NCBI RefSeq assembly: GCF_009931695.1
Contig: NZ_CP048000.1
Coordinates: forward strand, 5,288,501 to 5,352,500
DNA length: 64,000 nt
Direction: 5' to 3'
Source of the DNA: Anaerocolumna sedimenticola
GTDB lineage: Bacteria > Bacillota > Clostridia > Lachnospirales > Lachnospiraceae
A program made the position numbers and the translations under genes. The notes below the pieces were generated by a model. It was not told the origin of the DNA, searched no databases, and saw only the letters and a list, made by a program, of their open reading frames with translations. Of this stretch, positions 1-64,000 are shown piece by piece; positions within the stretch are counted from its first letter, which is position 1; each line of letters begins with the position of its first letter.

Positions 1-2
1 CC

Positions 3-746
3 ATTATAAACGCAAGCCATTTAACAGCAATGCGGACAGGCGCCGCTGGTGCAATCGGTATAAAATATCTAGCAAAACATGACTCTAAAGCTCTGGTTGT
101 CACAGGTACCGGAACTCAAGCAGTATTTCAGATCGCAGCTGCCATTTCAGTAATGCCATTACTTAAAAAAGTTTATATCTATCATCCATTGAGATACCAA
201 AGTGCTGAAAAATTTCAAAGCACAATTAAAGAGAAACTTGGTACAATAAAAATTGATATTGAAGGCGACCCAATGAATTACATTTGGATTCAAAAACTAG
301 ATTCAATTGATTTCATTGCTGTGGATCGTATTGAAAAAGCCCTTAATGAAACAGAGGTTGTAATAACCGTAACGCCTTCTCAAAAACCATATATTTTTCA
401 CAACTGGATTAGGCCGGGTACTCATTTTAGCTGTATTGGGGCAGATATGCCAGGTAAGCAGGAAATAGATGAAAAAATCTTTGATGCAGCTAAGGTTTTT
501 GTTGATGACATTCACCAAGCTTCCTCAGTTGGGGAAACACAAAATTCCATAAAGTCAGGCATTATTAATGAGAAACATTTAATCGAAATTGGCAGGCTAC
601 TAAATGGCGATACCTATGGTCGGACATCAGAAAAAGATATTACTATATTTGATAGTACAGGTATTGCCCTGCAGGATCTTGCCGTTTCTAATTATATAAT
701 TAAAAAGGCTGAAGAATTGAAGATTGGTACAACGGTTTATTTCTAA
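3..746 (+). CDS. Ornithine cyclodeaminase/mu-crystallin family protein, 5' end outside window
   Basis: The frame is open from base 3, so the gene starts before the window. It reads INASHLTAMRTGAAGAIG, the conserved stretch ahead of the Rossmann fold, followed by a nucleotide-binding loop VVTGTGTQA. Family members are NAD(P)-dependent cyclodeaminases or imine/ketimine reductases acting on amino acids in the cytoplasm; the substrate cannot be told from sequence. The PhzF-like gene begins 32 bases downstream on the same strand, so the two are probably co-transcribed. The visible part is about 247 residues, roughly three quarters of a usual 320-residue member. Confidence 0.85.
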   Translation: MINASHLTAMRTGAAGAIGIKYLAKHDSKALVVTGTGTQAVFQIAAAISVMPLLKKVYIYHPLRYQSAEKFQSTIKEKLGTIKIDIEGDPMNYIWIQKLDSIDFIAVDRIEKALNETEVVITVTPSQKPYIFHNWIRPGTHFSCIGADMPGKQEIDEKIFDAAKVFVDDIHQASSVGETQNSIKSGIINEKHLIEIGRLLNGDTYGRTSEKDITIFDSTGIALQDLAVSNYIIKKAEELKIGTTVYF

Positions 747-778
747 TATCACAAATATAAAAATCAGGAGATATAACA

Positions 779-1651
779 ATGAAAGTGAAAGCGTATACTA
801 TTAATTCGTTTGCTAAAACTTCTTTAGGAGGTAACGGAGCAGGAGTTGTTTTAGATGCAGATTACTTGTCGGATGAAGAAATGCAAAAAATAGCTGCCGT
901 CCTTGGCTTTAGCGAGACTGCCTTTGTTTTAAATTCAAATTTGGCAGATTTTAAGGTGAGATTCTTTACCCCGAGCGAAGAAGTCGATCTATGTGGACAT
1001 GCTACGATAGGGACATTCTTTACCATGGGAACCCTTGGGTATATAAAACCGGGTAACTATTTACAGGAAACCAAAGCAGGAATTTTGGGAGTTGAAATAA
1101 AGGAAGACCAGTCAATTATGATGAGTCAGCCACTGCCGGTTTTTTTTGAAACAATTGATAAGAGTGAAATTGCCGATTCCTTAAATATTGAAATTGCCAA
1201 CATCCATGAAGATTTGCCGGTTCAAATAGTATCTACAGGTCTTAGGGATATCATAGTGCCTATAAAAAACTTGGATGTATTATATTCCATAAAACCGGAC
1301 TTTAAAAAAATATTTGAGATCAGTAGAAGGTATAGTGCAGTCGGTTATCATGTTTTCTCATTGGAAACAATTAATTTTTCAACCGCATGCTGCAGAAACT
1401 TCGCTCCCTTATTTGGGATCCCGGAGGAATCCGCTACAGGTACATCAAACGGCGCCTTAGGCTGTTATCTTTATAAATATGGCAAAATCAACTTTGGTCA
1501 AACTTCAAATATTATCATCGAACAAGGTTATGCAATGAAAAAGCCATCGGAAATATTCGTATCCCTAGCTGTTGAAGGAGAAAAAATCACAGGAGTTAAA
1601 GTTGGAGGCAGAGCATTAAATTTATCATCCATAGAGATTGATATTGAATAA
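779..1651 (+). CDS. PhzF family isomerase/epimerase-like protein
   Basis: This 290-residue protein is full length for the PhzF/diaminopimelate-epimerase-like fold. Visible signatures are an N-terminal GNGAGVV stretch, SETAFV with the glutamate used as catalytic acid/base in PhzF, the DLCGHATIGT loop near residue 75, and ESATGTSNGALG in the second half. The ribosome site CAGGAG lies 9 bases before the ATG. It follows the cyclodeaminase-like gene by 32 bases and ends at a hairpin terminator, so the pair forms a short operon. The reaction is unknown; only a minority of PhzF homologues make phenazines. Confidence 0.9.
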   Translation: MKVKAYTINSFAKTSLGGNGAGVVLDADYLSDEEMQKIAAVLGFSETAFVLNSNLADFKVRFFTPSEEVDLCGHATIGTFFTMGTLGYIKPGNYLQETKAGILGVEIKEDQSIMMSQPLPVFFETIDKSEIADSLNIEIANIHEDLPVQIVSTGLRDIIVPIKNLDVLYSIKPDFKKIFEISRRYSAVGYHVFSLETINFSTACCRNFAPLFGIPEESATGTSNGALGCYLYKYGKINFGQTSNIIIEQGYAMKKPSEIFVSLAVEGEKITGVKVGGRALNLSSIEIDIE

Positions 1652-1665
1652 CTTAATCTTATAAT

Positions 1666-1697
1666 AAAGGCATCAGAGCTTCGAGTCTGATGCCTTT
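1666..1697 (+). terminator. Hairpin terminator after the PhzF-like gene
   Basis: A perfect 12-base inverted repeat, AAAGGCATCAGA with TCTGATGCCTTT, has an 8-base loop and lies 15 bases after the PhzF-like stop codon. The 3' U-tract is short, so it may act from both sides between the convergent genes. Confidence 0.75.
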
Positions 1698-1776
1698 ACT
1701 TACACCTATGAAATTTTTATTTAAACAAGAGCTTTTATCCTTGGCCCCTACTTTAGTTTTATTGCTTTATCTTAGC

Positions 1777-2466
1777 TTAAAATAGTAATCGAAACATAAT
1801 TATTCCGAATATATTAGCTATCATATGTGCAATGAAGGAAACATAAATATTCCGTGTTTTAATATAAATAACACCATAAATAATACCATCTAACAAGACA
1901 CTCGCAAGATCAAACAAAACAGCGGATGGATTTCCCGGAGTAAAATGCATGCTTGCAAAAAGCAACGTTGAAAATGCGATAGCTGCATACGGTTTCATAA
2001 ACCAACTTAATCTCTCAACAAAAAAACCACGATAAAGCATTTCTTCATATAAACAAACAAGAGAAGTGATAATCAATGTTATGAAAAGGACCATAACTGA
2101 CTTTAATGAAAATGTCTGCAACGCTGATGGCATTCTTTCTCTTAAATGATCAATATAAGCCGGCATAAATGCTTTTCCAATTAATAATGGTGTTAGCTGT
2201 AACACCATGGTAACCAGAAATAGTAATTTTAAATTCTTCTGCAGATCACGTGGTGTTTGAGATATCTTAAAACCTAGATCACGAAACGAACGACGGCGAA
2301 TTAGCATCTCAATCATCAAGTATAAGAATGCCGGTGCTTCAAGAATATACTTAAGAAAAATATTTGATACGAATACAGACGAAATAGTAATCAGCATAAT
2401 AATTATCGTTTCAATCAATATTCTTTTGGATGTTAATTTTGAATTAGAATTGGTAGTTGTTTTCAT
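1777..2466 (-). CDS. CPBP (CAAX-like) membrane metalloprotease, copy 1
   Basis: This polytopic membrane protein carries the CPBP/Abi signature: EEMLYRG (paired glutamates and arginine), ASMHF (zinc-binding His region) and HMIANIFG near the C-terminus. Family members are intramembrane proteases or bacteriocin self-immunity proteins. The ATG at 2466 (MKTTTNS) is chosen because GAGAGG lies just upstream; an in-frame start 15 bases earlier would overlap that site. About seven hydrophobic segments are visible. It is the first of five members of this family in 22 kb, and it sits beside a two-component system without an obvious operon link. Confidence 0.88.
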   Translation of the reverse strand: MKTTTNSNSKLTSKRILIETIIIMLITISSVFVSNIFLKYILEAPAFLYLMIEMLIRRRSFRDLGFKISQTPRDLQKNLKLLFLVTMVLQLTPLLIGKAFMPAYIDHLRERMPSALQTFSLKSVMVLFITLIITSLVCLYEEMLYRGFFVERLSWFMKPYAAIAFSTLLFASMHFTPGNPSAVLFDLASVLLDGIIYGVIYIKTRNIYVSFIAHMIANIFGIIMFRLLF

Positions 2467-2590
2467 TAGCGTACCTCTCATTTCATTTTTAGCTAATGAT
2501 ACAACGATTTCAGCGTTAACAAAATAATCGAAAGTAATGATATACCATTGACTTTAGTAACTATCTTTTTGCTCTTCCTAGAAATAATAA

Positions 2591-3238
2591 TTAATGGTCC
2601 AAGTGCACATTCTGAAGATAGACGAGCAATTCAGCCCTGCTGCTTAGTTCCAGTTTTGATAAAATATGTGAAATATAGTTCTTAACTGTTCCTTCTGTCA
2701 AGAATAAAGTTTCTCCGATATCATGATTATTCTTTCCTAACAAAAGCTGCTTTACCACATCCAACTCCCTAGGGGTTAATATACCGTTCAAATCCTCTAT
2801 CACTTTTTTTGAAGTATCGAATCCGGATATAACATTAACAGTTTTCCCTGATATGGAAGAATCCAATATCATACTGCCTAAACAAGCCCCTTGAATAGCA
2901 CTCAGAATTGCCTTTGAACCAGAGTCCTTCATAACATAACCATCTGCTCCGTTTTTTAGGCTTCCGAATAGGTATTCATCTTCATCAAAAGTAGTGAGAA
3001 TAATGATTTTTACATTTGGATATAACCTTTTCACAACAGCCGTTGCTTCTATTCCGTCCATTACCGGCATACGAATATCCATTAATATAACATCCGGCTG
3101 TTCAAAGCTCAGAATTTCCAAAAGTTGCTTTCCATTTTCTGCTTCACCAATAATTTTGACATTATCATCAAGACTTAGAATCATTTTTAAGCCTTCTCTG
3201 ATTATATCCTGATCATCCGCAATTATAATCGTAATCAT
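2591..3238 (-). CDS. NarL/LuxR-type response regulator
   Basis: The protein has an N-terminal receiver domain (IIADDQD acidic pocket, phosphoacceptor Asp54 in ILMDIRMP) and a C-terminal LuxR-type helix-turn-helix (LTPRELDVVKQLLLG ... EGTVKNYISHIL). The ATG at 3238 has GAAGGAG 7 bases upstream; an upstream in-frame start overlaps the kinase gene and lacks a ribosome site. It starts 11 bases after the histidine kinase stop, so the two form one operon. The target genes are unknown; the CPBP protease immediately downstream is a candidate. Confidence 0.93.
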   Translation of the reverse strand: MITIIIADDQDIIREGLKMILSLDDNVKIIGEAENGKQLLEILSFEQPDVILMDIRMPVMDGIEATAVVKRLYPNVKIIILTTFDEDEYLFGSLKNGADGYVMKDSGSKAILSAIQGACLGSMILDSSISGKTVNVISGFDTSKKVIEDLNGILTPRELDVVKQLLLGKNNHDIGETLFLTEGTVKNYISHILSKLELSSRAELLVYLQNVHLDH

Positions 3239-3248
3239 AAGCACTCCT

Positions 3249-4382
3249 TCAGTTATCAATAGGTATTTCCATCCTTAATATAAATCCACACCCTCGCCCG
3301 GTTTCATAGGATACAATACCATCCAGTTCTCCTGCTCTATCCTCAATAGCCGACAAACCATGTGATTTTATAACATAATCACAGCCTATTCCATTGTCCT
3401 TAACAATGACCGACAATATCTGTCCATTAATCGTCACCTCAATTAGTATTTCATTCGCATTACCGTTTTTCAGACTATTTGTAACTGCTTCCTGAATAGT
3501 TTTGTATATGCAATTCTTTATATCCAAAGGGACCTTTTCAGCCTGATTGTCAAATTCCAACAATATCTTTGCCCCGCTTTGATCAATACGATCAATTATC
3601 TCGTTTATGGACAATTTTAAATTATCCTCCGTTTTATCCTCTTTTAAGATATTAACGGCACTTCTTAAATCCTTTAAACATTTTAAGGACAAATTATGTG
3701 CTTTAGCAACAGAAATGCTTGCCTTTTCTTTATCATGATCAAGAGTCTGCTGGATGAATTCCAGATGCATGGAAAGTGCTGCCAGCCCATGTCCGATAGA
3801 ATCGTGCATATCCTGAGCTATACGTGTTCTTTCCTTAATCTTTGCTGTTTTTTCAATATGTTTTGCATACTCCATTAGCTGTTTGTTTGCATTAACAAGC
3901 TCTTTATTAATTAATTCAATTTCACTTCTTTCATCGATATTTTTTCGATATAGATAAATTATCATAGTAATCGAAATATATATTACCAGATTTCTTATTG
4001 TCAGATCCTTAAGTATATAATTTGCAATAATAAATAGTCCACTATGTAAAATAATTAACGGAAATAAAATTCTTTCACTATAGATGATAAGCTCAATCAA
4101 AGGAAATAAATAGTATATTCCTGCCGGCAATGAGTTTAACCAAAAGGCATACAAGCCGGTTCCTATAATACTAACCGTAATGGATAAAAAATAGATTATG
4201 CCGGACCGGCGTTTCATCCTGTAATGCCGTAAAAGGTCATTTAGTATAAGTAATATCATTCCACAGACAAAAGCTGTATGCGTCCATAAATTGGGTACAT
4301 TCTGTATAGCACATTCAAATATCACGGTGCCTGCGGTACATATGCGGAGAAGCAATATCATGTATTTCATTATACGATTCAT
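3249..4382 (-). CDS. Sensor histidine kinase, LiaS/DesK-like (HisKA_3)
   Basis: The 377-residue protein begins with five or six hydrophobic segments (to about residue 145), then a short coiled linker. The HisKA_3 phosphorylation site is QDMHDSIGHG with His193, and the HATPase domain shows an N-box (EAVTNSLKNGNA) and a G1 box (VKDNGIGCD). The membrane part has almost no extracellular loop, as in intramembrane-sensing kinases that report membrane or cell-wall stress. It would phosphorylate the response regulator encoded 11 bases downstream. Confidence 0.92.
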   Translation of the reverse strand: MNRIMKYMILLLRICTAGTVIFECAIQNVPNLWTHTAFVCGMILLILNDLLRHYRMKRRSGIIYFLSITVSIIGTGLYAFWLNSLPAGIYYLFPLIELIIYSERILFPLIILHSGLFIIANYILKDLTIRNLVIYISITMIIYLYRKNIDERSEIELINKELVNANKQLMEYAKHIEKTAKIKERTRIAQDMHDSIGHGLAALSMHLEFIQQTLDHDKEKASISVAKAHNLSLKCLKDLRSAVNILKEDKTEDNLKLSINEIIDRIDQSGAKILLEFDNQAEKVPLDIKNCIYKTIQEAVTNSLKNGNANEILIEVTINGQILSVIVKDNGIGCDYVIKSHGLSAIEDRAGELDGIVSYETGRGCGFILRMEIPIDN

Positions 4383-4415
4383 TATATGTACATAACCTCA
4401 CTTTACAGCTTCCTA

Positions 4416-4991
4416 TCAAATCCATTCAGTTACTTCATCTATGCTTTTTCTTTGCCTCATAGGCGGGTTTTCATCCGGGCAGCCCAATGCCAGTGCGGCA
4501 ACCATCTGACAATCTTTCTTCAGCCATTTACAGAGCTCTTCATATGCGAAAAAAATATCGCAGATCCACAAAGATCCGAGTCCGAGATTTGCAGCAGCCA
4601 ATATCATATTTTGAATCGCTGCTCCCACTGACTGGACATCAACTGTTTCAGTAATTTGTTGTTCCACCGTTTTCTCCTGCCAGGGGTATGCTCCATAGGG
4701 GTTGAATATAAATATCGTAGCGGGGGCTTGTTCCATTATATTTGCTGAGTATTCAGCACTGCCTACGTTTCCATGCTGCGCCTTGAAGGCTTGAATGCCT
4801 CCTCTCATCACCTGTATCATTTCAATCCGTTTATCCCCTGTTACAACTATGAATTCCCAGGGCTGTTTGTTTTTGCCAGACGGTGCTTTGATGCCGGCCT
4901 CTAAAATGGTTCGGATGACATCGTTGCTTAATTTATCGCCTCTAAATCTGCGTATGCTTCTTCTGTTGTTGATAGCTTCCATAACATCCAT
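4416..4991 (-). CDS. Nitroreductase family FMN-dependent oxidoreductase
   Basis: The 191-residue protein begins with the family pattern NRRSIRRFRGDKLS and EAGIKAPSGKNKQPWEF, which form the FMN phosphate site, and has AANLGLGSLWICDI in the second half. The family reduces nitro, quinone or flavin substrates with NAD(P)H in the cytoplasm. A purine-rich GGAGAGAGGG stretch lies upstream of the ATG. It is a single gene between the two-component operon and a MITE-like repeat. A second nitroreductase with low similarity lies at 39.4-40.0 kb. Confidence 0.9.
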   Translation of the reverse strand: MDVMEAINNRRSIRRFRGDKLSNDVIRTILEAGIKAPSGKNKQPWEFIVVTGDKRIEMIQVMRGGIQAFKAQHGNVGSAEYSANIMEQAPATIFIFNPYGAYPWQEKTVEQQITETVDVQSVGAAIQNMILAAANLGLGSLWICDIFFAYEELCKWLKKDCQMVAALALGCPDENPPMRQRKSIDEVTEWI

Positions 4992-5030
4992 AAATATTCA
5001 TCCCTCTCTCCTTTTAATATCAATTATACT

Positions 5031-5180
5031 TAGGCAATTGCGAAACTATATAGTTTTCTGAATATACCATACAATTGATACGAATTTCAGAGCTTCAGTT
5101 GCCCTATGGGCAAAATTCAGCTTTGAAATTGTATTAATTGCATGGTATATAGATACAATATGTAAATTTCGCAATTACCT
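5031..5180. repeat. MITE-like palindromic element with target-site duplication
   Basis: The 150-base segment starts AGGCAATTGCGAAA and ends TTTCGCAATTACCT, a 14-base terminal inverted repeat with one mismatch. The two halves stay complementary nearly to the centre (around GCCCTATGGGC). The 13-mer TATCAATTATACT occurs directly on both sides, at 5018-5030 and 5180-5192, as expected for a target duplication. There is no open reading frame. The layout fits a non-autonomous miniature transposable element; no second copy was seen in this window. Confidence 0.75.
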
Positions 5181-5398
5181 ATCAATTATACTAAGAGAAA
5201 CACTTTTCCTTGTAACTTTTTGTATACGGAATTGATTCTATTTTTTATTATATCCTGTTTCAAAGTATAATTCCAGTACGATCCACTTGTCCCTATCTCT
5301 TTTTATGCTAATATAACACTGGCTTAACGAGTGATTTGTTCTGTCCCTATAAAGGGCTCTTCCCTGCAAGCGCCCAGAAGCCTTTAGTGACCTGCCAT

Positions 5399-5443
5399 TT
5401 ATTGACCCCTTGACATCAATACTGCCGTCTCCACGTGAAACCT
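5399..5443 (-). pseudogene. rlmD 3'-end fragment 1
   Basis: On the minus strand the frame reads HVETAVLMSRGQ then TAA. This matches the conserved C-terminal HVETV signature of RlmD/RumA-type 23S rRNA uracil methyltransferases. The fragment begins within about 2 bases of the CPBP stop codon, as if the gene had been inserted directly upstream. It is one of eight such tails in the window and lacks the common upstream arm of the others. Confidence 0.6.
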
Positions 5444-5444
5444 T

Positions 5445-6215
5445 TTACCCGAATATAATGTACATTATAAAACCGACTATAGTAATGATCCCATTAAGTA
5501 AGTTATGTGCAAACATTGGACCTAAAACACTTTTTGATTTAATAAACAGCCAACCAAAAAAGGTACCAAATATGAAGCAGGTTATTTGCTGCAAAAGATT
5601 AAAGTATGTTATTTTGAAAGGGTTCAAATTAAAATTTATATGGGCAAGCATAAAGATAAGGGTTGAAGCGGATATAGCAATAATTTGAGATTTTTGTTCC
5701 GATTTTAAAAATGTATTGAGTGAAAATAACATGACCGGAATAGTTAGTGACCTGAATAATAATTCTTCACTTGTACCAGTAAATAAAATTTCAAACAAAA
5801 AATACCCTAAAAAATTTTTAAATGTTAATGGATAAGTTAAGGCAGCTGACATAGATGTCATCTTGATTAATAAAATACTTCCACCTGTTTGAATCATAAT
5901 CCATAAAAAACAAAAAACTTGCACCATTTTTATGGAGTATCGAAAATTTTTTGTATTGAAACCGAAATCTTTTAATGGTATTTTTAATGCTATAGAGATA
6001 AATACTATTATAATAGTAGTAATTATTGCTTGTAATATATGATGAATTGTTAGGAGTAAAAAACAGTTGTCTGGATCAAAACCACTAAATTGATTAAATA
6101 ATTTTGTTGACATACTAAAACAGACAGAACTAATTACAGTTATTGTTATAAACAACATAGCGAACATCAAGAATATTTTTAAAAAATTAATGATATTACC
6201 AAAGATTTTTTTCAT
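5445..6215 (-). CDS. CPBP membrane metalloprotease, copy 2
   Basis: The 256-residue polytopic membrane protein has the CPBP motifs EELLFRSLTIPV, LAHINF and FAHNLLNGI. The second and third motifs carry the histidines that bind zinc in this family, so it looks active. A GAGGG ribosome site lies about 10 bases before the ATG. Its stop codon abuts rlmD 3'-end fragment 1. No bacteriocin gene lies nearby to support an immunity role, so the function stays open. Confidence 0.87.
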   Translation of the reverse strand: MKKIFGNIINFLKIFLMFAMLFITITVISSVCFSMSTKLFNQFSGFDPDNCFLLLTIHHILQAIITTIIIVFISIALKIPLKDFGFNTKNFRYSIKMVQVFCFLWIMIQTGGSILLIKMTSMSAALTYPLTFKNFLGYFLFEILFTGTSEELLFRSLTIPVMLFSLNTFLKSEQKSQIIAISASTLIFMLAHINFNLNPFKITYFNLLQQITCFIFGTFFGWLFIKSKSVLGPMFAHNLLNGIITIVGFIMYIIFG

Positions 6216-6591
6216 CTAAATTAACCCTCAATCATGATTTAAATCGGATGCAGAAGTAATGTTATAAAATAGCGAGAACATATTATTGGGATCAACTTTT
6301 TGGAATTGTCCCATTATGAAAATTGGGAATTTATCGGTTTTTTGTAGGATTTTTGCCTGACACAATACAGACGTTTTAATCTCTCTCTACGTCCCTGCTT
6401 AGCTAAGCAATTCCTATTCTTTTATTGCTGCCGTTCCTTCCACGGCTAGCTGTTTGTAACTTAGCCGGGCATACTACCGCCCGTACCCGAAATATATACA
6501 ATCAAAACATTGTTTATCATAAAAATCACCATGCCGACCGTTTTTATCAATTAAGCTAATCAATTTCAAATCAGGAACTAGCTATAAAAAG
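6216..6591. other. Intergenic region with a 14-base palindrome
   Basis: No gene is visible in these 376 bases. TGCTTAGCTAAGCA at 6396-6409 is a perfect palindrome, and the stretch at 6430-6490 is clearly more GC-rich than its surroundings. It could be a degenerate mobile-element end; it shows no HVET-coding frame. Confidence 0.35.
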
Positions 6592-7047
6592 TCAAGAGGA
6601 AACATCAAAATCCCAAGTGAGAAATACTTCATCAATATCGTTTGAGGGAATAGCTCCAGTTTTCTGATATAAGCCAACAGCAGATATATTGGAGCGATTA
6701 GTAGGAACAAACATTTTCATCATGGGTTTCGTAGTGCATAAGGATTTCAATTTCTCGACAAGAGCTGTTCCGATACCCCGCTTTCGATATTCATCAATCA
6801 CTGTAATATCATACAGAAACATCATGCTCTGCTCTCTATCTGGCCTTTGGAGTTCATATGCAATTAAATATCCTACAGTTTTTGAGGCATCAACGGCAAT
6901 GAGCAGATGATTAAACGGGTTTTCAAGGAAAGTTGTCATTGCAGTAGAAGTAGCTAATTCAATAGGTAATCCATCTGTGCATTTAATGGTCACCATTGCA
7001 TTAACAGCTAAATCCACAAGATAGGTGTTGCAGTGAATAATATCCAT
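6592..7047 (-). CDS. GNAT acetyltransferase, AAC(3)-I-like
   Basis: The 151-residue GNAT-fold protein has the acetyl-CoA site EYRKRGIGTALVEKLKSL and AVGLYQKTGA at motif B. The layout NHLLIAVDAS-VGYLIAYEL-MFLYDITVIDEYRKRGIG resembles the order of segments in AAC(3)-I gentamicin acetyltransferases, so an aminoglycoside substrate is possible. Many uncharacterised GNATs share this layout, so resistance is not established. It is transcribed alone, upstream of CPBP copy 2. Confidence 0.75.
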   Translation of the reverse strand: MDIIHCNTYLVDLAVNAMVTIKCTDGLPIELATSTAMTTFLENPFNHLLIAVDASKTVGYLIAYELQRPDREQSMMFLYDITVIDEYRKRGIGTALVEKLKSLCTTKPMMKMFVPTNRSNISAVGLYQKTGAIPSNDIDEVFLTWDFDVSS

Positions 7048-7118
7048 ATGTCACAGCCTTTCTGTTACACTTGTTATCATACATCCATCGTATAATACAA
7101 ATCTTCTGCAGTCATTAT

Positions 7119-7880
7119 TTATTTGTTAATATGAAAAGCGGTGAGAAACCCGATCAGGTACATAATAAAATTTGAACCATTATGTGCGATAACCAGCCAT
7201 AAAAGACTTTTTGTCTTAATGAAAATCATTCCCCACCATATTCCCAGAATGAAGTTAAAGGCCACCTGCAGATAGTCAATTGAAACCAGTCGAAACGGTA
7301 TGAATGTAAATCCAATATGCCCAATGGCGAATATCAAACCGGAAATGAGAACCGCATGGGGCAGTTCAAGCCTTCCTATACGGACGTTCCCATCCCAATA
7401 TTTCATCAATGGCAGAAGCACCAACGCACGGTATAATGGCTCTTCTCCCAAGCCGGGCATAGTACCCGCATAACTTAAAGCTATTATCATATATTCACTG
7501 TCCGGCGGATAATAGCTCATAATATACTGGGCAAAGCCGGGATATAAATGTAAAGATACTATATAAAAAACAACTACAATCCCCGTCCACAATCCAAGAA
7601 AGCAGCCTGTATATTTAATCCCCTGTGCGCTGCCCCCCCATTTAAAACCAAGCTCGGCGAAGGGCTTTCGCAGTAAAAGCTTTAATGTCAGAACTGCAAG
7701 AAGACCTTGGAATAATTGATGAAGTACGTTAATCATATATCTATCCCCATAAATTATCCGGCTTTGCAACCATAGGGCCGTTGCTGTAGCAATCCTAGGT
7801 ATAACAAGGGTTATCAGAAACAACAACAGAAACACCAGAATTTTCTCTATTATTCTTTTAGCATTTCTTTGCTTTCTCAT
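7119..7880 (-). CDS. CPBP membrane metalloprotease, copy 3
   Basis: The 253-residue membrane protein contains LGEEPLYRALVLLP, AIGHIGFTF and IAHNGSNFI, the three CPBP motifs. The first has Pro-Leu after the paired glutamates, a usual variant. GGGAGA precedes the ATG by 5 bases. Only 19 bases separate it from the upstream GNAT gene, so it probably belongs to the OsmC-GNAT-CPBP operon. Confidence 0.87.
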   Translation of the reverse strand: MRKQRNAKRIIEKILVFLLLFLITLVIPRIATATALWLQSRIIYGDRYMINVLHQLFQGLLAVLTLKLLLRKPFAELGFKWGGSAQGIKYTGCFLGLWTGIVVVFYIVSLHLYPGFAQYIMSYYPPDSEYMIIALSYAGTMPGLGEEPLYRALVLLPLMKYWDGNVRIGRLELPHAVLISGLIFAIGHIGFTFIPFRLVSIDYLQVAFNFILGIWWGMIFIKTKSLLWLVIAHNGSNFIMYLIGFLTAFHINK

Positions 7881-7899
7881 TTATCTCTCCCAAGTTATC

Positions 7900-8442
7900 T
7901 CACAGCAATTTTTCATATAGCCTAAACCACTTCAATCCGTAGTTCCCGAGTCCCAAGTCAACTGTATCGATATATTTAAAACCACATTTTTCATAAAGCT
8001 TTATAGCAGGTATATTTCCTTCGTAAACATCCAACCTGATTGACTTAGCTTTTGATTTAATACTATGTTCAGTAGAAAAGTTCATTAATGCTTTGCCTAC
8101 ACCACATTTCAGAAATCTTGGATGTACCGCAAATGTATGTACAACAAAAACATCTGAATAGTCAGTCTCAAATTCCCATTTCGCTTTATAATATGCAGGT
8201 TCAGGCTCATGGCTTAAAATAACAGAACCAATGATCTTCCCATTATGTTTTGCTACATAGAGATTACCCTGTTTTATTCCGTCAATTGCAATTTGCCGGA
8301 CAGGATAAACCCCCTTTATCCATCCAGGATAGTTTACTCCTCTTGCCAAATGATCATTTAAATCGTTATAAAGCATTTCTAATTCATCAATATCACTTGC
8401 TTTTCCTAAATCAAAAATTATCGGAGCATGCTGGCTTATCAT
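7900..8442 (-). CDS. GNAT family N-acetyltransferase
   Basis: The 180-residue protein has a GNAT core: VVHTFAVHPRFLKCGVGKALM is the acetyl-CoA-binding segment, and NIPAIKLYEKCGFKY is the family's C-terminal motif. The start codon overlaps the stop of the OsmC gene by ATGA, so translation is probably coupled. The substrate is unknown; small-molecule GNATs of this kind often act on amines or amino acids. Confidence 0.85.
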   Translation of the reverse strand: MISQHAPIIFDLGKASDIDELEMLYNDLNDHLARGVNYPGWIKGVYPVRQIAIDGIKQGNLYVAKHNGKIIGSVILSHEPEPAYYKAKWEFETDYSDVFVVHTFAVHPRFLKCGVGKALMNFSTEHSIKSKAKSIRLDVYEGNIPAIKLYEKCGFKYIDTVDLGLGNYGLKWFRLYEKLL

Positions 8443-8879
8443 GCAATGTATCCGCTTCTTTCTATATTATACTCATAGCTGATCTCAACATTATTTTTTA
8501 CCATATTCCATACTGGGCAGAAAGATTCTTCAGACAGCTTGATCGCTTTTTCAAAGTCTGCATCCTCTGCATCCTTTGAGACCAGATTGAATTCCAGATG
8601 AATTTTCTCGAAGTATGTAGGGTGCTGCTCGCGCCTATCTCCTTTTATATTGATTCTGAGACCGGAAACATCCTTTCTCATTTTTCGTAATAATACTGCA
8701 ATTGATGTGCCGCTGCAGGTCGCAAGGCTTATAAGGAACAGTTCCAGAGAAGTGTATCCCTCCCCGTCCCCTATGGGCGGATTATAATCAAGTATGATTT
8801 CAGGGTTGGATCTGGATACACCCTTGAATTTTACTTTCTCATTCATTAAGCTTGCAGTAACTATTAATTGTTCCGACAT
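8439..8879 (-). CDS. OsmC/Ohr family peroxide-reductase-like protein
   Basis: The 146-residue protein shows the OsmC pattern: TSLELFLISLATCSGTSIAV with Cys55 and ESFCPVWNMVKNN with Cys121, the two cysteines that reduce organic hydroperoxides in OsmC/Ohr. AGGAGG lies 7 bases before the ATG. It heads a likely operon with the GNAT (4-base overlap) and CPBP copy 3. The TetR gene lies 170 bases upstream on the same strand and might regulate it. Confidence 0.88.
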   Translation of the reverse strand: MSEQLIVTASLMNEKVKFKGVSRSNPEIILDYNPPIGDGEGYTSLELFLISLATCSGTSIAVLLRKMRKDVSGLRINIKGDRREQHPTYFEKIHLEFNLVSKDAEDADFEKAIKLSEESFCPVWNMVKNNVEISYEYNIERSGYIA

Positions 8880-9048
8880 AATTAAAACCTCCTGTTTTCA
8901 TTGATTTATATAATTTGATATTTCCACTTATGAATTTAATTCTTTTCTTTTGCTTCAGAATACCCTATCAATCCTTTACTTTTGCATACCAACAGTAAGA
9001 TATCACAGACAGAATAATGTGTAATGTTCTTAATGATATCGCTCCTTC

Positions 9049-9606
9049 TTATGGTTTGATTGCAGTATTAAGTATGATGTTGAGAGCTTCCTCTCTTTCT
9101 TTTGTATCTCGGATATTTATACCAGAATAACGTTTAAATTCCTCCATTTTCAACAGAATCACCTGCATAGCCGAGATCATTTGGAGTGCTATAACCTTTA
9201 TTTCGAGATCGCTCTTCGTCCCGCCATAGAGCTCTTTCAAAAGCGGCGTTATGAAGTAGCAAATACTCATATCACCATTCACGATCTCGTAGGAAAGTTG
9301 AACACGAAAGATTTCACTGTACTGTAGTGCAAGCTCCGCCGTTTGATAGAAAAAACCCTTCAATCTTTCGAATGGAGTTCCGGAACCCTCACTCGGAGAT
9401 AATCCTTCCGCCAGATTCGCCATTTGTCCGGCTATAACCTCATAGACAAGCTTATCCTTTGAATGAAAATGATAGCTAACCGTACCTATCCCTACACCAG
9501 CTTGCTGTGCAATTTTACGGACAGTGATGTCCTCAACAGGGCAACCCTCCGATAGTAATTCCCTTACTGCTGATATGATTTTTTCCCTTGCTTCACTGTA
9601 TGGCAT
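9049..9606 (-). CDS. TetR/AcrR family transcriptional regulator
   Basis: The 185-residue protein has an N-terminal TetR helix-turn-helix: VRKIAQQAGVGIGTVSYHF followed by SKDKLVYEVI. The C-terminal ligand domain is not recognisable. AAAGGAG precedes the ATG. A strong promoter overlapped by a perfect 11-base palindromic operator lies directly upstream, so the protein very likely represses itself. The ligand is unknown; OsmC and CPBP genes downstream are possible targets. Confidence 0.9.
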   Translation of the reverse strand: MPYSEAREKIISAVRELLSEGCPVEDITVRKIAQQAGVGIGTVSYHFHSKDKLVYEVIAGQMANLAEGLSPSEGSGTPFERLKGFFYQTAELALQYSEIFRVQLSYEIVNGDMSICYFITPLLKELYGGTKSDLEIKVIALQMISAMQVILLKMEEFKRYSGINIRDTKEREEALNIILNTAIKP

Positions 9607-9626
9607 CTTATTACTCCTTTACATTC

Positions 9627-9679
9627 ACTGAACATGTTTAGTACATGTTCAGTATAATACTGAGTAAATAGTATGTCAA
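9627..9679 (-). promoter_or_regulatory. Sigma-A promoter with TetR-type operator
   Basis: On the minus strand TTGACA (9674-9679) and TATACT (9651-9656) are separated by 17 bases. The perfect inverted repeat ACTGAACATGT-5-ACATGTTCAGT (9627-9653) begins at the -10 and covers the start region, the position expected for autorepression by the TetR protein. Confidence 0.85.
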
Positions 9680-9814
9680 GAGGGTTTGTAAAATAAGTTT
9701 TGCTTAATTGAAAGGCGAGATGCAACTTTTGTAACCCAATCGTCAACATGCATTTGCCGCCTTGGCTTCCTATGACGGAGTCCATTTGAACTATCGCCGT
9801 ATCCGGATTCTTGT

Positions 9815-9931
9815 CTATGAAATCGTAGTCGGGTTCTTATCCAATCAGCGGACGATTCCTTTAAAGGATAGACTTTCTTTTAGGTATTTCTGAAGGGTCA
9901 GTCTTTCTTCGTACGTAAAAAACTTTGACAT
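9815..9931 (-). pseudogene. IS30-type transposase N-terminal remnant
   Basis: A good ribosome site (GGAGAG) and ATG at 9931 open a frame beginning MSKFFTYEERLTLQKYLKES and continuing with LDKNPTTIS. This matches the N-terminal helix-turn-helix of IS30-family transposases. In-frame stops fall after FKGIVR and after TTIS, and no downstream catalytic domain is visible. It is a short, dead remnant. Confidence 0.7.
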
Positions 9932-10440
9932 AGTTACTCTCCTTTTTGACATTAACCCCTTCAGAATACATGGCAGTGAAAAGGTGTGCAAACAAAAAGA
10001 CTGGTTCATCACCAATCTTTTGTAAGCCAGGACGCAACTACCTGGTATCTATAAATTCTATTACTTTATAAAGTTCAATTCGAATCGATAGGGTTGCATC
10101 TCGATTTTCAATTAAGGTATCGTTTCGTATCCTTATATTTTTTATACATTTACGTCCATTGCTCAACCGCAGCATGTTAACCCCCCACTGGTACGCTTTG
10201 TCTGATGAAGAATATCAATCAGACGGTTCCGTTTCTGTTCAATGGCTTGAATTTCATTCTTCACTTTTCATGCTGTTTTTGAAAGATGATAGTTAAGATT
10301 CACGAATCCATCACATATTATTAGTGACGAATATGTAAATTCATTTAATTTCTATGTTTACTATACCACAAAATCCCAATAATTTCAAGTCTTGAGGTGT
10401 TCGCAATTAAGGAGTATTAATTATATGAGGTGATGTTTAT
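9932..10440. other. Gene-poor stretch, probable degraded sequence
   Basis: About 500 bases hold no convincing gene. A minus-strand frame around 10200-10270 (KNEIQAIEQKRNRL) looks like a coiled-coil remnant, but I cannot assign it. The GAGGTGAT ribosome site of the methyltransferase gene is at its right end. Confidence 0.4.
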
Positions 10441-11355
10441 ATGAAACAGAAAAGTATGACCGCTCTTGTTAGTGCTTTTTCAAGAGCATATCATTCTGAA
10501 AACAACGATATCAAAATATTCAATGATAGCGTTGCCAGGTTACTCCTATCCGAACAGGAATACAGTCAAATTGAAAAAAGCATGGCACAAGGCATTCAGT
10601 TTTTTAACCCCGGATTTAGCGGGAGCGACGTTGACGCCTTGAGATGGATTGTTGACAATCAATTGTCACCCTCGCCGCTGGGAAGATCGGCTTATGCCGA
10701 ACAAGCACTAAGAAATGCGGTTAATTTTGGAGCGAAACAATATCTGATCTTTGCAGCAGGATATGATAGCTTTGCTTACAGGCAGCCTGGATGGGCTTCC
10801 CAACTCCATATTTTTGAGCTTGATCATCCTCTTATGAGCATGGAAAAGCAAAAGCGCATAAACAGTATTTACGAAAAAAAGCCTGATAATTTAACTTACC
10901 TGCCTGTTGACCTGGCCCTTACAGCAATTGACGAGTACCTGTTTGACCACACTGAGTTTGATAGATCAAAGCTTTCATTTTGCAGTCTGCTTGGAATCTC
11001 GTATTATCTATCAAAAGAAAATTTCACAAACCTGATCAGAGGCATCTCCAATACGGTATGTACCGGAAGTACTATTGTATTCGATTATCCTGACCAGGAT
11101 ACTTATACCGGTAAAGCCGGGGAACGTGTAAAAAAGCAGGCAATGATGGCTGGAAACGCGGGAGAAGCGATGTTAGCAAGTTATTCGAATTTTGATATGG
11201 AAGCCTTGCTTTCGAATTGTGGCTTTTTGATTCATGAGCACCTGGAGCCCAAAGAGATTACCAAGCAATACTTTGCTGAATATAACCAAGCAAATCCACA
11301 ACATATTATGTCGGCATTTGATAATGTAAATTATTGTTTAGCCGTAAAAAAATAG
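10441..11355 (+). CDS. Class I SAM-dependent methyltransferase, LCM/PPM1 family
   Basis: The 304-residue protein matches the leucine carboxyl methyltransferase/TIGR00027-like family. It begins with a lid region, then shows AKQYLIFAAGYDSFAYR, the SAM-binding segment with G-Y-D-S, and FELDHPLMSMEKQKRI with the acidic residue that holds the ribose. CSLLGISYYLSKE follows, as in bacterial polyketide-type O-methyltransferases. GAGGTGAT precedes the ATG. The substrate is unknown. It stands alone on the plus strand and ends at a strong terminator. Confidence 0.88.
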   Translation: MKQKSMTALVSAFSRAYHSENNDIKIFNDSVARLLLSEQEYSQIEKSMAQGIQFFNPGFSGSDVDALRWIVDNQLSPSPLGRSAYAEQALRNAVNFGAKQYLIFAAGYDSFAYRQPGWASQLHIFELDHPLMSMEKQKRINSIYEKKPDNLTYLPVDLALTAIDEYLFDHTEFDRSKLSFCSLLGISYYLSKENFTNLIRGISNTVCTGSTIVFDYPDQDTYTGKAGERVKKQAMMAGNAGEAMLASYSNFDMEALLSNCGFLIHEHLEPKEITKQYFAEYNQANPQHIMSAFDNVNYCLAVKK

Positions 11356-11402
11356 CTGCCATATTCAAAATCTGCAATGTCATCTATAAGACAGGCAAAA
11401 AG

Positions 11403-11438
11403 TCGGGCTGAAAATTGCACTTTTTCAGCCCGATTTTT
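11403..11438 (+). terminator. Rho-independent terminator of the methyltransferase gene
   Basis: TCGGGCTGAAAA and TTTTCAGCCCGA form a perfect 12-base stem around a 7-base loop, followed by TTTTT. Confidence 0.88.
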
Positions 11439-11484
11439 GTCTTTATTTTACTCCAAAACCACTACATACAGTGGTTGACCTGCC

Positions 11485-11586
11485 TCATTTGCCCTTTAAA
11501 CCACTATTCGTCATCAGAATTATCGTTTCAACGTGCCTTGAACGTTCAAAAAAGATGCCGCTTGAGCCTGGTGGTGCCTTGGCGGC
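11485..11586 (-). pseudogene. rlmD 3'-end fragment 2 with common arm
   Basis: The minus-strand frame gives RSRHVETIILMTNSGLKGK then TGA, an RlmD-type C-terminus. Upstream it carries the arm shared by other copies: GCCAAGG, CAGGCT, then GGCATCTTTTTTGAACGTTC. It lies 27 bases beyond the stop of the lipoprotein gene. Confidence 0.6.
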
Positions 11587-11612
11587 AGTGTATCAATCAA
11601 ATGAGATGTGAG

Positions 11613-12245
11613 TCAGTATTCACTTGGAGTTAGCCAAATATATATGGTACTCTTATTGTTACCAGGTTCATATGCCGCTACATTGCCATTTTTATAAACC
11701 ACTTGACCTCCGTCATGCTTAAATCCATACTGTGTTTCATCTGCACCACCATCTAATAAATCACCAGTAAGTGACCATAATGAGTTTCCCATCTCTTCTC
11801 CACAAAAGAAAATAAATGTTGTCAATATAGCATCCATATATTTACTATCATCCGAATTTGAATCATAGTCAAATTTCCATGTGGACGTATCAATACCAAC
11901 TTTATTATCCTCTAAAACTAATGTCCAATCAGATTGACCAGCCTTTTCATAATCTTCTGCTGTAGATGGAGTTAAGCTTTTTCCGTATTTTGTTTCTAAG
12001 ATATTGTTTAAAATATCAATATTTTCAGCTAAAGTTTTTGATGATTTATAAACTAATTCACTGTCTGTATCAGTATCATTCTCTCTTTCCTCTAAATCAA
12101 TGGTTTCTATATTTTCTGCGATTGGTGTGATTTCGATTTCTGTATCTGACACACTTACATTATTATCCTTATTACATGCCAGTATGTTAAATGGCAATAC
12201 CATTAACAATACTACCATCAAACTTCTTCTTAAATATTTTTTCAT
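11613..12245 (-). CDS. Putative lipoprotein of unknown function
   Basis: The 210-residue product has a lipoprotein signal: KKYLRRSLM, a hydrophobic core, and lipobox ILAC with Cys24. An acidic, low-complexity linker follows (about residues 30-65). The rest (ETKYGKSLTPSTAEDY ... STIYIWLTPSEY) has no family I recognise. GGAGG lies 5 bases before the ATG. It is expected to be anchored on the outer face of the membrane. It is followed directly by rlmD fragment 2. Confidence 0.75.
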   Translation of the reverse strand: MKKYLRRSLMVVLLMVLPFNILACNKDNNVSVSDTEIEITPIAENIETIDLEERENDTDTDSELVYKSSKTLAENIDILNNILETKYGKSLTPSTAEDYEKAGQSDWTLVLEDNKVGIDTSTWKFDYDSNSDDSKYMDAILTTFIFFCGEEMGNSLWSLTGDLLDGGADETQYGFKHDGGQVVYKNGNVAAYEPGNNKSTIYIWLTPSEY

Positions 12246-12265
12246 ACAGCCTCCTTTCGTATCAC

Positions 12266-12458
12266 TTACTTTAAATTAATATCCAGTGCCCATTGAGCCG
12301 TTTCCTGTACATTTTTATTAGAATCATTTAGTGTCATTAGAAAATACTTAACCTATTTTTTAGTCAAAGAAATCATTGAAATAATCTACTTGAATTATTC
12401 CACATGATTCATAGCCAAGTTGTATAGCAACACCTTTCATATTTTGTTCTAAACACAT
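12266..12458 (-). pseudogene. Remnant of a QueG-like 4Fe-4S reductase
   Basis: A start with GGAGG reads 32 codons, including VAIQLGYESCGIIQVDYF, then stops. This resembles the N-terminus of epoxyqueuosine-reductase-like iron-sulfur proteins. About 50 bases on, a second frame reads LNDSNKNVQETAQWALDINL then stop, like the C-terminal HEAT repeat of QueG. The central catalytic part is gone, so this is an internally deleted relic. Confidence 0.55.
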
Positions 12459-12556
12459 AATATAAAATTTCCTCCTAACTACAATGCAATTTGCTTTTTT
12501 TTGCTTTTATGATAAAATATTTCTATTCTATTGACAATATAAAATTATTATGGTTT

Positions 12557-12577
12557 TAGTTCAGTAAAAATGAACTA
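12557..12577 (+). promoter_or_regulatory. Inverted repeat upstream of the LysR gene
   Basis: TAGTTCA-7-TGAACTA lies 11 bases before the LysR start, just ahead of the AGGAGA ribosome site. A TTGACA hexamer is 20 bases further up. The repeat is a plausible autoregulatory site. Confidence 0.5.
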
Positions 12578-12588
12578 TAGGAGAATAT

Positions 12589-13485
12589 ATGGAATTAAAA
12601 CAGCTTCAAACTATTAAAAATATACTTACAGAAGGAAGTTACTTAAAAGCAGCAGAAAAGATGGGATATGCGCCCTCTACCGTTACACTTCATATTCAGC
12701 AGCTTGAAGAAGAGTTGGGAATTAAATTATTTGAAAAGGAAGGCCGTAGAATGCACCTCTCAAAGGAAGGTGATTTTTTTTGGATGAATGCCAAGTTACT
12801 TCTTGAACATGCAGATACTTTTAAAAAAGTGATGGATAACTTTGTTACTGGTCAAATGGGACATGTTAGAATAGGGACAATAAGTACAATTGGAAGATCT
12901 TTGCTAATTCCTAAAATAATAGATTTCTGTAAGGAGTATCCAAACATTAAACTGACATTTGAACTTAACAGTTCGGAAGTCATTACACAAAAAATAATAA
13001 ATAACCAGCTGGATATCGGAATAGGGTTTGCTCCCCCAGCTAATCTTAACCTTTTGTTTGAACCTATTTGTTTGGAACCAATGGATTTGTTACTGCCTAT
13101 AGGACATCCACTTGTCAAAAAAGAAGAGATTACTCTTAAGGACTTAAGTGATGTAAATTTACTTCTTACAGAATCCTACTGCTCTTATCGAAATGAGATT
13201 GATAAGCATTTTAGTACTTCAGGAATCCCCCTTAAATCTATGATACAAATTAACGATGGAAGAACAATTATTCAGTTTGTTCAAGCTGGTATTGGCTGTT
13301 CTATCTTACCTGTAGCTGCCATTGAACCAGTTCCAGATATGACAATAAGACGAAAATTAGCAAATATAGAATTTAGCCTAATGGTTGGTGTTATTCGTAA
13401 AAAAGTGCAACTGGAAAAAGCCTCAGAAAGGCTTTATAATGAACTTCTTTATGAGTTAAAAATACTTGGCGAATTAAAAAGTTGA
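12589..13485 (+). CDS. LysR family transcriptional regulator
   Basis: The 298-residue protein has an intact LysR winged helix (SYLKAAEKMGYAPSTVTLHI, QLEEELGIKLFEKEGRR) and a complete effector domain of two periplasmic-binding-like lobes. AGGAGA precedes the ATG. It runs opposite to the lipoprotein and QueG remnant, so the QueG-like gene may once have been its divergent target. It is similar in layout to the broken LysR at 24.0 kb. Confidence 0.92.
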   Translation: MELKQLQTIKNILTEGSYLKAAEKMGYAPSTVTLHIQQLEEELGIKLFEKEGRRMHLSKEGDFFWMNAKLLLEHADTFKKVMDNFVTGQMGHVRIGTISTIGRSLLIPKIIDFCKEYPNIKLTFELNSSEVITQKIINNQLDIGIGFAPPANLNLLFEPICLEPMDLLLPIGHPLVKKEEITLKDLSDVNLLLTESYCSYRNEIDKHFSTSGIPLKSMIQINDGRTIIQFVQAGIGCSILPVAAIEPVPDMTIRRKLANIEFSLMVGVIRKKVQLEKASERLYNELLYELKILGELKS

Positions 13486-13514
13486 GAAATATTGTAGATT
13501 TGGTATAATGAAAC

Positions 13515-13931
13515 CTAAATCTTCCAATTACCCTTTCTATAAAGATCGGCCGAAAAAAGGCTCAAAATTTGCACTTTTGAGCCTAATTTTTTATCCGGCA
13601 TTGAAAATGATTCATCTGCTTCTACCAACCCATTAATTAATGCCATCCTCAGTTCTTCTTTTGACAGACTCTCCACATATTTTACAATCTGATCGTAGCG
13701 TTCCTGTTCCCGATCCTCTTCTTCTCTTTCATATTCTTCAAATTCAGTTATGTAATTATCGGCTTCCTTAGGAAAGGCTGTAAAAAACAGGGCTATCTTG
13801 TGCTTACATACAATTTTTTTCCCATCGGCATGCGGACAATTGCATTTGGATTTTTTAGGATGCTCGGTGTCAATCATCACATGGTATGGTTCTTTCTCAC
13901 TACCGACAACCTCTCCCTCGAATTCGATACC
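13515..13931 (-). pseudogene. SWIM zinc-finger protein fragment
   Basis: The frame carries a SWIM-type finger: CNCPHADGKKIVCKH gives CxC and CxH ligands. An acidic helical tail follows. Coding similarity begins abruptly at GGT ATC (13931), directly after CGCCAAGGG, the same word found at the outer end of the rlmD-fragment arms, and a TAA lies six codons further upstream. The C-terminus reads into a terminator hairpin at 13558-13584. Both ends therefore look replaced; 121 residues follow the first internal Met. Confidence 0.6.
13558..13590. terminator. Bidirectional terminator between LysR and SWIM fragment
   Basis: AGGCTCAAAA and TTTTGAGCCT form a perfect 10-base stem with a 7-base loop. TTTTTT runs follow on both strands. 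Confidence 0.8.
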
Positions 13932-14019
13932 CCCTTGGCGTTGGTTTAATCTTTAAAAAATCTGCCTTTCACTCTGTGCCAAGATATTTTACACACAGAT
14001 AGCTTACAATCTTGACTTA

Positions 14020-15192
14020 TTACTTTAATGCGGCAACCGCTTCTTTCTCTGTATCATCAAATATAAACTTATATAATTCAACTCTATTCTTATCCCAATC
14101 TAAAACAATCGGATAAGTGATTCCATTGTATTTCTTAGGTGCGTCAAAGGCTCCGTCAACCGGAATTCGGAAGGTATCCAAGGTTGTTATTTTATTCTCA
14201 ACCACATCCGCCATTGCTTTTTCTATCTGATCCTGTGTTAAATTCGTTGTCACATAACCCAGACTTTCTTTTGTAACGGATAGAATTTTGAACAGGTTTT
14301 TCGGAGATTTATAGCTATCAAATATCGCTTTTAAAGCTCTTTGCTGTCGGACAATACGGCCATAATCATTATTTACTCCGCCCAGGGTTTTTACTTTTCG
14401 TACACGGACATATCCCATGACCTGATTACCATTGAGATGATTAACACCTTTTTTTACATTTCGATTTTTCTTTTGCGATATGTAATTGGTTTTGTTAAGG
14501 TATTGTGCTTCTTCTTTCCCCAGCTCAATTGTTACGCCGCCTAATAGATCGACTATTTTCTCAAAGGATTTAAAATCGACCGATACATAACCGTCGATTT
14601 GGACCTTATAATTCTTTTCTATCGTATCAACCAATAATCTCGCTCCACCCCTTGCATAAGCAGAATTTAATTTATTTGCTTTATAACCTTGTATATCAAC
14701 ATAGCTGTCACGAAGCAACGAGGTAAGCTTTAAGGTATCATCTTTGGTATTGATGGAGGCAATCATCATGGAATCGGTATTTCTGGCTCCCCCGAATTCT
14801 TCGATACCGAAGATCAGATAATTGGTTACATAGTCTTCGTGCCTTGCTCCGTCAGCATGCTCTGCACCGCCTGCCGCATCGTATTCCTTGATAATTTCTT
14901 CGTTGTTCATATTGTGAGAGGCAAAGGTGCTTGCTGATTTATAGATAATGCTGCGTCCCGGCTTTGTTCCAATAATTAAGACAATTAGAATCAGTAGAAT
15001 TAAAACCATAATGCCTGCCATTTTTAACACCTTATGATTTTTCTTTTTTCGAGAAGGAGACTTCTTTGGCTGCGGAGCCCATCCTTGCTCTTCCCTTTCT
15101 TCTATCTCCGTTGTATCTTTCTCTGCTTTTTCATCATTCATGATTTCAAGTACTTGCTGTTTTAATAAATCTTCTTCGTATCTATTTGACAT
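14020..15192 (-). CDS. LytR-CpsA-Psr (LCP) family cell-wall ligase
   Basis: The 390-residue protein has an acidic cytoplasmic N-terminus, one membrane helix at about residues 57-76 and an extracellular LCP domain. Typical LCP features are NTDSMMIASINTK, LLRDSYVDIQGYKANKLNSA and GYVRVRKV with the Asp and Arg residues that bind the polyprenyl phosphate. LCP enzymes attach teichoic acid or polysaccharide to peptidoglycan. The ribosome site is weak (GGTGATC). It is monocistronic. Confidence 0.93.
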   Translation of the reverse strand: MSNRYEEDLLKQQVLEIMNDEKAEKDTTEIEEREEQGWAPQPKKSPSRKKKNHKVLKMAGIMVLILLILIVLIIGTKPGRSIIYKSASTFASHNMNNEEIIKEYDAAGGAEHADGARHEDYVTNYLIFGIEEFGGARNTDSMMIASINTKDDTLKLTSLLRDSYVDIQGYKANKLNSAYARGGARLLVDTIEKNYKVQIDGYVSVDFKSFEKIVDLLGGVTIELGKEEAQYLNKTNYISQKKNRNVKKGVNHLNGNQVMGYVRVRKVKTLGGVNNDYGRIVRQQRALKAIFDSYKSPKNLFKILSVTKESLGYVTTNLTQDQIEKAMADVVENKITTLDTFRIPVDGAFDAPKKYNGITYPIVLDWDKNRVELYKFIFDDTEKEAVAALK

Positions 15193-15410
15193 AGGATCAC
15201 CATTTCCGTATTTTATATAGAGTTATTAATGTTACATACTCTCTAATTATTGACCATATTATGATTTCTGTCAACTTATAAAGAAAAAACTGCGGTAGAC
15301 AAAAACAGGAAGTAAAATCATATCGTACAGATACCCCAACACCGGTATAAAGTCAGGGATCAGATTACATGATCCCTTTTCCCCTCTAAAAACCATAATC
15401 AGCGATTGTA

Positions 15411-15473
15411 ACTCATAGGAAGCCTGGCAGGTTCGACCGTTTCAAGGTCTTATCTGCCAGGCTTCCTATGAGT
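15411..15473. repeat. Long perfect hairpin at the 3' end of CPBP copy 4
   Basis: ACTCATAGGAAGCCTGGCAG (15411-15430) and its exact complement (15454-15473) form a 20-base stem. The 23-base loop contains a nested GACC/GGTC pair. The stem ends on the last base of the CPBP stop codon. There is no U-tract, so it is not a classic terminator. Confidence 0.7.
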
Positions 15474-16417
15474 TATCCATTTATATTGTTTTTCTTCCAC
15501 TTCAATATTAATACAGCAATCGCAATCAATAACGTAACTGTTGTTACAAGTCCACCCTCAGGGCCAAAATCCCCTCCTGTAAGTAAATTGGATCCTATTT
15601 GTTGTGTTTGAAAAATTTTTTCACCATTAGCAGCAAAACCGCTGACAGGAAGACCATAGATGTTTCCAAGAGCAAAATTCCAGGCAAAATGCAGCCCACA
15701 AACTCCCCATATATTACCGTTAAGAATGGCATAACCTGCGAAAAATACACCTGATAATATTAAATTTATAAAAGATAAAACTGTTACTCCAGAACTAAAT
15801 AAATGAAGAATACCAAATATAATTGCTGTGATAGAAATTGCCATAACTGGAGTACAGTTTTTTTCTAAACTTGGAATTAGCCATCCTCTTATTGCGATTT
15901 CCTCAGAAGCACTTTGTACAATCCAGCCCAATGCTATACTACCGAGATTTATTATCATGTAACCATAATATAACGGATAATATTTTAGTTTTATCATTCC
16001 TGTTAAATGCAAAGTTAGGGTAATCGCTGTTATGGCACATAAACCTATCATAAATCCGGTAATATATAGTTTAAAAGGACTGTTGGCTTTTAAACCAATA
16101 GAATTCACAGGACGTTTTTCCACAAATTTTACCCATGAGAAGAAAATTGTTATCTGTGCTCCGCAGATTATTAATTTTCTTAATGTAATCATAATCGTCC
16201 CATTAACATTAGTCATCAACCCAAGAACGTTGAACACTGCCTGCACAAATAAACGTCCTAATCCAAGTCCAATCAACCACAATAAAAAATAAACTACAAT
16301 TGTTAATGGAATATTTAATTTCACCTTACTTGTTTTTGGTTGTAGAAACAGCAAACTCTCTTTTAAATAATGATTTAAAACTTTCACGTAGCCTCCCACA
16401 AGTATATTTTTGAACAT
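15473..16417 (-). CDS. CPBP membrane metalloprotease, copy 4
   Basis: At 314 residues this is the longest CPBP protein here. Motifs are SASEEIAIRGWLIP, FGILHLFSSG and LHFAWNFALGN. It has about eight membrane segments and an extended N-terminus. GGGGGATTAG lies upstream of the ATG. It directly follows rlmD fragment 3 (minus-strand order) and ends at a 20-base-stem hairpin. Confidence 0.85.
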   Translation of the reverse strand: MFKNILVGGYVKVLNHYLKESLLFLQPKTSKVKLNIPLTIVVYFLLWLIGLGLGRLFVQAVFNVLGLMTNVNGTIMITLRKLIICGAQITIFFSWVKFVEKRPVNSIGLKANSPFKLYITGFMIGLCAITAITLTLHLTGMIKLKYYPLYYGYMIINLGSIALGWIVQSASEEIAIRGWLIPSLEKNCTPVMAISITAIIFGILHLFSSGVTVLSFINLILSGVFFAGYAILNGNIWGVCGLHFAWNFALGNIYGLPVSGFAANGEKIFQTQQIGSNLLTGGDFGPEGGLVTTVTLLIAIAVLILKWKKNNING

Positions 16418-16484
16418 TAAAGTAAGCTTCTAATCCCCCTAAAAACGATTCTTCTAACAGTGAGATGCAAGATGGGATTTTGCA

Positions 16485-16568
16485 CTAATATTTTGACAAA
16501 AAGCAGCAGATCTCCACATGCCTTGTTGCTGCAATTCTGATGACCGTTGAGCCTGGTACCCCCTTGGC
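16485..16568 (-). pseudogene. rlmD 3'-end fragment 3 with divergent arm
   Basis: The minus strand reads TRHVEICCFLSKY then TAG, with the upstream arm GCCAAGGGGGTACCAGGCTC as in the other copies. The poly-T stretch of the usual arm is missing, so this copy comes from a different element or is older. Confidence 0.5.
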
Positions 16569-16694
16569 GTCAGGGTATATTTTCAATAATTTCGACGCTC
16601 AACCCTTTTTTTAATAAAATATTTGTACTGATTATACCATGACAACTCTTATTTTTCGATGTTTAATTTAGTAAAGATAAAAGCTGCCAACAAT

Positions 16695-16720
16695 AAAACC
16701 CTCAGTGTACTGAAGGTTTT
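16695..16720. terminator. Hairpin in the 300-base gap before the HEPN-like gene
   Basis: AAAACC-C-TCAGT and ACTGA-A-GGTTTT pair around GT. It lies about 150 bases past the stop of the 16.9-17.7 kb gene. The rest of 16569-16868 shows no gene. Confidence 0.5.
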
Positions 16721-16868
16721 AGTCTTAGCAGTTTTTCAGTAGAACTATTTACTCCAGTTCTACTTTTCAAATTGGAATTTGTCAACTTCTTTATATACTC
16801 ACAAAAATTGATTAAAATTACATAGTAAATCAGCTAAAACTCTGAATCCGTGAAGTCAATTTTTCTAA

Positions 16869-17735
16869 CTAATTTAATTCACTGTTTGACTTTCTTCCAA
16901 GGTACAAAAATTCCATAATTGAATTAAACTCTATTATATCAGAAGATTCACCATTAATTGCACCACTCTCCCTATAATAATCAATTGCACTTTCAAAATC
17001 GTTATATAATTTCCCATTTTTATTTATAATATCAGCTACTAAATTAATTCTCTCAGTACAAAGGTCATACATATTAGGTGCTGTAGTAATAATTATTCTT
17101 GCAAGCTCTTCTCCTGCTTTTTCAACAATATCTTTTTCCTCACTTTTTGTAACAGAAGGGGTAAGCATTAATTTCTCTTTCCTTTCTTCTATCCATTTTA
17201 TGGCTGCTTCTTTATTGAGTGCTTTTAATAGTACCAAAGATAGCTTATCAATAATCATTAAGTTTTCAGGGTATTTACTATAAAGATATTCTAAGGTTAT
17301 ATGCCTTATAATAGGTGGTAAAATCGAAAATTGATGTACAACTCCCAAATTCGTTCCAAACTCATATTTTTCAAAATAAGCGATTAATAAATAAGCATAT
17401 AAATTGAAAAGACTGTCTATTACAGTTTTTACCTCTTCTTCTGTTATCTCTCTTGTAAATTGGGTATGAGTGCATTTTGAACCCATTTTATTAATAGTCT
17501 TTATTGAATTTAACAGTAACGGATTATCTTTTTCTTTAATTTTTGATATGATTCTTTCATCGCCTAATGTAACTTTGGTTTTTTTAGGAAGGTTTAATAT
17601 TCTTCTCACTATGACTTCAGCATATTGTCTTATTTTTGCAATAGTTCCCCTCCTTGAAGCACCTTCAAGATAAAAAGCATCATTTATTAAATCATTAACT
17701 AATGCTTCATAAGCTTCATTATTAAATTTAGTCAT
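16869..17735 (-). CDS. Hypothetical protein, HEPN-like N-terminal region
   Basis: I do not recognise this 288-residue family with certainty. The N-terminus is helical (RRGTIAKIRQYAEVIVRRIL), and the motif KTINKMGSKCTHTQF resembles the N-x-x-G-x-x-x-x-H part of DUF4145/HEPN-type proteins. The remainder is mostly helical, without membrane segments. AAAGGAG precedes the ATG. It lies next to a broken TIGR02391 gene, another HEPN-related family, so a role in phage defence is possible but unproven. Confidence 0.5.
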   Translation of the reverse strand: MTKFNNEAYEALVNDLINDAFYLEGASRRGTIAKIRQYAEVIVRRILNLPKKTKVTLGDERIISKIKEKDNPLLLNSIKTINKMGSKCTHTQFTREITEEEVKTVIDSLFNLYAYLLIAYFEKYEFGTNLGVVHQFSILPPIIRHITLEYLYSKYPENLMIIDKLSLVLLKALNKEAAIKWIEERKEKLMLTPSVTKSEEKDIVEKAGEELARIIITTAPNMYDLCTERINLVADIINKNGKLYNDFESAIDYYRESGAINGESSDIIEFNSIMEFLYLGRKSNSELN

Positions 17736-17763
17736 TTAAGTTTCTCCTTTCTAACGCTCCATA

Positions 17764-17883
17764 CTATAAATAGTCAGCAGTAAAATCCCGCCCTACAAAT
17801 TCTAATTTGTCTGTTGCTTTTTCATTGTTTATTGTCTTTATAAACATAATCTTATCTTCCTTACTATCCAACACCACTCCCAT
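17764..17883 (-). CDS. Small ORF, 39 residues
   Basis: GGAGG lies 8 bases before an ATG that opens a 39-codon frame (MGVVLDSKEDKIMFIK ... GRDFTADYL). It is between the TIGR02391 pseudogene and the HEPN-like gene, 28 bases from the latter, on the same strand. It has no recognisable domain. The good ribosome site and spacing support it as a real small gene. Confidence 0.45.
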   Translation of the reverse strand: MGVVLDSKEDKIMFIKTINNEKATDKLEFVGRDFTADYL

Positions 17884-17901
17884 GTTTTTTATCCTCCTTG
17901 C

Positions 17902-18747
17902 TTACTTATTTGGCATCCTATGACACTCATCCAGATATTTGTGGGCAAATGATATTAATGTCAAAATATCTAGAGCCTTTGTCTCTTCCACTCTCCAGTT
18001 AATTTTAGGTGTATGGGCTGCTGGGTTTCTTGCCAAATGAAATATAGCTTCTAACAATTCCTTTACTCCAGTAAACTCACTTTTTTCACTATCTGTCTGC
18101 ATAGAATTAAAAAACAGATATGGATCACCTTTAGCAAATGCTTTTTGAAACAATTCTCCACCATCTGAAGACAAACCGGTTATCTGGCGTACACGCTCTG
18201 CCAATCCTTTAGCTGCTTCAAACACTGCATCATAGTAATCTTCCCGCAAATAATCTTTAATGCAATATTTCTGTACCTCATTGTGAATTGTCCTATTATA
18301 AAGTTCCGCTTTAGATGATTCACACGCCTATCTACTTCGTCCAATGTTGTTGCCTTCACTACATCAACGATCTTCCCTTCTTTACTAACAGACAAACCAG
18401 CTAATAATAACACTTTGTTGGTTTCTTCTAAAAGATGAAGATATTTTTCTCTATTACTTTGCACTGTAAAGGCTACAGGGTTTAACGCTTTAACAATGAA
18501 ATCAAAAACCCGCTGAAACGATTTATTGGTGTTGATTTCATTCACCAAGCAATTATACAACCAATCTCGCTTATTTAAGCCCAATGTATAACTGTAGCCG
18601 TTGTTGGAGCTCCCATCATCAGCTAAATCTATTTGACTCTGTTGCAATAACCGAGATAATTCACTTTTTGAAAATCCCTCGCTGGCATGAGCTAAAACGT
18701 CACATACAGCTTTTAGCTGCTGTTGATCTAATATTTTAACCTGCCAT
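17902..18747 (-). pseudogene. Frameshifted TIGR02391/Ymh family gene
   Basis: Two overlapping frames together make one TIGR02391-type protein. The N-terminal part (VKILDQQQLKAVCDVLA ... RVNHL) runs to about 18310. The other frame continues with KAELYNRTIHNEVQKYC and VFEAAKGLAERVRQITG, ending LDECHRMPNK. One base appears missing in CTAAAGCG. At the 5' end, GGAGGTGG plus ATGGCAG suggests that a second single-base indel has cut the true start at 18747. The family is HEPN-related and sits in abortive-infection-like contexts. Confidence 0.65.
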
Positions 18748-18840
18748 TTAACCACCTCCATCCTATATAAAGCGAAGATCACATACAAGCAATGTTATCC
18801 ATATCACTGATGAAGTAACATTCATATTTAAATATTCAAA

Positions 18841-19640
18841 TCATCTACTTAATAAATTGTCTCTAAAATCATTCAGCATTTTTTTCAAAATAAGTGCATT
18901 TATATAATCTTTTTTAAAAGCACTCATTACATAGCCCTCTATATTTGGAAAAAGAGGAAGTCTTCCTTCAAAATCGGAGGCATTATAGTATGTATAATTT
19001 TCTTCAGCAAACTTATCAAAATTTATTTTCTCAAGCTCCGAATCAAATATAAGAACGCATTCTAAAAATCGTCTTCTTGATGTAAATTCTTCATCCATGT
19101 CGTCGGTAATATAAAATTTATGAGCAATATAATCTATTGACCCTTTAATGAAATACTTATAACTAATATCCCAGTTCATCCTATTTTTATCTAATGATAG
19201 CCCGTCAGTTTTGGGAGTTACTGTGAAGTATCGACCACCATCTAAGGCCGCCCCCCTAAGGAGTCTAATAATGTTTGATGATAATAGATGTTGATATCAT
19301 ACCAGTGAGGGCGGTTATCATATTGCCCAAACAGGTAGAACTCATAACCATCTCTGTCATCAGAGGCTGAGACATTTTCTATGATAAATTCCGGTGCAAA
19401 CTTATAGTATTTTCTAGATTCTTCAGGCGAGTCAATCCAATCTTCTGGACTTTGTAAATACAGAATGATGCGTTCAAGTGCTGTGGCATTTATTCCAAAG
19501 CGTTTTTTCCAAAGGGTTTCGACAATATTAATATCAGCTGAAGAGTTTTTAGGTGTGTTGGTATCTATAATTCGTACATAAATGTTATTCGCAAAAACCC
19601 CTTGATACTGTTCCGTCAAATAATAGCATTTGGTTTTCAA
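18841..19640 (-). pseudogene. Hypothetical gene split at a G6 tract
   Basis: Two frames join as one protein of about 265 residues. The first ends YYHQTLLDSLGGRP at 19242; the second is open across the break as LDGGRYFTVTPKTDG and continues to DFRDNLLSR at 18841. The junction is a run of six G (plus-strand C6, 19251-19256); four G would restore the frame. The start appears to be TTG at 19640. I do not recognise the family. The homopolymer makes slippage or a sequencing indel the likely cause. Confidence 0.55.
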
Positions 19641-19778
19641 GAGTTACTATCTCTTTTCCTACATCGTAACCGTCAAACAAGAAAGTGGATTTTCAATGCA
19701 TTATGTTTATGAGATAATCACTTAAATTACTATTACAAGTATTTTGAGCCTCTCAAAATACGGATAGGAGGATTTTAA

Positions 19779-20147
19779 GTGACGACACAAGAAGTAAAGA
19801 ATCATTATAGTTTACAGAAATGGTCTTCCATTATTCAAGAGTGCACAACCAGTGGACTTCCAGTCAGACAGTGGTGTCAACAAAACAGCATTCTTGAGGG
19901 GAGTTATTACTACTGGTTAAGAAAAATACGCATAAAGACATTAGAATCCCTTCCTGCAGTCACAACAGAAAATGCAATTCAGCCCGTTCACCAGGAGAAT
20001 ACTGTTTTTGCTAGACTTTCAGTTCCTCAGAGAACTATGACTGCGGATGTTTCTCTGTCTGTAAATGGAGTTGATATTGGAATTAATAACACCGCTACAG
20101 CTGAATTAATCCATTCGGTTTTATTGGAGATAAAACAACTATGTTAG
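19779..20147 (+). CDS. IS66 family accessory protein TnpA
   Basis: The 122-residue protein begins with the IS66 accessory pattern: WSSIIQECTTSGLPVRQWC, then NSILEGSYYYWLRKIR, a helix-turn-helix that binds the IS ends. GGAGG is upstream. tnpB starts inside its stop codon (ATGTTAG), as in intact IS66 elements, but is cut after 18 codons and no tnpC follows. The gene is thus an orphan of a truncated IS66. Confidence 0.85.
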   Translation: MTTQEVKNHYSLQKWSSIIQECTTSGLPVRQWCQQNSILEGSYYYWLRKIRIKTLESLPAVTTENAIQPVHQENTVFARLSVPQRTMTADVSLSVNGVDIGINNTATAELIHSVLLEIKQLC

Positions 20148-20194
20148 GTGATATCTCACGAGCTGAGCATATCTACCTTGCCTGTGGATATACT
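20141..20194 (+). pseudogene. IS66 tnpB 5' fragment
   Basis: The frame reads MLGDISRAEHIYLACGYT, the start of IS66 TnpB (MLGDISRAEHIYIACGYTDMR in typical members). Similarity stops near 20194, where the sequence changes to the resolvase gene running the other way. Confidence 0.75.
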
Positions 20195-20644
20195 TGTGTT
20201 TCTACTTTCATCCTGTGCCAACATACTCCTTAATGTAATTTCAAATTCATTATTTACATTGATTGAATCTAAATTTTCATTTTCAAAATGCATATTAATC
20301 CCTCGCTCTCTTAAAAAACGTATTATTTTTAAAACCTCTAAAGTATCTCTTGATATTCTACTGATTGACTTTGTAATAATATAGTCTATTTTGCCTTTTG
20401 CAGCTTTCTTGAGCATTTTATCCAGTTCGGTTCTTCCTTTTCTACGCAGTCCGCTTTCGACATCATAAAATACACCGGCAAATCTCCAATCTTTATTATT
20501 TTTTATCATTCTTGCGTAAGCTTCTATCTGGGTATCCAAACTATGTAACTGAGCTGGACCAAATGTACTGACACGACAATAAGCAGCAACTTTCATCTTT
20601 TTATTCTCTTTAGGTGCAGAGGGTATAATCCAGATATTTTTCAT
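20156..20644 (-). pseudogene. Serine recombinase (resolvase) truncated by IS66 junction
   Basis: The N-terminal resolvase catalytic domain is present: [11 protein letters not shown] with catalytic Ser26, then KSISRISRDTLEVLKIIRFL. After about 150 residues (MLAQDESRNTSIST) the frame enters IS66 DNA and ends GKVDMLSS. The DNA-binding recombinase and zinc-ribbon domains of this large-serine-recombinase type are lost. It is similar to the recombinases at 43.9-47.5 kb but a different copy. Confidence 0.8.
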
Positions 20645-20777
20645 TTGTATTCCTTCACTATCTATATAAAATATTATGGTGCATTAATATTTTATCAAAA
20701 AAGAAAAAACGTGAAAGTATCGTATCATTCTTTCACGTCAAAATATATTTCTATTTAAGACCCTGTAACCTCGCTAT

Positions 20778-20872
20778 TTATAAAGCTTCTGAGCGTTGCA
20801 ACAGGATTACGGTCTCCACATGCCTTGAACGGTCAAAAAAGATGCCGTTTAATCCTAGTTGGGCCTTGGCGG
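20778..20872 (-). pseudogene. rlmD 3'-end fragment 4 with common arm
   Basis: The minus strand reads GIFFDRSRHVETVILLQRS, then EAL and TAA, with CATCTTTTTTGACCGTTCAA and CGCCAAGG upstream. The frame has no stop back to the GCCAAGG word, so this is the best-kept copy of the common form. Confidence 0.62.
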
Positions 20873-21037
20873 GAAAATGATTTTTGAGAATTCTCATATA
20901 GATTCACTTCATCTTATTGAGTCTTTTTTTATATCCCGACAACTACTTCAATTAGGACTTTTATCCGTTTATATTATATGTAATAAATTTAGTAATTTTA
21001 TGAAATTAAATATCCATCCGCACGTCTCAACATGCGT

Positions 21038-21160
21038 GATGAAAAATTTGGAATACTACATGGCAAAAACTCTGTGGTATATTATGAGGGTATAAAGTTG
21101 AGTGACATTTTACCCACTTTACCCAATGATTTCTTTACTTTCTATATTGCCCCATCTTAA
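21038..21160 (+). pseudogene. C-terminal remnant of an unknown protein
   Basis: A plus-strand frame reads DEKFGILHGKNSVVYYEG then LSDILPTLPNDFFTFYIAPS and TAA. It looks protein-like, but its start is missing and upstream frames are shifted. It is not assigned. The rest of 20873-21037 has no gene. Confidence 0.35.
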
Positions 21161-21909
21161 ATTACGTTTAGGACTGCCAAGAAAATATAAATACATGCAT
21201 TACTTATGCTGTGTGCCATATATGCTCCAATTAGGCTTTTTGTTCTCAGAAAAATGTAACCGCATGACAATCCCATGACCGTTGTCACAACAAGTTGAAG
21301 TGGAACCAAGTAAGTGATTTCAAAAGGATACAGTGTCATGCCAATATGCCTTAATGTAAAAACCAATGTTGAGGCAAGCACTAACGCTATGTATAAATAC
21401 TTTTGGCTTTTAAAGATTGGCTTCCATAGTGTTAATAGTACCAGGATAAGAAACCCTCTAAAATACACTTCCTCCAAACCCGAGATAAAAAGTTCAAACA
21501 AAAAGATGCCAGAATAATTTTTTAGGTTGAATTGGAAATGAAACTTATAATCAAATAAACCATTTCTTGCTGCGATTGTACCAATGCTAACATAGAGCGT
21601 CATAAAAACAACAAGAAAAAGGACAACCAATCTCAGTGAAAGCTTTATATTAATTAAATTAAAGCCACATTCTTTGAGGTTCTTTTTAGTGACTACACAA
21701 TAAACTATGATACAAAACATTGAAATCATTGCACAGATTATACCATTTAAACTTAAAACTATATACACGTTTTCAGGATCCCAATGTTTGAATACCGGAT
21801 ACAAGAACTTAACGACAAATCTCATAACATGAAAACTCATCTGGTGACTTAAGAGATAGAATAAGATAATCTCAATAGGTAGTAATATCACTAATATGTA
21901 CTTTCTCAT
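21157..21909 (-). CDS. CPBP membrane metalloprotease, copy 5
   Basis: The 250-residue polytopic membrane protein has GLEEVYFRGFLILVLL, TLRHIGMTL and MAHSISNACIYI, the three CPBP motifs. The zinc-site histidine in motif 2 is kept. It resembles copies 2 and 3 in layout (N-terminal pair of helices, then LYPFEITYLVPLQLV before the last motif). It is followed downstream by rlmD fragment 4. Confidence 0.87.
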   Translation of the reverse strand: MRKYILVILLPIEIILFYLLSHQMSFHVMRFVVKFLYPVFKHWDPENVYIVLSLNGIICAMISMFCIIVYCVVTKKNLKECGFNLINIKLSLRLVVLFLVVFMTLYVSIGTIAARNGLFDYKFHFQFNLKNYSGIFLFELFISGLEEVYFRGFLILVLLTLWKPIFKSQKYLYIALVLASTLVFTLRHIGMTLYPFEITYLVPLQLVVTTVMGLSCGYIFLRTKSLIGAYMAHSISNACIYIFLAVLNVI

Positions 21910-22093
21910 TCTAATATTCCTTTCATGTTTTCTTAAGATATTATACCATACTCAATAGAATGAAGAAAACAAAAATCACCTGCTAAAATGCACTCAGGAT
22001 ATCCATCTAAAGTTCTTCTATATCTTAGGATCGTTTTAAGATACTTAACTTAATAGTCTTCATTTAACAACTCTTTAATCTATTGAATATTTT

Positions 22094-22228
22094 TTAACAA
22101 CGATATTTGATCTGTTGTACATAATATTTTTTATCTTTTGCTATAAGATTTGCTTCTGCCAAAATGTTTCTACTTCCGTCATATGTCCAAAATTCCTCAC
22201 CCCACCTGTAACAGTAGAGTAAGGAATT
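22094..22228 (-). pseudogene. C-terminal remnant of an unknown protein
   Basis: The minus strand reads RWGEEFWTYDGSRN, ILAEANLIAKDKKYYVQQ and a stop. The start is absent and the upstream sequence runs into rlmD fragment 5. It is not assigned. The sequence between it and CPBP copy 5 has no gene. Confidence 0.35.
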
Positions 22229-22279
22229 CATTCAAAGCTTACTCGTAAATTCACTTTATAATCACATAAACGCTTAAAA

Positions 22280-22378
22280 TCAGGCTTTTCTCCCCAGCAG
22301 ACAGACCGTCTCCACATGCACCGTTCCAGGGAACATATCAACCGTCTGTACCTCCGGTATCACCTTCTCCGCCTCTCC
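22280..22378 (-). pseudogene. rlmD: rlmD 3'-end fragment 5, closest to a native C-terminus
   Basis: The minus strand reads EKVIPEVQTVDMFPGT, then VHVETVCLLGRKA and TGA, which is the real C-terminal segment of RlmD/RumA (PVDMFPHTxHVETV). It is the copy that identifies the others. It contains GGGAACATATCAA (22329-22341 on plus), the repeat that also bounds the 37.4-47.8 kb island. The YdcF-like gene ends inside it in another frame. Confidence 0.78.
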
Positions 22379-23054
22379 CGTGATATGATTCCTTAATATT
22401 TTCCTCAGCTATCAGCTGCTTCGTATATCCGAGCTTAATGAGCTGTTCATAAGCATTCCATACATGATCTGGAATTTCCTGATAGATTTGATATCCTTTA
22501 CGTGGATACAATGCGATCCGCTGCATATCTCCCACCATGATATTAATTATCTCATCCCGATCTATATCTTTACTGGGATTATTATCACAATAATCCTCAA
22601 AACTCATTTGCGGAGAAGTCACCATTACATTCAGTTCAGTCCATTGCTTCTTAAAGGTAGCGAACGTCCTTCTTTCCATATATGGTTTTTGAACAGCAAT
22701 AACACTGGATGGAATAATATCTTTTCTACAAAGCAGTTCTCTTGCCAATAAGACATTCTCTCCAGTATTGGTAGATCTGTCTTCAATCAGAATCTTATCC
22801 TCTGGTACCCCAGCCTTTATAGCTATCTCAGAAAATATATGTGCTTCTGGTTTCGCCCACAAACCTTGTGTAAGTCTTCCCAATCCACCAGAGAAAACTA
22901 TAATTGGTGCAAGACCATTCAGATAGAGCTCAGCTCCTCTAACTGCAACCCTTGTATCATGACTGCCCAGAACAATGATACAATCGGCTTTTTCAACCTT
23001 ATGATTCATATGATGATAATCCCATATGATTTTTGCCAGACTATTAATATCCAT
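22338..23054 (-). CDS. YdcF family (DUF218) protein
   Basis: The DUF218 core is clear: DCIIVLGSHDTRVAVRGAEL, FSGGLGRLTQG, EDRSTNTGENVLLARELL. The fold is associated with envelope or nucleotide-binding roles; the activity is unknown. The ATG at 23054 (MDINSL) has AAAGGA at good distance; the longer frame from 23075 has none. The last 13 or so residues (GEGDTGGTDG) are encoded by DNA of rlmD fragment 5 in another frame, so the native tail has been replaced. Confidence 0.85.
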   Translation of the reverse strand: MDINSLAKIIWDYHHMNHKVEKADCIIVLGSHDTRVAVRGAELYLNGLAPIIVFSGGLGRLTQGLWAKPEAHIFSEIAIKAGVPEDKILIEDRSTNTGENVLLARELLCRKDIIPSSVIAVQKPYMERRTFATFKKQWTELNVMVTSPQMSFEDYCDNNPSKDIDRDEIINIMVGDMQRIALYPRKGYQIYQEIPDHVWNAYEQLIKLGYTKQLIAEENIKESYHGRGGEGDTGGTDG

Positions 23055-23256
23055 AAAACAGTCCTTTCTATCCATTAATTAAAAAATTCCATCACTTTAA
23101 CATCCATGCGAAAGGGAACGGTTACATTATTATACCATAACGGATAAAAAAAATAATAGGATATCATTCTTTATGGTTATAACTATTCACTATTTAATCT
23201 CAATTATCACTCCCATTACAAACAAATCTGCTTATTGTTACTTTTTATCGCTAAAG

Positions 23257-23922
23257 TTATTTATTCTTAACTTTATTTGCCAACTCAGCTAAATTTGAAA
23301 CAATATAATTTGGTTCGATTCCCAGTCTTTCTACAGGCTTATTTAAACGGTTAATCCAACCTACTGTAAATCCGAACGATTTTGAACCGGCCACATCCCA
23401 ACCATTAGATGAAACAAAAAGTATTTCATTTTTGTTTACCCCTAAATTCTCAACTGCTAAATTATATACATTTGCTTTAGGCTTATATGTTTTTAGAGAG
23501 TCGACACTTATAATAGCATCCATATGTTTATCCAGATTTGTATTTGCAGCCAATTCCTTAAGCATTTTCGGACTACCGTTCGATAAAATCGAAAGTTTCC
23601 AAGGGCGAAAGGCCTGTAAAGATTCCACTACTTCCGGGTAAAGATCTAAATATAAGTATTCATTCAAAATGTCTTCTATTGTTCCTTTACTATACTGTAA
23701 ATTAAGTTCATCCAGGGCATAGGATAGGGCATCTCCGGTTAATGACCAAAAGTCTTGATATCGATCCATTAAGGATCTAAGCCAGGAATATTCCAATTGT
23801 TTTTGTCTCCAAACCTGACTTATCTGGTATCCTTTTCCTGGATAAATTTTTTCACATTTCCTGACTATAGAATGTACATCGTATAAAGTACCATAAGCAT
23901 CAAATACAACAGCCTTAATCAA
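23257..23922 (-). CDS. Haloacid dehalogenase-type hydrolase (HAD type II)
   Basis: The protein has the HAD signature: VVFDAYGTLYD with the nucleophile Asp8, ILSNGSPKML for motif II, and FVSSNGWDVAGSKSFGF for motif III/IV. This is the pattern of L-2-haloacid dehalogenases and related phosphatases. A TTG at 23922 is the likely start because AAGGAG lies 8 bases upstream; a GTG start would overlap it. It diverges from a LysR gene with a palindromic site between, so LysR control is likely. Confidence 0.88.
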   Translation of the reverse strand: MIKAVVFDAYGTLYDVHSIVRKCEKIYPGKGYQISQVWRQKQLEYSWLRSLMDRYQDFWSLTGDALSYALDELNLQYSKGTIEDILNEYLYLDLYPEVVESLQAFRPWKLSILSNGSPKMLKELAANTNLDKHMDAIISVDSLKTYKPKANVYNLAVENLGVNKNEILFVSSNGWDVAGSKSFGFTVGWINRLNKPVERLGIEPNYIVSNLAELANKVKNK

Positions 23923-23999
23923 TTTAACCACTCCTTTTATAATTATTGTAATTGGAGTATATCACACGATATTGTATTAGTAAAATTGATAATTGAAAT

Positions 24000-24028
24000 A
24001 AAAACTATTATGATTTATAATAGTTTTT
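24000..24028. promoter_or_regulatory. LysR-type palindromic site between HAD and LysR genes
   Basis: AAAAACTATTAT-5-ATAATAGTTTTT is a perfect 12-base inverted repeat containing an ATTAT...ATAAT LysR-box-like core. It sits 15 bases ahead of the LysR start, in the divergent intergenic region. Confidence 0.65.
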
Positions 24029-24042
24029 GAGGTGTTCTCTAT

Positions 24043-24932
24043 ATGGAAATAAAACAATTGAAAACTTTTTTAACTTTAGCGAAAACAGGTAATTTTAGCT
24101 ATGCTTCTGAATTACTTGGGTATGCACAGCCTACTGTTACTACCCATATAAGATTATTGGAAACTGAGTTTAATGTTAAGCTTTTTGAAAGGCTTGGGCA
24201 TAGAACCAAATTAACTCCGGAAGGGGAGCGTTTACTTTATTATGCGGAAAATATACTCAAGTTCTCATCTGAGGCAGTATCAGCATTTTCTGATTATGAA
24301 ACAACCGGCGGCAAAATTATAATTGGTGCGAATGAATCGTTTAGTGCTGTTCGTTTACCATTAGTACTAAAGAATTTTATCCAAAAATACCCAAATATTA
24401 ACATCAGCTTAAAATTTGGATCCGTGAAGTCAATCCATGATTTACTTCAAAATAATGAAGCCGATATTGCCTTTTTTTAACCCGTGAGATTTCATTTCCG
24501 GACCTAATTGTAGAGACGATGATTGATGAACCTATTGTAACGGTTGCTTCACCTAACCATCCCTTTGCCCTAAAAGCTTCCGTTAATATCAAAGATTTCG
24601 AAAGTCAGGATTTAATAACTACACAGGAAGATTGTACTTATCGTGCCATGATCGATGATCTTTTAAATGGAGCAGGCGTTCATCCCAAAACCACCATTGG
24701 CATAAATAACATTCATGCTATAAAGCAGTTGGTTATGAGCGGACTTGGAATTTCAATATTACCGCGAGTTTCTGTTGAATACGAAATTACCCAAAGCTTA
24801 CTTACTGAAATTTTATGGGAAAAACCTCCTCTTCCGGTTTTCACTCAAATTGCTTATCATAAAAACAAATGGCTTTCTCCCACTATTATGAATTTTTTGG
24901 AGATGGCAAGGGAACTGAAGAAGAAAGTCTGA
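24043..24932 (+). pseudogene. LysR family regulator broken at a T7 tract
   Basis: The winged helix (NFSYASELLGYAQPTVTTHI, LFERLGHRTKLTPEG) is intact and the frame runs to EADIAFF, where TTTTTTTAA stops it at 24480. The next frame continues with LTREISFPDLIVETM and completes the effector domain at 24932. One extra T in the tract at 24472-24478 would restore a 297-residue protein. Either the gene is dead, or the tract is a slippage site or sequencing indel. Confidence 0.8.
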
Positions 24933-25084
24933 TGCTCTATCCTATCAATAGTATTCCGGATTAATATAACTCTTGCTGTTCGGCTATGTGCTTCCACGTT
25001 GCCTAAACGCCACTAGAGACTTTCACCCATTAGAACCCGCCCATGGCGGGCAAACAAAAAGATCTCTAAACCTTCCATAATCAA

Positions 25085-26447
25085 GATAAGAGTGTAGAAG
25101 TATTCGTTACATTTGTCGAGGATTCTCATACCTCACTGCTCAACAACTTCACCTGCTGTAATAAATCCTTCTATTATTAAAAGTAAATTGTATTTCTTCA
25201 ATCAATATAGAAAAATCATCCTTACGGTTGGAATTAAACTATACGGTTATGTCTCCCTTTGCGGCAATTTTTCATTTACTTATGATGTTCTTAATTGTTT
25301 TATCAATTCCAGAAGACAACCTTGTTACAATTAATATAGCTAAAATACATGCTATAATAACAATAATAATTGTAGCATTCTTAATACTATCAGCTTGCCC
25401 GGTAATAGTGGATTTTGGTATTAACGCACAGAGCGCAGCTCCAGTGTCGCTAACTTTAGAATACAGGAATAAGGAGGTAGCGCCCTTATAGTTAACATAT
25501 TTTGAACCACTTACTTCTTTCCCTGCCATTGCTTCCTTATAGAAAGCTTGGTTTACGAAGATCTTTTCTGATTTGAGTGCTTCCATATCAATACTAGGAT
25601 CCTTTTGCTTTAACGAATAATCAATAATCTCTTTTCCATCCAGGGTTACCAATCCTAGAAAACCGGTTTTGTCAAATTTCAGATCAGAAAGAATATTTTT
25701 CACAACGTCTGCCTTAACATCGATAATCAGGAATGCATTAACATTGGAAACATTTTTAATAAGTCTCATGGAATAATCATCTGCACTTGTTTTCAACTGT
25801 TTATCAAGAAACGCATCTTCGCCATCCCATACAGTTTCAGTTTTATTATTATCCAGAATTTTGCTTAAGTCTGTTTTCTGAAAGCTTTTAAAAATTCCAC
25901 TATCAATGCCTTCGCCGGTTGAAATAGAATCAACATTATCATTAATTAAATATATATTTTGGATGAATTCATCCGTTGCCTTCTTGGAACATAAGGTATT
26001 AGCAATGGAATCTGCATATACAAATGCTTTTATCTTATCATCGTGGCTTAGAGAATACCTTTGGATTAAACTATCATTCGCATACAGTATCGCGCTTGCC
26101 TGGACAGATTTAAAACCAAACTTCATACATTCGCCTGCCATATTAATTATATCTTCTGATGCCTTCTCGTATTTACTCTCAATAACTTCTGAAGCTTTTA
26201 AAAAGGATACGATTCCCAAGAGGATGATAAATAGAATAGGAACCATAAAGGAAGCTATTAATTTAAACTTAATTGTCGCAAAAAAACTCACTTTCGCTAC
26301 ATTATCATGAAATTTTTCGCTTCTTGCCTTTGTATTTTTTTTAACAGCCACATTTACAATTTTCGTATCTTTGAATCGTTTCTCCTTCAAAGTCTTTTTC
26401 ATAGTAGGTATTATTCTGTTAAAAATGCTGTCTCCCGTTCTTTTCAT
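25085..26447 (-). pseudogene. Methyl-accepting chemotaxis protein, truncated
   Basis: A good GGAGG start leads into a membrane helix, an extracellular sensor domain and a second helix (IIVIIACILAILIV). Just after SSGIDKTIKNIISK a TGA ends the frame. The HAMP domain continues past it (KIAAKGDITV, then TAG, then FNSNRKDDFSILIEEIQ), and after a frameshift reads VKLLSSEV. Similarity ends near 25085; the signalling tip is missing. This is a decayed chemoreceptor. Confidence 0.8.
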
Positions 26448-26841
26448 ATTTCTCCTCCGGTATTTTAATTTGATTAAATTGAATGATGTTAAGTAAATAA
26501 CTTTTTACTTCAACCTCTTTTGCAGGGAATACTGCAGATTCTTCTACGGATATAATTAACTGTACCAAGTAAAACCATTATAACATAATATGGTAGAAAA
26601 TTCCATTAACTATTGTCTATAATTAAGTATAATCTAATCATGTTAGATTTTTGAGGCAGGAGTTATATGATAAAATACGGATAGATATTGATGGCTTAAT
26701 GACTTTGTTTTATTATAATTTAAGGTGATTCGTATTTTGAGAATTCATACAATAATGATAATTTTAATATAGTTCCATCAAACTGACCACACTTCTGTGA
26801 ATACCTTTTCCAGTATTAATTAACAAATAATAACAAAGAAA
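26448..26841. other. AT-rich gene-free stretch
   Basis: Apart from the chemoreceptor ribosome site at its left end, I see no gene or strong signal in these 390 bases. Confidence 0.5.
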
Positions 26842-26867
26842 AGCAACCAGCGTTATCACTGATTGCT
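26842..26867 (-). terminator. Hairpin terminator
   Basis: AGCAACCAG and CTGATTGCT pair with one mismatch around an 8-base loop, followed by TTTTCTTTG on the minus strand. It lies 30 bases after the remnant at 26898. Confidence 0.6.
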
Positions 26868-26897
26868 CATTATCCTTTATTTTCGTTCTTTCATTTA

Positions 26898-27008
26898 CTA
26901 ATTCAATTCTTTGCCTATTCCCTTGTTTTGTAAAACATAAATTGTAGATCTGAACATTTTATCACTCAACACCGGTGTGTACTTTGCTGCTCTCCAAATC
27001 CAATAATA
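26898..27008 (-). pseudogene. C-terminal remnant of an unknown protein
   Basis: The minus strand reads YWIWRAAKYTPVLSDKMFRS, then TIYVLQNKGIGKELN and TAG. The sequence is protein-like but has no start; it follows the stop of the 27.0-28.1 kb gene directly. It is not assigned. Confidence 0.35.
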
Positions 27009-27010
27009 AA

Positions 27011-28084
27011 TTATAGAGTTAATATTCCGGCTGTATTTTTAATTTTAAGCATCCAAAATGTAGATTCAATTTCATTAGCTAGCCGTTGTCTTCGATTCTC
27101 TCCTAGTCCCATATGCATCCCCATTACCCAATACCCTTCCTTTTCCGTAAGAAATTGTTTCGGCAATATATATGTACCATCTACTGTTCGAAAAGATTCC
27201 AAATAATTAACAGCAGAAATAAACCATTGAGAGTTAACTGCATTTTTAAAATGTGCCATAAGTTCTAATCTTTGCAATAATAATGAACCACATTTATCAA
27301 AATCGGTAAACGAACTATTAAAGCACGGCAGCTTTACATCCCAGCCCATAGAATAATATTTTCCTCCCGGTGCAGAAAGTATTCCATATCCATCTGGTAA
27401 TGCTTGATATTCCGTATTAAGAATATAATCTATAATATTATAAATTTTATCCATATCACAAATATCACAAGAATCAATCATTGCTGCAAATCCATATACA
27501 TCAAATATTAATGGATATTTATACCACCCGTTTTTATATAAATCAGGTTTTATGATAGGTCTTCCCTTAAAAGCTACTGGAATTCCCCCATATACCTCTG
27601 CATTATCATATAGGTCATAGTCTAGCGATTGTGTGAAATCATATACATGAATTAACCGCTTTTTTAAGAAAGTTATAATAGCTTCATCCCTGTAACCTGC
27701 CAGCAGAAAGGATGCAGCAAAAATAATCAAGGCAAATACATCCCACTTTCCTTCATCTTTCTGTATCATATCCGAAAACCATCTTCGAAGAGGCAAGGTC
27801 TTTTCGTCAAATTCCTTGATACCTGCATGTAATCCCAGATTAACAAGTTTATTCATGCAGTTTTCAAAACAGGTGTTAAAGCTCCCATGATAATTTCTTA
27901 AGCTTACTTCATTTGGTTTGAAATATGAAAGCCATGATCTAACTTCATTACTACTTAATAATTCTTCTTCCAATACTGAAATATTGACCGGTATATTATT
28001 TTTACATATTTCATCAGCAATTCTATATCGAATCACTGCATTACCATTTTTAAAAAGCCAGTCAAGTGCGCTCTGGTAACCCAT
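27011..28084 (-). CDS. Hypothetical protein, possible alpha-toroid (prenyltransferase-like) fold
   Basis: The 357-residue soluble protein is not firmly recognised. It begins SALDWLFKNGNAVIRYRIAD, and has repeated helical segments and aromatic-rich stretches (KYYSMGWDVKLPCF, GYWVMGMHMGLGENRR). These resemble uncharacterised squalene-cyclase/prenyltransferase-toroid proteins of clostridia. There is no DxDD cyclase motif, so terpene chemistry is unlikely. GGAGG lies before the ATG. It is monocistronic. Confidence 0.6.
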   Translation of the reverse strand: MGYQSALDWLFKNGNAVIRYRIADEICKNNIPVNISVLEEELLSSNEVRSWLSYFKPNEVSLRNYHGSFNTCFENCMNKLVNLGLHAGIKEFDEKTLPLRRWFSDMIQKDEGKWDVFALIIFAASFLLAGYRDEAIITFLKKRLIHVYDFTQSLDYDLYDNAEVYGGIPVAFKGRPIIKPDLYKNGWYKYPLIFDVYGFAAMIDSCDICDMDKIYNIIDYILNTEYQALPDGYGILSAPGGKYYSMGWDVKLPCFNSSFTDFDKCGSLLLQRLELMAHFKNAVNSQWFISAVNYLESFRTVDGTYILPKQFLTEKEGYWVMGMHMGLGENRRQRLANEIESTFWMLKIKNTAGILTL

Positions 28085-28275
28085 GATACATCCTCCATTA
28101 TACTATAATATCCATTATATCAGATTGACAAATAAATACAATTATCATGTCTTTCTTTTACAAAAAATATTAGGTATTCCTATCATGTAAATTCCACTAA
28201 TGCCCAGCTTACTTATGACTTTCAATTGTTTTAAATTCGCTCTAAACTCTTATACTTATTCCCTATATCTTAGAC

Positions 28276-28402
28276 AAGCACTGATTTACCGGTAGCGATC
28301 GGATTGGGTATTCTGGCAATTGCAATTCTCATTTTTACACGAGGGGAACTTGGCTACAAGTTATTCTGCGATTACTTTATTACTAATTACAAGATTTTTA
28401 CA
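28276..28402 (+). pseudogene. Possible membrane-protein remnant
   Basis: A plus-strand frame gives VAIGLGILAIAILIFTRG and then GYKLFCDYFITNYK before a stop. One hydrophobic segment is clear; there is no start or ribosome site. The rest of 28085-28425 shows nothing. Confidence 0.3.
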
Positions 28403-28425
28403 CTTTCTTTCTGTTAAAAGAAGCA

Positions 28426-28453
28426 CCGCCTGCGTCGAAATGACGACAGGCGG
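28426..28453. terminator. GC-rich hairpin
   Basis: CCGCCTGCGTCG pairs imperfectly with CGACGACAGGCGG across AAAT. It lies next to rlmD fragment 6. Confidence 0.55.
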
Positions 28454-28467
28454 CCTAAATTCTTTAT

Positions 28468-28556
28468 TCAATTAACCCTATTTATCCGTACTACCGTCTC
28501 CACATGCCTTGAGAAGACAATAAAGATGCTGTGCAAGGATGGTATCCCCTTGGAGG
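28468..28556 (-). pseudogene. rlmD 3'-end fragment 6
   Basis: The minus strand reads SIFIVFSRHVETVVRINRVN then TGA, with upstream CCAAGGGGATACCATCC and CATCTTTATTG similar to the common arm. It lies about 85 bases past the stop of the iron-sulfur protein gene. Confidence 0.57.
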
Positions 28557-28642
28557 CAAAGTACATTGTATATTAGATTATCGATTTCCAAAGCATTGTA
28601 TCAATCTCATTATCCCAAAGCGTAATTATACTTAGGGAGATG

Positions 28643-29368
28643 TCATAGCGATAATTTGATTGCCTTTTTCGGACAGGTGTCAGCACAACTTCCACAGAGA
28701 ATACATTCTGAATTATACATTTTTTTCATCTGTACCATATCTTTCACATCCAGACTCATTGGGCAATTTTTATTGCATAATCCACAAGAAGAACATTTTT
28801 CCGGTTCGCAATTCAGCTTTATAAATGAATATTTGAAATGTTTTCTTATTTTAGTACCAATGATCAGAAAGGGGGCTGCCCAACATACATAATGGCAGAA
28901 ACCTCTTTTCCCACTGAGCAAACATATAAGCAAAGCCAAAGTCAAACAAACATAATACACCATATAAGCCTTCATATCCATCAATGAAATCCCATGATGA
29001 GTGATAGTAATATATGTAAAATCAATTTTTTTGATTCCATCGTTGAGAAAGAAAAGAAAGATGATTGCAGACAACCATGGAACCCAGATAAAGAATTTTA
29101 TGAGATTCAATTTCCCACCCTTTGCCTTTTTGTCAACGGCAATCATGCAGCATTCTTGTAAGCCGCCAACCGGGCATAACCAGCCACAGTAAGCTCTACC
29201 GAACAATAACGATGACAAGAATAGTATCCCGAAGACAATCAAGCTTCCACTTACAATTCCTTCCATAGCTCCAAAAAAAGGAATTGCCGGTGAAAAATAA
29301 TCGAAAACGATTGGCAATGTCAAAAATGTAATAAGTACAATACCTCTTCTAAGTTTTTGCCTCTTCAT
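28643..29368 (-). CDS. Membrane 4Fe-4S protein, NapH/NosR/YccM-like
   Basis: The protein has about four membrane helices. Two cysteine motifs face the membrane (YCGWLCPVGGLQE and GFCHYVCWAAPF), and a C-terminal two-cluster ferredoxin follows: CSSCGLCNKNCPM and CILCGSCADTCPKKA. This is the layout of the PF12801-type electron-transfer proteins that pass electrons across or along the membrane. ATG at 29368 is chosen because GGAGGTGAT is correctly spaced; the longer frame starts with GTG inside that site. It is the last gene of a TetR-membrane-FeS operon. Confidence 0.9.
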   Translation of the reverse strand: MKRQKLRRGIVLITFLTLPIVFDYFSPAIPFFGAMEGIVSGSLIVFGILFLSSLLFGRAYCGWLCPVGGLQECCMIAVDKKAKGGKLNLIKFFIWVPWLSAIIFLFFLNDGIKKIDFTYITITHHGISLMDMKAYMVYYVCLTLALLICLLSGKRGFCHYVCWAAPFLIIGTKIRKHFKYSFIKLNCEPEKCSSCGLCNKNCPMSLDVKDMVQMKKMYNSECILCGSCADTCPKKAIKLSL

Positions 29369-29369
29369 A

Positions 29370-29933
29370 TCATATATCACCTCCGTTTTTTTGTATTCGC
29401 TTTACTAGAATTATGATACATAACCAAAGCATTACAATTACCATGCTCCAAAGTACAACAAATTTTGTTATTGTCACTACGCTGCAGATTGATGCGAGCA
29501 TCGGAAACTTGGATGGATAATGCATGCAAATGAAAAGAAGCATAATATTTTCACCTATATCCAATAGACTCCTTATAAAAGGAAGAAGATACAGATATCG
29601 CAGTGAGGAATGGATATCCGCTTTCCGGGTCAGATATGTAATAAAAAGAGAAGTGAGCAGCATAAATAGCATAATAAACAAGAAATCAACATATAGGTTT
29701 TTAATGAAGTCATTCCGTCCGATTGCTCCGATTTTATCCAGAAATTCCTTAAGTGAATGCATGTTGTATCCCCAGTACCTCATGTCTGGAATTTCCTCAT
29801 GCATGCCTTTTATTCGCAAAGTCAGCTGATGCATTATTAGGAGAACTCCGAATAACATAGGTAATAGTGGAAGGAACCATCTTCGGTTTGCATAGTTGTC
29901 CATTTTATTCGATATTCGTTTCAGTAATTGCAT
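29370..29933 (-). CDS. Four-helix membrane protein of unknown function
   Basis: The 187-residue product has four predicted membrane segments and the phrase LLDIGENIMLLFICMHYP. AAGGAG precedes the ATG. It lies 26 bases after the TetR gene stop and 1 base before the FeS gene start, so it is the middle gene of an operon. A remnant of a close relative is at 36993-37181. The link to an electron-transfer protein suggests a redox partner role, as inference only. Confidence 0.75.
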   Translation of the reverse strand: MQLLKRISNKMDNYANRRWFLPLLPMLFGVLLIMHQLTLRIKGMHEEIPDMRYWGYNMHSLKEFLDKIGAIGRNDFIKNLYVDFLFIMLFMLLTSLFITYLTRKADIHSSLRYLYLLPFIRSLLDIGENIMLLFICMHYPSKFPMLASICSVVTITKFVVLWSMVIVMLWLCIIILVKRIQKNGGDI

Positions 29934-29959
29934 GTTTACTCCTTATCTTCTCACGATAA

Positions 29960-30592
29960 TCAGGCTGGATCATTTTTTAAGCTTCCAAGTATCAAATCCA
30001 TTGATATATCATTGAAATCCTCTTCTAACAATGAAAAATAGCTTATAAAATTATCCCCTGTGGATGCCATAAGACAATAATATCCAGTCATTATGAATAC
30101 CAAACTAAAAGCGATCTTTCTCGGATTAATTCCTGGCTTTATGCTACCATCCGATACACCATCAGCAATCACACAAGCAGTCTCTTCAAATAACTGTTGA
30201 TTTAGTTTCATCAATTCTCCTTGGTAAAAACTATCCTGTAGAGCTTTTTTTTTCACTTGTCCCTGCCAGCTAATGATTTTCAACATTTGTGGGTTACTTT
30301 TACATAGTTGAGCTAATTGTTTACTTGCCGAACATAGTTTTAAAAAACCAGTTTTTTCGGACTGATATCCACGACTGATATGCGAAAGCAATTTATCATA
30401 AATATTATGGACAACAGCAAAATACAACTCTTCTTTATTTTTAAAATATCTGTACAGTGTACGCCTAGTGATCCCCGCTTCATTTGTAATAATATCAATG
30501 GAAGCTGAATCAAACCCCATTCTACCAAAAACATGTTCTGCAGCCGTGATAAGGGTTTCTCTATATCTTATCTCATTTTCCTTCCGTGACAT
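29960..30592 (-). CDS. TetR/AcrR family transcriptional regulator
   Basis: The 210-residue protein has a clear TetR DNA-binding domain (FDSASIDIITNEAGITRRTL, YRYFKNKEELYFAVV) and a helical ligand domain. GGAGG precedes the ATG. Its promoter carries a palindrome overlapping the -10, so it probably represses the TetR-membrane-FeS operon. Confidence 0.92.
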   Translation of the reverse strand: MSRKENEIRYRETLITAAEHVFGRMGFDSASIDIITNEAGITRRTLYRYFKNKEELYFAVVHNIYDKLLSHISRGYQSEKTGFLKLCSASKQLAQLCKSNPQMLKIISWQGQVKKKALQDSFYQGELMKLNQQLFEETACVIADGVSDGSIKPGINPRKIAFSLVFIMTGYYCLMASTGDNFISYFSLLEEDFNDISMDLILGSLKNDPA

Positions 30593-30619
30593 ATTAGTAT
30601 TACCTCCATAACTAAATTG

Positions 30620-30662
30620 AAAAGTATAACGTTAGTATACTTTTCGATTATCAGTTTGTCAA
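30620..30662 (-). promoter_or_regulatory. Sigma-A promoter with palindromic TetR operator
   Basis: On the minus strand TTGACA (30657-30662) and TATACT (30634-30639) are 17 bases apart. AAAAGTATA-7-TATACTTTT (30620-30644) overlaps the -10. The design is the same as at the 9.6 kb TetR gene. Confidence 0.85.
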
Positions 30663-30764
30663 TACCAAAACGAATAAATATTTTCAGAGCAATGTTTTCA
30701 AAGGATCAAATTTTCAAATAAATCCTTATATTCATTTGTACAGAAATTTCACTGACTTCAAAAA

Positions 30765-30807
30765 GTAAGAACTTTGTAATCTCAGTTGAAAATTACAAAG
30801 TTCTTAC
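30765..30807. repeat. Perfect 15-base inverted repeat
   Basis: GTAAGAACTTTGTAA and TTACAAAGTTCTTAC pair around a 13-base loop. It is in a gene-free stretch (30663-31023) upstream of the TetR promoter. It could be a terminator for the minus-strand gene now lost, or a mobile-element end. Confidence 0.6.
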
Positions 30808-31023
30808 CTTTCATATGGGACTTATGTTACATCCCCTTTTGATATTAAACATGAACCTTAGTCGTACACGTCTATAATGAGGATCAACAATATACAAAGC
30901 ATTTGGAATCATAATTTTTTTTATAAAGCGTCTCCATTCTTACCATAGTTATCATGTTTATACATACCCGGTACTAGTGTACAAATGATATTCCACATAT
31001 TTATAACATCTTGTGGTCAAATC

Positions 31024-31125
31024 CTACTTTTTGCCCTCCGAACCACATTTCGTCATCATTATTATCGTTTCCACGTGCCTTGAACGGTCAAAAAAGATGC
31101 TGCTTTAGCCTGATGGGACCTTGGC
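31024..31125 (-). pseudogene. rlmD 3'-end fragment 7 with common arm
   Basis: The minus strand reads SIFFDRSRHVETIIMMTK, then CGSEGKK and TAG. Upstream are CATCTTTTTTGACCGTTCAA, CAGGCTAAAGC and GCCAAGG. It resembles fragment 2 over about 120 bases, including the sequence past the stop codon (CCACATTTCGTCATCATTAT on plus). Confidence 0.63.
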
Positions 31126-31127
31126 TT

Positions 31128-31289
31128 TTGTGTTCCGTTGGATTTATCCCATGTTTCCTTAATTTTAAATATCCTTTGCGATGAGCTTAATGGCAGCCAT
31201 AGCTCCATATAGCCTGCATCCGGATTTTTATCATAATATATCTCGGCAGCGAAATCGTCGCAAGTCAGGACTTCCACTAAAACATACAA
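31128..31289 (-). pseudogene. Fragment of a GyrI-like/effector-binding protein
   Basis: About 54 codons (VEVLTCDDFAAEIYYDKNP, GYMELWLPL) resemble the C-terminal strand-rich end of GyrI-like effector-binding domains. The frame then runs into the arm of rlmD fragment 7. The N-terminal part is missing, and a hairpin sits immediately upstream. Confidence 0.45.
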
Positions 31290-31324
31290 AATTCCTTACC
31301 CCCAATCACGGAAAGTAAGGAATT
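31290..31324. terminator. Hairpin upstream of the GyrI-like fragment
   Basis: AATTCCTTAC and GTAAGGAATT form a perfect 10-base stem around a 15-base loop. Confidence 0.5.
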
Positions 31325-31356
31325 CTATCTCAATTTTCTTATAGTACAACTGCATT

Positions 31357-31547
31357 TCATATTAATTTCACGATTATTACAGCAATAATATAACATAAAC
31401 ATATTACCATAATAATCCATGAAATTCCATAAATATTAATAAACAATTCTGTATAATAAGTAGCAAGCTGGATTAATCCAATGTCCCTCTGTTTTCGTTT
31501 TTCCTTCGTAAAATATATTAAATAACTATCTCTTCACTTAAATTCAT
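31357..31547 (-). pseudogene. Small membrane protein with frameshift
   Basis: GAGGTGC and ATG at 31547 open MNLSEEIVI and stop. One base later the frame continues as YFTKEKRKQRDIGLIQLATY, then ISWIIMVICLCYIIAVIIVK and a stop. The joined product would be about 63 residues with one membrane helix. The family is unknown. The stretch 31548-31787 shows no gene. Confidence 0.4.
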
Positions 31548-31787
31548 AAAGCACCTCGTGTTTAAAAGTTTATAATAAATGCGAAGTGCCACTTTTTAAA
31601 TAATTTTAAGTATTTAGGTTAACGACATTGCCTGCTAAGCAGGTATGTCCCCAGACAGTTTTAGCTTCTAGCATAAAACACAACAATAATGTAGTTCGTT
31701 TACGATAGCACTTTTCGCTGTGGTTGACCCAAGACTGGCCGATGAATGCATTCTTTTCATATTGCATACCCCTACTTTATTAATCGC

Positions 31788-33140
31788 TTATAAGCTCTCA
31801 AAACCATTATTTCTAATAACATTCGAATACCAGTTAGCACTTGCCTTTGGTGTTCGCTTCAAAGTATTATAGTCCACGTGAATAATTCCAAATCGGATGG
31901 ATAGCCCTTCTGCCCATTCGAAATTATCCCACAGTGACCAAACAAAATATCCCTTTATCGGAATACCTTCTCCTAATGCTTTATGTAACATCTTCAGATA
32001 ATTTCTAAGATAAATTAATCGAATCGGATCGGTTACAGTACCATCGTCATCTACCCAGTCATTTGAAGCACAACCATTTTCCGTAATGATAATGTTCTTT
32101 GGATGATAGGTATCGTTAATACTCTTTAATAAATCATAAAAACATTTCGGTTCATATTCCCAACCATTCTGAGTGACAGGTTTCCCCGTATTTACACCTG
32201 AAGCATATAACGGCCACCTGCCTCCGTCTTTTACATAGGTGCCATTGTAATTATTCAATCCAAAGAAATCAATATCCTGGCATATTAGTTCCATGTCCCC
32301 CGGTCTTATGTCAGGAAGGATTACCCCCTGTTTAACCAAATAATCAAAGTATTCCTGCGGATATGTACCCTTAAATATCGGATCACAAAACAGGGTATTC
32401 ATCTCAGCATTCTGTCTGTTAGCTGCTGCAATATCTGCTGCTGAATTTGGATCTTCCGGATATATCATACTCATGTTAACCTTAATACCGATGTTTCCAG
32501 ACAAGCCGCTTTCACGAAATGCCTTAACCGCAGTTCCATGAGCCAGATTTACATGATGAGCAACCGTTAGTGCAGAAGAATAATCCTGATAACCGGGTGC
32601 ATGTACCCCAAACCCGTGTCCCAGAAAAGAAATAACCCATGGTTCCAATACAGTAATCCAGTTATCTACCAAGTCTCCTAATTCCCGGTACATGGTTCTG
32701 GCATAATTATCAAACCAGCCTATAATCTCCCGATTCATCCATCCGCCACGTTCCTGCAGCTTCTGCGGAAGATCCCAGTGGTAAAGTACTACATAGGATT
32801 TGATACCATTTTCACGAAGGCAAGTCAGTACATTTCTATAAAATTCAATTCCTGCCTGATTTACTATACCGATTCCATCCGGTATCACTCTTGGCCAGCT
32901 TATAGAAAACAGGAAATTCGGATATCCCAACTTTTTCATCATCCTGATATCATCCTCGTATGTATGATAAAAGTCACAGGCCACATCACCGGTTGTTCCA
33001 TCCTTGATGTGGCCCGGAGTATGGCAGAAACGATCCCATATGCTTTCGCCTTTTCCGCCTTCGTTCCATCCACCTTCTATCTGATAAGAACCAGCTGCTA
33101 CACCCCAAGTAAAATTGCTTGGAAATTCATACTTTTTCAT
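31788..33140 (-). CDS. Glycoside hydrolase family 1 beta-glucosidase-like
   Basis: The 450-residue protein is a full-length GH1 TIM barrel: FTWGVAAGSYQIEGG at the start, HWDLPQ, nucleophile Glu354 in IITENGC, and NFEWAEG near the end. The acid/base motif is TVLEPW instead of TxNEP: Glu166 is kept, but the preceding Asn that contacts the sugar 2-OH is Leu165. No signal peptide is seen, so it acts in the cytoplasm, possibly on (non-phosphorylated) disaccharides. ATG at 33140 has GGGGGATG upstream. It follows the deoC remnant and shares its operator region. Confidence 0.9.
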   Translation of the reverse strand: MKKYEFPSNFTWGVAAGSYQIEGGWNEGGKGESIWDRFCHTPGHIKDGTTGDVACDFYHTYEDDIRMMKKLGYPNFLFSISWPRVIPDGIGIVNQAGIEFYRNVLTCLRENGIKSYVVLYHWDLPQKLQERGGWMNREIIGWFDNYARTMYRELGDLVDNWITVLEPWVISFLGHGFGVHAPGYQDYSSALTVAHHVNLAHGTAVKAFRESGLSGNIGIKVNMSMIYPEDPNSAADIAAANRQNAEMNTLFCDPIFKGTYPQEYFDYLVKQGVILPDIRPGDMELICQDIDFFGLNNYNGTYVKDGGRWPLYASGVNTGKPVTQNGWEYEPKCFYDLLKSINDTYHPKNIIITENGCASNDWVDDDGTVTDPIRLIYLRNYLKMLHKALGEGIPIKGYFVWSLWDNFEWAEGLSIRFGIIHVDYNTLKRTPKASANWYSNVIRNNGFESL

Positions 33141-33192
33141 AGCTTTGTCATCCCCCATTCCCGTTTCAATATCTTTCATATACGTTTGTTGA

Positions 33193-33499
33193 CTACTTCA
33201 CATATAATACCGTAGGAACAGATTTATAGCCTACACCCATTGTATCGATTCCCATATCAATTAGTTGCAGAAAATGTTCTCTGGTTCGGATGCAGCCGCT
33301 GTCTTTAACCTGGCACTTATCACCTACTTCTTCCATCCTCAATTTTATAATTTCAGGTGTCGCACCGCCTAATCTTACCCCAGCCTTTGTTAAATCAATA
33401 ATCTCCTGTTCCGTGAAATCTGGTTTTTATTACAGAATAATCAATGTACTTTGCTAATTTGCTTACTGTCATTTCACTGGATTTTTTACTTGGCTTCAT
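33193..33499 (-). pseudogene. deoC: deoC (deoxyribose-phosphate aldolase-like), internally deleted
   Basis: AAGGAGA and ATG at 33499 open MTVSKLAKYIDYSVIKT. After a frameshift the next frame reads FTEQEIIDLTKAGVRLG and then jumps to PEIIKLRMEEVGDKCQVK and GYKSVPTVLYVK with a stop. About half of the family's length, including the active-site lysine region, is missing. It lies 14 bases before the GH1 frame and under the same operator. Confidence 0.7.
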
Positions 33500-33546
33500 A
33501 TTTTACTTTCTCCTTTATTCTGTCTTACAATTTGTAAAGGTATTGT

Positions 33547-33569
33547 TTTAAATGTATGATACATTTAAA
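33547..33569. promoter_or_regulatory. 23-base perfect palindromic operator
   Basis: TTTAAATGTATGATACATTTAAA is perfectly palindromic around G33558. Its core TGTATNATACA resembles GntR-family sites. It lies between the divergent deoC/GH1 and PfkB remnants. Confidence 0.7.
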
Positions 33570-33664
33570 TATATAGCACTTTCCACATGTTTTGTCAATA
33601 TTATTTATTTAAATGTATTATTAGTTCCTGCTTTTTTATGAAATAAGTTATATAATCACATCAT

Positions 33665-33683
33665 TAAATGTATCATACAATTA
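33665..33683. promoter_or_regulatory. Second copy of the TGTATNATACA operator
   Basis: TAAATGTATCATACAATTA shares the core of the 33547 operator with one mismatch in the flanks. It is 23 bases ahead of the PfkB remnant start. Another half-site, AAATGTATTA, is at 33611. Confidence 0.6.
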
Positions 33684-33705
33684 TAACATCATGGAGGTCA
33701 CTTTT

Positions 33706-34018
33706 ATGGGAGCTGTCGGTTTTCAACCATTGACCCGACATTAATTGGTCCATGATACTGGGTATGAATCACATCTGGGAGGAATTTCTTGAAAAGGTCG
33801 CACCTAATATTACTGTATCCGCAAAGACTGTATTTTCAGATTTAGCTAATCCCGAAAAGCGCACAAAAAAGGATATCCTGAAATGTCTTTCTCTTACAAA
33901 AGATTTTATGAAAGCAGGTTTTCATGTTATACTAAGTCTGAATTTAAAAGAAGCTTGTGAAATCAGTGAAGCGATGGGTGTAACGATAACTGATTACCGT
34001 ACAGCGGATACTTATTAG
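33706..34018 (+). pseudogene. PfkB family sugar kinase remnant
   Basis: GGAGG and ATG at 33706 start MGAVGFQPLT, typical of PfkB kinase N-termini, then stop. From 33752 a second frame reads NHIWEEFLEKVAPN, AKTVFSDLANPEKRTKKD and LSLNLKEACEISEAMGV, which corresponds to the middle of the kinase. The ATP-binding C-terminal part is absent. With deoC and GH1 it suggests a lost sugar-catabolic cluster. Confidence 0.6.
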
Positions 34019-34034
34019 CACATTTTACGTCTCG

Positions 34035-34246
34035 TTACTTCTTCTTCCGCAAACAAATGATACTCTGAAGGACAATAAAGAAGCAGAGCATTGCCATGCG
34101 TGTGATCTGCGGCTGCCACGGATCCTGGCTGCCTATAACGGGTAACGACCAGTAATAACATTCCGCTTGTCTAATACGTCGAAGAAAGTACCAAAGATAT
34201 TACCTACACCGCCGGTAAGCAATTCCAAGCTTATGAGAACCTCCAT
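34035..34246 (-). pseudogene. C-terminal remnant of a membrane protein
   Basis: Two minus-strand frames overlap: ELLTGGVGNIFGTFFDVL ends at a TAG, and VIGSQDPWQPQITRMAML, CFFIVLQSIICLRKKK continues to a stop at 34035. A hydrophobic helix with a KKK tail is clear. The frames join by a single indel. The family is not identified. Nothing is seen in 34247-34510 apart from TATAAT at 34455. Confidence 0.4.
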
Positions 34247-34510
34247 AATGTACACTTTTCACACTAAAGAAAAATTTGTGACTGTGGCCACAGTCACATT
34301 ACTTGCCAGTTGCGGAAAGCCGGAAATTGTACTTTTAAATATAGAATCGAATTAATCTAAAATTATTAAATAGGGTATCAAACCGAACAACTATTAATAC
34401 TAAAATCACACATATTCGGTCATGAAATGTAAGGTAAGAAACTGTTAAATTTAGTATAATTTCAGTAGCTTAAAGATTAGGCTATACAAAAAATTAAAGG
34501 AGCGATACAA

Positions 34511-35011
34511 ATGAGTTTGGATTTCAGAATCGAAAATAAGAATGCTTTTCGTGTGGTGGGCATTTTAACACATACCACAACCGAAAATGATGCCTGCATG
34601 ACAACGGTTCCCGCGTTATGGAGCGAAGTCATTAACAAAGGTAAGAGTACCGAGATTATGGCATTGATGAATCAGCCTCCGTTCGGTATAATGGGTGTGA
34701 ATGTTTATAATACTGACCCAGCCAACCCGAAAAAATTTGACTACTATATTGCAAGTTCTACGGACAGGCCCGTACCTGACGGTATGGTGGAATATACGAT
34801 TCCAGCGGCTACATGGGCGGTTTTCCCTTGCAAACGCACTGAAACAGCGAGTGTCGAGGTTCGTATCGTAACAGAGTGGCAGCCAACCTCCGGCTATGAG
34901 CTGCTTAATTCCGGCTATGATACGGGAGAGATGAAATCAGGAGCCCCGGATTTGGAAGTCTACAACGATAAGGATAATGCCGAGGTATGGGCAGCAGTAA
35001 GAAAAAAATAA
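34511..35011 (+). CDS. GyrI-like effector-binding domain protein
   Basis: The 166-residue protein is a stand-alone effector-binding domain (FRIENKNAFRVVGILTHTT ... EYTIPAATWAVFPC ... VRIVTEWQPTSGYE). AAAGGAG precedes the ATG by 8 bases. It is closely similar to the C-terminal half of the AraC regulator that starts 21 bases downstream, so the pair arose by duplication. It may bind the same ligand, or modulate the regulator. Confidence 0.88.
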   Translation: MSLDFRIENKNAFRVVGILTHTTTENDACMTTVPALWSEVINKGKSTEIMALMNQPPFGIMGVNVYNTDPANPKKFDYYIASSTDRPVPDGMVEYTIPAATWAVFPCKRTETASVEVRIVTEWQPTSGYELLNSGYDTGEMKSGAPDLEVYNDKDNAEVWAAVRKK

Positions 35012-35032
35012 TGTAGAAAAGGTGATTGTATA

Positions 35033-35875
35033 ATGAATTGGTTGGATGGCTTTAATCAGGTAATTGAATATATTGAAAAAAACTTAGAAGGCGAGATTGA
35101 TTACGAGAAGATTACCGCTGTGTTCGGGTATTCCGTTTATCATGTTCAGCGGCTTTTTGCTATGATAGCCGGAGTACCCCTTTCCGAATACATCCGTAAC
35201 AGGCGTCTTTCTAAGGCGGCGGTGGAGCTTCAAGGCGGCGAAGATAAGGTAATTGATGTTGCAGTCAAGTATGGCTATAGCTCGCCAAACTCTTTTAACC
35301 GGGCATTTAAGGCTTTGCACGGAGTATCTCCCAGCGATGTTAAAAAGGATGGCGTTTCGATTAAAGCATATCCTCCCCTTTTCTTTGAACTCACCGTTAA
35401 AGGAGCACAGGCGATGGACTATCGCATTGAGAAGAAAAACTCTTTTCGCATTGCCGGCGTCAAACTGCATACTACTATGGAAAATGGCGAGTGCTACCGC
35501 AGCACCCCGGAGTTTTGGCACGACTTGATGAAAGATGGCGGGCAGAACGATATTATGGCTCTCATGAATGAGGAACCTGCCGGACTTTTAGGCGTGAGCA
35601 ACTATTGTATAGATTTTAGCACCAGCGAATTCGACTACTATATTGCCTGCGCTTCGAATAAGCCGGTGCCAGATGGAATGAGCGAATTTACCGTTCCTGC
35701 ATCAACCTGGGCAATTTTCACTTGCACGGAAAAAGAAGCAGACGCGGTGCAAAAGCTGGAACAGCGTATCGTGATGGAATGGCTCCCCACAAGCGGCTAT
35801 CAATTTGCATACGCCCCGGACATCGAACTGTATTCCGAGGAAGTATGGGAAGTATGGATACCGGTCACAAAATAA
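35033..35875 (+). CDS. AraC family regulator with GyrI-like effector domain
   Basis: The N-terminal third is an AraC-type double helix-turn-helix (YSVYHVQRLFAMIAGVPLSE, DVAVKYGYSSPNSFNRAFKA, HGVSPSDVKK). The C-terminal half is an effector-binding domain (YRIEKKNSFRIAGVKLHTT ... IVMEWLPTSGYQF), as in Rob/BmrR-like drug sensors. It is the second gene of a GyrI-AraC-radical SAM plus-strand operon. AAAAGGTGAT precedes the ATG. Confidence 0.92.
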   Translation: MNWLDGFNQVIEYIEKNLEGEIDYEKITAVFGYSVYHVQRLFAMIAGVPLSEYIRNRRLSKAAVELQGGEDKVIDVAVKYGYSSPNSFNRAFKALHGVSPSDVKKDGVSIKAYPPLFFELTVKGAQAMDYRIEKKNSFRIAGVKLHTTMENGECYRSTPEFWHDLMKDGGQNDIMALMNEEPAGLLGVSNYCIDFSTSEFDYYIACASNKPVPDGMSEFTVPASTWAIFTCTEKEADAVQKLEQRIVMEWLPTSGYQFAYAPDIELYSEEVWEVWIPVTK

Positions 35876-35912
35876 GGTCTTTTTATATTCGCGCGAAAGT
35901 AGGAATAAAGTA

Positions 35913-36779
35913 ATGGCAATCTATAACGAAATAACTTGTACAGTCGCGTGTAATCGGCTAAAGCGGAAAATTCCTTTCTCGTGGGATTTGAATATCTATC
36001 GTGGTTGCGAACATGGATGCAAATACTGTTACGCCATGTATTCGCACCAGTATTTAGGCTCCCAAAGGTATTTTGAAGATATTAATGTGAAGACGAATAT
36101 TGTAGAGCTTTTGGAAAAACAATTAAGTAGTCCTAAATGGAATCGTGAAGTTGTAAACATAGGCGGGGTGACGGACAGTTATCAGCCTGCTGAAGCCAAG
36201 TATAAATTGATGCCAGACATTCTCCGGCTCATGATAAAGTATAAAACGCCTTGCATTATCTCGACGAAATCGGATCTCGTACTGCGGGATTATGATTTGA
36301 TTGCCGAGCTTTCGCAAATTACCTATGTAAACGTCGCGGCAACCATCACTTGTATGGATGAAGGCATAAGAGGAAAAATTGAACCCGGCGGCGTGGATTC
36401 CCTGAAAAGATTTGCCATGCTAAAAGAGTTTTCCAAAACAAACGCATCGACAGGTTTGCATTTCATGCCTATCATACCTTACCTGACCGATACGCAGGAA
36501 AATATTGACGCGCTATACAGCAATGCCAAAGACTGCAACGTCAGCTATGTCCTTCCCGGTGTACGGTATCTTCGCGGCAAAACACGAGCGACCTTTTTTG
36601 AATTTATCAAACAGGATTTTCCGGGGCTTTATGAACTATTACAAGCATTATATAAAACGGGTGGCACTGGTGCGGACTATAAAAATGAGCTTTACAAAAT
36701 GGTAAACGAGTTAAAAGAAAAGTACAAGCTTTCAAGCAGTTATTCAAAACCAATGAAAGAGAAAATGCACAGACAATAA
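35913..36779 (+). CDS. Radical SAM protein, spore-photolyase-like (SPL) family
   Basis: The 288-residue protein has the radical SAM cluster motif GCEHGCKYCY (Cys32, Cys36, Cys39), a spacing shared by spore photoproduct lyase and Rv2578c-like proteins. VNIGGVTDSYQPAE and CIISTKSDLVLRDYDLI match the same family. ATG at 35913 is taken because upstream sequence belongs to the AraC gene. It lies 37 bases after the AraC stop. The substrate is unknown; the AraC/GyrI partners hint at a stress response. Confidence 0.88.
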   Translation: MAIYNEITCTVACNRLKRKIPFSWDLNIYRGCEHGCKYCYAMYSHQYLGSQRYFEDINVKTNIVELLEKQLSSPKWNREVVNIGGVTDSYQPAEAKYKLMPDILRLMIKYKTPCIISTKSDLVLRDYDLIAELSQITYVNVAATITCMDEGIRGKIEPGGVDSLKRFAMLKEFSKTNASTGLHFMPIIPYLTDTQENIDALYSNAKDCNVSYVLPGVRYLRGKTRATFFEFIKQDFPGLYELLQALYKTGGTGADYKNELYKMVNELKEKYKLSSSYSKPMKEKMHRQ

Positions 36780-36992
36780 AAGTTATGCAAATTGATATTC
36801 TTTTTGCTGTTAGTAAATGCACAAATTAACATAGTCTTCATGGGCTTTTGGGACGAAAGGTATACTAAGCAAAATATGGCTCTCTGTTGGTAAGTCCGGG
36901 CAGCCTAACCGTCATAGCGGCACCGGTTACCGTTCCCCGCCTCTCTCCGTTCATCAACCATTAACCCGCAAACACGATGCGGGCTGAGGGCG
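36780..36992. other. Gene-free, GC-rich insert
   Basis: Bases 36880-36985 are much richer in GC than their neighbours and contain CCCGC/GCGGG at 36964-36981 as a small hairpin. There is no coding frame. Origin unknown; structural RNA or a foreign remnant are both possible. Confidence 0.35.
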
Positions 36993-37181
36993 TTGCTTGA
37001 TGTCTTTGAAAACATATTACTTTTACGTATACTCGGACAATATCCTGTCTTCTACGAAACTTTGGCAACAATATGCTCTTGGATTACAACGTTTAAATTT
37101 ATTATGCTTTACATTTGGTTGTTGTCTATTGCAATACAAACTGTTGTATTTGGAGTAAACTCCATTAGGAGATATCTCTGA
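36993..37181 (+). pseudogene. Remnant of a paralogue of the 29.4 kb membrane protein
   Basis: The frame reads LDVFENILLLRILGQYP, TLATICSWITTFKFIMLYI and ends VNSIRRYL. It aligns with the last 60 residues of the 29370-29933 protein (LLDIGENIMLLFICMHYP, SVVTITKFVVLW). The N-terminal two thirds are missing and the GC-rich insert lies directly upstream. Confidence 0.6.
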
Positions 37182-37317
37182 ATCGGAATATAATCTATTT
37201 AATATTTCATAGGAGCGGACCAAATCTCGTTATTTGAATTACTTCGCTTCTATTTTACTATAATGCCAAGTACTTCCAGTCAAGTGCTCCTGCTTTCAAT
37301 ATCTATATAAATAATCG

Positions 37318-37392
37318 TCATGATTTCTTACTTAGTAAGCAAACCGTTTCCACATGGCTCGAGCGGTCATTATTGATGTCTGGGTTAAGGGG
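37318..37392 (-). pseudogene. rlmD 3'-end fragment 8
   Basis: The minus strand reads NDRSSHVETVCLLSKKS then TGA. The upstream arm ACATCAATAATGACCGCTCG corresponds to the common CATCTTTTTTGACCGTTCAA. It is followed (minus sense, upstream) by GTTGATATGTTCCCC, the VDMFP core. It forms the left edge of the resistance island. Confidence 0.68.
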
Positions 37393-37480
37393 AACATATC
37401 AACCGTTTTTTATAGTTTACAAGGTTTTAGGGAACATATCAACCGTTTTTTATAGTTTACAAGGTTTTAGGGAACATATC
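37391..37480. repeat. Two tandem 40-base units carrying the rlmD core, plus a partial third
   Basis: Bases 37391-37430 and 37431-37470 are identical; the first 10 bases recur at 37471-37480. On the minus strand each unit encodes KTVDMFPKT followed by L and a stop. The core GGGAACATATCAA is shared with 22329 and 47761. This looks like stacked attachment sites. Confidence 0.85.
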
Positions 37481-37900
37481 CACTAATTAAAATGATGATA
37501 CGTATTATGATAGAAATTAATCTGCTCAGGAGAAGGAACAAGATACCCATCCTCAACTCCCAGCATATCACCGGCAATTAGTGTTTTTGCTCTGCTTATG
37601 ATAAATAGCACCAAAATGAGAAATTAAACTCGTGATTGTCATATTAAATTCTTATATTTTGGGGTGAAAATACATAGAAAAAGGATTAGATTTCTCTAAT
37701 CCTTTGAAATGATTTTTATAAGGAATATATTACTTAACTAAGCACAGACTCCTTCCAATCGATCTTCGCTGTCACTCGCCTTCTCGGGAAGTCCTTGCAT
37801 AAGTGGAACATATGCTTCTTTGGTCGCTTTGTTTCCTCACGAGCTTCACAACATTTTCGATCTTTATTTATAGCTCGCAAGCACAAGCAATTTTTATATA
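37481..37900. other. Downstream region of cat with terminator
   Basis: AAAGGATTAGA-4-TCTAATCCTTT at 37681-37706, followed on the minus strand by TTTTTC, is a good terminator for the cat gene. The 190 bases between it and the cat stop hold a minus-strand frame (KHMFHLCKDFPRRRVTAK) that I cannot assign. Nothing else is seen. Confidence 0.55.
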
Positions 37901-38560
37901 TTATTTTTCATCTAACCATGTCTCAAAATTTGAGGCTAATTCCTGTACCTCATTAAAAAATCTGCTTGTATGGTAACCATCGCAAACCGCATGATGCACC
38001 TGTACAGACATGGGTAATATAATTTTATTGTCCTGCTGAAAATACTTACCAAAAGTAAAAATAGGGATTAGATATGTTGCATCATTGTATATATTCAAGT
38101 TGAATCCGGTAAAATTCACCCAAGGAATGCTGGACACATTAATTGTATTAGCAGGTTCACCTGCCTTAGGCATGAAATTCAAAACGTCGCTATAGTTTCT
38201 GATATCCTCAAGGTAATTATAGTAGAAACGTGGGAAGTTCTCGTCATACTCTGTCCAAATACTTGAAAAAGTTTCGTTATCCTTATGAAAGATAGTATAA
38301 CTTGGGTTCATACTATCCCAGTATCCTAACTTACCGTTTTGATCAAAACAGGTGCGGAACTCCTTGTGACGATTAACCACAGTTGTGATGATATAAATAA
38401 GCGTAGGGTACAGTTTCAGGCCCTTAAGTTTAATTTCACGTAGTAAACTTGTTATCTCTAAATTTGCAGTCATACTGTAAGTGCACCTTACCGCATTTAA
38501 ATAATGCTCAAAGTATGGCTTTCTATTCCAATCCTCTATATCTATCAAATTAAATTTCAT
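37901..38560 (-). CDS. cat: Chloramphenicol acetyltransferase, type A
   Basis: The 219-residue protein is a complete type A CAT. The active-site motif VQVHHAVCDGYHTSRFF holds the catalytic His (about residue 190) and Asp194. Other family features are KPYFEHYLN at the N-terminus and FTFGKYF. The enzyme acetylates chloramphenicol in the cytoplasm as a trimer. Expression is very probably inducible, because its AGGAGG site is buried in a 19-base stem behind a leader peptide. It is the left-most gene of the island. Confidence 0.95.
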   Translation of the reverse strand: MKFNLIDIEDWNRKPYFEHYLNAVRCTYSMTANLEITSLLREIKLKGLKLYPTLIYIITTVVNRHKEFRTCFDQNGKLGYWDSMNPSYTIFHKDNETFSSIWTEYDENFPRFYYNYLEDIRNYSDVLNFMPKAGEPANTINVSSIPWVNFTGFNLNIYNDATYLIPIFTFGKYFQQDNKIILPMSVQVHHAVCDGYHTSRFFNEVQELASNFETWLDEK

Positions 38561-38607
38561 AAATTAGCCTCCTAAAATTTTATTATTTAATTTTAGAAGG
38601 CTAATTT
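38561..38607 (-). promoter_or_regulatory. Translational attenuator hairpin of cat
   Basis: On the mRNA the arms at 38589-38607 and 38561-38579 pair over 19 bases with one G-U wobble and a 9-base loop. The cat Shine-Dalgarno AGGAGG (38568-38573) is inside the stem. This is the classic Gram-positive cat induction design. Confidence 0.9.
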
Positions 38608-38622
38608 AACTGCCATCATCAT
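38593..38622 (-). CDS. cat leader peptide MMMAVKLAF
   Basis: AGGAGG lies 6 bases before three successive ATG codons. The nine-codon leader MMMAVKLAF ends inside the left arm of the attenuator stem. A ribosome stalled by chloramphenicol on this leader would open the stem and free the cat ribosome site. The peptide differs from the leaders I know, so this is a new sequence variant of a known mechanism. Confidence 0.8.
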   Translation of the reverse strand: MMMAVKLAF

Positions 38623-38852
38623 CTTGCAACCTCCTGCTATCCAAGCATCTATATATATAAGCAAGTCCATTATACCATTTAGAATCATGTAAATCAAATA
38701 GGGTCATAGAATATAAAACAAATACACTTGCTACTACAAATATATCCTTTGTTAATTCGTGTTATTCTACCAATACGAATCGTCATGATATGTAATAGTT
38801 AGTTATACGGATTATCCTCAACTGCTTCTTGCAATCCTTTGAGAATAACCTC

Positions 38853-39371
38853 CTAACAGACAGTTTGCCACCATCGCAAAGCATCCTTTTCTAGGTGCTT
38901 TACAAATGCATCCTTACCAGCGCAATAGCCTTCAATATCCTCCGGGAATCGATTAGCCAGCTCCAACTTTAATTCACCATACTCTAAAGCGATGTCAGGA
39001 TGTGTACGCAGAAAATCCCTTACTGCTATATGCCTATTAATATCTTTGTGATTGCTTTGCTCAAAAATATGAATCTGGTGTGTTCTATTATCGCCACCCT
39101 TGCGGAAATATCTCCGTCCTTCAATACCAAACTCACCCATACACTCATATCCAATGGCTACAAATTCCTCATTATACTTATCAACCAAACTAATATTTGT
39201 CACTACGGGCATTATATCAATGATTGATTTAGCATGTAACCCTTTAACTGCTGTACTGCCAATATGGTAAATATCCACCAATACGTCCTTCAAAATACCA
39301 CTTATCTTCTGTGATTCATTTTCATACTCTACTTCCCAAAAGGGGTCATACGGAACTACTCGTATAAACAA
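38853..39371 (-). CDS. GrpB/UPF0157 family protein
   Basis: The 172-residue protein has the UPF0157 core: VPYDPFWEVEYENE, then IYHIGSTAVKGLHAKSIIDI, related to nucleotidyltransferase folds, and RDFLRTHPDIALEYGELK. Function is unknown; GrpB genes occur near resistance loci and CoaE fusions. The likely start is TTG at 39371 with GGAGG 7 bases upstream. It follows the nitroreductase gene by 22 bases and is probably co-transcribed. Confidence 0.88.
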   Translation of the reverse strand: MFIRVVPYDPFWEVEYENESQKISGILKDVLVDIYHIGSTAVKGLHAKSIIDIMPVVTNISLVDKYNEEFVAIGYECMGEFGIEGRRYFRKGGDNRTHQIHIFEQSNHKDINRHIAVRDFLRTHPDIALEYGELKLELANRFPEDIEGYCAGKDAFVKHLEKDALRWWQTVC

Positions 39372-39393
39372 TATTAAACCTCCAATCTCGTTC

Positions 39394-39975
39394 TCAACGA
39401 ATAATATTTACGACATTTTTACGAGGGGCAGCCTGTTTCGGCTCCTCTGCAGCATAACCCATAACGACAGTTCCGTAAACAATATGATTTACGGGAACAT
39501 CAAGATCTGATAAAAGCTCACGGATTAAGGGCATGTGTGTGAGTCCTGGCAGCTGATTTAGCCAGCAGGAACCAATACCGAGTGAGTGTGCTGCCAGCAT
39601 CATATTCTCGATGGCTAATGCTGAATCCGGCATAGAGTTTCCGTTGTCCTTTAAGTTAGAAACAATAATAAAGGTGGGGGCATGATACAGGAAATTTGAA
39701 CTCTCGTCTTTCGCTTTTTTAACAAGGCTCACAACATAAGGATGCGTTTCTGCTACAACAGGTATAGATATAAGGGTTAGGCGAATAGCCTCATTCACTT
39801 TTGCAAGTACACTGGTTTTTTGAATGGCTGTAAACTTCCAGCTCTGTGTTCCCATCCCGTTAGGCGCATAGCTTCCCGCTGTTAGAATGGTATTTAAATC
39901 CTCCTCCGATATCTGAGTCTCTCTAAAAGTTCGTATGCTTCTTCTTGTTAATATGTTTTCTATTATACTATTCAT
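39394..39975 (-). CDS. Nitroreductase family protein
   Basis: The 193-residue protein has ILTRRSIRTFRETQISEEDL and AGSYAPNGMGTQSWKFTAI at the FMN site, then AAHSLGIGSCWLNQL. AAGGAG precedes the ATG. It is an NAD(P)H-dependent flavin enzyme; some members reduce nitro drugs, and chloramphenicol reduction is one known activity in the family, which is notable next to cat. That link is inference only. Confidence 0.88.
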   Translation of the reverse strand: MNSIIENILTRRSIRTFRETQISEEDLNTILTAGSYAPNGMGTQSWKFTAIQKTSVLAKVNEAIRLTLISIPVVAETHPYVVSLVKKAKDESSNFLYHAPTFIIVSNLKDNGNSMPDSALAIENMMLAAHSLGIGSCWLNQLPGLTHMPLIRELLSDLDVPVNHIVYGTVVMGYAAEEPKQAAPRKNVVNIIR

Positions 39976-40023
39976 TGGTAGTCTCCTTCTTTAAAAAAAT
40001 TATTCTCGTATTTATCGCTATCT

Positions 40024-40548
40024 CTATTTTTTACAAGCTGCATATAGAAATCGTCCATAACCTATTTCGGCTACATTTTTCATCAATTCTCCATTTAACC
40101 ATAATGCAGTATCAGCAAAGCTTCTACCCTCAAGTGGCCATTTTGCATACTGCTGTGATTGATATTCTGCATCCGACATATTGATTAATTTTTCAACCCA
40201 TTTATCATGAAGAGTTTTTATTTCTTCTTTTGCTTTTTCAACACTTCCAGGCCAAGTAATGTCTTCCTTTTTCAAGGTACCATCTCCAAAATTGTAATCT
40301 AACGTAGTGCGCCACCAATATATAATATGCCACATAATCCATGCAATACTGGACGGTCCAATCTCGTAACTTTCGATTTCAGGCCAATCTATACTCCATC
40401 CATCGTCTTGCCTTCGTATCTGCAGACCCATGGGACTGAATGTCCAAAGTGCCTCTGTCTCCTTTAGATTCTCTGTGTGATAAAGATAAAGTTGCCAGCA
40501 CATGTCTATCTGAAATAGTATATTCTCTTTTATTTCGATATCTCTCAT
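40024..40548 (-). CDS. DinB superfamily protein
   Basis: The 174-residue four-helix protein has the DinB pattern: FQIDMCWQLYLYHTENL, SIAWIMWHIIYWWRTTLDYN with a metal-ligand-type His, and TALWLNGELMKNVAEIG. DinB/YfiT proteins are thiol transferases or stress proteins of unclear role. It lies between the nitroreductase and msr(D). AAGGAG is 11 bases from the ATG. Confidence 0.82.
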   Translation of the reverse strand: MRDIEIKENILFQIDMCWQLYLYHTENLKETEALWTFSPMGLQIRRQDDGWSIDWPEIESYEIGPSSIAWIMWHIIYWWRTTLDYNFGDGTLKKEDITWPGSVEKAKEEIKTLHDKWVEKLINMSDAEYQSQQYAKWPLEGRSFADTALWLNGELMKNVAEIGYGRFLYAACKK

Positions 40549-40679
40549 TGATTTTAATACTCCTTATTAAAATTATTTTAGTATACATTAATTCTTGTCA
40601 AAGAAAAAAAGTCTTTATACTTTTTAACAATGGAGCCGCCAGCCAGTATAGACTACATTGACCGGCGACTACCTTAAAT

Positions 40680-42143
40680 TTAATGTTTCAGATTTATTTT
40701 CTTATCACTAATTTCATAAACCACATCAGCCACATTGTCGAGTAGCCGTTTGTCATGGGTGATAAACACTATAGTTCCAGTATACTCCTTCATTAATATT
40801 TCCAAAGCCTCTAAGCTTGGTATGTCAAGGAAGTTACTCGGTTCATCCATTAGCAGGATGTTATATCTACCCATAAGCATTTTAGCCAGCAACAATTTAA
40901 TAATTTCTCCGCCGCTTAAAGCAGATAAGCTTTTTCCAATATCGTTTTGTTTAAGCCCCATTGATGCTAGAACCGAACGAATTTCTGAAACATTGTATTC
41001 ACAATCCTCCTGCATAAACTCCATGACTTTCTGATTACCGTTGTACTTGTAACTATTTTGTGCAAAGTAACCTATTTTTGCCTTAGGTGAAATAGAAATT
41101 CCATCTTCATGGTTTATGATCATTTGGATTAAAGTTGTTTTTCCTGTTCCATTGCCACCAGTTAGCGCCACTTTTGCTCCTAGCGGAATTTGAAAAGATG
41201 CTTTTTCAAATAGTACCTTATCCCCAAATATTTTAGAAATTTCCGTACCGACGATTGGATATGGATAGTAGAGTGCCAATGCATCACTTTGCCTAAAACG
41301 AATCCTGCTAATATTTTCTGGAGCTTCTATATTTCCTAAGGCCGCAATCCTATGGTCTAGGGATTTAGCGGCATTATGCAACTTTTTTTCCTTACTTCCT
41401 ATTGATTTTTGATGAGCTAAACGCCCTCCGCCTTCAGTACTTTTTTTCTTTGAAGCACCTTTTGCCTTCTGTTCTATTTTACGAGCCTGTTTTCGCTTTT
41501 CCTCCGCAGCCCTTTCCAAACGGCTACGTTCCGCAACAAATTGTTCGTATTCTGCAGCCTGGCTCTTGCGTTCTTCCTCTTTCTGGCGAAGAAAATCAGA
41601 ATAGTTTCCCCAATACTCAGTGATTTTTCCATCTTTCAGTTCCCATATTTTATCTACTACCTCATCAAGAAAATATCGGTCATGGCTAATAACTAACAGT
41701 GCACCTGTAAAATATTTTAGTTGTCCAATTAGAAAATCAATTCCTTCACGGTCTAAATGACTGGTAGGTTCATCGGCTAAAATACCATGCACTTGTGCTG
41801 ATAAAGCCTGTGCTATTTTAAGTCTTGTTTCTTCACCACCGCTCATGGTCTGTATATCTAATTGCTCAACACCCAGCTTGCCTACAAGTGCAAAATCTTT
41901 TTCCTCCTGCAAACTTACTTCGTCCAACTGAGGGATATAAGCAAGTTCACCCAGACGATTCATTTTACATCCTGCTGGAGTTAATTCCCCTAAAAGCACC
42001 CTGAGTAAAGTGCTTTTCCCTGCACCATTTGCTCCTACTAAACCAATACGGTCATAATTATATACTTCTAATTCATCTATATCTAAAACATCTCGCCCTG
42101 TGAATTCCACACGAATATCTTTAGCTTTTAATATCAATTCCAT
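40680..42143 (-). CDS. msr(D): ABC-F ribosomal protection protein Msr(D)
   Basis: The 487-residue length and sequence ([14 protein letters not shown] at the start, KKINLKH at the end) are those of Msr(D)/Mel. It has two ATPase domains ([49 protein letters not shown]) joined by a charged linker ([16 protein letters not shown]). No membrane segments exist. Msr(D) removes macrolides from the ribosome. AGGAGG precedes the ATG. It lies 114 bases after mef(A) in one operon. Confidence 0.96.
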
Positions 42144-42257
42144 CTTATTTCCTCCTGTCTATAATCGCATGCTTTCATTTGCTTGGACGCAGGGAAAACC
42201 CTACGATTTTAGCAGGAAGATTACATGAAAATAAGATACATAAATACCCCTCCAATA

Positions 42258-43475
42258 TTATTTTAAATCTAATTTTCTAACCTCTGTTATCATGGGGCAA
42301 ACTATAGCAATGCCAATAATTAAAACACCTGATAGTAAAAACCAATGATTTACACCGATTCTATCAGCAAAGAACCCAGAAAGAATTAATCCAATTGGCA
42401 TAGCAAATGACATAATACTTCCGGTCAAAGAAAATACACGTCCTAAATATTCAGGCTTAATTTTCTCCTGAAAAAGAGCTGTTTGCACACCGCTATAAAA
42501 TGGCACCGAAAGCCCCATTACTGCACAGCAAGCTATAAATATAACAAATCCACTTGGAGGAAGTAATCCTGAAACGACTAAACTGGCCCCCATTATAAAG
42601 AATGAACCAGTTATTAGTAATACACGCTTTTCAAAATTACCCAACCTTCCTAATATTAGACCGCCTACTAGCATTCCAGATGCAAAAGCGATTTCGGTAA
42701 TTGAAATATGCACAGGTTTTCCATTAAAGTATTCCATGCTAATTAAAGGAAACAGTGCATTAATTGGCATATACACAAACGTATATAGCGTTCCTAAGAG
42801 TAATAAGGCAAATAATCCTTTATTTTGTCTCAGTGCGACGATTCCTTCTTTCATTTCTCTTAAGAAATTTGGTTTCAAACTTTGCACTTGTTCTCCCAGC
42901 TTAGGAATACTTACAATGGCTACCGTAATAGATGCAATCACAGCGCCTAATACATCGATAGCAATAATTGCATTTAATTCCCAAACGGAGTATAACAATG
43001 CTGCAGCCGCCGGACTAATAATATAGCTTATTGACTGCACAGACTGACTATAACCTGCACATTTCGTAAGCTGTTCTTCTGGTACTAAAAGTGGCGTAAC
43101 CGCATTGAGAGCCGGAGAATGAAAAGCCGTTCCAATGCTACGGATAAACAATACTACCATAACCATCCATACGGGTAATTCCATATACAATGCAACAATA
43201 GCTAGCATTGCCCCAGCTGCTGCAATAATTAAATCAGCACCTATCATTATCTTTTTCCTGTCATGACGATCCACTAATACACCAATGGCAGGTCCAAAGA
43301 CTGCATAGGGCAAAAAACCTACTAGTGAAGCCATAGACAAGACCATAGCAGATCCTGTTTTTTCTGTAAGGTAAAAAATAATCGCCATTTGCAGGATGGC
43401 ACTAGTGATTAAAGATACTGCCTGTCCTGCCCATATTGTAAAAAACTTAAGTTTCCAGTTGTTGTATTTTTCCAT
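42258..43475 (-). CDS. mef(A): Macrolide efflux MFS transporter Mef(A)
   Basis: The 405-residue MFS protein reads as Mef(A)/(E): MEKYNNWKLKFF at the start, IGVLVDRHDRKKIMIG at the 2-3 loop, and MITEVRKLDLK at the end. It exports 14- and 15-membered macrolides with the proton gradient. Several residues differ from the streptococcal forms as I recall them, so this is a diverged allele. It is preceded by the MTASMRLR leader and two hairpins, the known macrolide-inducible attenuator. Confidence 0.96.
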   Translation of the reverse strand: MEKYNNWKLKFFTIWAGQAVSLITSAILQMAIIFYLTEKTGSAMVLSMASLVGFLPYAVFGPAIGVLVDRHDRKKIMIGADLIIAAAGAMLAIVALYMELPVWMVMVVLFIRSIGTAFHSPALNAVTPLLVPEEQLTKCAGYSQSVQSISYIISPAAAALLYSVWELNAIIAIDVLGAVIASITVAIVSIPKLGEQVQSLKPNFLREMKEGIVALRQNKGLFALLLLGTLYTFVYMPINALFPLISMEYFNGKPVHISITEIAFASGMLVGGLILGRLGNFEKRVLLITGSFFIMGASLVVSGLLPPSGFVIFIACCAVMGLSVPFYSGVQTALFQEKIKPEYLGRVFSLTGSIMSFAMPIGLILSGFFADRIGVNHWFLLSGVLIIGIAIVCPMITEVRKLDLK

Positions 43476-43536
43476 TTATATTTTCTCCTGCATATTATTT
43501 TGCTTGAATTTCTACTTTGGATATCATTCTAGGCAA

Positions 43537-43583
43537 TAAAAATGCAGGCCTAAATCCACAATGTGGCTTTTGGTCTGCTTACA
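43537..43583 (-). terminator. Second leader hairpin upstream of mef(A)
   Basis: GCAGACCAAAAGCCACA pairs with TGTGGATTTAGGCCTGC on the minus strand and is followed by ATTTTTATT. It lies about 60 bases before mef(A) and is a candidate attenuating terminator. Confidence 0.65.
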
Positions 43584-43690
43584 TACAATTAGAAGCATTC
43601 ATATTTAGACATAGTTAAATTAAGGTATAGTTAAATAATCTATATCCTCACCGTAACTAACGAATGCTCAATATCGTATAAATAAGTACA

Positions 43691-43731
43691 ACAAAAAAGC
43701 CTATCATCGGGGATAGATTCTGCCTTTTTTA
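43691..43731 (-). terminator. Attenuator hairpin after the mef leader peptide
   Basis: AAAAAAGGCAGAATCTATC and GATGATAGGCTTTTTT form a stem with a U-tract, 9 bases after the leader stop. In the mef/msr(D) attenuation model a stalled leader ribosome prevents its formation. Confidence 0.75.
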
Positions 43732-43739
43732 TTGCCAGC

Positions 43740-43766
43740 TTATCTTAAACGCATTGAGGCTGTCAT
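43740..43766 (-). CDS. mef(A)/msr(D) leader peptide MTASMRLR
   Basis: AGGAGG lies 9 bases before an ATG coding MTASMRLR then TAA. This is exactly the leader peptide described for mef/mel (msr(D)) operons of pneumococcal Mega-type elements, where macrolides stall the ribosome and allow read-through of the attenuator. Confidence 0.93.
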   Translation of the reverse strand: MTASMRLR

Positions 43767-43849
43767 AGTTTCGGTTCCTCCTAAATCCTTATTTGTATCA
43801 ATTATTATAACACAACGAAATGATATAATCAACGTTTAAAAATGGAAAA

Positions 43850-43891
43850 ACCGCCAAAGGGTGTTGTGATATGGTTCCCTCTATTGGCGGT
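43850..43891 (-). terminator. Terminator of the recombinase operon
   Basis: ACCGCCAA and TTGGCGGT pair across a 26-base loop, followed by TTTTTCC on the minus strand, 13 bases after the last recombinase stop. Confidence 0.8.
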
Positions 43892-43903
43892 CAGCTCAAT
43901 ATT

Positions 43904-45484
43904 CTATACCTCTTTGTCTATTTGTATTTCAATGCCTGATTTAAATTCAACAATGATGTGATCATCGTAAACTGTAATCCTTTCCAAGAGTGTCCTCACA
44001 TATTCTTCTTCGTAATCAGTAAGCTCGCAAGGCAGGTCATTAAGGAAACGCATCATCTCATCAATTCTAGTTTTCAGATCCTGTCTTAATGCCTGCTCAT
44101 TTTGAAGGGCCTGCTTCTCATCACGCAGCCTTCTAATCTCCATACCTAGCTCATCACCGGTATTCTTTGAATTGACCGTTGCCAGTAGCTCCTGCTGCAT
44201 TGATTTCATCTGATCATCAATTGTTGCAATCTGACTAAGGTTGATCTCCTCTAAGCTACTCTCGATATTCTCTCGCAAAAGCGGAAGGATTGTCTCCTTT
44301 TCGCGGAACGCTTCGTTTATGGCCTTGATAACCACCTCATGGATCAATTCTTCGTGAACTGTTCTTGCCGGGCAATCAGGACCATCTTTTTCAACCCTGC
44401 TAACGCAGCGCCAAACGGTGGACTTACACCCTCGATTGTTCCATTTAATCCTGCGGAAGATATCGCCGCAGTGTGCGCAGAATACCATACCGGATAAGGC
44501 GTATCGCCCGCTATAGATACGTTTGCGTTTTGTTGTCCCGTTAGTAAGATTTGCCCTTCTAGCAATTTCCTCCTGTACCTTTAAGAAGATATCTTTTGGA
44601 ATAATAGCTTCATGACTGTCCTCTACATAATATTTAGGAACCTGACCCTTATTGACTTCTCGCTTCTTATCGAGTATATCCACCGTATAAGTCTTCTGAA
44701 GCAAGGCATCCCCGATGTACTTCTCGTTCGTAAGTATCTGCTTTATATTGCTTTCATGCCATTTTTTATTCCCTGCACCATTTCGTATTTCATCGGCCTC
44801 AAGTGATCTTTTTATCTGTAAGAAGCTCTTGCCTTCGAGATACTCTCTGTAAATGCGCTTTACTACTTTGGCTTGCTCCGGATCAATGATAAGGTGACCG
44901 TCTGCATCTTTGGTATATCCCAAGAACCAGTTGTGATTGACCTGAACTTTTCCTTGTTGGTATCGGAACTGCAAGCCCAGACGAACGTTGGCCGACAATG
45001 ACTCACTTTCTTGCTGTGCAAGAGAAGCCATAATTGTCATAAGAACTTCACCCTTGGCATCGAGCGTATTGATGTTTTCTTTCTCGAAATAAACACCGAT
45101 ATTCTTGTTCTTAAGGGCTCTGGTATAATTTAAGCAATCAACCGTATTTCTTGCAAATCGGCTTATGGATTTGGTGATGATCATATCTATCTTGCCGTCG
45201 TTGCAATCGTTAATCATTCTCTGGAATTCATCACGCTTCTTCGTATTCATTCCGGAGATACCGTCATCGGCATAAATCCCCGCTAACGTCCACTCCGGGT
45301 GACTTTTAATATAGGTGGTATAATGCTCAATCTGTGTATCGTAGCTGCTTTCCTGTTCATCACTGTCAGTAGAAACTCGGCAATAAGCAGCTACTCGTGT
45401 CTTCTGAACTTTTTCGGTTGGTTTCTGAGTACCAATTATTTTCTTCGCTGGAATAACCGTAACATTTTTAGCTAAGGAAATCAT
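43904..45484 (-). CDS. Large serine recombinase 2
   Basis: The 526-residue protein is complete: resolvase catalytic domain ([17 protein letters not shown], catalytic Ser38; [16 protein letters not shown]), recombinase domain, zinc ribbon ([10 protein letters not shown] ... [12 protein letters not shown]), and a coiled-coil C-terminus. This is the TnpX/Int type that integrates and excises mobile elements at att sites. It starts within the stop of the previous gene (ATGA), so translation is coupled. Confidence 0.94.
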
Positions 45485-45900
45485 TCATTCACCTCACTTT
45501 CTATCAGGCTGTATACGTATTCTGCCTGCATAAAAGGGTCCTCATATTTGACTTGTACCTTTGGCATTTTAAAGCCTGTAGCAACCTGACTCACTTTGTC
45601 TGGTTTCTTATCAAATATCCTTCCAAGCTTAGTCTGTCTTTTAACACGTTCGGCTTCTGCTGCATCAAAGGTCTCCTTATCTATTATCGCCGGATAATAA
45701 TCGTCTCCAAGGTAATATTTGTTTTGCATCATTTTCTTAGCACTTGTGTGGTAAAGCTTAAGTCCAGCAGCTTCTGCGGCAGGCATGTAGGCAAGACCAG
45801 AAAGATATCCTTTGTAGAGTTTCCTTACTTGCTCTGATTTTTCTTTATCAATGACGGCTTTACCGTTTTCAATTCTGTATCCATATGGAATATGGCTCAT
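45481..45900 (-). CDS. Short recombinase-domain protein
   Basis: The 139-residue protein starts [20 protein letters not shown] and matches the central recombinase DNA-binding domain ([20 protein letters not shown]). It lacks the resolvase catalytic domain and the zinc ribbon. Such short proteins lie between two full recombinases in several clostridial elements and probably help att recognition. The gene is flanked by a 4-base gap upstream and an ATGA overlap downstream. Confidence 0.82.
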
Positions 45901-45904
45901 TCTC

Positions 45905-47464
45905 TCACAACCTTTCCTTAAGATTTAATCCGCACTTGAGCATGAAGCCAATTTCACTTCTGCTGTAAACTACAATGTGGTCGACGTGTGCTTCAAATGC
46001 CTCTGCATCAAATTCTGCAAATCCTATACTATCGTTTATATGCTTTAGTAACCTGTTCACAGCTTCGGCATTCTCAAGCTCTCCATTTACTGAACGGTAC
46101 AAGGTTTCCTTTTCTTTTCTCAACTCCTCAGCTTCAGCTAAAAGCTCGCTATTCTGCTTGGCATAAAGTGCGGGCTCAATGTATTGCTTTGAAAGAAGAT
46201 TTGTAAGAGCCTGCCTTTGATCAAAGTTCTGTTCCAATGCTGCCTCAAGCTCGTTAATTCGAGCAAATGCACTTACCTGATTAATACTTTTCAGGCTATT
46301 AAGCAAGGGTTGTAAAAGAACCTTTTTACTAAAGATCAGCTTGTTCATCATATTAATAAAGGCAACCTCGAAATCCGTTTCTCTGATAAAAAGCTGACCG
46401 CATTTACTCTTGTCCTTCAGATGAGTTTTGCAGGTGTAAGTATAGTATTTATCCTTACTAGAGGTATGTGTTCTTCTTTTCCACGTGGCACCGCATTCAG
46501 CACATATTACTTTCCCTGAGAACGGGTAGCGGCTTAGGTACTTATCATCTTCCGTAACAATATTCTTTTCTTTTGATCGTTGATCAATAATTAACTGTGC
46601 TGCTTCATAATCCCCATCACTGATAATTGCCTCATGATGATCTTTGACATAGTACTGTGGCTTTTCGCCACGGTTGTAATGTCTGTTAAACTGCGAATCC
46701 GTGAATGTTTTTTGTAAGAGTACATCCCCTTTGTACTTCTCATTTTTCAGGATTTCTTTAACTCCGCTAGAGCTCCATTTCCCACCTTTCTTTGTAGGTA
46801 CCTTTTTCTCTCTAAGTGCTTTTGCTATCATATAGCAGCCTTTTCCCGAAAGGCACTCCGCAAAAACAAATCTTACAATCTCTGCTTCCGCTTCATCGAT
46901 AACCATCTTGCCATTCACATTCTTATATCCGTATGGCGGATATCCAATTTTAAAGGTACCGTTTTGGAACCTTTTCTGAATAGCCCATGTCTCATTCTCA
47001 GAAATAGAAACTGATTCACTTTCCGCAAGGCTACTGAAAATGGTAAGTAGTAACTCGCTTTCCATTTCACCAGTATTGATGCCTTCCTTCTCGAAATAAA
47101 TAAAGACCTTAAGCTTAATTAACTTTCTGACTGCTTCAAGGCATTCTGTCGTATTTCTAGCAAAGCGGCTAATGGATTTAATAATGATAAAATCTATCAA
47201 GCCTTTCTCACAATCAGAAATCATCCTAAGAAGACCATCTCGTTTTGCCATGTTCGTACCGGATAAACCTTCATCATAATATAGGCCAATATACTCCCAG
47301 TCTGGGTTGTTTTTGATATAGACTTCATAGTGATTTTTTTGGGCTTCTAAGCTGGCGAGCTGTTCACGGCTATCTGTTGAAACACGAGCATAAGCAGCAA
47401 CACGAAGTTTCTTATTTGTCATCTGCAACTTCTCATTTGCTTCAATCTTTGTTATCCGTTTCAT
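45905..47464 (-). CDS. Large serine recombinase 1
   Basis: The 519-residue protein has a catalytic domain (RVAAYARVSTDSREQLAS, Ser29; [16 protein letters not shown]), recombinase domain (GYPPYGYKNVNGKMVIDE), a zinc ribbon with CAECGATWKRR and CKTHLKDKSKC, and a coiled coil. AAGGAGG precedes the ATG. It is about as long as recombinase 2 but clearly different, so the pair probably works as a heteromeric integrase. Confidence 0.94.
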   Translation of the reverse strand: MKRITKIEANEKLQMTNKKLRVAAYARVSTDSREQLASLEAQKNHYEVYIKNNPDWEYIGLYYDEGLSGTNMAKRDGLLRMISDCEKGLIDFIIIKSISRFARNTTECLEAVRKLIKLKVFIYFEKEGINTGEMESELLLTIFSSLAESESVSISENETWAIQKRFQNGTFKIGYPPYGYKNVNGKMVIDEAEAEIVRFVFAECLSGKGCYMIAKALREKKVPTKKGGKWSSSGVKEILKNEKYKGDVLLQKTFTDSQFNRHYNRGEKPQYYVKDHHEAIISDGDYEAAQLIIDQRSKEKNIVTEDDKYLSRYPFSGKVICAECGATWKRRTHTSSKDKYYTYTCKTHLKDKSKCGQLFIRETDFEVAFINMMNKLIFSKKVLLQPLLNSLKSINQVSAFARINELEAALEQNFDQRQALTNLLSKQYIEPALYAKQNSELLAEAEELRKEKETLYRSVNGELENAEAVNRLLKHINDSIGFAEFDAEAFEAHVDHIVVYSRSEIGFMLKCGLNLKERL

Positions 47465-47525
47465 TGTCTCAACCTCCTTTTCACAGTACTATTAATCACT
47501 CTAAAGGCCTTATTTATCAAGTCTT

Positions 47526-47741
47526 TTAGGCCATTATCTCCGCTAAAAACGGAGAGAAAGTTTCACGGTTTTTGGCCATAATCTTGTCAAATTCACTTTG
47601 ATTAATAAAGCCCTTTTCTAAAAGTTTCTTTGTGAGATTTTTTGCAATTAAAAATTCGTACTCATTTTTAAGTGCATCCTCTGTAGGCTTTGCTACTTTA
47701 AATTTTACCGTTTCAACTGCTTCTAATTTTGTAACTTGCAT
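47526..47741 (-). CDS. Small SHOCT-like protein heading the recombinase operon
   Basis: The 71-residue protein (MQVTKLEAVE ... YEFLIAKNLTKKLLEKGFIN) ends in a short helical SHOCT-like motif (QSEFDKIMAKNRETF). The ATG at 47741 has AGAGG upstream. The longer frame from 47768 begins DMFPRKEAE and runs across the att core, so that extension is probably not native. It may act as a directionality or accessory factor; this is inferred from position. Confidence 0.65.
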   Translation of the reverse strand: MQVTKLEAVETVKFKVAKPTEDALKNEYEFLIAKNLTKKLLEKGFINQSEFDKIMAKNRETFSPFLAEIMA

Positions 47742-47760
47742 TTTCTCGGCCTCTTTCCGA

Positions 47761-47773
47761 GGGAACATATCAA
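47761..47773. repeat. Right copy of the island att core
   Basis: GGGAACATATCAA is identical to 22329-22341 (inside rlmD fragment 5), 37390-37402 and 37430-37442, all in the same orientation. On the minus strand it reads DMFP. It lies directly upstream of the recombinase operon, where an attachment site is expected. Confidence 0.75.
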
Positions 47774-48175
47774 TCTAACCCCTCTAACTACCTAAGGACA
47801 GAAAACATTGATTTGGACGGATATTTTAGAAAAAGAAACTTTCATAATACAGCAAAGGAAAGAAACAAGAAAAGTAAACCCACAAATAAAAATACTAACG
47901 AGTTCATTATAGAGGTGTATAAAGTAAAATCACTGTAGCTAGCGCAATGGTATTCACAGCAATTTTATGAGAAGTTATTAGTAAGTATTTGTTGCATATG
48001 ATATTGTGTTAAACAAAACAATGTAGTTCCGTTATGAACATTATAAAAGGAGTAAATTAAGACTTAGTTAATGAATAAAATGTTATTGAATATCGATAGT
48101 ATTAAAATTTACCAATCATTATTTAACGTTTTATTAATATAATCTATTATAGGACTTTTTGGAGAGGTAGAGTTG
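47774..48175. other. Intergenic region before the LysM gene
   Basis: The region holds the left copy of an imperfect 44-base direct repeat (47793-47836; partner at 49578-49621) and the GGAGAGG ribosome site at 48161. It has no gene. Confidence 0.55.
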
Positions 48176-49480
48176 ATGGAATTATATGTCGTACAAGAAG
48201 GAGACACTATTAATGATATAGCGAATTTATATGGGGTCCCTGTCGATAGAATTCTACTTGATAATGGGTATGAAGCTGAAGGTATATTACTCCCAGGACA
48301 GGTATTAGTAATAACTTTTCCCCAAAAAATTTATACCGTTCAGGATGGTGATACATTACAGGAAATTGCGAATAAAAATGATATAACTGTATTAGAATTA
48401 CTTAGGAACAATCCATATCTTTCAGAAAGAGAGTATATCTATCCAGGTGAAACATTAATTATCAGTTATGGTGAAAAAATCAGGAGAATAACGACTAGTG
48501 GTTATGCAAGAGAATTCGTCGATAGAAATAACCTTAGAAAAACTTTGCCTTATTTAACGTACCTTAGTATATTTGGTTACAGAGTGATGGAAGGAGGTAC
48601 TATTGAAGAAACTGATGATGAAGATATATTGCTAATGGCAAAGACTTATGGAGTAGCACCTATTCTTATTATTACTACATTATCAACTCTTGGACAGATC
48701 GATGTACAATCAGCGTATAACATATTAAATAACGAAGATCAAATGGATAAGCTTATTGATAATTTGATAGTCATATTAAAAAAGAAGGGTTATTACGGGA
48801 TAAATATAGCTTATGAATTATTGTCAAATGTATCATTATCTGCATATGAGACCTTCAATACTAAAGCATATACTCGTTTTAAAGAAGAAGGGTTTATATT
48901 TTTCGTTACAATATCTCCTAGTATCATTTTTACAGCGACAGAGATTTCTTTTGAAAAAATTGATTATACAAAGATCGCACAACTATCGGATGGAGTAATT
49001 ATCTTAACCTATCTCTGGGGCTCCTATCTGGGACCACCGGCGCCAATCGCATCAGTATCAAGAACAAATGAATTTCTGGATTTCATAGAGTCTCAGATAA
49101 GTCCCGAAAAAATAGTAACTGGTTTGCTTCTTATCGCCTATGATTGGGAACTTCCGTATATCATTGGTCTTTCAAATGCAAAATCACTTTCATTGGAAGC
49201 AGCTCTTGAGCAAGCCAGGCAATACCATGTTGTCATTCAATTTGATGAAGAATCCCAAACTCCTTTCTACAAATATAATACGGCACCATCTGGCATCCCG
49301 GTAAATCATGTCGTATGGTTTATTAATGGCATAAGCATAAATTCAATACTCAAGATTATTGTTGACAGAGGACTAAACGGAAGTGGTTTATGGAATGTTA
49401 TGAGTTACGTTCCTCAACTTTGGTCAATAATAAATACGCAATTTGAAGTAGAAAAAATTCCGTTAGGTAGAGAAATGTAA
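48176..49480 (+). CDS. LysM-GH18 cell-wall hydrolase (SleL/YaaH-like)
   Basis: The 434-residue protein has two LysM domains (about residues 2-46 and 52-96) and a GH18 barrel like the spore-cortex N-acetylglucosaminidases SleL/YaaH. ATG at 48176 follows GGAGAGG; a TTG is one codon earlier. No signal peptide exists, which fits spore-coat proteins. The catalytic motif is GINIAYELL: Glu214 is kept, but the Asp of the usual DFE is Ala212. It is the only plus-strand gene near the prophage and is flanked by imperfect direct repeats. Confidence 0.88.
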   Translation: MELYVVQEGDTINDIANLYGVPVDRILLDNGYEAEGILLPGQVLVITFPQKIYTVQDGDTLQEIANKNDITVLELLRNNPYLSEREYIYPGETLIISYGEKIRRITTSGYAREFVDRNNLRKTLPYLTYLSIFGYRVMEGGTIEETDDEDILLMAKTYGVAPILIITTLSTLGQIDVQSAYNILNNEDQMDKLIDNLIVILKKKGYYGINIAYELLSNVSLSAYETFNTKAYTRFKEEGFIFFVTISPSIIFTATEISFEKIDYTKIAQLSDGVIILTYLWGSYLGPPAPIASVSRTNEFLDFIESQISPEKIVTGLLLIAYDWELPYIIGLSNAKSLSLEAALEQARQYHVVIQFDEESQTPFYKYNTAPSGIPVNHVVWFINGISINSILKIIVDRGLNGSGLWNVMSYVPQLWSIINTQFEVEKIPLGREM

Positions 49481-49577
49481 TTCATACATTAATATTGTAA
49501 ATATAACTCTAAACGATATTTTATAAATAGATTACTTGCTGAAGTACCATCTAACGATATTTGGTTAGTAGACCTCA

Positions 49578-49621
49578 TAAGGACAGAAATTATCAATTTG
49601 AACGAATATTTTCAAAAAAAA
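49578..49621. repeat. Right copy of the 44-base imperfect direct repeat
   Basis: TAAGGACAGAAA plus an AT-rich tail with ATTTG-ACG-ATATTTT matches 47793-47836 at most positions. The two copies bracket the LysM-GH18 gene. Confidence 0.55.
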
Positions 49622-49624
49622 TTC

Positions 49625-49654
49625 GCCGCCAAGTGAAATTAATCACCTAGCGGC
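49625..49654 (-). terminator. Terminator of the prophage lysis genes
   Basis: GCCGCTAGGTGA and TCACTTGGCGGC pair on the minus strand around a 6-base loop, with a run of T (49612-49622) after it. It lies 12 bases past the amidase stop. Confidence 0.85.
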
Positions 49655-49666
49655 CATAATAATTAA

Positions 49667-50380
49667 TTATTCTTTTTTGATGTAAGCATCAGTAAATCCA
49701 GCGTTTTTGACCTTATCTAGAAAGTCTTCAGCATTAGATTTAGAAGTAAATGCACCGATTTGTACCCGATAATATTTCTTATCTTCTTTCTCTTCTTCTG
49801 CCTGCAGTCTTTCTTTCACAGCATTTCTAAAGGAGTCCATGGTCTCACCATGCCTTGGAAACCAGTGCATTACATCTGCATGATTACTGGCTATACCAAG
49901 TTTATATCCTTCACTGTGGCAGATGATATTGTTCTCATTTAGACCATATAACTTGCAAAGATATACGCAAAGGTCTATTGCTTCACTAAACACCTTGTGG
50001 AAGTATGATCTATCGGATAAATTATCCTCACAAATCTCAAAACTGATATGTGTGTCATTACCAGACCCTTTCCATCCGCTACTACAATGCCACCCACGAT
50101 GATTCCAAGGTAATGTTTGGTAGGTGGCTATCGAGCCATCTGCTAATTTACCAATGAAGGCATGAACGCAAACTTGCTTTCCACCTGGTTTATCTTGATT
50201 CCAGTGGTTTTTGTATTGGTTCTTACCAAGGAGTCCATCATCAGGACCAACATAACGTTTAAGCCATGGGTTACTTGCTCCAGTGGAGTGAACCATAATC
50301 CCTTTTGGTGTTATGGTTTTACCTGCTTTATAACAGGCGTTTTTCGTAAGTATCAATTTATACAAATTCAATATTATCAC
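49667..50380 (-). CDS. Phage endolysin, N-acetylmuramoyl-L-alanine amidase
   Basis: The 237-residue protein has an amidase_2-type catalytic domain (KGIMVHSTGASNPWLKRY, WNHRGWHCSSGWKGSGNDTH, ICHSEGYKLGIASNHADVMH) with zinc-ligand histidines, then an acidic linker and a SPOR-like C-terminus (YYRVQIGAFTSKSNAEDF). It cuts peptidoglycan for host lysis. AGGTGAT lies at the start: the start is GTG at 50380 or, better spaced, TTG three codons later. It is the last gene of the phage late operon. Confidence 0.92.
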   Translation of the reverse strand: MIILNLYKLILTKNACYKAGKTITPKGIMVHSTGASNPWLKRYVGPDDGLLGKNQYKNHWNQDKPGGKQVCVHAFIGKLADGSIATYQTLPWNHRGWHCSSGWKGSGNDTHISFEICEDNLSDRSYFHKVFSEAIDLCVYLCKLYGLNENNIICHSEGYKLGIASNHADVMHWFPRHGETMDSFRNAVKERLQAEEEKEDKKYYRVQIGAFTSKSNAEDFLDKVKNAGFTDAYIKKE

Positions 50381-50390
50381 CTCATAATTT

Positions 50391-51776
50391 TTAATTGGCT
50401 GGTAAAGTTACTGGGTACAGATGATAAGTAAATTTCAGATCACAGTACGCACTAGCCGATGTGCCATCACTTCCCATACTGATATACAACCCATAACCAG
50501 AAGGCACTCGACTTTGACGCAGTTGAATATCAATATGCAACCCAGCGTTTGAACTATCAGCACCAATAGGAGTGCTGCGTGATATTCTGGTAAAGTTCAC
50601 TTCATCGTTTGATATATATAAGTCTAGTTCTTTTTCACTTGTATCCGATTGACGACAAAGAGTAACCAAATGACAATCATAAGCAGTCGGATAAAGCAAT
50701 CCGTCCTGTCCTCCTATAACCACGCTTCCAATGGGCAATAATGTTTGCAAAGGTCCTCTGACACTATTTATACCGCCTGTTCCAGTAGCATTACCGCTAA
50801 GGACATATCTTAAATAGCTTGCTCTGGTGAATGCATTGATCGTGGCCGTTGCAGTAGAGGTAAGCGTCAATGGTGACGTCGCATTTTCTGCTCTTTCCAA
50901 TAAGAATAGACTCTCACCAGAAGGAATGGTAATATCACCAATGGAAAAAATCCGACTCGTCCAATAAGCTGTGCAAGCCGGATTTGGTGATGCTCCTGAT
51001 CCATAAACAATATTAGCTATATCTTGGATGCCCCTTATGGCTTCTGCAAGCTTCTTGACAGTATTTCGAATGTTCCCTTGTATAAGCACCTGCACATTGT
51101 TTGCAGCAGGGCTACCCAAAGCTGTAACAAAGGTATATGTTACCGTACCTATTACTAGATTGTTTCCGCTATTTATGCTCGTAAAAGTGATGGCACCTCT
51201 TCGGCTAACCATATCTGGTGCAGTAGCAGTTTCTATCGGATGCAAATGGTTGAGAATAATACCTGTTCGCATGTATAATGTATCACGCATATCCTCGATT
51301 AGATCGTGCGTTGTGTTTAGTAAATCATAGTTGTTAGTCAGCAGACCATAGATGAGGTTGAGTAGACTATTTATTTCTTTAACATCTAATTCGGCTAATA
51401 CTGATAGTACATGATTTAGCCATTCTTGTGCCGGAGGTTCCGGTGGCTGGACAATCCCATCATCCAAGGCATCCTCTACTATGGTTAGAATACGAACGCT
51501 TTTTCCTACCACATCACAGTCTGTGACTCTTATTTCCAACCGCCCCACACCGACTTGTACTGTATCTGTTGCACTTGGTGACCACGTTAGGACACCATCA
51601 ACGTAATTTGTAACCACCGGATACGCAATTCCATCTGGCCTTCTATAAATTGCATTTAAGGATGCGCCAGGGTATTTATCTTCTAATAAGCTAGAAACAT
51701 CAAACTCAATATTACGGTAATGGTGCTCACCGCGTCGACCAATGAATACCGTTGCCACTTTAGTTAAATCTATCAT
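50391..51776 (-). CDS. Phage baseplate/receptor-binding protein, BppU-like N-terminus
   Basis: The 461-residue protein begins IDLTKVATVFIGRRGEHHY and a beta-rich domain like BppU N-termini that attach to the baseplate. A helical linker (LNHVLSVLAELDVKEINSLL) and a beta-rich C-terminal half follow. It lies between holin and amidase, an unusual but known place for an adhesion protein. The start overlaps the holin stop by ATGA with AGGAGGG upstream. Confidence 0.65.
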   Translation of the reverse strand: MIDLTKVATVFIGRRGEHHYRNIEFDVSSLLEDKYPGASLNAIYRRPDGIAYPVVTNYVDGVLTWSPSATDTVQVGVGRLEIRVTDCDVVGKSVRILTIVEDALDDGIVQPPEPPAQEWLNHVLSVLAELDVKEINSLLNLIYGLLTNNYDLLNTTHDLIEDMRDTLYMRTGIILNHLHPIETATAPDMVSRRGAITFTSINSGNNLVIGTVTYTFVTALGSPAANNVQVLIQGNIRNTVKKLAEAIRGIQDIANIVYGSGASPNPACTAYWTSRIFSIGDITIPSGESLFLLERAENATSPLTLTSTATATINAFTRASYLRYVLSGNATGTGGINSVRGPLQTLLPIGSVVIGGQDGLLYPTAYDCHLVTLCRQSDTSEKELDLYISNDEVNFTRISRSTPIGADSSNAGLHIDIQLRQSRVPSGYGLYISMGSDGTSASAYCDLKFTYHLYPVTLPAN

Positions 51777-52213
51777 GACTTACCCTCCTGTGACCCACCA
51801 TCTTCCCTTCGGTGCAGTTGTTTTAGTATATCTTTAAGTTTTTCAGGGATAGGTAATCCGATGTGAGATGCATTTTCGAGGATAGATATTCCTTCATTAC
51901 TTAGGTAAAAGAAAATCACTGCAGTACGAAGAACATTTGCATCTGTATTGCCTACAGCTCCTAGTACATTTGTATCTAGCACATGCGCCACACCTACCAA
52001 TATAAAAATAAGCACCTTTTTAGAGATGCCCCTCGCTCCAATCTCACTGCACAAATCCTTATCAATAATTGCACATAACACGCCCGTTATATAATCAATT
52101 ACAACTAAGGTTATTAGCGCATAGAGAAAACCATCAAAGCCACCGAGAAACCACCCAACAAACCCTCCAACGACTGTCAATGCGGCTTGTATCTTGTTCC
52201 ACATCTTTTTCAT
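51773..52213 (-). CDS. Phage holin (phage_holin_4/TIGR01593 type)
   Basis: The protein has three to four membrane segments (LTVVGGFVGWFLGG, LYALITLVVIDYITGVLCA, VLIFILVGVAHVLD) and a charged C-terminus, typical of the Cph1/toxin-secretion holin family. It makes the membrane lesion for the endolysin. ATG at 52213 is used because GGAGG is 8 bases upstream; the earlier GTG overlaps it. Confidence 0.9.
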   Translation of the reverse strand: MKKMWNKIQAALTVVGGFVGWFLGGFDGFLYALITLVVIDYITGVLCAIIDKDLCSEIGARGISKKVLIFILVGVAHVLDTNVLGAVGNTDANVLRTAVIFFYLSNEGISILENASHIGLPIPEKLKDILKQLHRREDGGSQEGKS

Positions 52214-52273
52214 TCTCAAATCCTCCACTCATATTTTTGAATAAGCGCCCTGGTTAACAAGAGCGCTATAACA

Positions 52274-54742
52274 TTATAGTATCTGTATCAATTCCTGCAG
52301 TTGTATCATTACATCGGCCTTTGGTCTACCTACTCCAAAAGGTATCCATTCCACTGGTGGTATGTCAAAAGTGGATGTACCATCAAATTCATTAATCCTA
52401 GTAATAATTGGTTCAAGTGCTGCTCGTAGCTCTTGTATGTGTTGTGGCCACCTTTCTATTGTGGTTTTTAAAGAAATGATTTCTTCTCCCCATACAATCG
52501 GAGGCATACAGTGGAATTCACGAATGGTATTAACAGTAGTACGAAGAGTATTAATATGCGTTGCCTTAACCGTAGTTACATTTGCCGTAATTAACTGAAA
52601 AGGTGATGACTGTACATTGAATGTTTTTACAATCTCAGCACTTGAAGTCATTAAGTCACTATCCAAGCACCGAATGCTCACTTTATGACTTCCGTATGAT
52701 AATGCCGGTGCTTTAAATACCGTTTTTGTGTTATCTCCGAGATAGCCATTTGTAGAGAACAACTCGGGATTATCAACACTGTTGAACCACTGACCCGCAT
52801 TAAGCCTTACCTCAACAATCTGTGTCTGACCATCCGGCTCTATACCCGTTGTAATCATAAATCGTGGTGTTAAATTGTATGTTGATCTACCAGACATTGG
52901 ACATTCGATTTTAGGTGCTGTGGGAGGACTATTTTTCGTAACTATATTACTAGTCACATAAGCAGAAACTGCATCGAGTGTATCTGTAACACTGATACGA
53001 TATCTTGTTGATGTCCCAGGCAAATTTGATGCTTCCGCTACGTAAGTACCAGATGTTTCACTAGATACAATCGTTGCCAATGTTTCGTATGATGTCCATG
53101 GTGGATTACCCATAAATGACGTACTACGCTGAATTACATAATGTTTGATTGGACTGGTACCAGGTAGTGTTCCACTCCAAGCTATTGTTACAGTTGGAGT
53201 CTCGTACAAGGTTGGTGAAGCTATTAAAATGGAAGGTGGCGTTGGTAGAATATTTTTTCTGACACTACTTACAGACACCTTCCAATCAGAATAATAGCTA
53301 CTTCCTGCTGTTCCAATCGTACGAATTCTAAATCTGCGGTAGTGCCCACGTATAGGTGTTGGAGATGCGCTAGTTGAGCCACTGGTTCCAGAAGTAATAA
53401 CCGTTTTAAGTGGACTCCACATACCCCAGTTGCTATCATCATTAGAATCGCTGTATTCTATCTCATAACCTATAATTGCATTACCAGCTCCCGCAGTAGC
53501 CCCACTCCATGAAAGAGTAAGACTTCCCTCCGCTATTGTAGTACTTAAGGCAAATATGGTCGGTTCACCACAAGCTGTAATGTTGCATAAAATACTATTG
53601 CTAATTTTCTCTGATGAAATAGCACCAAGAACATCAATAGTCCTTATACTAAACTGTGTGTAGGTTCCTGATACATTAGTTACTACGGGATTATAACTAC
53701 CACTATTGGCATTAAGATTAAGTGTAATGAGTTCATTCCATTCGCCCCAAGTATTATTATCCATAGATGTGCGGCTTGAAATTCGGTATCCTCTAATTGC
53801 ACTTGTTCCTCCTGCCGCTCCTGACCAAGTTAATGTTATAGTTTCATTACTATAGATTTCCGGTGAAGCTATTGCTGTTGTAGGAGCAGCTGGTAGTGTA
53901 TTTTTTCTTACAGTATTTGATGAGACCTTCCATCCTGAGTAATAGGCACTACCTGCCATACCACGTGTACGGATACGAAATCTTCGAAAATCTCCTCTTA
54001 TGTTTGGTGGAGAGACTGACAAACTACCACTAGTAGCAGTAGAATTTATAACAGTAAGTGCTGTCCAACTTCCCCAGGTAGAGTTATTTGTAGAATCGCT
54101 GTACTGAATTTCATAGGCTGATATATCATTATTTGCTCCGGACTTTGCACCGCTCCAGGATAGGGTTACATTACCCTCGGCAAGTGTACTACTAAGTGAA
54201 CATGACGTTGGTGCACTAGCTGCAGTCGTACGGCTTTCCCAGTTAACTGTTAGTACAATCTTTGTAAGGTCGTTTCTCCCCATAAAAGACATGTAATGAG
54301 TTGTGCTCGACCCTGCATCTATAAAAAGGCAATTACTAGCTCCACTTCCTATGGAATCAATCAATGCCGTTGAAATATTTATTATTTTATCACCCTGCCC
54401 TGCAGAGATATCATAATTGTAGGCAGAACTTACTTTGGTTGGACGAGGAGCATTTATATTCGTTGAAGAGCTCAAAGACGGGATACCAGTTTGGTTTCCA
54501 GCATAAAGCGTCATCGTTCGCTCGCTACCCCAGGCACCAGCTCCTGTTCGTGTAAGTGCAAGGGACGCACTTGTCGGGTAATAGTCCTGGTATTGATTTC
54601 GTATAGATGTCAGATTAAATATCATAACACCGACGCATTGACCTAAATCTTCAAATACCCCTTGCCTTATATCTTGCGTAGTGCCTGGAATATATCTCCC
54701 ATCACGCCAAGTACATGCATTTGTAGCTTGGTAATTTGCCAT
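52274..54742 (-). CDS. Phage tail fibre-like protein with fibronectin III-type repeats
   Basis: The 822-residue protein contains four or five repeats of a fibronectin-III-like domain, each with the phrase LSWSGA and an RFRIRT strand (for example FRRFRIRTRGMAGSAYYSGW and RRFRIRTIGTAGSSYYSDW). The N-terminus is like phage fibre collars. The repeats are very similar to each other, a sign of recent duplication. It is expected at the tail tip. Confidence 0.75.
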   Translation of the reverse strand: MANYQATNACTWRDGRYIPGTTQDIRQGVFEDLGQCVGVMIFNLTSIRNQYQDYYPTSASLALTRTGAGAWGSERTMTLYAGNQTGIPSLSSSTNINAPRPTKVSSAYNYDISAGQGDKIINISTALIDSIGSGASNCLFIDAGSSTTHYMSFMGRNDLTKIVLTVNWESRTTAASAPTSCSLSSTLAEGNVTLSWSGAKSGANNDISAYEIQYSDSTNNSTWGSWTALTVINSTATSGSLSVSPPNIRGDFRRFRIRTRGMAGSAYYSGWKVSSNTVRKNTLPAAPTTAIASPEIYSNETITLTWSGAAGGTSAIRGYRISSRTSMDNNTWGEWNELITLNLNANSGSYNPVVTNVSGTYTQFSIRTIDVLGAISSEKISNSILCNITACGEPTIFALSTTIAEGSLTLSWSGATAGAGNAIIGYEIEYSDSNDDSNWGMWSPLKTVITSGTSGSTSASPTPIRGHYRRFRIRTIGTAGSSYYSDWKVSVSSVRKNILPTPPSILIASPTLYETPTVTIAWSGTLPGTSPIKHYVIQRSTSFMGNPPWTSYETLATIVSSETSGTYVAEASNLPGTSTRYRISVTDTLDAVSAYVTSNIVTKNSPPTAPKIECPMSGRSTYNLTPRFMITTGIEPDGQTQIVEVRLNAGQWFNSVDNPELFSTNGYLGDNTKTVFKAPALSYGSHKVSIRCLDSDLMTSSAEIVKTFNVQSSPFQLITANVTTVKATHINTLRTTVNTIREFHCMPPIVWGEEIISLKTTIERWPQHIQELRAALEPIITRINEFDGTSTFDIPPVEWIPFGVGRPKADVMIQLQELIQIL

Positions 54743-54753
54743 GCTTACTCACC

Positions 54754-55257
54754 TCATTCATACACTGCTGTAACTAGAGAATTCACTGTTCCGCATAGAG
54801 TAGAATTCAACCTCGTATCTGTGATATTTCCTATAGTTATAGACGTAGCTGCCTGTGGAACCAATACCTCTGCAAGGCACAATTCATAGATATCCGAGTT
54901 TCTTGTTAAGGCCGGAGCACTTGGTGAGGCAGTTGCTGTACCCGTTAGAACTGTAATAATGATATTCCTTTCAAGAAAGCTCCATCGCATAACAATCCGA
55001 TCAATCCTTGGAAATGAACCATTTGCAGTTTCTAGTGTCTTGCTAAGCACTGCAGTATTCTCATAATGATAACCGTTAATCCAACCACTTCCAACTGCTA
55101 TATTTACTGCCATTCCTAAACCTGGAGTCACTTGCAGATTTGTAGTATCCTTATAAAATATGCCATTCGAAACTAAGCTGCCAAAATAGGTAGCAAAATC
55201 AGTGGCATCGTAAATCCGGTCACCGTTCGAAGAGTTAAAAAATCCACTCTTTTCCAT
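54754..55257 (-). CDS. Phage tail/baseplate structural protein
   Basis: The 167-residue protein (EKSGFFNSSNGDRIYDATDF, YFGSLVSNGIFY, TPGLGMAVNIAVGSGWINGY) resembles small tail-tip proteins common in clostridial and enterococcal siphoviruses. ATG at 55257 has AAGGAGGG 9 bases upstream. It lies between the Gp37-like and fibre-like genes, in one operon. Confidence 0.7.
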   Translation of the reverse strand: MEKSGFFNSSNGDRIYDATDFATYFGSLVSNGIFYKDTTNLQVTPGLGMAVNIAVGSGWINGYHYENTAVLSKTLETANGSFPRIDRIVMRWSFLERNIIITVLTGTATASPSAPALTRNSDIYELCLAEVLVPQAATSITIGNITDTRLNSTLCGTVNSLVTAVYE

Positions 55258-55284
55258 AATAAAACCCTCCTTCATTAATATATG

Positions 55285-57549
55285 TTAGCTCGGATCAGCT
55301 AAAAAACATACGCTAAACGGAAGCCACTCATTACCTGTGATGTTCGAAGCATACTCGTTAGTGCCATAACGTGCTGCAGTACATTGTCCGTTTTCACCTA
55401 CTACAAACAGCCACTTATTCGTACTTGACCCTTGACATAAGGTACGAAAATCATAATTTGGCCTGAACCCTACTGGCAATGTGAACATACTCGTCGCTGA
55501 AGCCGAGTTTATGGTAGCACCAGTAGGCGGAGAACATGCACCAAATAAATGCACCATCCGTCCAACTCTTCGGTATCTAGGCCGCTGTGCTGTTCCTCCT
55601 GTATAAGCTGTAAAACCATTCTGAAATTCTGCATCCTGTACAAACTGCCACCCAGTATCTCCACCATAAACAATACCTGTGTTAGCGTCTCCATTAACAC
55701 AAACGGGACCTCCCTCTAGATTTAAATACATGGGCGATGACAATCCGTTATTTCGTGTCATAATCTCATTACCGTCAAAGACCATATTTACTCCACCAGA
55801 TACACCGATCTGTAACGGATTATCGGACGACGTAAGACTTATATCTCGATTCGGTAACTGTATCGAATTAAACTCACCTTTCTCGCTATAAGTAGATGTT
55901 CTTACAACTCCATTATCAATAGCTGTTACCGTAAAATTCTCACCTTCATAAGTGAATGTACTTGATACAATAGGCAGGTTAGCCACAAGAAGTAGGTCTC
56001 CATTTCTGGGGTCAGCTAAAAGATTTCCTGATTCAGTAAGTGCATATAATCCATTTACATATGCCGTGCCATAGTCTGATAACCAAACATAGATATCCCA
56101 TATTGTTTTAGTAGAACTTGCGGACTTAACTACTTTGATATCAGTCGGTAAAAATGGACTTTTATCTCTTGTATAAGCTTGCACATAAGATTGAATGGAT
56201 ATGGTCGAGAAAGATGATGTAGAATAAACATATCCTTCAATGGTACCCATTTTGGGAGTTGTTCCAGTACCAATATAATCGAACTTAAAGGCAATACGAT
56301 TAAATGAACCATTAATGACAACCCTTGCAACATGGTAGTATTTTGCCAGTGTTGGGTCATTGCCTCCTGCTGTTGATGTATTTGCAGCAAGTCTAGCAGA
56401 ACTAATCATGACACCACCTGAGAATTTTTGAAGATCAGTCCACTCATTTGATTCACCGAGCATTTCAGTAAGGCCTGTCGGAGCTCCAAGAGATGTTCGT
56501 ACTTGGCTAAATTCAGATTTAAGTTTTTGTGCAATTGTAAGCTCAGCCTTTCCAAAGGTTACATTAATACTCTGTCCTTCCGCATCATAGCTTTCTTCCA
56601 CTTCTTCGATACGGGCTGTCATCGTAACACCCCACTTTTTTGAAATAACCTGAACCACCTGACCGAGATCATAATCCGTCTTATAGGTTAAGTTACTGTG
56701 GTTATTGACAATCACATCAAAGGAATGAGACATGGAAAGCTCTGAGAGTCTTGTCAAACCACGAAGGATTAATGCCTCATCATAGTCCGTTGGAAAATCT
56801 GCAACACGAAGATCCTTCGCATCTACAAATACTTCTCTTCGTTCTTCCCCAGCGCCGTTATAGATATGCTCAAAAATACGACCATTCTCACCTTCTCCCT
56901 CCCCTCCAATCTTAGCTGTATTGGCATAAGATGCTGTGTTTTTTGTTAATGTTTGATCCAGTAAGTTATCATACTCCTTTGAAAACACAGCTTGAGATGA
57001 TGTTCCCATATACAATGTGACCGTTAAGTGACCAGACTCTGGTGAAAAGATAGTTTTGATTCCAACGGATGCTGCTGTGCATAGTTCCTGTATTTTATCT
57101 AAAAGGTTGGTATACGACACTTGCTGTTTCACTGGGATATCTAGATTAGGTGACGAAAAACTAATATCTGTTATTTGCCTATCAGGATCAGATGGCGATA
57201 TGACATTGTTGTTTATTAATTGTCCTATACAAGCTGATAAGTCACCATTCAGCCTCTCCGTATTCCAGATAATTCTTCGTCCTAACAGTATTGTCGCAAA
57301 CCTTCCACTAACTATAATGATCTCGCTATCTGTTTGAGATAGCTGTTGAAACTCGATTAATCCAATTTCTTCATCATCGTTCTTCCAGATATAATTTCCC
57401 ACCTGAAGTAATGCTGCATTTTCAGTGGATGCATTGGCCTTTAATTCAAATGACCCGCACTGGGAGTAACGTCTAGTCCATCGTAGGTATTCAAATGATT
57501 CTACAATTCCGATTAAGGCTCGATGTTGATTAAATACATATAGCTCCAT
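55285..57549 (-). CDS. Gp37-like phage tail protein (tail-associated)
   Basis: The 754-residue protein begins ELYVFNQHRALIGIVESFEY and keeps the Siphovirus Gp37-like domain for the first 350 residues (YSQCGSFELKA, RFATILLGRRIIWNTE). The C-terminal part is beta-rich and ends in a fibre-like head (GFTAYTGGTAQRPRYRRVG). It occupies the Tal position after Dit. It is likely to form the tail tip and to bind or open the cell wall. Confidence 0.82.
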   Translation of the reverse strand: MELYVFNQHRALIGIVESFEYLRWTRRYSQCGSFELKANASTENAALLQVGNYIWKNDDEEIGLIEFQQLSQTDSEIIIVSGRFATILLGRRIIWNTERLNGDLSACIGQLINNNVISPSDPDRQITDISFSSPNLDIPVKQQVSYTNLLDKIQELCTAASVGIKTIFSPESGHLTVTLYMGTSSQAVFSKEYDNLLDQTLTKNTASYANTAKIGGEGEGENGRIFEHIYNGAGEERREVFVDAKDLRVADFPTDYDEALILRGLTRLSELSMSHSFDVIVNNHSNLTYKTDYDLGQVVQVISKKWGVTMTARIEEVEESYDAEGQSINVTFGKAELTIAQKLKSEFSQVRTSLGAPTGLTEMLGESNEWTDLQKFSGGVMISSARLAANTSTAGGNDPTLAKYYHVARVVINGSFNRIAFKFDYIGTGTTPKMGTIEGYVYSTSSFSTISIQSYVQAYTRDKSPFLPTDIKVVKSASSTKTIWDIYVWLSDYGTAYVNGLYALTESGNLLADPRNGDLLLVANLPIVSSTFTYEGENFTVTAIDNGVVRTSTYSEKGEFNSIQLPNRDISLTSSDNPLQIGVSGGVNMVFDGNEIMTRNNGLSSPMYLNLEGGPVCVNGDANTGIVYGGDTGWQFVQDAEFQNGFTAYTGGTAQRPRYRRVGRMVHLFGACSPPTGATINSASATSMFTLPVGFRPNYDFRTLCQGSSTNKWLFVVGENGQCTAARYGTNEYASNITGNEWLPFSVCFLADPS

Positions 57550-57552
57550 ATG

Positions 57553-58410
57553 CTACACCCCCAAAAACTGTGGACGGAAATTTATGATAACATCCAATAA
57601 TTCCAAGTTCGCCGATGCATCATAGCGAAGATTATTCATGCCGGGTTCTAACTGAAAGAAATTAGAGGATGTATCTAATAGATAAAAGGCGTTACTTTCT
57701 GTACCATTTATGAAGCTTATTACTCTTTTTTCAGCAAAGTGAGTGTATATGTGATATTCATCCCCATTATTCATTGTTGTAAGAATTCTTATATACTCAC
57801 CAGTATCCATAAGTAGAAGCTCTGGATTAGTAACTGGCCCTAATGCTCTAAATATAACTTCACAACCACAAGGTACATCTCCGAAATTATCCACTGCAAT
57901 GATCTGACTTGGCTGTCTTATCCCAAACTCGATGCCATCCTCCGGTATCTCTAATTCAAACTCTAGCAAAGGCTCCCAAGAAGCAAGGTCATGCCATACA
58001 TCATCCAAGGTTTCAAAGAAAGGGTTTGGACATAGTAGGCTTATAAAGAACTTTGGTATCCTCTCTCTTGAGGAGACTGATAATACAGCCTCCTCAACAA
58101 CACAGGAAATTTGTCTCTCACGATATCTAATAACTCCCGACTTCTTAGGGCTGAATAATCTTAGGAAGCTTTTACGCAGCTCATATGCTTCATCTGGTGT
58201 ATTTGCTATAATCGTACCCTCTAATATAATGTTTCGCATATCCATCGTAGATGACACATAAAAAGCACCGTCCTGTTCCGGTGCCTTGAAAGTGTTTACA
58301 GTCTGGCGTATGTTTCCTGTACCGTCTATCTTGGTAATGAAAAATGGGCGGCTTTGATTGAGCGTGATGCTTTCACCACTCGAATTGATATAGGTAACTT
58401 CCATAGCCAT
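57553..58410 (-). CDS. Phage distal tail protein (Dit)
   Basis: The 285-residue protein matches the Dit/SPP1 gp19.1 family: EVTYINSSGESITLNQSRPF, GAFYVSSTMDMRNIILEG, and a C-terminal galectin-like domain (NNLRYDASANLELLDVII). It forms the hub between tail tube and tip. It is 3 bases upstream of the Gp37-like gene and 7 bases after the tape measure gene. Confidence 0.88.
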   Translation of the reverse strand: MAMEVTYINSSGESITLNQSRPFFITKIDGTGNIRQTVNTFKAPEQDGAFYVSSTMDMRNIILEGTIIANTPDEAYELRKSFLRLFSPKKSGVIRYRERQISCVVEEAVLSVSSRERIPKFFISLLCPNPFFETLDDVWHDLASWEPLLEFELEIPEDGIEFGIRQPSQIIAVDNFGDVPCGCEVIFRALGPVTNPELLLMDTGEYIRILTTMNNGDEYHIYTHFAEKRVISFINGTESNAFYLLDTSSNFFQLEPGMNNLRYDASANLELLDVIINFRPQFLGV

Positions 58411-58417
58411 CCCCTCC

Positions 58418-60844
58418 TTATATTTCTAGTAACAGTTTACGTGACAGGTTTGTAAACTCCCTCGACAATTCCTTTTCAGACAAAGCCTTAGGTGTAACAA
58501 CCGAAATGTTTTGTGTGATGCCTGTACCAACGTTATTTACACCACCCTGTCCTGCCATATTTCTGTAATTCATATCAAAACTTGTTGGTATCACATTTTG
58601 CATATCTCTTGATACGGTCTCCATCGCATCTTCAAATCCGACACCAATACCTTCACCCATATTGCGTCCAAGCCCTGCAAATAATGTTGATGGAGATGAA
58701 ATGCCAAAAAAGCTTTTAATTTTTGAAACTACATTCCCAAAAAATCCAGATATCTTATCCCATAGCCATGCTCCCGCATCTGATATCCCCTGCCATAGTC
58801 CTTTGATTAGATCACCACCCATATCGGTCATATCACTTATATAATCAGAGAATGCATTAATGAGTCCTTCGATGATCTGCGGTACTGCTTTTATTATTTC
58901 CAAAATAATCTGTGGCAGATTTTCAATAAGAGCAACAAACAACTGAACACCTGCTAGAATGATCTGATCAATGTTATCTACAATAGCACCTACCAATGAG
59001 GTTATAATCTTAGGAATCGCGGCTACGACTGTCGTAATAATCTGTGGTAATGCTTGAATTAACGATATTAAAAGGCGGATGCCTGCGTCTATAATCATCG
59101 GAATAGACTTAATAACCGCATTAATAATATTATCGATGATTTCTGGAATTGCTTCCAAAATTGCATCAATGATCGTAGGTAGTGCAGTTACTAATGAAGT
59201 CAATAATTGAATACCGGCATCAATAATCTGGGGTATAGCATCAATTAGAAATTCTACTACAGCTGATATAATAGCTGGTAAAGCTAATATCAGCTGTGGT
59301 ATGGCTTCCACCAATCCTTGTGCTAACCCAAGTATTAACTGTAAAGCCGCATCTAGGATTAGAGGTAAGTTTTCTATAAGTCCTTGAACAATCTGAATTA
59401 TAGCAGAAACTGCTGCGGGTATTAGCTGCGGTAAAGCTAAGCCAATACCCTCTACAAGTGTGGTTACAAGTTCAATTGCCGCATTTATGAGCAACGGAAG
59501 ATTATCAATTAGCGCACCAACGATAGTCATTATTGCACCAACCGCTGCTGGAATTAGTTCAGGTAAGAGATTCAAAATTGTTTCTAATACCTGCGTGAAT
59601 ATACTTGTGACAGTTTCAAGAAGCGAAGGAAGCAAATCTGCAACCGCTTCTAGAATTGCTCCTGTAGCTGACGGTAAAGCGGTTACGATATTTTCTAAAA
59701 CGGGTACAATGTTAGCAACAACTGCTTCAAAAGCATCCACGAGATTTTCCGTTAGGTTTGTCATGTCGGCATCAGCATTGCCGAGTCCTGCGGTAAAAGA
59801 ACCAAGCGCAGCTTCTAACAATCCAATAGAACCGGAGATAGTCTGAGTTGACTCTTTAGCAAAGTTACCCGCATACTGCTCTGTGTTCTCAAAGAACATC
59901 TGCATTGCAACTTCGGCTTTCTCTGCTTGCGTTGCAGTTTTCCATGTGAAATCCAATCCCTTTGAGAGAGCATAGGCTTCAATGTTTGTAGCGTTCATTG
60001 CAACACCTAAGTTATCCATCATGGTAAAGTTGCCTTTAGCCGCACCAGTGACGGCTTCCATTGCAGAGGACATATCGATACCCATAACGGATGCCATGTC
60101 AGCAGCACGTTGCATTGCTTTTTCAGTTAACTCAAGGCTTTTTTGTTGTTCGATACCAGAACCTTGGAATAATGCACCTATTTTGTTGGCAGTTGCAAGA
60201 TAATCGCTTTGGGAAACGCCAAGGTTTTTATAGGCTTCCTCGCCTGTTTTCTGAATCGACGAAGCATATTTGCCGAAAACTGCCTCAGAGCCACCTAAGT
60301 TCTGTTCCAACTCTCCGAACTGTGTAACTACCTCTTTGCCTAACTTAATTGCTGCAGCTCCGGCAGCAACTGCAACTGTCCCCATTGCTACACCGATACC
60401 ACTCAATATGCCACCGAGCTTATCAAACTTGCCACCAGCATCTTCTGCACTTTTGCCCGAATCTTCAAGTTCATCTCCAAGATTATCTGCTTCAACTGTA
60501 GACTGCTCTAACTCAAGCTCCATGCCATTTAGTTCTGCTTGAGCCTTGTTTAGTTGTATCTGCCAGTTTTGGGTACGACGATCATTTTCACCAAACGAGG
60601 TGGTGGCATTATCAAGGGCAGCCTTAAGGGTAGAAATTTTATCTTTCTGTGCATCAATTTCTTTATTTAAAACTGCATTGCGAGCAGTAACCGACTGTAT
60701 AGATTTATCGTTTTTATCAAACTGACTGGTCACTAGGGCCATTTCACTACCCAGTACCTTAAAGGATTGATTAATATCCCGCAAGGCATTCTTGAATTCA
60801 CGCTCTCCCTCAACGCCTATCTTTAATCCAAAATTGTCTGCCAT
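58418..60844 (-). CDS. Phage tail tape measure protein
   Basis: The 808-residue protein starts with a coiled coil (about residues 30-125), then a Gly/Ala-rich TMP domain (GIGVAMGTVAVAAGAAAIKL; GAKGNFTMMDNLGVAMNAT). From about residue 390 to 680 it has a run of hydrophobic repeats of about 38 residues (pattern LP-II-AGI-LL-L). It sets tail length and may insert into the host membrane. GGAGG precedes the ATG. Confidence 0.95.
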   Translation of the reverse strand: MADNFGLKIGVEGEREFKNALRDINQSFKVLGSEMALVTSQFDKNDKSIQSVTARNAVLNKEIDAQKDKISTLKAALDNATTSFGENDRRTQNWQIQLNKAQAELNGMELELEQSTVEADNLGDELEDSGKSAEDAGGKFDKLGGILSGIGVAMGTVAVAAGAAAIKLGKEVVTQFGELEQNLGGSEAVFGKYASSIQKTGEEAYKNLGVSQSDYLATANKIGALFQGSGIEQQKSLELTEKAMQRAADMASVMGIDMSSAMEAVTGAAKGNFTMMDNLGVAMNATNIEAYALSKGLDFTWKTATQAEKAEVAMQMFFENTEQYAGNFAKESTQTISGSIGLLEAALGSFTAGLGNADADMTNLTENLVDAFEAVVANIVPVLENIVTALPSATGAILEAVADLLPSLLETVTSIFTQVLETILNLLPELIPAAVGAIMTIVGALIDNLPLLINAAIELVTTLVEGIGLALPQLIPAAVSAIIQIVQGLIENLPLILDAALQLILGLAQGLVEAIPQLILALPAIISAVVEFLIDAIPQIIDAGIQLLTSLVTALPTIIDAILEAIPEIIDNIINAVIKSIPMIIDAGIRLLISLIQALPQIITTVVAAIPKIITSLVGAIVDNIDQIILAGVQLFVALIENLPQIILEIIKAVPQIIEGLINAFSDYISDMTDMGGDLIKGLWQGISDAGAWLWDKISGFFGNVVSKIKSFFGISSPSTLFAGLGRNMGEGIGVGFEDAMETVSRDMQNVIPTSFDMNYRNMAGQGGVNNVGTGITQNISVVTPKALSEKELSREFTNLSRKLLLEI

Positions 60845-60879
60845 GCCATCACCTCCTCCTTAAAAAAGGGCATGAAAAA

Positions 60880-60901
60880 GGAGCAATCTTTTGATTGCTC
60901 C
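60880..60901 (-). terminator. Terminator after the lnu-like gene
   Basis: GGAGCAATC and GATTGCTCC pair around TTTT, followed on the minus strand by TTTTT. It lies 60 bases past the nucleotidyltransferase stop and before the tape measure start. Confidence 0.85.
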
Positions 60902-60961
60902 TAAATTAATCCTCATATATTTTTATTACTTCATCGTGACATATAAACTGGCATTTGTCAG

Positions 60962-61456
60962 TTACTTGTATTCACTCGGAACAGGAATATCAAATCTCTC
61001 ACACAATAGTTTTACATCGCGCACATCATTTTCATCATGCTCATAGCCCAAGTGAAATAATACTTGATTTTCAGCATCAATACATCTTACCATTTTATCA
61101 CCTATTTTCCCAATGCCGCTAAACACTTCTGGAGGATATGCTTCTCCTTCAAAAACAATGAATCCGTGTTCATTGAATTTAAATATATGAAGATCAATTA
61201 TTCTGCCTTTACTATCCTTCCAAACCGTGTGAGATGTGGTGGTATATGCTTCGGTAACTTCAGCAAAGCCTTTTTCTTTTAATATTTCAATAAACTTTTT
61301 ACTATTATTTTCTTCCACAAATAAATCAATATCATTGTGTACTCTTGTTTCTTCTTCTAATAGCGCATCTACTCCCCAACCGCCATCTATCCAAATGTTA
61401 ATTTCATTTTCTTCAGCATATGATATTATCTCAATGGCATCTGTTTTACTTACCAT
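60962..61456 (-). CDS. Lincosamide nucleotidyltransferase-like protein (Lnu(C)/Lnu(P)-type)
   Basis: The 164-residue protein has the minimal nucleotidyltransferase motif: IWIDGGWGVDALL, then THNDIDLFVEE-like VHNDIDLFVEE with Asp42 and Asp44, plus SHTVWKDSKGRIIDLHIF and LFHLGYEHDENDVRDVKLL. Length and order fit the Lnu(C)/Lnu(P) lincosamide-modifying enzymes, which adenylylate lincomycin and clindamycin. It sits inside the phage tail operon with its own terminator, so it is a moron-type cargo gene. A GGAGGG site precedes the ATG. Confidence 0.8.
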   Translation of the reverse strand: MVSKTDAIEIISYAEENEINIWIDGGWGVDALLEEETRVHNDIDLFVEENNSKKFIEILKEKGFAEVTEAYTTTSHTVWKDSKGRIIDLHIFKFNEHGFIVFEGEAYPPEVFSGIGKIGDKMVRCIDAENQVLFHLGYEHDENDVRDVKLLCERFDIPVPSEYK

Positions 61457-61535
61457 GTAATCCCTCCGTTCAAATTCCTATTTGTTTGTAACTCTTTTAG
61501 CATTAAATAAAGAGTATCATAGTTATCCATATATT

Positions 61536-62113
61536 TCAAATACCATATGGAATAATATCATCAATCGTTTGAGTTCTCTTTGGTTTCTCAATTCCATGCC
61601 ATTGCTTATGGCAGGTCCACAAATCAAAAAACAGTCCAATTGGCATCAGCCAGAACTCCTCTGCATCCATGCCCATCTGAACTGTTCCATAGTAAAAAAG
61701 CCGGGTAAAGACCTCAGCGTCTGTTACCCGACTTCCACGTTTTTTGGTGTTTCTTCTTCACTTTCCACATTACGTTTCGTACCTTTAAACATAGCTTCTG
61801 TAATAGCGTTTTTATATTCTGCCAGATTAAACGGTGTGGTTAGGATTTCTACCTCTTCCTCAGTTAGCAACTCTTCTGGTGAATTTTTGTTTCTAAGATT
61901 CCGAATTAATATAGACTGGTTTGCAAGTAATGTAATTAACCATATAATCTCATCCAGTGCCATCTCGAAGTTTTCAGATTTCATCAACTTTTCACCAAGA
62001 TTTTCAAGTCCACCATATCGACCAGCAATCGCCTTTGTTGCTCGTGTAGTTAAAATAAGTTCATACTCTTTTCCACCAATATTGATAGCCGCACTTCTCT
62101 CATTCTCCATCAT
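61536..62113 (-). CDS. Phage tail assembly chaperone G-T, -1 frameshift product
   Basis: The G frame (61724-62113, 129 residues) begins with MENERSAAINIGGKEYELIL. It contains the slippery heptamer A AAA AAC (minus; plus 61739-61745) just before its TAA. A -1 shift there enters a frame reading TDAEVFTRLFYYGTVQMGM and MPIGLFFDLWTCHKQWHG, ending at 61536. This is the conserved gpG/gpGT arrangement of siphoviruses, where the fusion recruits tail tube and tape measure proteins. Confidence 0.87.
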
Positions 62114-62121
62114 TTTCCCTC

Positions 62122-62712
62122 CTAAGGTTCAGGTGTATATACTGGTTCATAAACTTCCGTAAACCAACCTGTTATAATTGCAGAAGAAACACCTGCATCA
62201 CCTTCTGTGACCTCTGCTTTCCATGGATGTTTTCCCATACCATCCAGCTTGTTTCTTCGCATTACCGTCCCTTCAATCGTGGGTGTAGAGAAGGTGATGG
62301 TATCTGCTTTTGTTTGTAAGTTGGTTGCTGGTAATCCAAACATCACTTTGTATAGCCAAAAATATCGGTATGTGCCATTGGCCTTTTGAGCACGAAATCC
62401 TACCGCGACAGGGGTTCCTACGTTCTCACTTGCTGAGATTAATACTCCGTTGTCGTCTGTAGTCGCACCAGTTAAATCTGCTGCTACAGTTGGGCCAATG
62501 TCATCTACACCAAGAGTGAGTGTGCCACTGTTAAAGTCCTTCACGACCTCGGCCGCACCATCATCCGCATACAGGATTGCTTCAACCAACTCCACCGAGA
62601 GTTCGGCAGTAATGGCTTTTGCAAGAACTGAAGGTACAGCATAGGTTTCTTCACCATTGATATCTTCAGTTATTTTTGAATAGTACAATCTATCAAGACC
62701 GATTGTTGCCAT
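62122..62712 (-). CDS. Phage major tail protein (phi13 type)
   Basis: The 196-residue protein begins ATIGLDRLYYSKITEDINGE, has the KAITAELSVELVEAILYADD stretch, and ends in the tail-tube-like GWFTEVYEPVYTPEP. It matches phi13-family major tail proteins, which polymerise into the tail tube. It lies 8 bases before the tail chaperone gene. Confidence 0.92.
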   Translation of the reverse strand: MATIGLDRLYYSKITEDINGEETYAVPSVLAKAITAELSVELVEAILYADDGAAEVVKDFNSGTLTLGVDDIGPTVAADLTGATTDDNGVLISASENVGTPVAVGFRAQKANGTYRYFWLYKVMFGLPATNLQTKADTITFSTPTIEGTVMRRNKLDGMGKHPWKAEVTEGDAGVSSAIITGWFTEVYEPVYTPEP

Positions 62713-62715
62713 AAG

Positions 62716-63057
62716 TTACTCCTCCAATCTATAGTTTTTTGCCACATCGATGGCATAATGGTGATATCCGGTATCGTCCTCGTGGCCAATATACCGACGT
62801 TCCGTCACAGTGAAGTCTGCATCTAGTAAAGCTTGTGTGAGCTGCCTTTTCCGTTCTAAGTAATTATTTTTTGAGAACAGAGATATCCTAGCTTCCTGCA
62901 CATCAAATCCTGGGCGATTATCCGCATGGACTTCGAAGATTTCTGAAAGAGGAAGTATCACAGCATACTCATCCGGCGCTAAACCTGAAAAGACCCCAGT
63001 TTCAACGGGGAGTGGTATAGCAGTAACGAGGGTATTGAGTTCTTCTAAAATATTCAT
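62716..63057 (-). CDS. Phage tail completion protein
   Basis: The 113-residue protein (MNILEELNTLVTAIPLPVET, YAVILPLSEIFEVHADN, GYHHYAIDVAKNYRLEE) has the size and position of DUF3168/DUF806-like tail terminators, just before the major tail protein. The start overlaps the gp10-like stop (ATGA). Confidence 0.8.
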   Translation of the reverse strand: MNILEELNTLVTAIPLPVETGVFSGLAPDEYAVILPLSEIFEVHADNRPGFDVQEARISLFSKNNYLERKRQLTQALLDADFTVTERRYIGHEDDTGYHHYAIDVAKNYRLEE

Positions 63058-63485
63058 ATCTTACTGATCTCCTCCTCTAGCTTGGCTATCATAGCATTCA
63101 TACAAGCCTTTCTAGACGCAGTTCTCGCTGGTTTAAGGAAGGGTTTTGCAGGCTGACCATGCTTTCCGTATTCAATGATACTAGCAATTTTAGCATTACT
63201 TTCTCCATCTGATCGTGGCTCTGCAAAACCAACTTTCACATTGAAGTTGCCGCCTCTATCCTGTTTTGCACCAGAAAGACCCAATGAGGATAGCAGTTCA
63301 CCAGTGCTTCTTGATGAATATTTAGTATCCCTGCCGATTGCTTTACTAAGATTACCTTTGACTTTATCCAGAACCACTTCACCACCAACTTCTAAAACCT
63401 TTGGTAGAATAACATCAGTCTGGTCAGATAACCTGAATACCTTTAAAAGAAATTCCTCCGGCATCTTGATATTTACTCTTGCCAT
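63054..63485 (-). CDS. HK97 gp10-like phage protein
   Basis: The protein (ARVNIKMPEEFLLKVFRL, SIIEYGKHGQPAKPFLKPA) has the gp10 signature of a basic neck or tail-joining protein, with the Gln-Pro-Ala-x-Pro-Phe motif. ATG at 63485 is best: AGGTGAT lies 6 bases upstream and overlaps the head closure stop. Four-base stop/start overlaps link it to its neighbours. Confidence 0.88.
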   Translation of the reverse strand: MARVNIKMPEEFLLKVFRLSDQTDVILPKVLEVGGEVVLDKVKGNLSKAIGRDTKYSSRSTGELLSSLGLSGAKQDRGGNFNVKVGFAEPRSDGESNAKIASIIEYGKHGQPAKPFLKPARTASRKACMNAMIAKLEEEISKI

Positions 63486-63490
63486 ATCCA

Positions 63491-63826
63491 TCACCTCACA
63501 GTTGGTTCTATCTTTTCAGCTAAAACCTCAACATACATCCCGCGGCTTCTTACATCCTCTACACTTAAAATTTGATATCTACTGTCATCACAGACTATGG
63601 CCATTTCTGTATTAACCTCAAGTCCAGGGATTTTCCTAAACCGAAATAGGCAAGAGGCAGTAGAAAAAGAAGCCATATTCATCCACCTCTCACTGCCGTG
63701 ACGATCTTCCTTATAAGCACGTACACTAGCGAGTATGTTATCTCCCTTTATAGAAAAGCCTTCCTTATCTTTAATTGGCACGGTGCTAATAATATCAATA
63801 AAGGTATTCATCTTTCCAAAGCTCAT
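63491..63826 (-). CDS. Phage head closure protein
   Basis: The 111-residue protein (SFGKMNTFIDIISTVPIKDK, GSERWMNMASFSTASCLFRF, CDDSRYQILSVEDVRSRGMY) matches the SPP1 gp16/phage_H_T_join family that closes the head after packaging. ATG at 63826 is chosen over an earlier in-frame Met, because the upstream gene's stop lies just before it. Confidence 0.88.
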   Translation of the reverse strand: MSFGKMNTFIDIISTVPIKDKEGFSIKGDNILASVRAYKEDRHGSERWMNMASFSTASCLFRFRKIPGLEVNTEMAIVCDDSRYQILSVEDVRSRGMYVEVLAEKIEPTVR

Positions 63827-63827
63827 G

Positions 63828-64000
63828 CTATACACCCCACTCTCGGTCAAGGCGTAAAAGTAAATTCACTGTGTTCCATACTTGTTGACCCGCCTGTACA
63901 CTATCAGCGAAGAAACCAGCCGTCGAACCATCCCTACTTTCATAGAAATGGCTCGACAGCATTATCACTGCTTGTTCTGTTGTAGGTGGCATGGTATTGG
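63828..64000 (-). CDS. Phage head-tail connector, 5' end outside window
   Basis: The minus-strand frame is open to the window edge and ends FFADSVQAGQQVWNTVNLLL, then RLDREWGV and TAG. The sequence LSSHFYESRDGS fits gp6-like/phage_connect_1 DNA-packaging connectors. Only about 56 C-terminal residues are visible. The stop is 1 base before the head closure start. Confidence 0.75.
   Translation of the reverse strand, partial: NTMPPTTEQAVIMLSSHFYESRDGSTAGFFADSVQAGQQVWNTVNLLLRLDREWGV

Follow-up and report, generated by a model that had tools for sequence, protein, structure and literature searches.

The question raised by this locus is why sequences encoding an RlmD-type C-terminus recur eight times within a single stretch of the genome of Anaerocolumna sedimenticola (64,000 nt, positions 5,288,501-5,352,500 of the forward strand of contig NZ_CP048000.1, assembly GCF_009931695.1; hereafter the window). 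All eight copies named in the initial annotation are present on the minus strand, and each encodes HVE followed by 8-14 more residues and a stop, in agreement with the approximately ten residues first proposed. The copies are as follows.

5399..5437, minus strand: copy 1, core and RlmD-type tail HVETAVLMSRGQ; left arm not recognisable
11485..11587, minus strand: copy 2 (CA to stop 11485-11535), main-type left arm, CA core and tail HVETIILMTNSGLKGK
16485..16572, minus strand: copy 3 (CA to stop 16485-16520), partly worn main-type arm, core and poor tail HVEICCFLSKY
20778..20874, minus strand: copy 4 (CA to stop 20778-20822), main-type arm, core and tail HVETVILLQRSEAL, then a terminator-like hairpin
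22280..22342, minus strand: copy 5 (CA to stop 22280-22318), native-like (attB-like) left half VDMFPGT, core and tail HVETVCLLGRKA
28468..28558, minus strand: copy 6 (CA to stop 28468-28506), main-type left arm, core and tail HVETVVRINRVN
31024..31129, minus strand: copy 7 (CA to stop 31024-31077), main-type left arm, core and tail HVETIIMMTKCGSEGKK
37318..37420, minus strand: copy 8 (CA to stop 37318-37356), second kind of arm GACATCAAT...CTCGAGC, core and tail HVETVCLLSKKS

Each junction consists of two halves joined at CA, and the right half encodes a substitute RlmD C-terminus, as successive insertion into rlmD predicts. The left half is a conserved arm of ~50 bp in five of the eight copies (2, 3, 4, 6 and 7); this arm had been attributed to most copies, and it was not found in copies 1, 5 and 8. 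The second kind of arm in copy 8, which is preceded by short tandem repeats containing GTTGATATGTTCCC, recurs in other genomes, and the right end of copy 2 resembles an Enterococcus faecalis record. Likeness to rlmD around the cores is limited to 27-44 nt. Copy 5 had been singled out as native in form, and its left half is indeed native-like, but its likeness to the rlmD end covers only 44 nt. Most copies are thus not rlmD fragments, as first thought, but element-borne sites composed of a left arm and a cassette-borne RlmD tail, copy 5 being the exception. When the motif GGCAYGTGGARAC was searched with up to two mismatches in a 151-kb region around the window, 13 matches were observed on the rlmD strand (the eight copies, rlmD itself and four non-sites) and two on the opposite strand. 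In addition, a ninth, weaker site was detected at genome position 5278832, 9.7 kb left of the window edge (nhmmer E 1.8e-8).

An intact rlmD had been predicted beyond the window on the minus strand, and one of 479 codons was found 32.6 kb past the window edge (genome 5385060-5386496, minus strand). Comparison of rlmD from nine genomes of the genus revealed that divergence of the 3' end begins at CA: mean identity was 0.77-0.79 before CA and 0.66, 0.45, 0.34 and 0.30 in successive bins after it. Similarly, the rlmD genes of two of these genomes (G012 and G014) are 0.93-0.98 identical over positions -150 to -20 and only 0.22-0.35 identical from +13 on. The CA itself is invariant across arms and tails, and all 29 and 29 other rlmD matches among those listed (21 and 29 rows) extend to the very end of the family model. 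A clean flank-to-flank empty site was sought in the genus and none was found, because the genes beyond rlmD are not syntenic; the divergence at CA was used in place of this comparison.

The linkage to rlmD is one of orientation as well as position. Fifty of the 51 sites with an rlmD no more than 350 kb away lie downstream of it on its strand, a limit that was chosen after the distances had been seen (longest 338 kb), with rlmD absent from the contig for 47 of 103 sites. A 79-bp site profile gave eight matches on the rlmD strand and none on the other in five genus regions taken for rlmD alone (G008, G009, G010, G012 and G014; matches in two of the five), and 23 and none, respectively, when three regions chosen for known sites were included. 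Taken together, the intact rlmD, the divergence at CA and the downstream arrays support the earlier proposal of successive insertion into rlmD, with older 3' ends pushed outward.

The ~50-bp arm was observed in at least 114 stretches, mostly from Bacillota, and arm sites occur in 31 of 391 genomes of the class. Among 149 distinct sites, beyond the searched motif, 122 have an HVE-frame stop in codons 9-18 (versus 70 and 73 for the two remaining frames) and only four have one in codons 5-8 (versus 113 and 9). Variation at third codon positions is greatest in the tail and smallest in the left arm, which argues against the arm being a coding sequence; the arm contains in-frame stops less often in the HVE frame (18 of 149, versus 50 and 52 in the others), which we attribute to the fixed motif. 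Two other identities of the arm were considered and rejected. As an RNA or hairpin, it yielded only weak pairs and no helix by mutual information in 149 distinct arms (best corrected value 0.17). As a mainly phage-borne attP, it was represented by two stretches in 2.9 million viral contigs, and a 76-nt query from copy 7 had no match in phage records. Terminator-like hairpins follow 29 of 213 cores, compared with 24 of 639 random windows.

These observations suggest, with a probability of about 0.78, that the tandem array arose by repeated site-specific insertion, by large serine recombinases, at an rlmD 3' end that regenerates itself. Acting at the CA within the HVE codons, a large serine recombinase would join rlmD to a circular element; the right half-site of the element would supply a new RlmD C-terminus, leaving rlmD whole and the docking site remade, and its left half-site together with the old rlmD tail would end up at the far side of the element. 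The next element would again enter at rlmD, so that older ones would be shifted outward in a single orientation. The same CA may be used by several recombinase families, namely single integrases of the published type, whose att site lies at the end of the integrase gene itself, three-gene sets such as that of the window, and a 415-aa recombinase clade (RecX) that is probably tied to the conserved left arm. Sequence directly shows the build of the junctions, their orientation, the tie to rlmD, the unit limits from core to core, one unit standing at two places and the co-occurrence of RecX with the arm; the succession of events, the pairing of recombinases with arms, transfer and activity today are inferred.

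By Pfam, the recombinases found beside cores are serine recombinases only. A RecX remnant and a three-gene set lie in the window, along with part of a prophage.

20156..20644, minus strand: remnant of a RecX-type serine recombinase (162 aa), 178 bp beyond the copy 4 core
43904..47464, minus strand: three neighbouring serine recombinase genes (526, 139 and 519 aa)
47465..64000: part of a siphophage-type prophage with a LysM/GH18 protein and tail genes, lying between the recombinases and rlmD

The capsid, portal and terminase genes of the prophage are located outside the window. The rlmD-adjacent insert, which includes the three serine recombinase genes, is of siphophage type and is not recognisable as an ICE. 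Over its first 151 residues, the RecX remnant shares 91% identity with the RecX protein of Sedimentibacter hydroxybenzoicus. RecX was detected in eight of the 391 genomes, and seven of the eight belong to the 31 that have arm sites (Fisher p 7.6e-8); G230 has RecX at rlmD and lacks an arm site by pattern. RecX often adjoins rlmD or a core: a core with an RlmD tail precedes it by 164-180 bp in seven of 16 places examined and a degenerate core in two more. Counting against the insertion reading, no core was recognisable near RecX in G387, G237, G036 and G010. The three-gene set of the window was considered as the owner of the main arm, which was not borne out by 40 regions around homologues of its 526-aa recombinase: a strong main-type arm follows one of 30 close and three of 10 more distant homologues, and RlmD-type tails are not commoner on the strand of these homologues (12 versus 10, of which four are rlmD genes). 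An att site within an integrase gene end was observed in G008, G425 and G285, and was not seen in the units of the window or in RecX units.

The DNA between consecutive copies is occupied by unrelated cargo.

5438..11535: unit between copies 1 and 2; two CPBP (Rce1-like) and two GNAT genes, OsmC, TetR, leucine carboxyl methyltransferase
11536..16520: unit between copies 2 and 3; an ORF without Pfam match, LysR, SWIM zinc finger, LytR-CpsA-Psr, CPBP
16521..20822: unit between copies 3 and 4; the RecX remnant, several ORFs without Pfam match, Hypoth_Ymh
20823..22318: unit between copies 4 and 5, the smallest; a single CPBP gene
22319..28506: unit between copies 5 and 6; DUF218, HAD hydrolase, LysR split over two ORFs, Cache-domain protein, an ORF without Pfam match
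28507..31077: unit between copies 6 and 7; 4Fe-4S protein, an ORF without Pfam match, TetR
31078..37356: unit between copies 7 and 8; glycosyl hydrolase family 1, Cass2/GyrI-like, AraC-Cass2, radical SAM
37901..43475, minus strand: accessory genes from copy 8 to the recombinases; CAT family, GrpB, nitroreductase, DinB, ABC protein, MFS

A decaying array of this depth was not known to the initial annotation; among the genomes compared (one per species) the depth is not unique, as Desulfosporosinus lacus has rlmD and eight sites within 33 kb. Among 53 units of up to 10 kb, only three contain a serine-recombinase ORF and 50 have none while keeping both end sites; in the recombinase model used, two of three rows were sound and one was translated a base off. 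The model nevertheless recovered the RecX genes, but weak recombinases may be missed. A 3.17-kb recombinase-free unit (unit U) is 99.6% identical in G425 and Aedoeadaptatus coli, beginning at CA in both genomes and losing identity within the next core; it lies directly at rlmD in the former and behind another unit in the latter. In units with at least 99% common DNA, likeness likewise ends at the core and the sequence beyond differs. Units or unit ends are 93-99% identical between distant taxa, and a unit start in a second array of A. sedimenticola matches a D. lacus unit start at 95.9% identity across 1.9 kb. As most small units in many genomes are without recombinase and unit U stands intact at different places, they look like cassettes and not only worn ICEs, and the description of the array as decaying is only partly retained.

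Plain accretion and decay, in which whole ICEs or prophages were stacked at rlmD and lost their bodies and recombinases through deletion to leave immobile, CIME-like remnants flanked by att sites, is the alternative that survives best, and we regard it as possible, if rather doubtful. It draws on the RecX remnants directly after cores (copy 4, D. lacus and others), on an empty 173-bp unit in the second array, on a degenerate core with its tail lying 52 bp beyond the three-gene set of G461 and of G425, and on the published accretion of ICEs and CIMEs (PMC5704250). However, it accords poorly with unit U, whole and differently placed in two genomes, with the 50 small units that retain both end sites, and with the identity between distant taxa, which calls for recent movement. 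An ICE that imported a unit and then departed would leave a like picture, and the two readings are therefore not fully separable. Growth that needed no site-specific recombinase, through homologous recombination between repeated arms or segmental duplication of rlmD ends, appears very improbable: copies 2 and 7 are similar over ~100 nt and copy 5 resembles the rlmD end, but the cargo between copies is unrelated, the likeness to rlmD is confined to the immediate surroundings of the core, the breakpoints fall at one dinucleotide, and serine recombinases lie inside or beside the arrays. That the arm and tail are a conserved non-mobile feature (a gene end, terminator or regulatory RNA) merely resembling an att site can be set aside almost entirely, since the conserved ~50 bp with fixed spacing and the hairpins after some tails are outweighed by likeness between loci that ends at the core in many pairs with different flanking genes, by the lack of a helix in the arm, and by the one-orientation linkage to rlmD.

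Within the preferred reading of repeated insertion at rlmD, a resident RecX or three-gene set may have mobilised the small recombinase-free units in trans, or else a neighbouring prophage or ICE may have brought them in and left them in place on excising. As RecX is only a remnant in A. sedimenticola, this old array may now be fixed. A further proposal, which we advance tentatively as somewhat less than an even chance, is a serine-recombinase cassette-capture system with the layout of an integron, in which RecX would act in trans to integrate and excise units that have no recombinase, perhaps with no need of a separate directionality factor. The attB and the cassette site would have a common right half (the RlmD C-terminus) and differ in the left half (rlmD codons or the 50-bp arm); insertion would thus return one site of each kind, with rlmD acting like attI and the arm site like attC. 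In integrons, a fixed docking site is remade after each insertion, the newest unit lies nearest, each unit has one recombination site, and many recombinase-free cargo units stand in one orientation, moved by the tyrosine recombinase IntI at attC sites that fold as single-strand hairpins. On the preferred reading, all of these features of layout would recur in the rlmD arrays. In contrast, the recombinases found beside the cores are serine and not tyrosine recombinases, mutual information revealed no folded attC-like structure in the 149 arms, and the units hold several genes in either orientation, presumably with their own promoters.

Other known systems resemble the arrays in part. SCC and ECC elements insert at the rlmH 3' end by large serine recombinases (CcrAB, CcrC) and form composite islands with several att sites, recombinase-free pseudo-elements and mixed cargo (PMC6222049, PMC10581047). 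An rRNA methyltransferase gene end as target, large serine recombinases by Pfam, a target gene kept whole, a remade site and tandem composites are likewise found in the rlmD arrays. The arrays differ in their RlmD/RumA-family target, in a crossover CA within the HVE codons (the published SCC centre is GA), in a distinct att sequence, in recombinases that are probably other than Ccr, and in their many small units across much of Bacillota. The initial annotation named rlmD/rumA as an ICE target, and this is published for both ICEs and prophages (PMC4701971, PMC4735348, PMC4288039, PMC12785378). Among the single-serine-integrase ICEs, IMEs and prophages of this kind (ICESluvan, phi-m46.1, CTn5 in 630-derm and phi-Er670), CA is named as the recognised dinucleotide for ICESluvan (PMC4735348). 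They have in common with the arrays the same gene, the CAYGTGGA core, the CA crossover and, for G008, G425 and G285, att within the integrase gene end; they differ as single large elements whose insertions are described as disrupting or changing rumA, and the main arm is no integrase gene end, RecX lying at the opposite (right) unit end. CIMEs have both att sites and lack recombinase and transfer genes. The CIMEs and tandem accretion of the ICESt1/ICESt3 family (PMC5704250) offer stacked recombinase-free units between att sites, a likeness assessed on the recombinase part in the 53 small units; in the rlmD arrays, one arm family is common to unrelated cargo in many genera, the arrays are much deeper and the target is another. 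In the open-access literature, which excludes subscription papers and preprints, nothing was recognised that describes the arm or the arrays, which is weak evidence of novelty.

In A. sedimenticola and many relatives, the rlmD tail looks like a docking point for stacked foreign cassettes, which would explain how accessory genes come to be piled behind one housekeeping gene in many Clostridia and relatives. The cargo of the arrays includes defence, toxin-antitoxin, enzyme, transporter and some resistance genes (the family scans covered 101 unrelated cargo proteins, six of 107 from the duplicate locus L169 being omitted). The signature described here allows arrays that are often read as scattered gene content to be found and delimited. 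If the units do move in trans, the arrays would constitute a cassette platform for gene exchange among Gram-positive anaerobes, and would provide new serine recombinases and sites for studying how site identity sets direction.

All eight minus-strand HVE segments that the initial annotation had read as RlmD-type C-termini (copies 1 to 8) were recovered in the window, which occupies 5288501-5352500 of a single 5.5-Mb contig, and the intact rlmD gene that was to be sought past it on the minus strand was found, on the strand of the array. This gene and a weaker ninth site outside the window give the array a length of about 106 kb, with the following features:

5385060-5386496 (genome), minus strand, intact rlmD
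between rlmD and copy 8, siphophage-type prophage
between rlmD and copy 8, three serine recombinase genes (526, 139 and 519 aa)
between rlmD and copy 8, 6.5-kb block of CAT-family, GrpB, nitroreductase, DinB, ABC and MFS genes
5278832 (genome), weaker ninth site

Unrelated cargo of 1.5 to 6.3 kb had been described between the copies, and this holds for the seven units bounded by copies 8 to 1. None of the seven (0/7) contains a whole recombinase gene, and one, between copies 3 and 4, carries a remnant of the serine recombinase RecX. A LysR-type regulator gene (window 24043-24932) is broken into two ORFs, two neighbouring genes (window 34511-35875) encode a Cass2 domain, named after integron cassettes, and short tandem repeats before copy 8 (window 37370-37440) each contain GTTGATATGTTCCC, a sequence similar to the VDMFP codons of rlmD. 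The LytR-CpsA-Psr gene at window 14020-15192, adjoined by the left-arm-like CGCCAAGGGGGTA, is 97% identical to that of genome G007 (120150-121454), the rlmD regions of the same two species being 83% identical. In the fetched locus L010, the prophage-rlmD interval (3720-10309) encodes an AbiJ-type protein, an AlwI-type restriction enzyme and two D12-class adenine methyltransferases.

Alignment of 149 distinct main-type sites revealed a left arm some 50 bp long, comprising CCGCCAAGG, a TACCAG or CTAG-like block, CGACATCWTTWTT, a variable hexamer and TCAAGG, and followed by CA, YGTKGARRC and an RlmD-type tail. One left arm occurs with various right halves, and one right half with various left arms. 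As pairs at least 99% identical diverge directly after GGCA, and as CA alone is shared by all arm kinds ahead of the variable Y, sequence comparison points to CA as the likely crossover dinucleotide; CA was likewise proposed as the crossover of ICESluvan (PMC4735348). The tail behaves as coding sequence, since, outside the searched motif, a stop falls in codons 9-18 of the HVE frame in 122 of the 149 sites (70 and 73 in the other frames) and third codon positions are its most variable, whereas these positions vary least in the arm, which therefore does not behave as coding. Matches to rlmD itself run to the end of the family model in 21/21 and 29/29 rows of two genome sets, and thus the gene retains its C-terminus.

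The exact arm pattern was found in at least 114 stretches of the genome collection, the matches listed being mostly from Bacillota but including one Fusobacteriaceae MAG and one Calditrichales record, and in two stretches of viral contigs. Allowing up to two mismatches, it occurred in 31 of 391 genomes of the class, with the highest counts in the window's genome (eight sites) and Tissierella praeacuta (G237; seven), and a reversed-pattern control gave 0 in all rows for these 391 genomes. In Desulfosporosinus lacus (G483), rlmD and eight sites lie inside a 33-kb array that contains no prophage. The window's genome has another RumA-family gene (2739175-2740314), and 61-73 kb downstream of it is a second, five-site array (L053, 2801.8-2813.5 kb). 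In addition, an Enterococcus faecalis record (L014, ~8001-8126) holds a site of the rlmD-array family with both halves present, flanked by a VOC-family gene and an aminoglycoside/streptothricin resistance cluster.

For linkage, rlmD-family genes were located in 16 of the arm-site genomes and in 16 genomes reached through loci, and 103 sites were entered, leaving out 14 of G496 (rlmD genes on other contigs) and four of G494, which duplicates G387. No rlmD was on the contig for 47 sites, and it was more than 350 kb away for five; within 350 kb, a limit chosen after the distances had been seen, 50 sites lay downstream on the rlmD strand and one upstream.

Units were surveyed with nhmmer (E up to 0.01) in 26 regions, mostly fetched for known sites, including four without rlmD (G484, G488a, G496a, G496b) that were oriented by their sites; 87 sites lay on the chosen strand and none on the opposite one. 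Neighbouring sites delimit 63 units, 53 of them at most 10 kb. Any serine-recombinase ORF occurs in 3/53 of the latter (window copy 3-4, G483 and G489), full-length in one of the three, and in 5/10 of the units above 10 kb. Among 101 cargo proteins from units at loci other than the window were five WYL regulators, three ParE toxins, two each of GNAT, NUDIX, aldo-keto reductase, glyoxalase, methyltransferases and others; defence genes, among them AbiE, MkoC and RhuM-type, occurred once each.

Signs of movement were also observed. One unit end that bears resistance genes, 3.4 to 7.7 kb long, is at least 99% identical among Globicatella sulfidifaciens, Aedoeadaptatus coli, Peptoniphilus obesi, genome G425 and a Butyrivibrio MAG contig, which at 3.6 kb could be misbinned; it terminates at the core in all five, beyond which the sequence differs in several. 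Similarly, a 3172-nt unit (unit U) encoding rRNA-adenine-dimethylase, APH-like, deaminase and MBL-fold proteins and no recombinase is 99.6% identical between G425, where it lies directly at rlmD, and A. coli, where it lies behind the resistance unit. It begins at CA in both genomes, and the identity ends inside the next shared core. A unit start in the second array of the window's genome matches one in D. lacus (95.9% over 1921 nt), and the right end of copy 4 with the RecX remnant matches Sedimentibacter hydroxybenzoicus (88.4% over 655 nt).

RecX (415 aa; Resolvase, Recombinase and Zn ribbon domains) forms one fully supported clade in a tree of 25 chosen serine recombinases and is broken in the window strain. 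Relatives of at least 53% identity occur in 8/391 genomes, two of them as fragments, and seven of the eight fall within the 31 arm genomes (p 7.6e-8), with the query chosen from beside an arm site, the window's own genome counted and scoring limited to the four best candidates in each genome. Over 16 places, with three loci lacking a usable start, a core with RlmD tail lies 164-180 bp ahead of RecX in seven and a worn core in two more, and none in G387, G237, G036 and G010. In G230, G466 and G489 RecX comes immediately after rlmD; in G483 (D. lacus) a fused remnant of it takes that place.

Main-type arms are seldom found around homologues of the window's 526-aa recombinase (strong in 1/30 close and 3/10 more distant ones), and RlmD-type tails are not commoner on the homologue strand (12, against 10 on the other, four of these being rlmD genes). 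Therefore, the three-gene sets are tied to the site by a few arms of the copy-8 kind, at copy 8, in G007, in three regions and in unit U. A degenerate core and tail follow the set by 52 bp in G461 and G425, and the resistance unit comes next, an arrangement suggestive of an element followed by a cassette. The set of the window prophage might still be functional. G008, G425 and G285 have single integrases whose own gene end contains the core, as published for rumA elements (PMC4701971).

The rumA/rlmD target with a CA-type core is already known, as is the accretion of decayed elements, and the earlier statement that rlmD/rumA is a known target agrees with published elements that have the same core (PMC4701971, PMC4735348). 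Among open-access texts, none was found that describes the conserved arm, RecX or arrays behind rlmD whose units lack a recombinase. We propose that, as the right half codes RlmD in both partners, a single crossover at CA would give two products: rlmD-left with the new tail, which is again a site of the old kind, and the arm with the old tail, which is a site of the same kind as the unit's. The dock would be remade, rlmD left whole and orientation fixed, and units would stack with the newest nearest rlmD. The working system most like such arrays is SCC at rlmH, and an integron-like reading would be the bold case.
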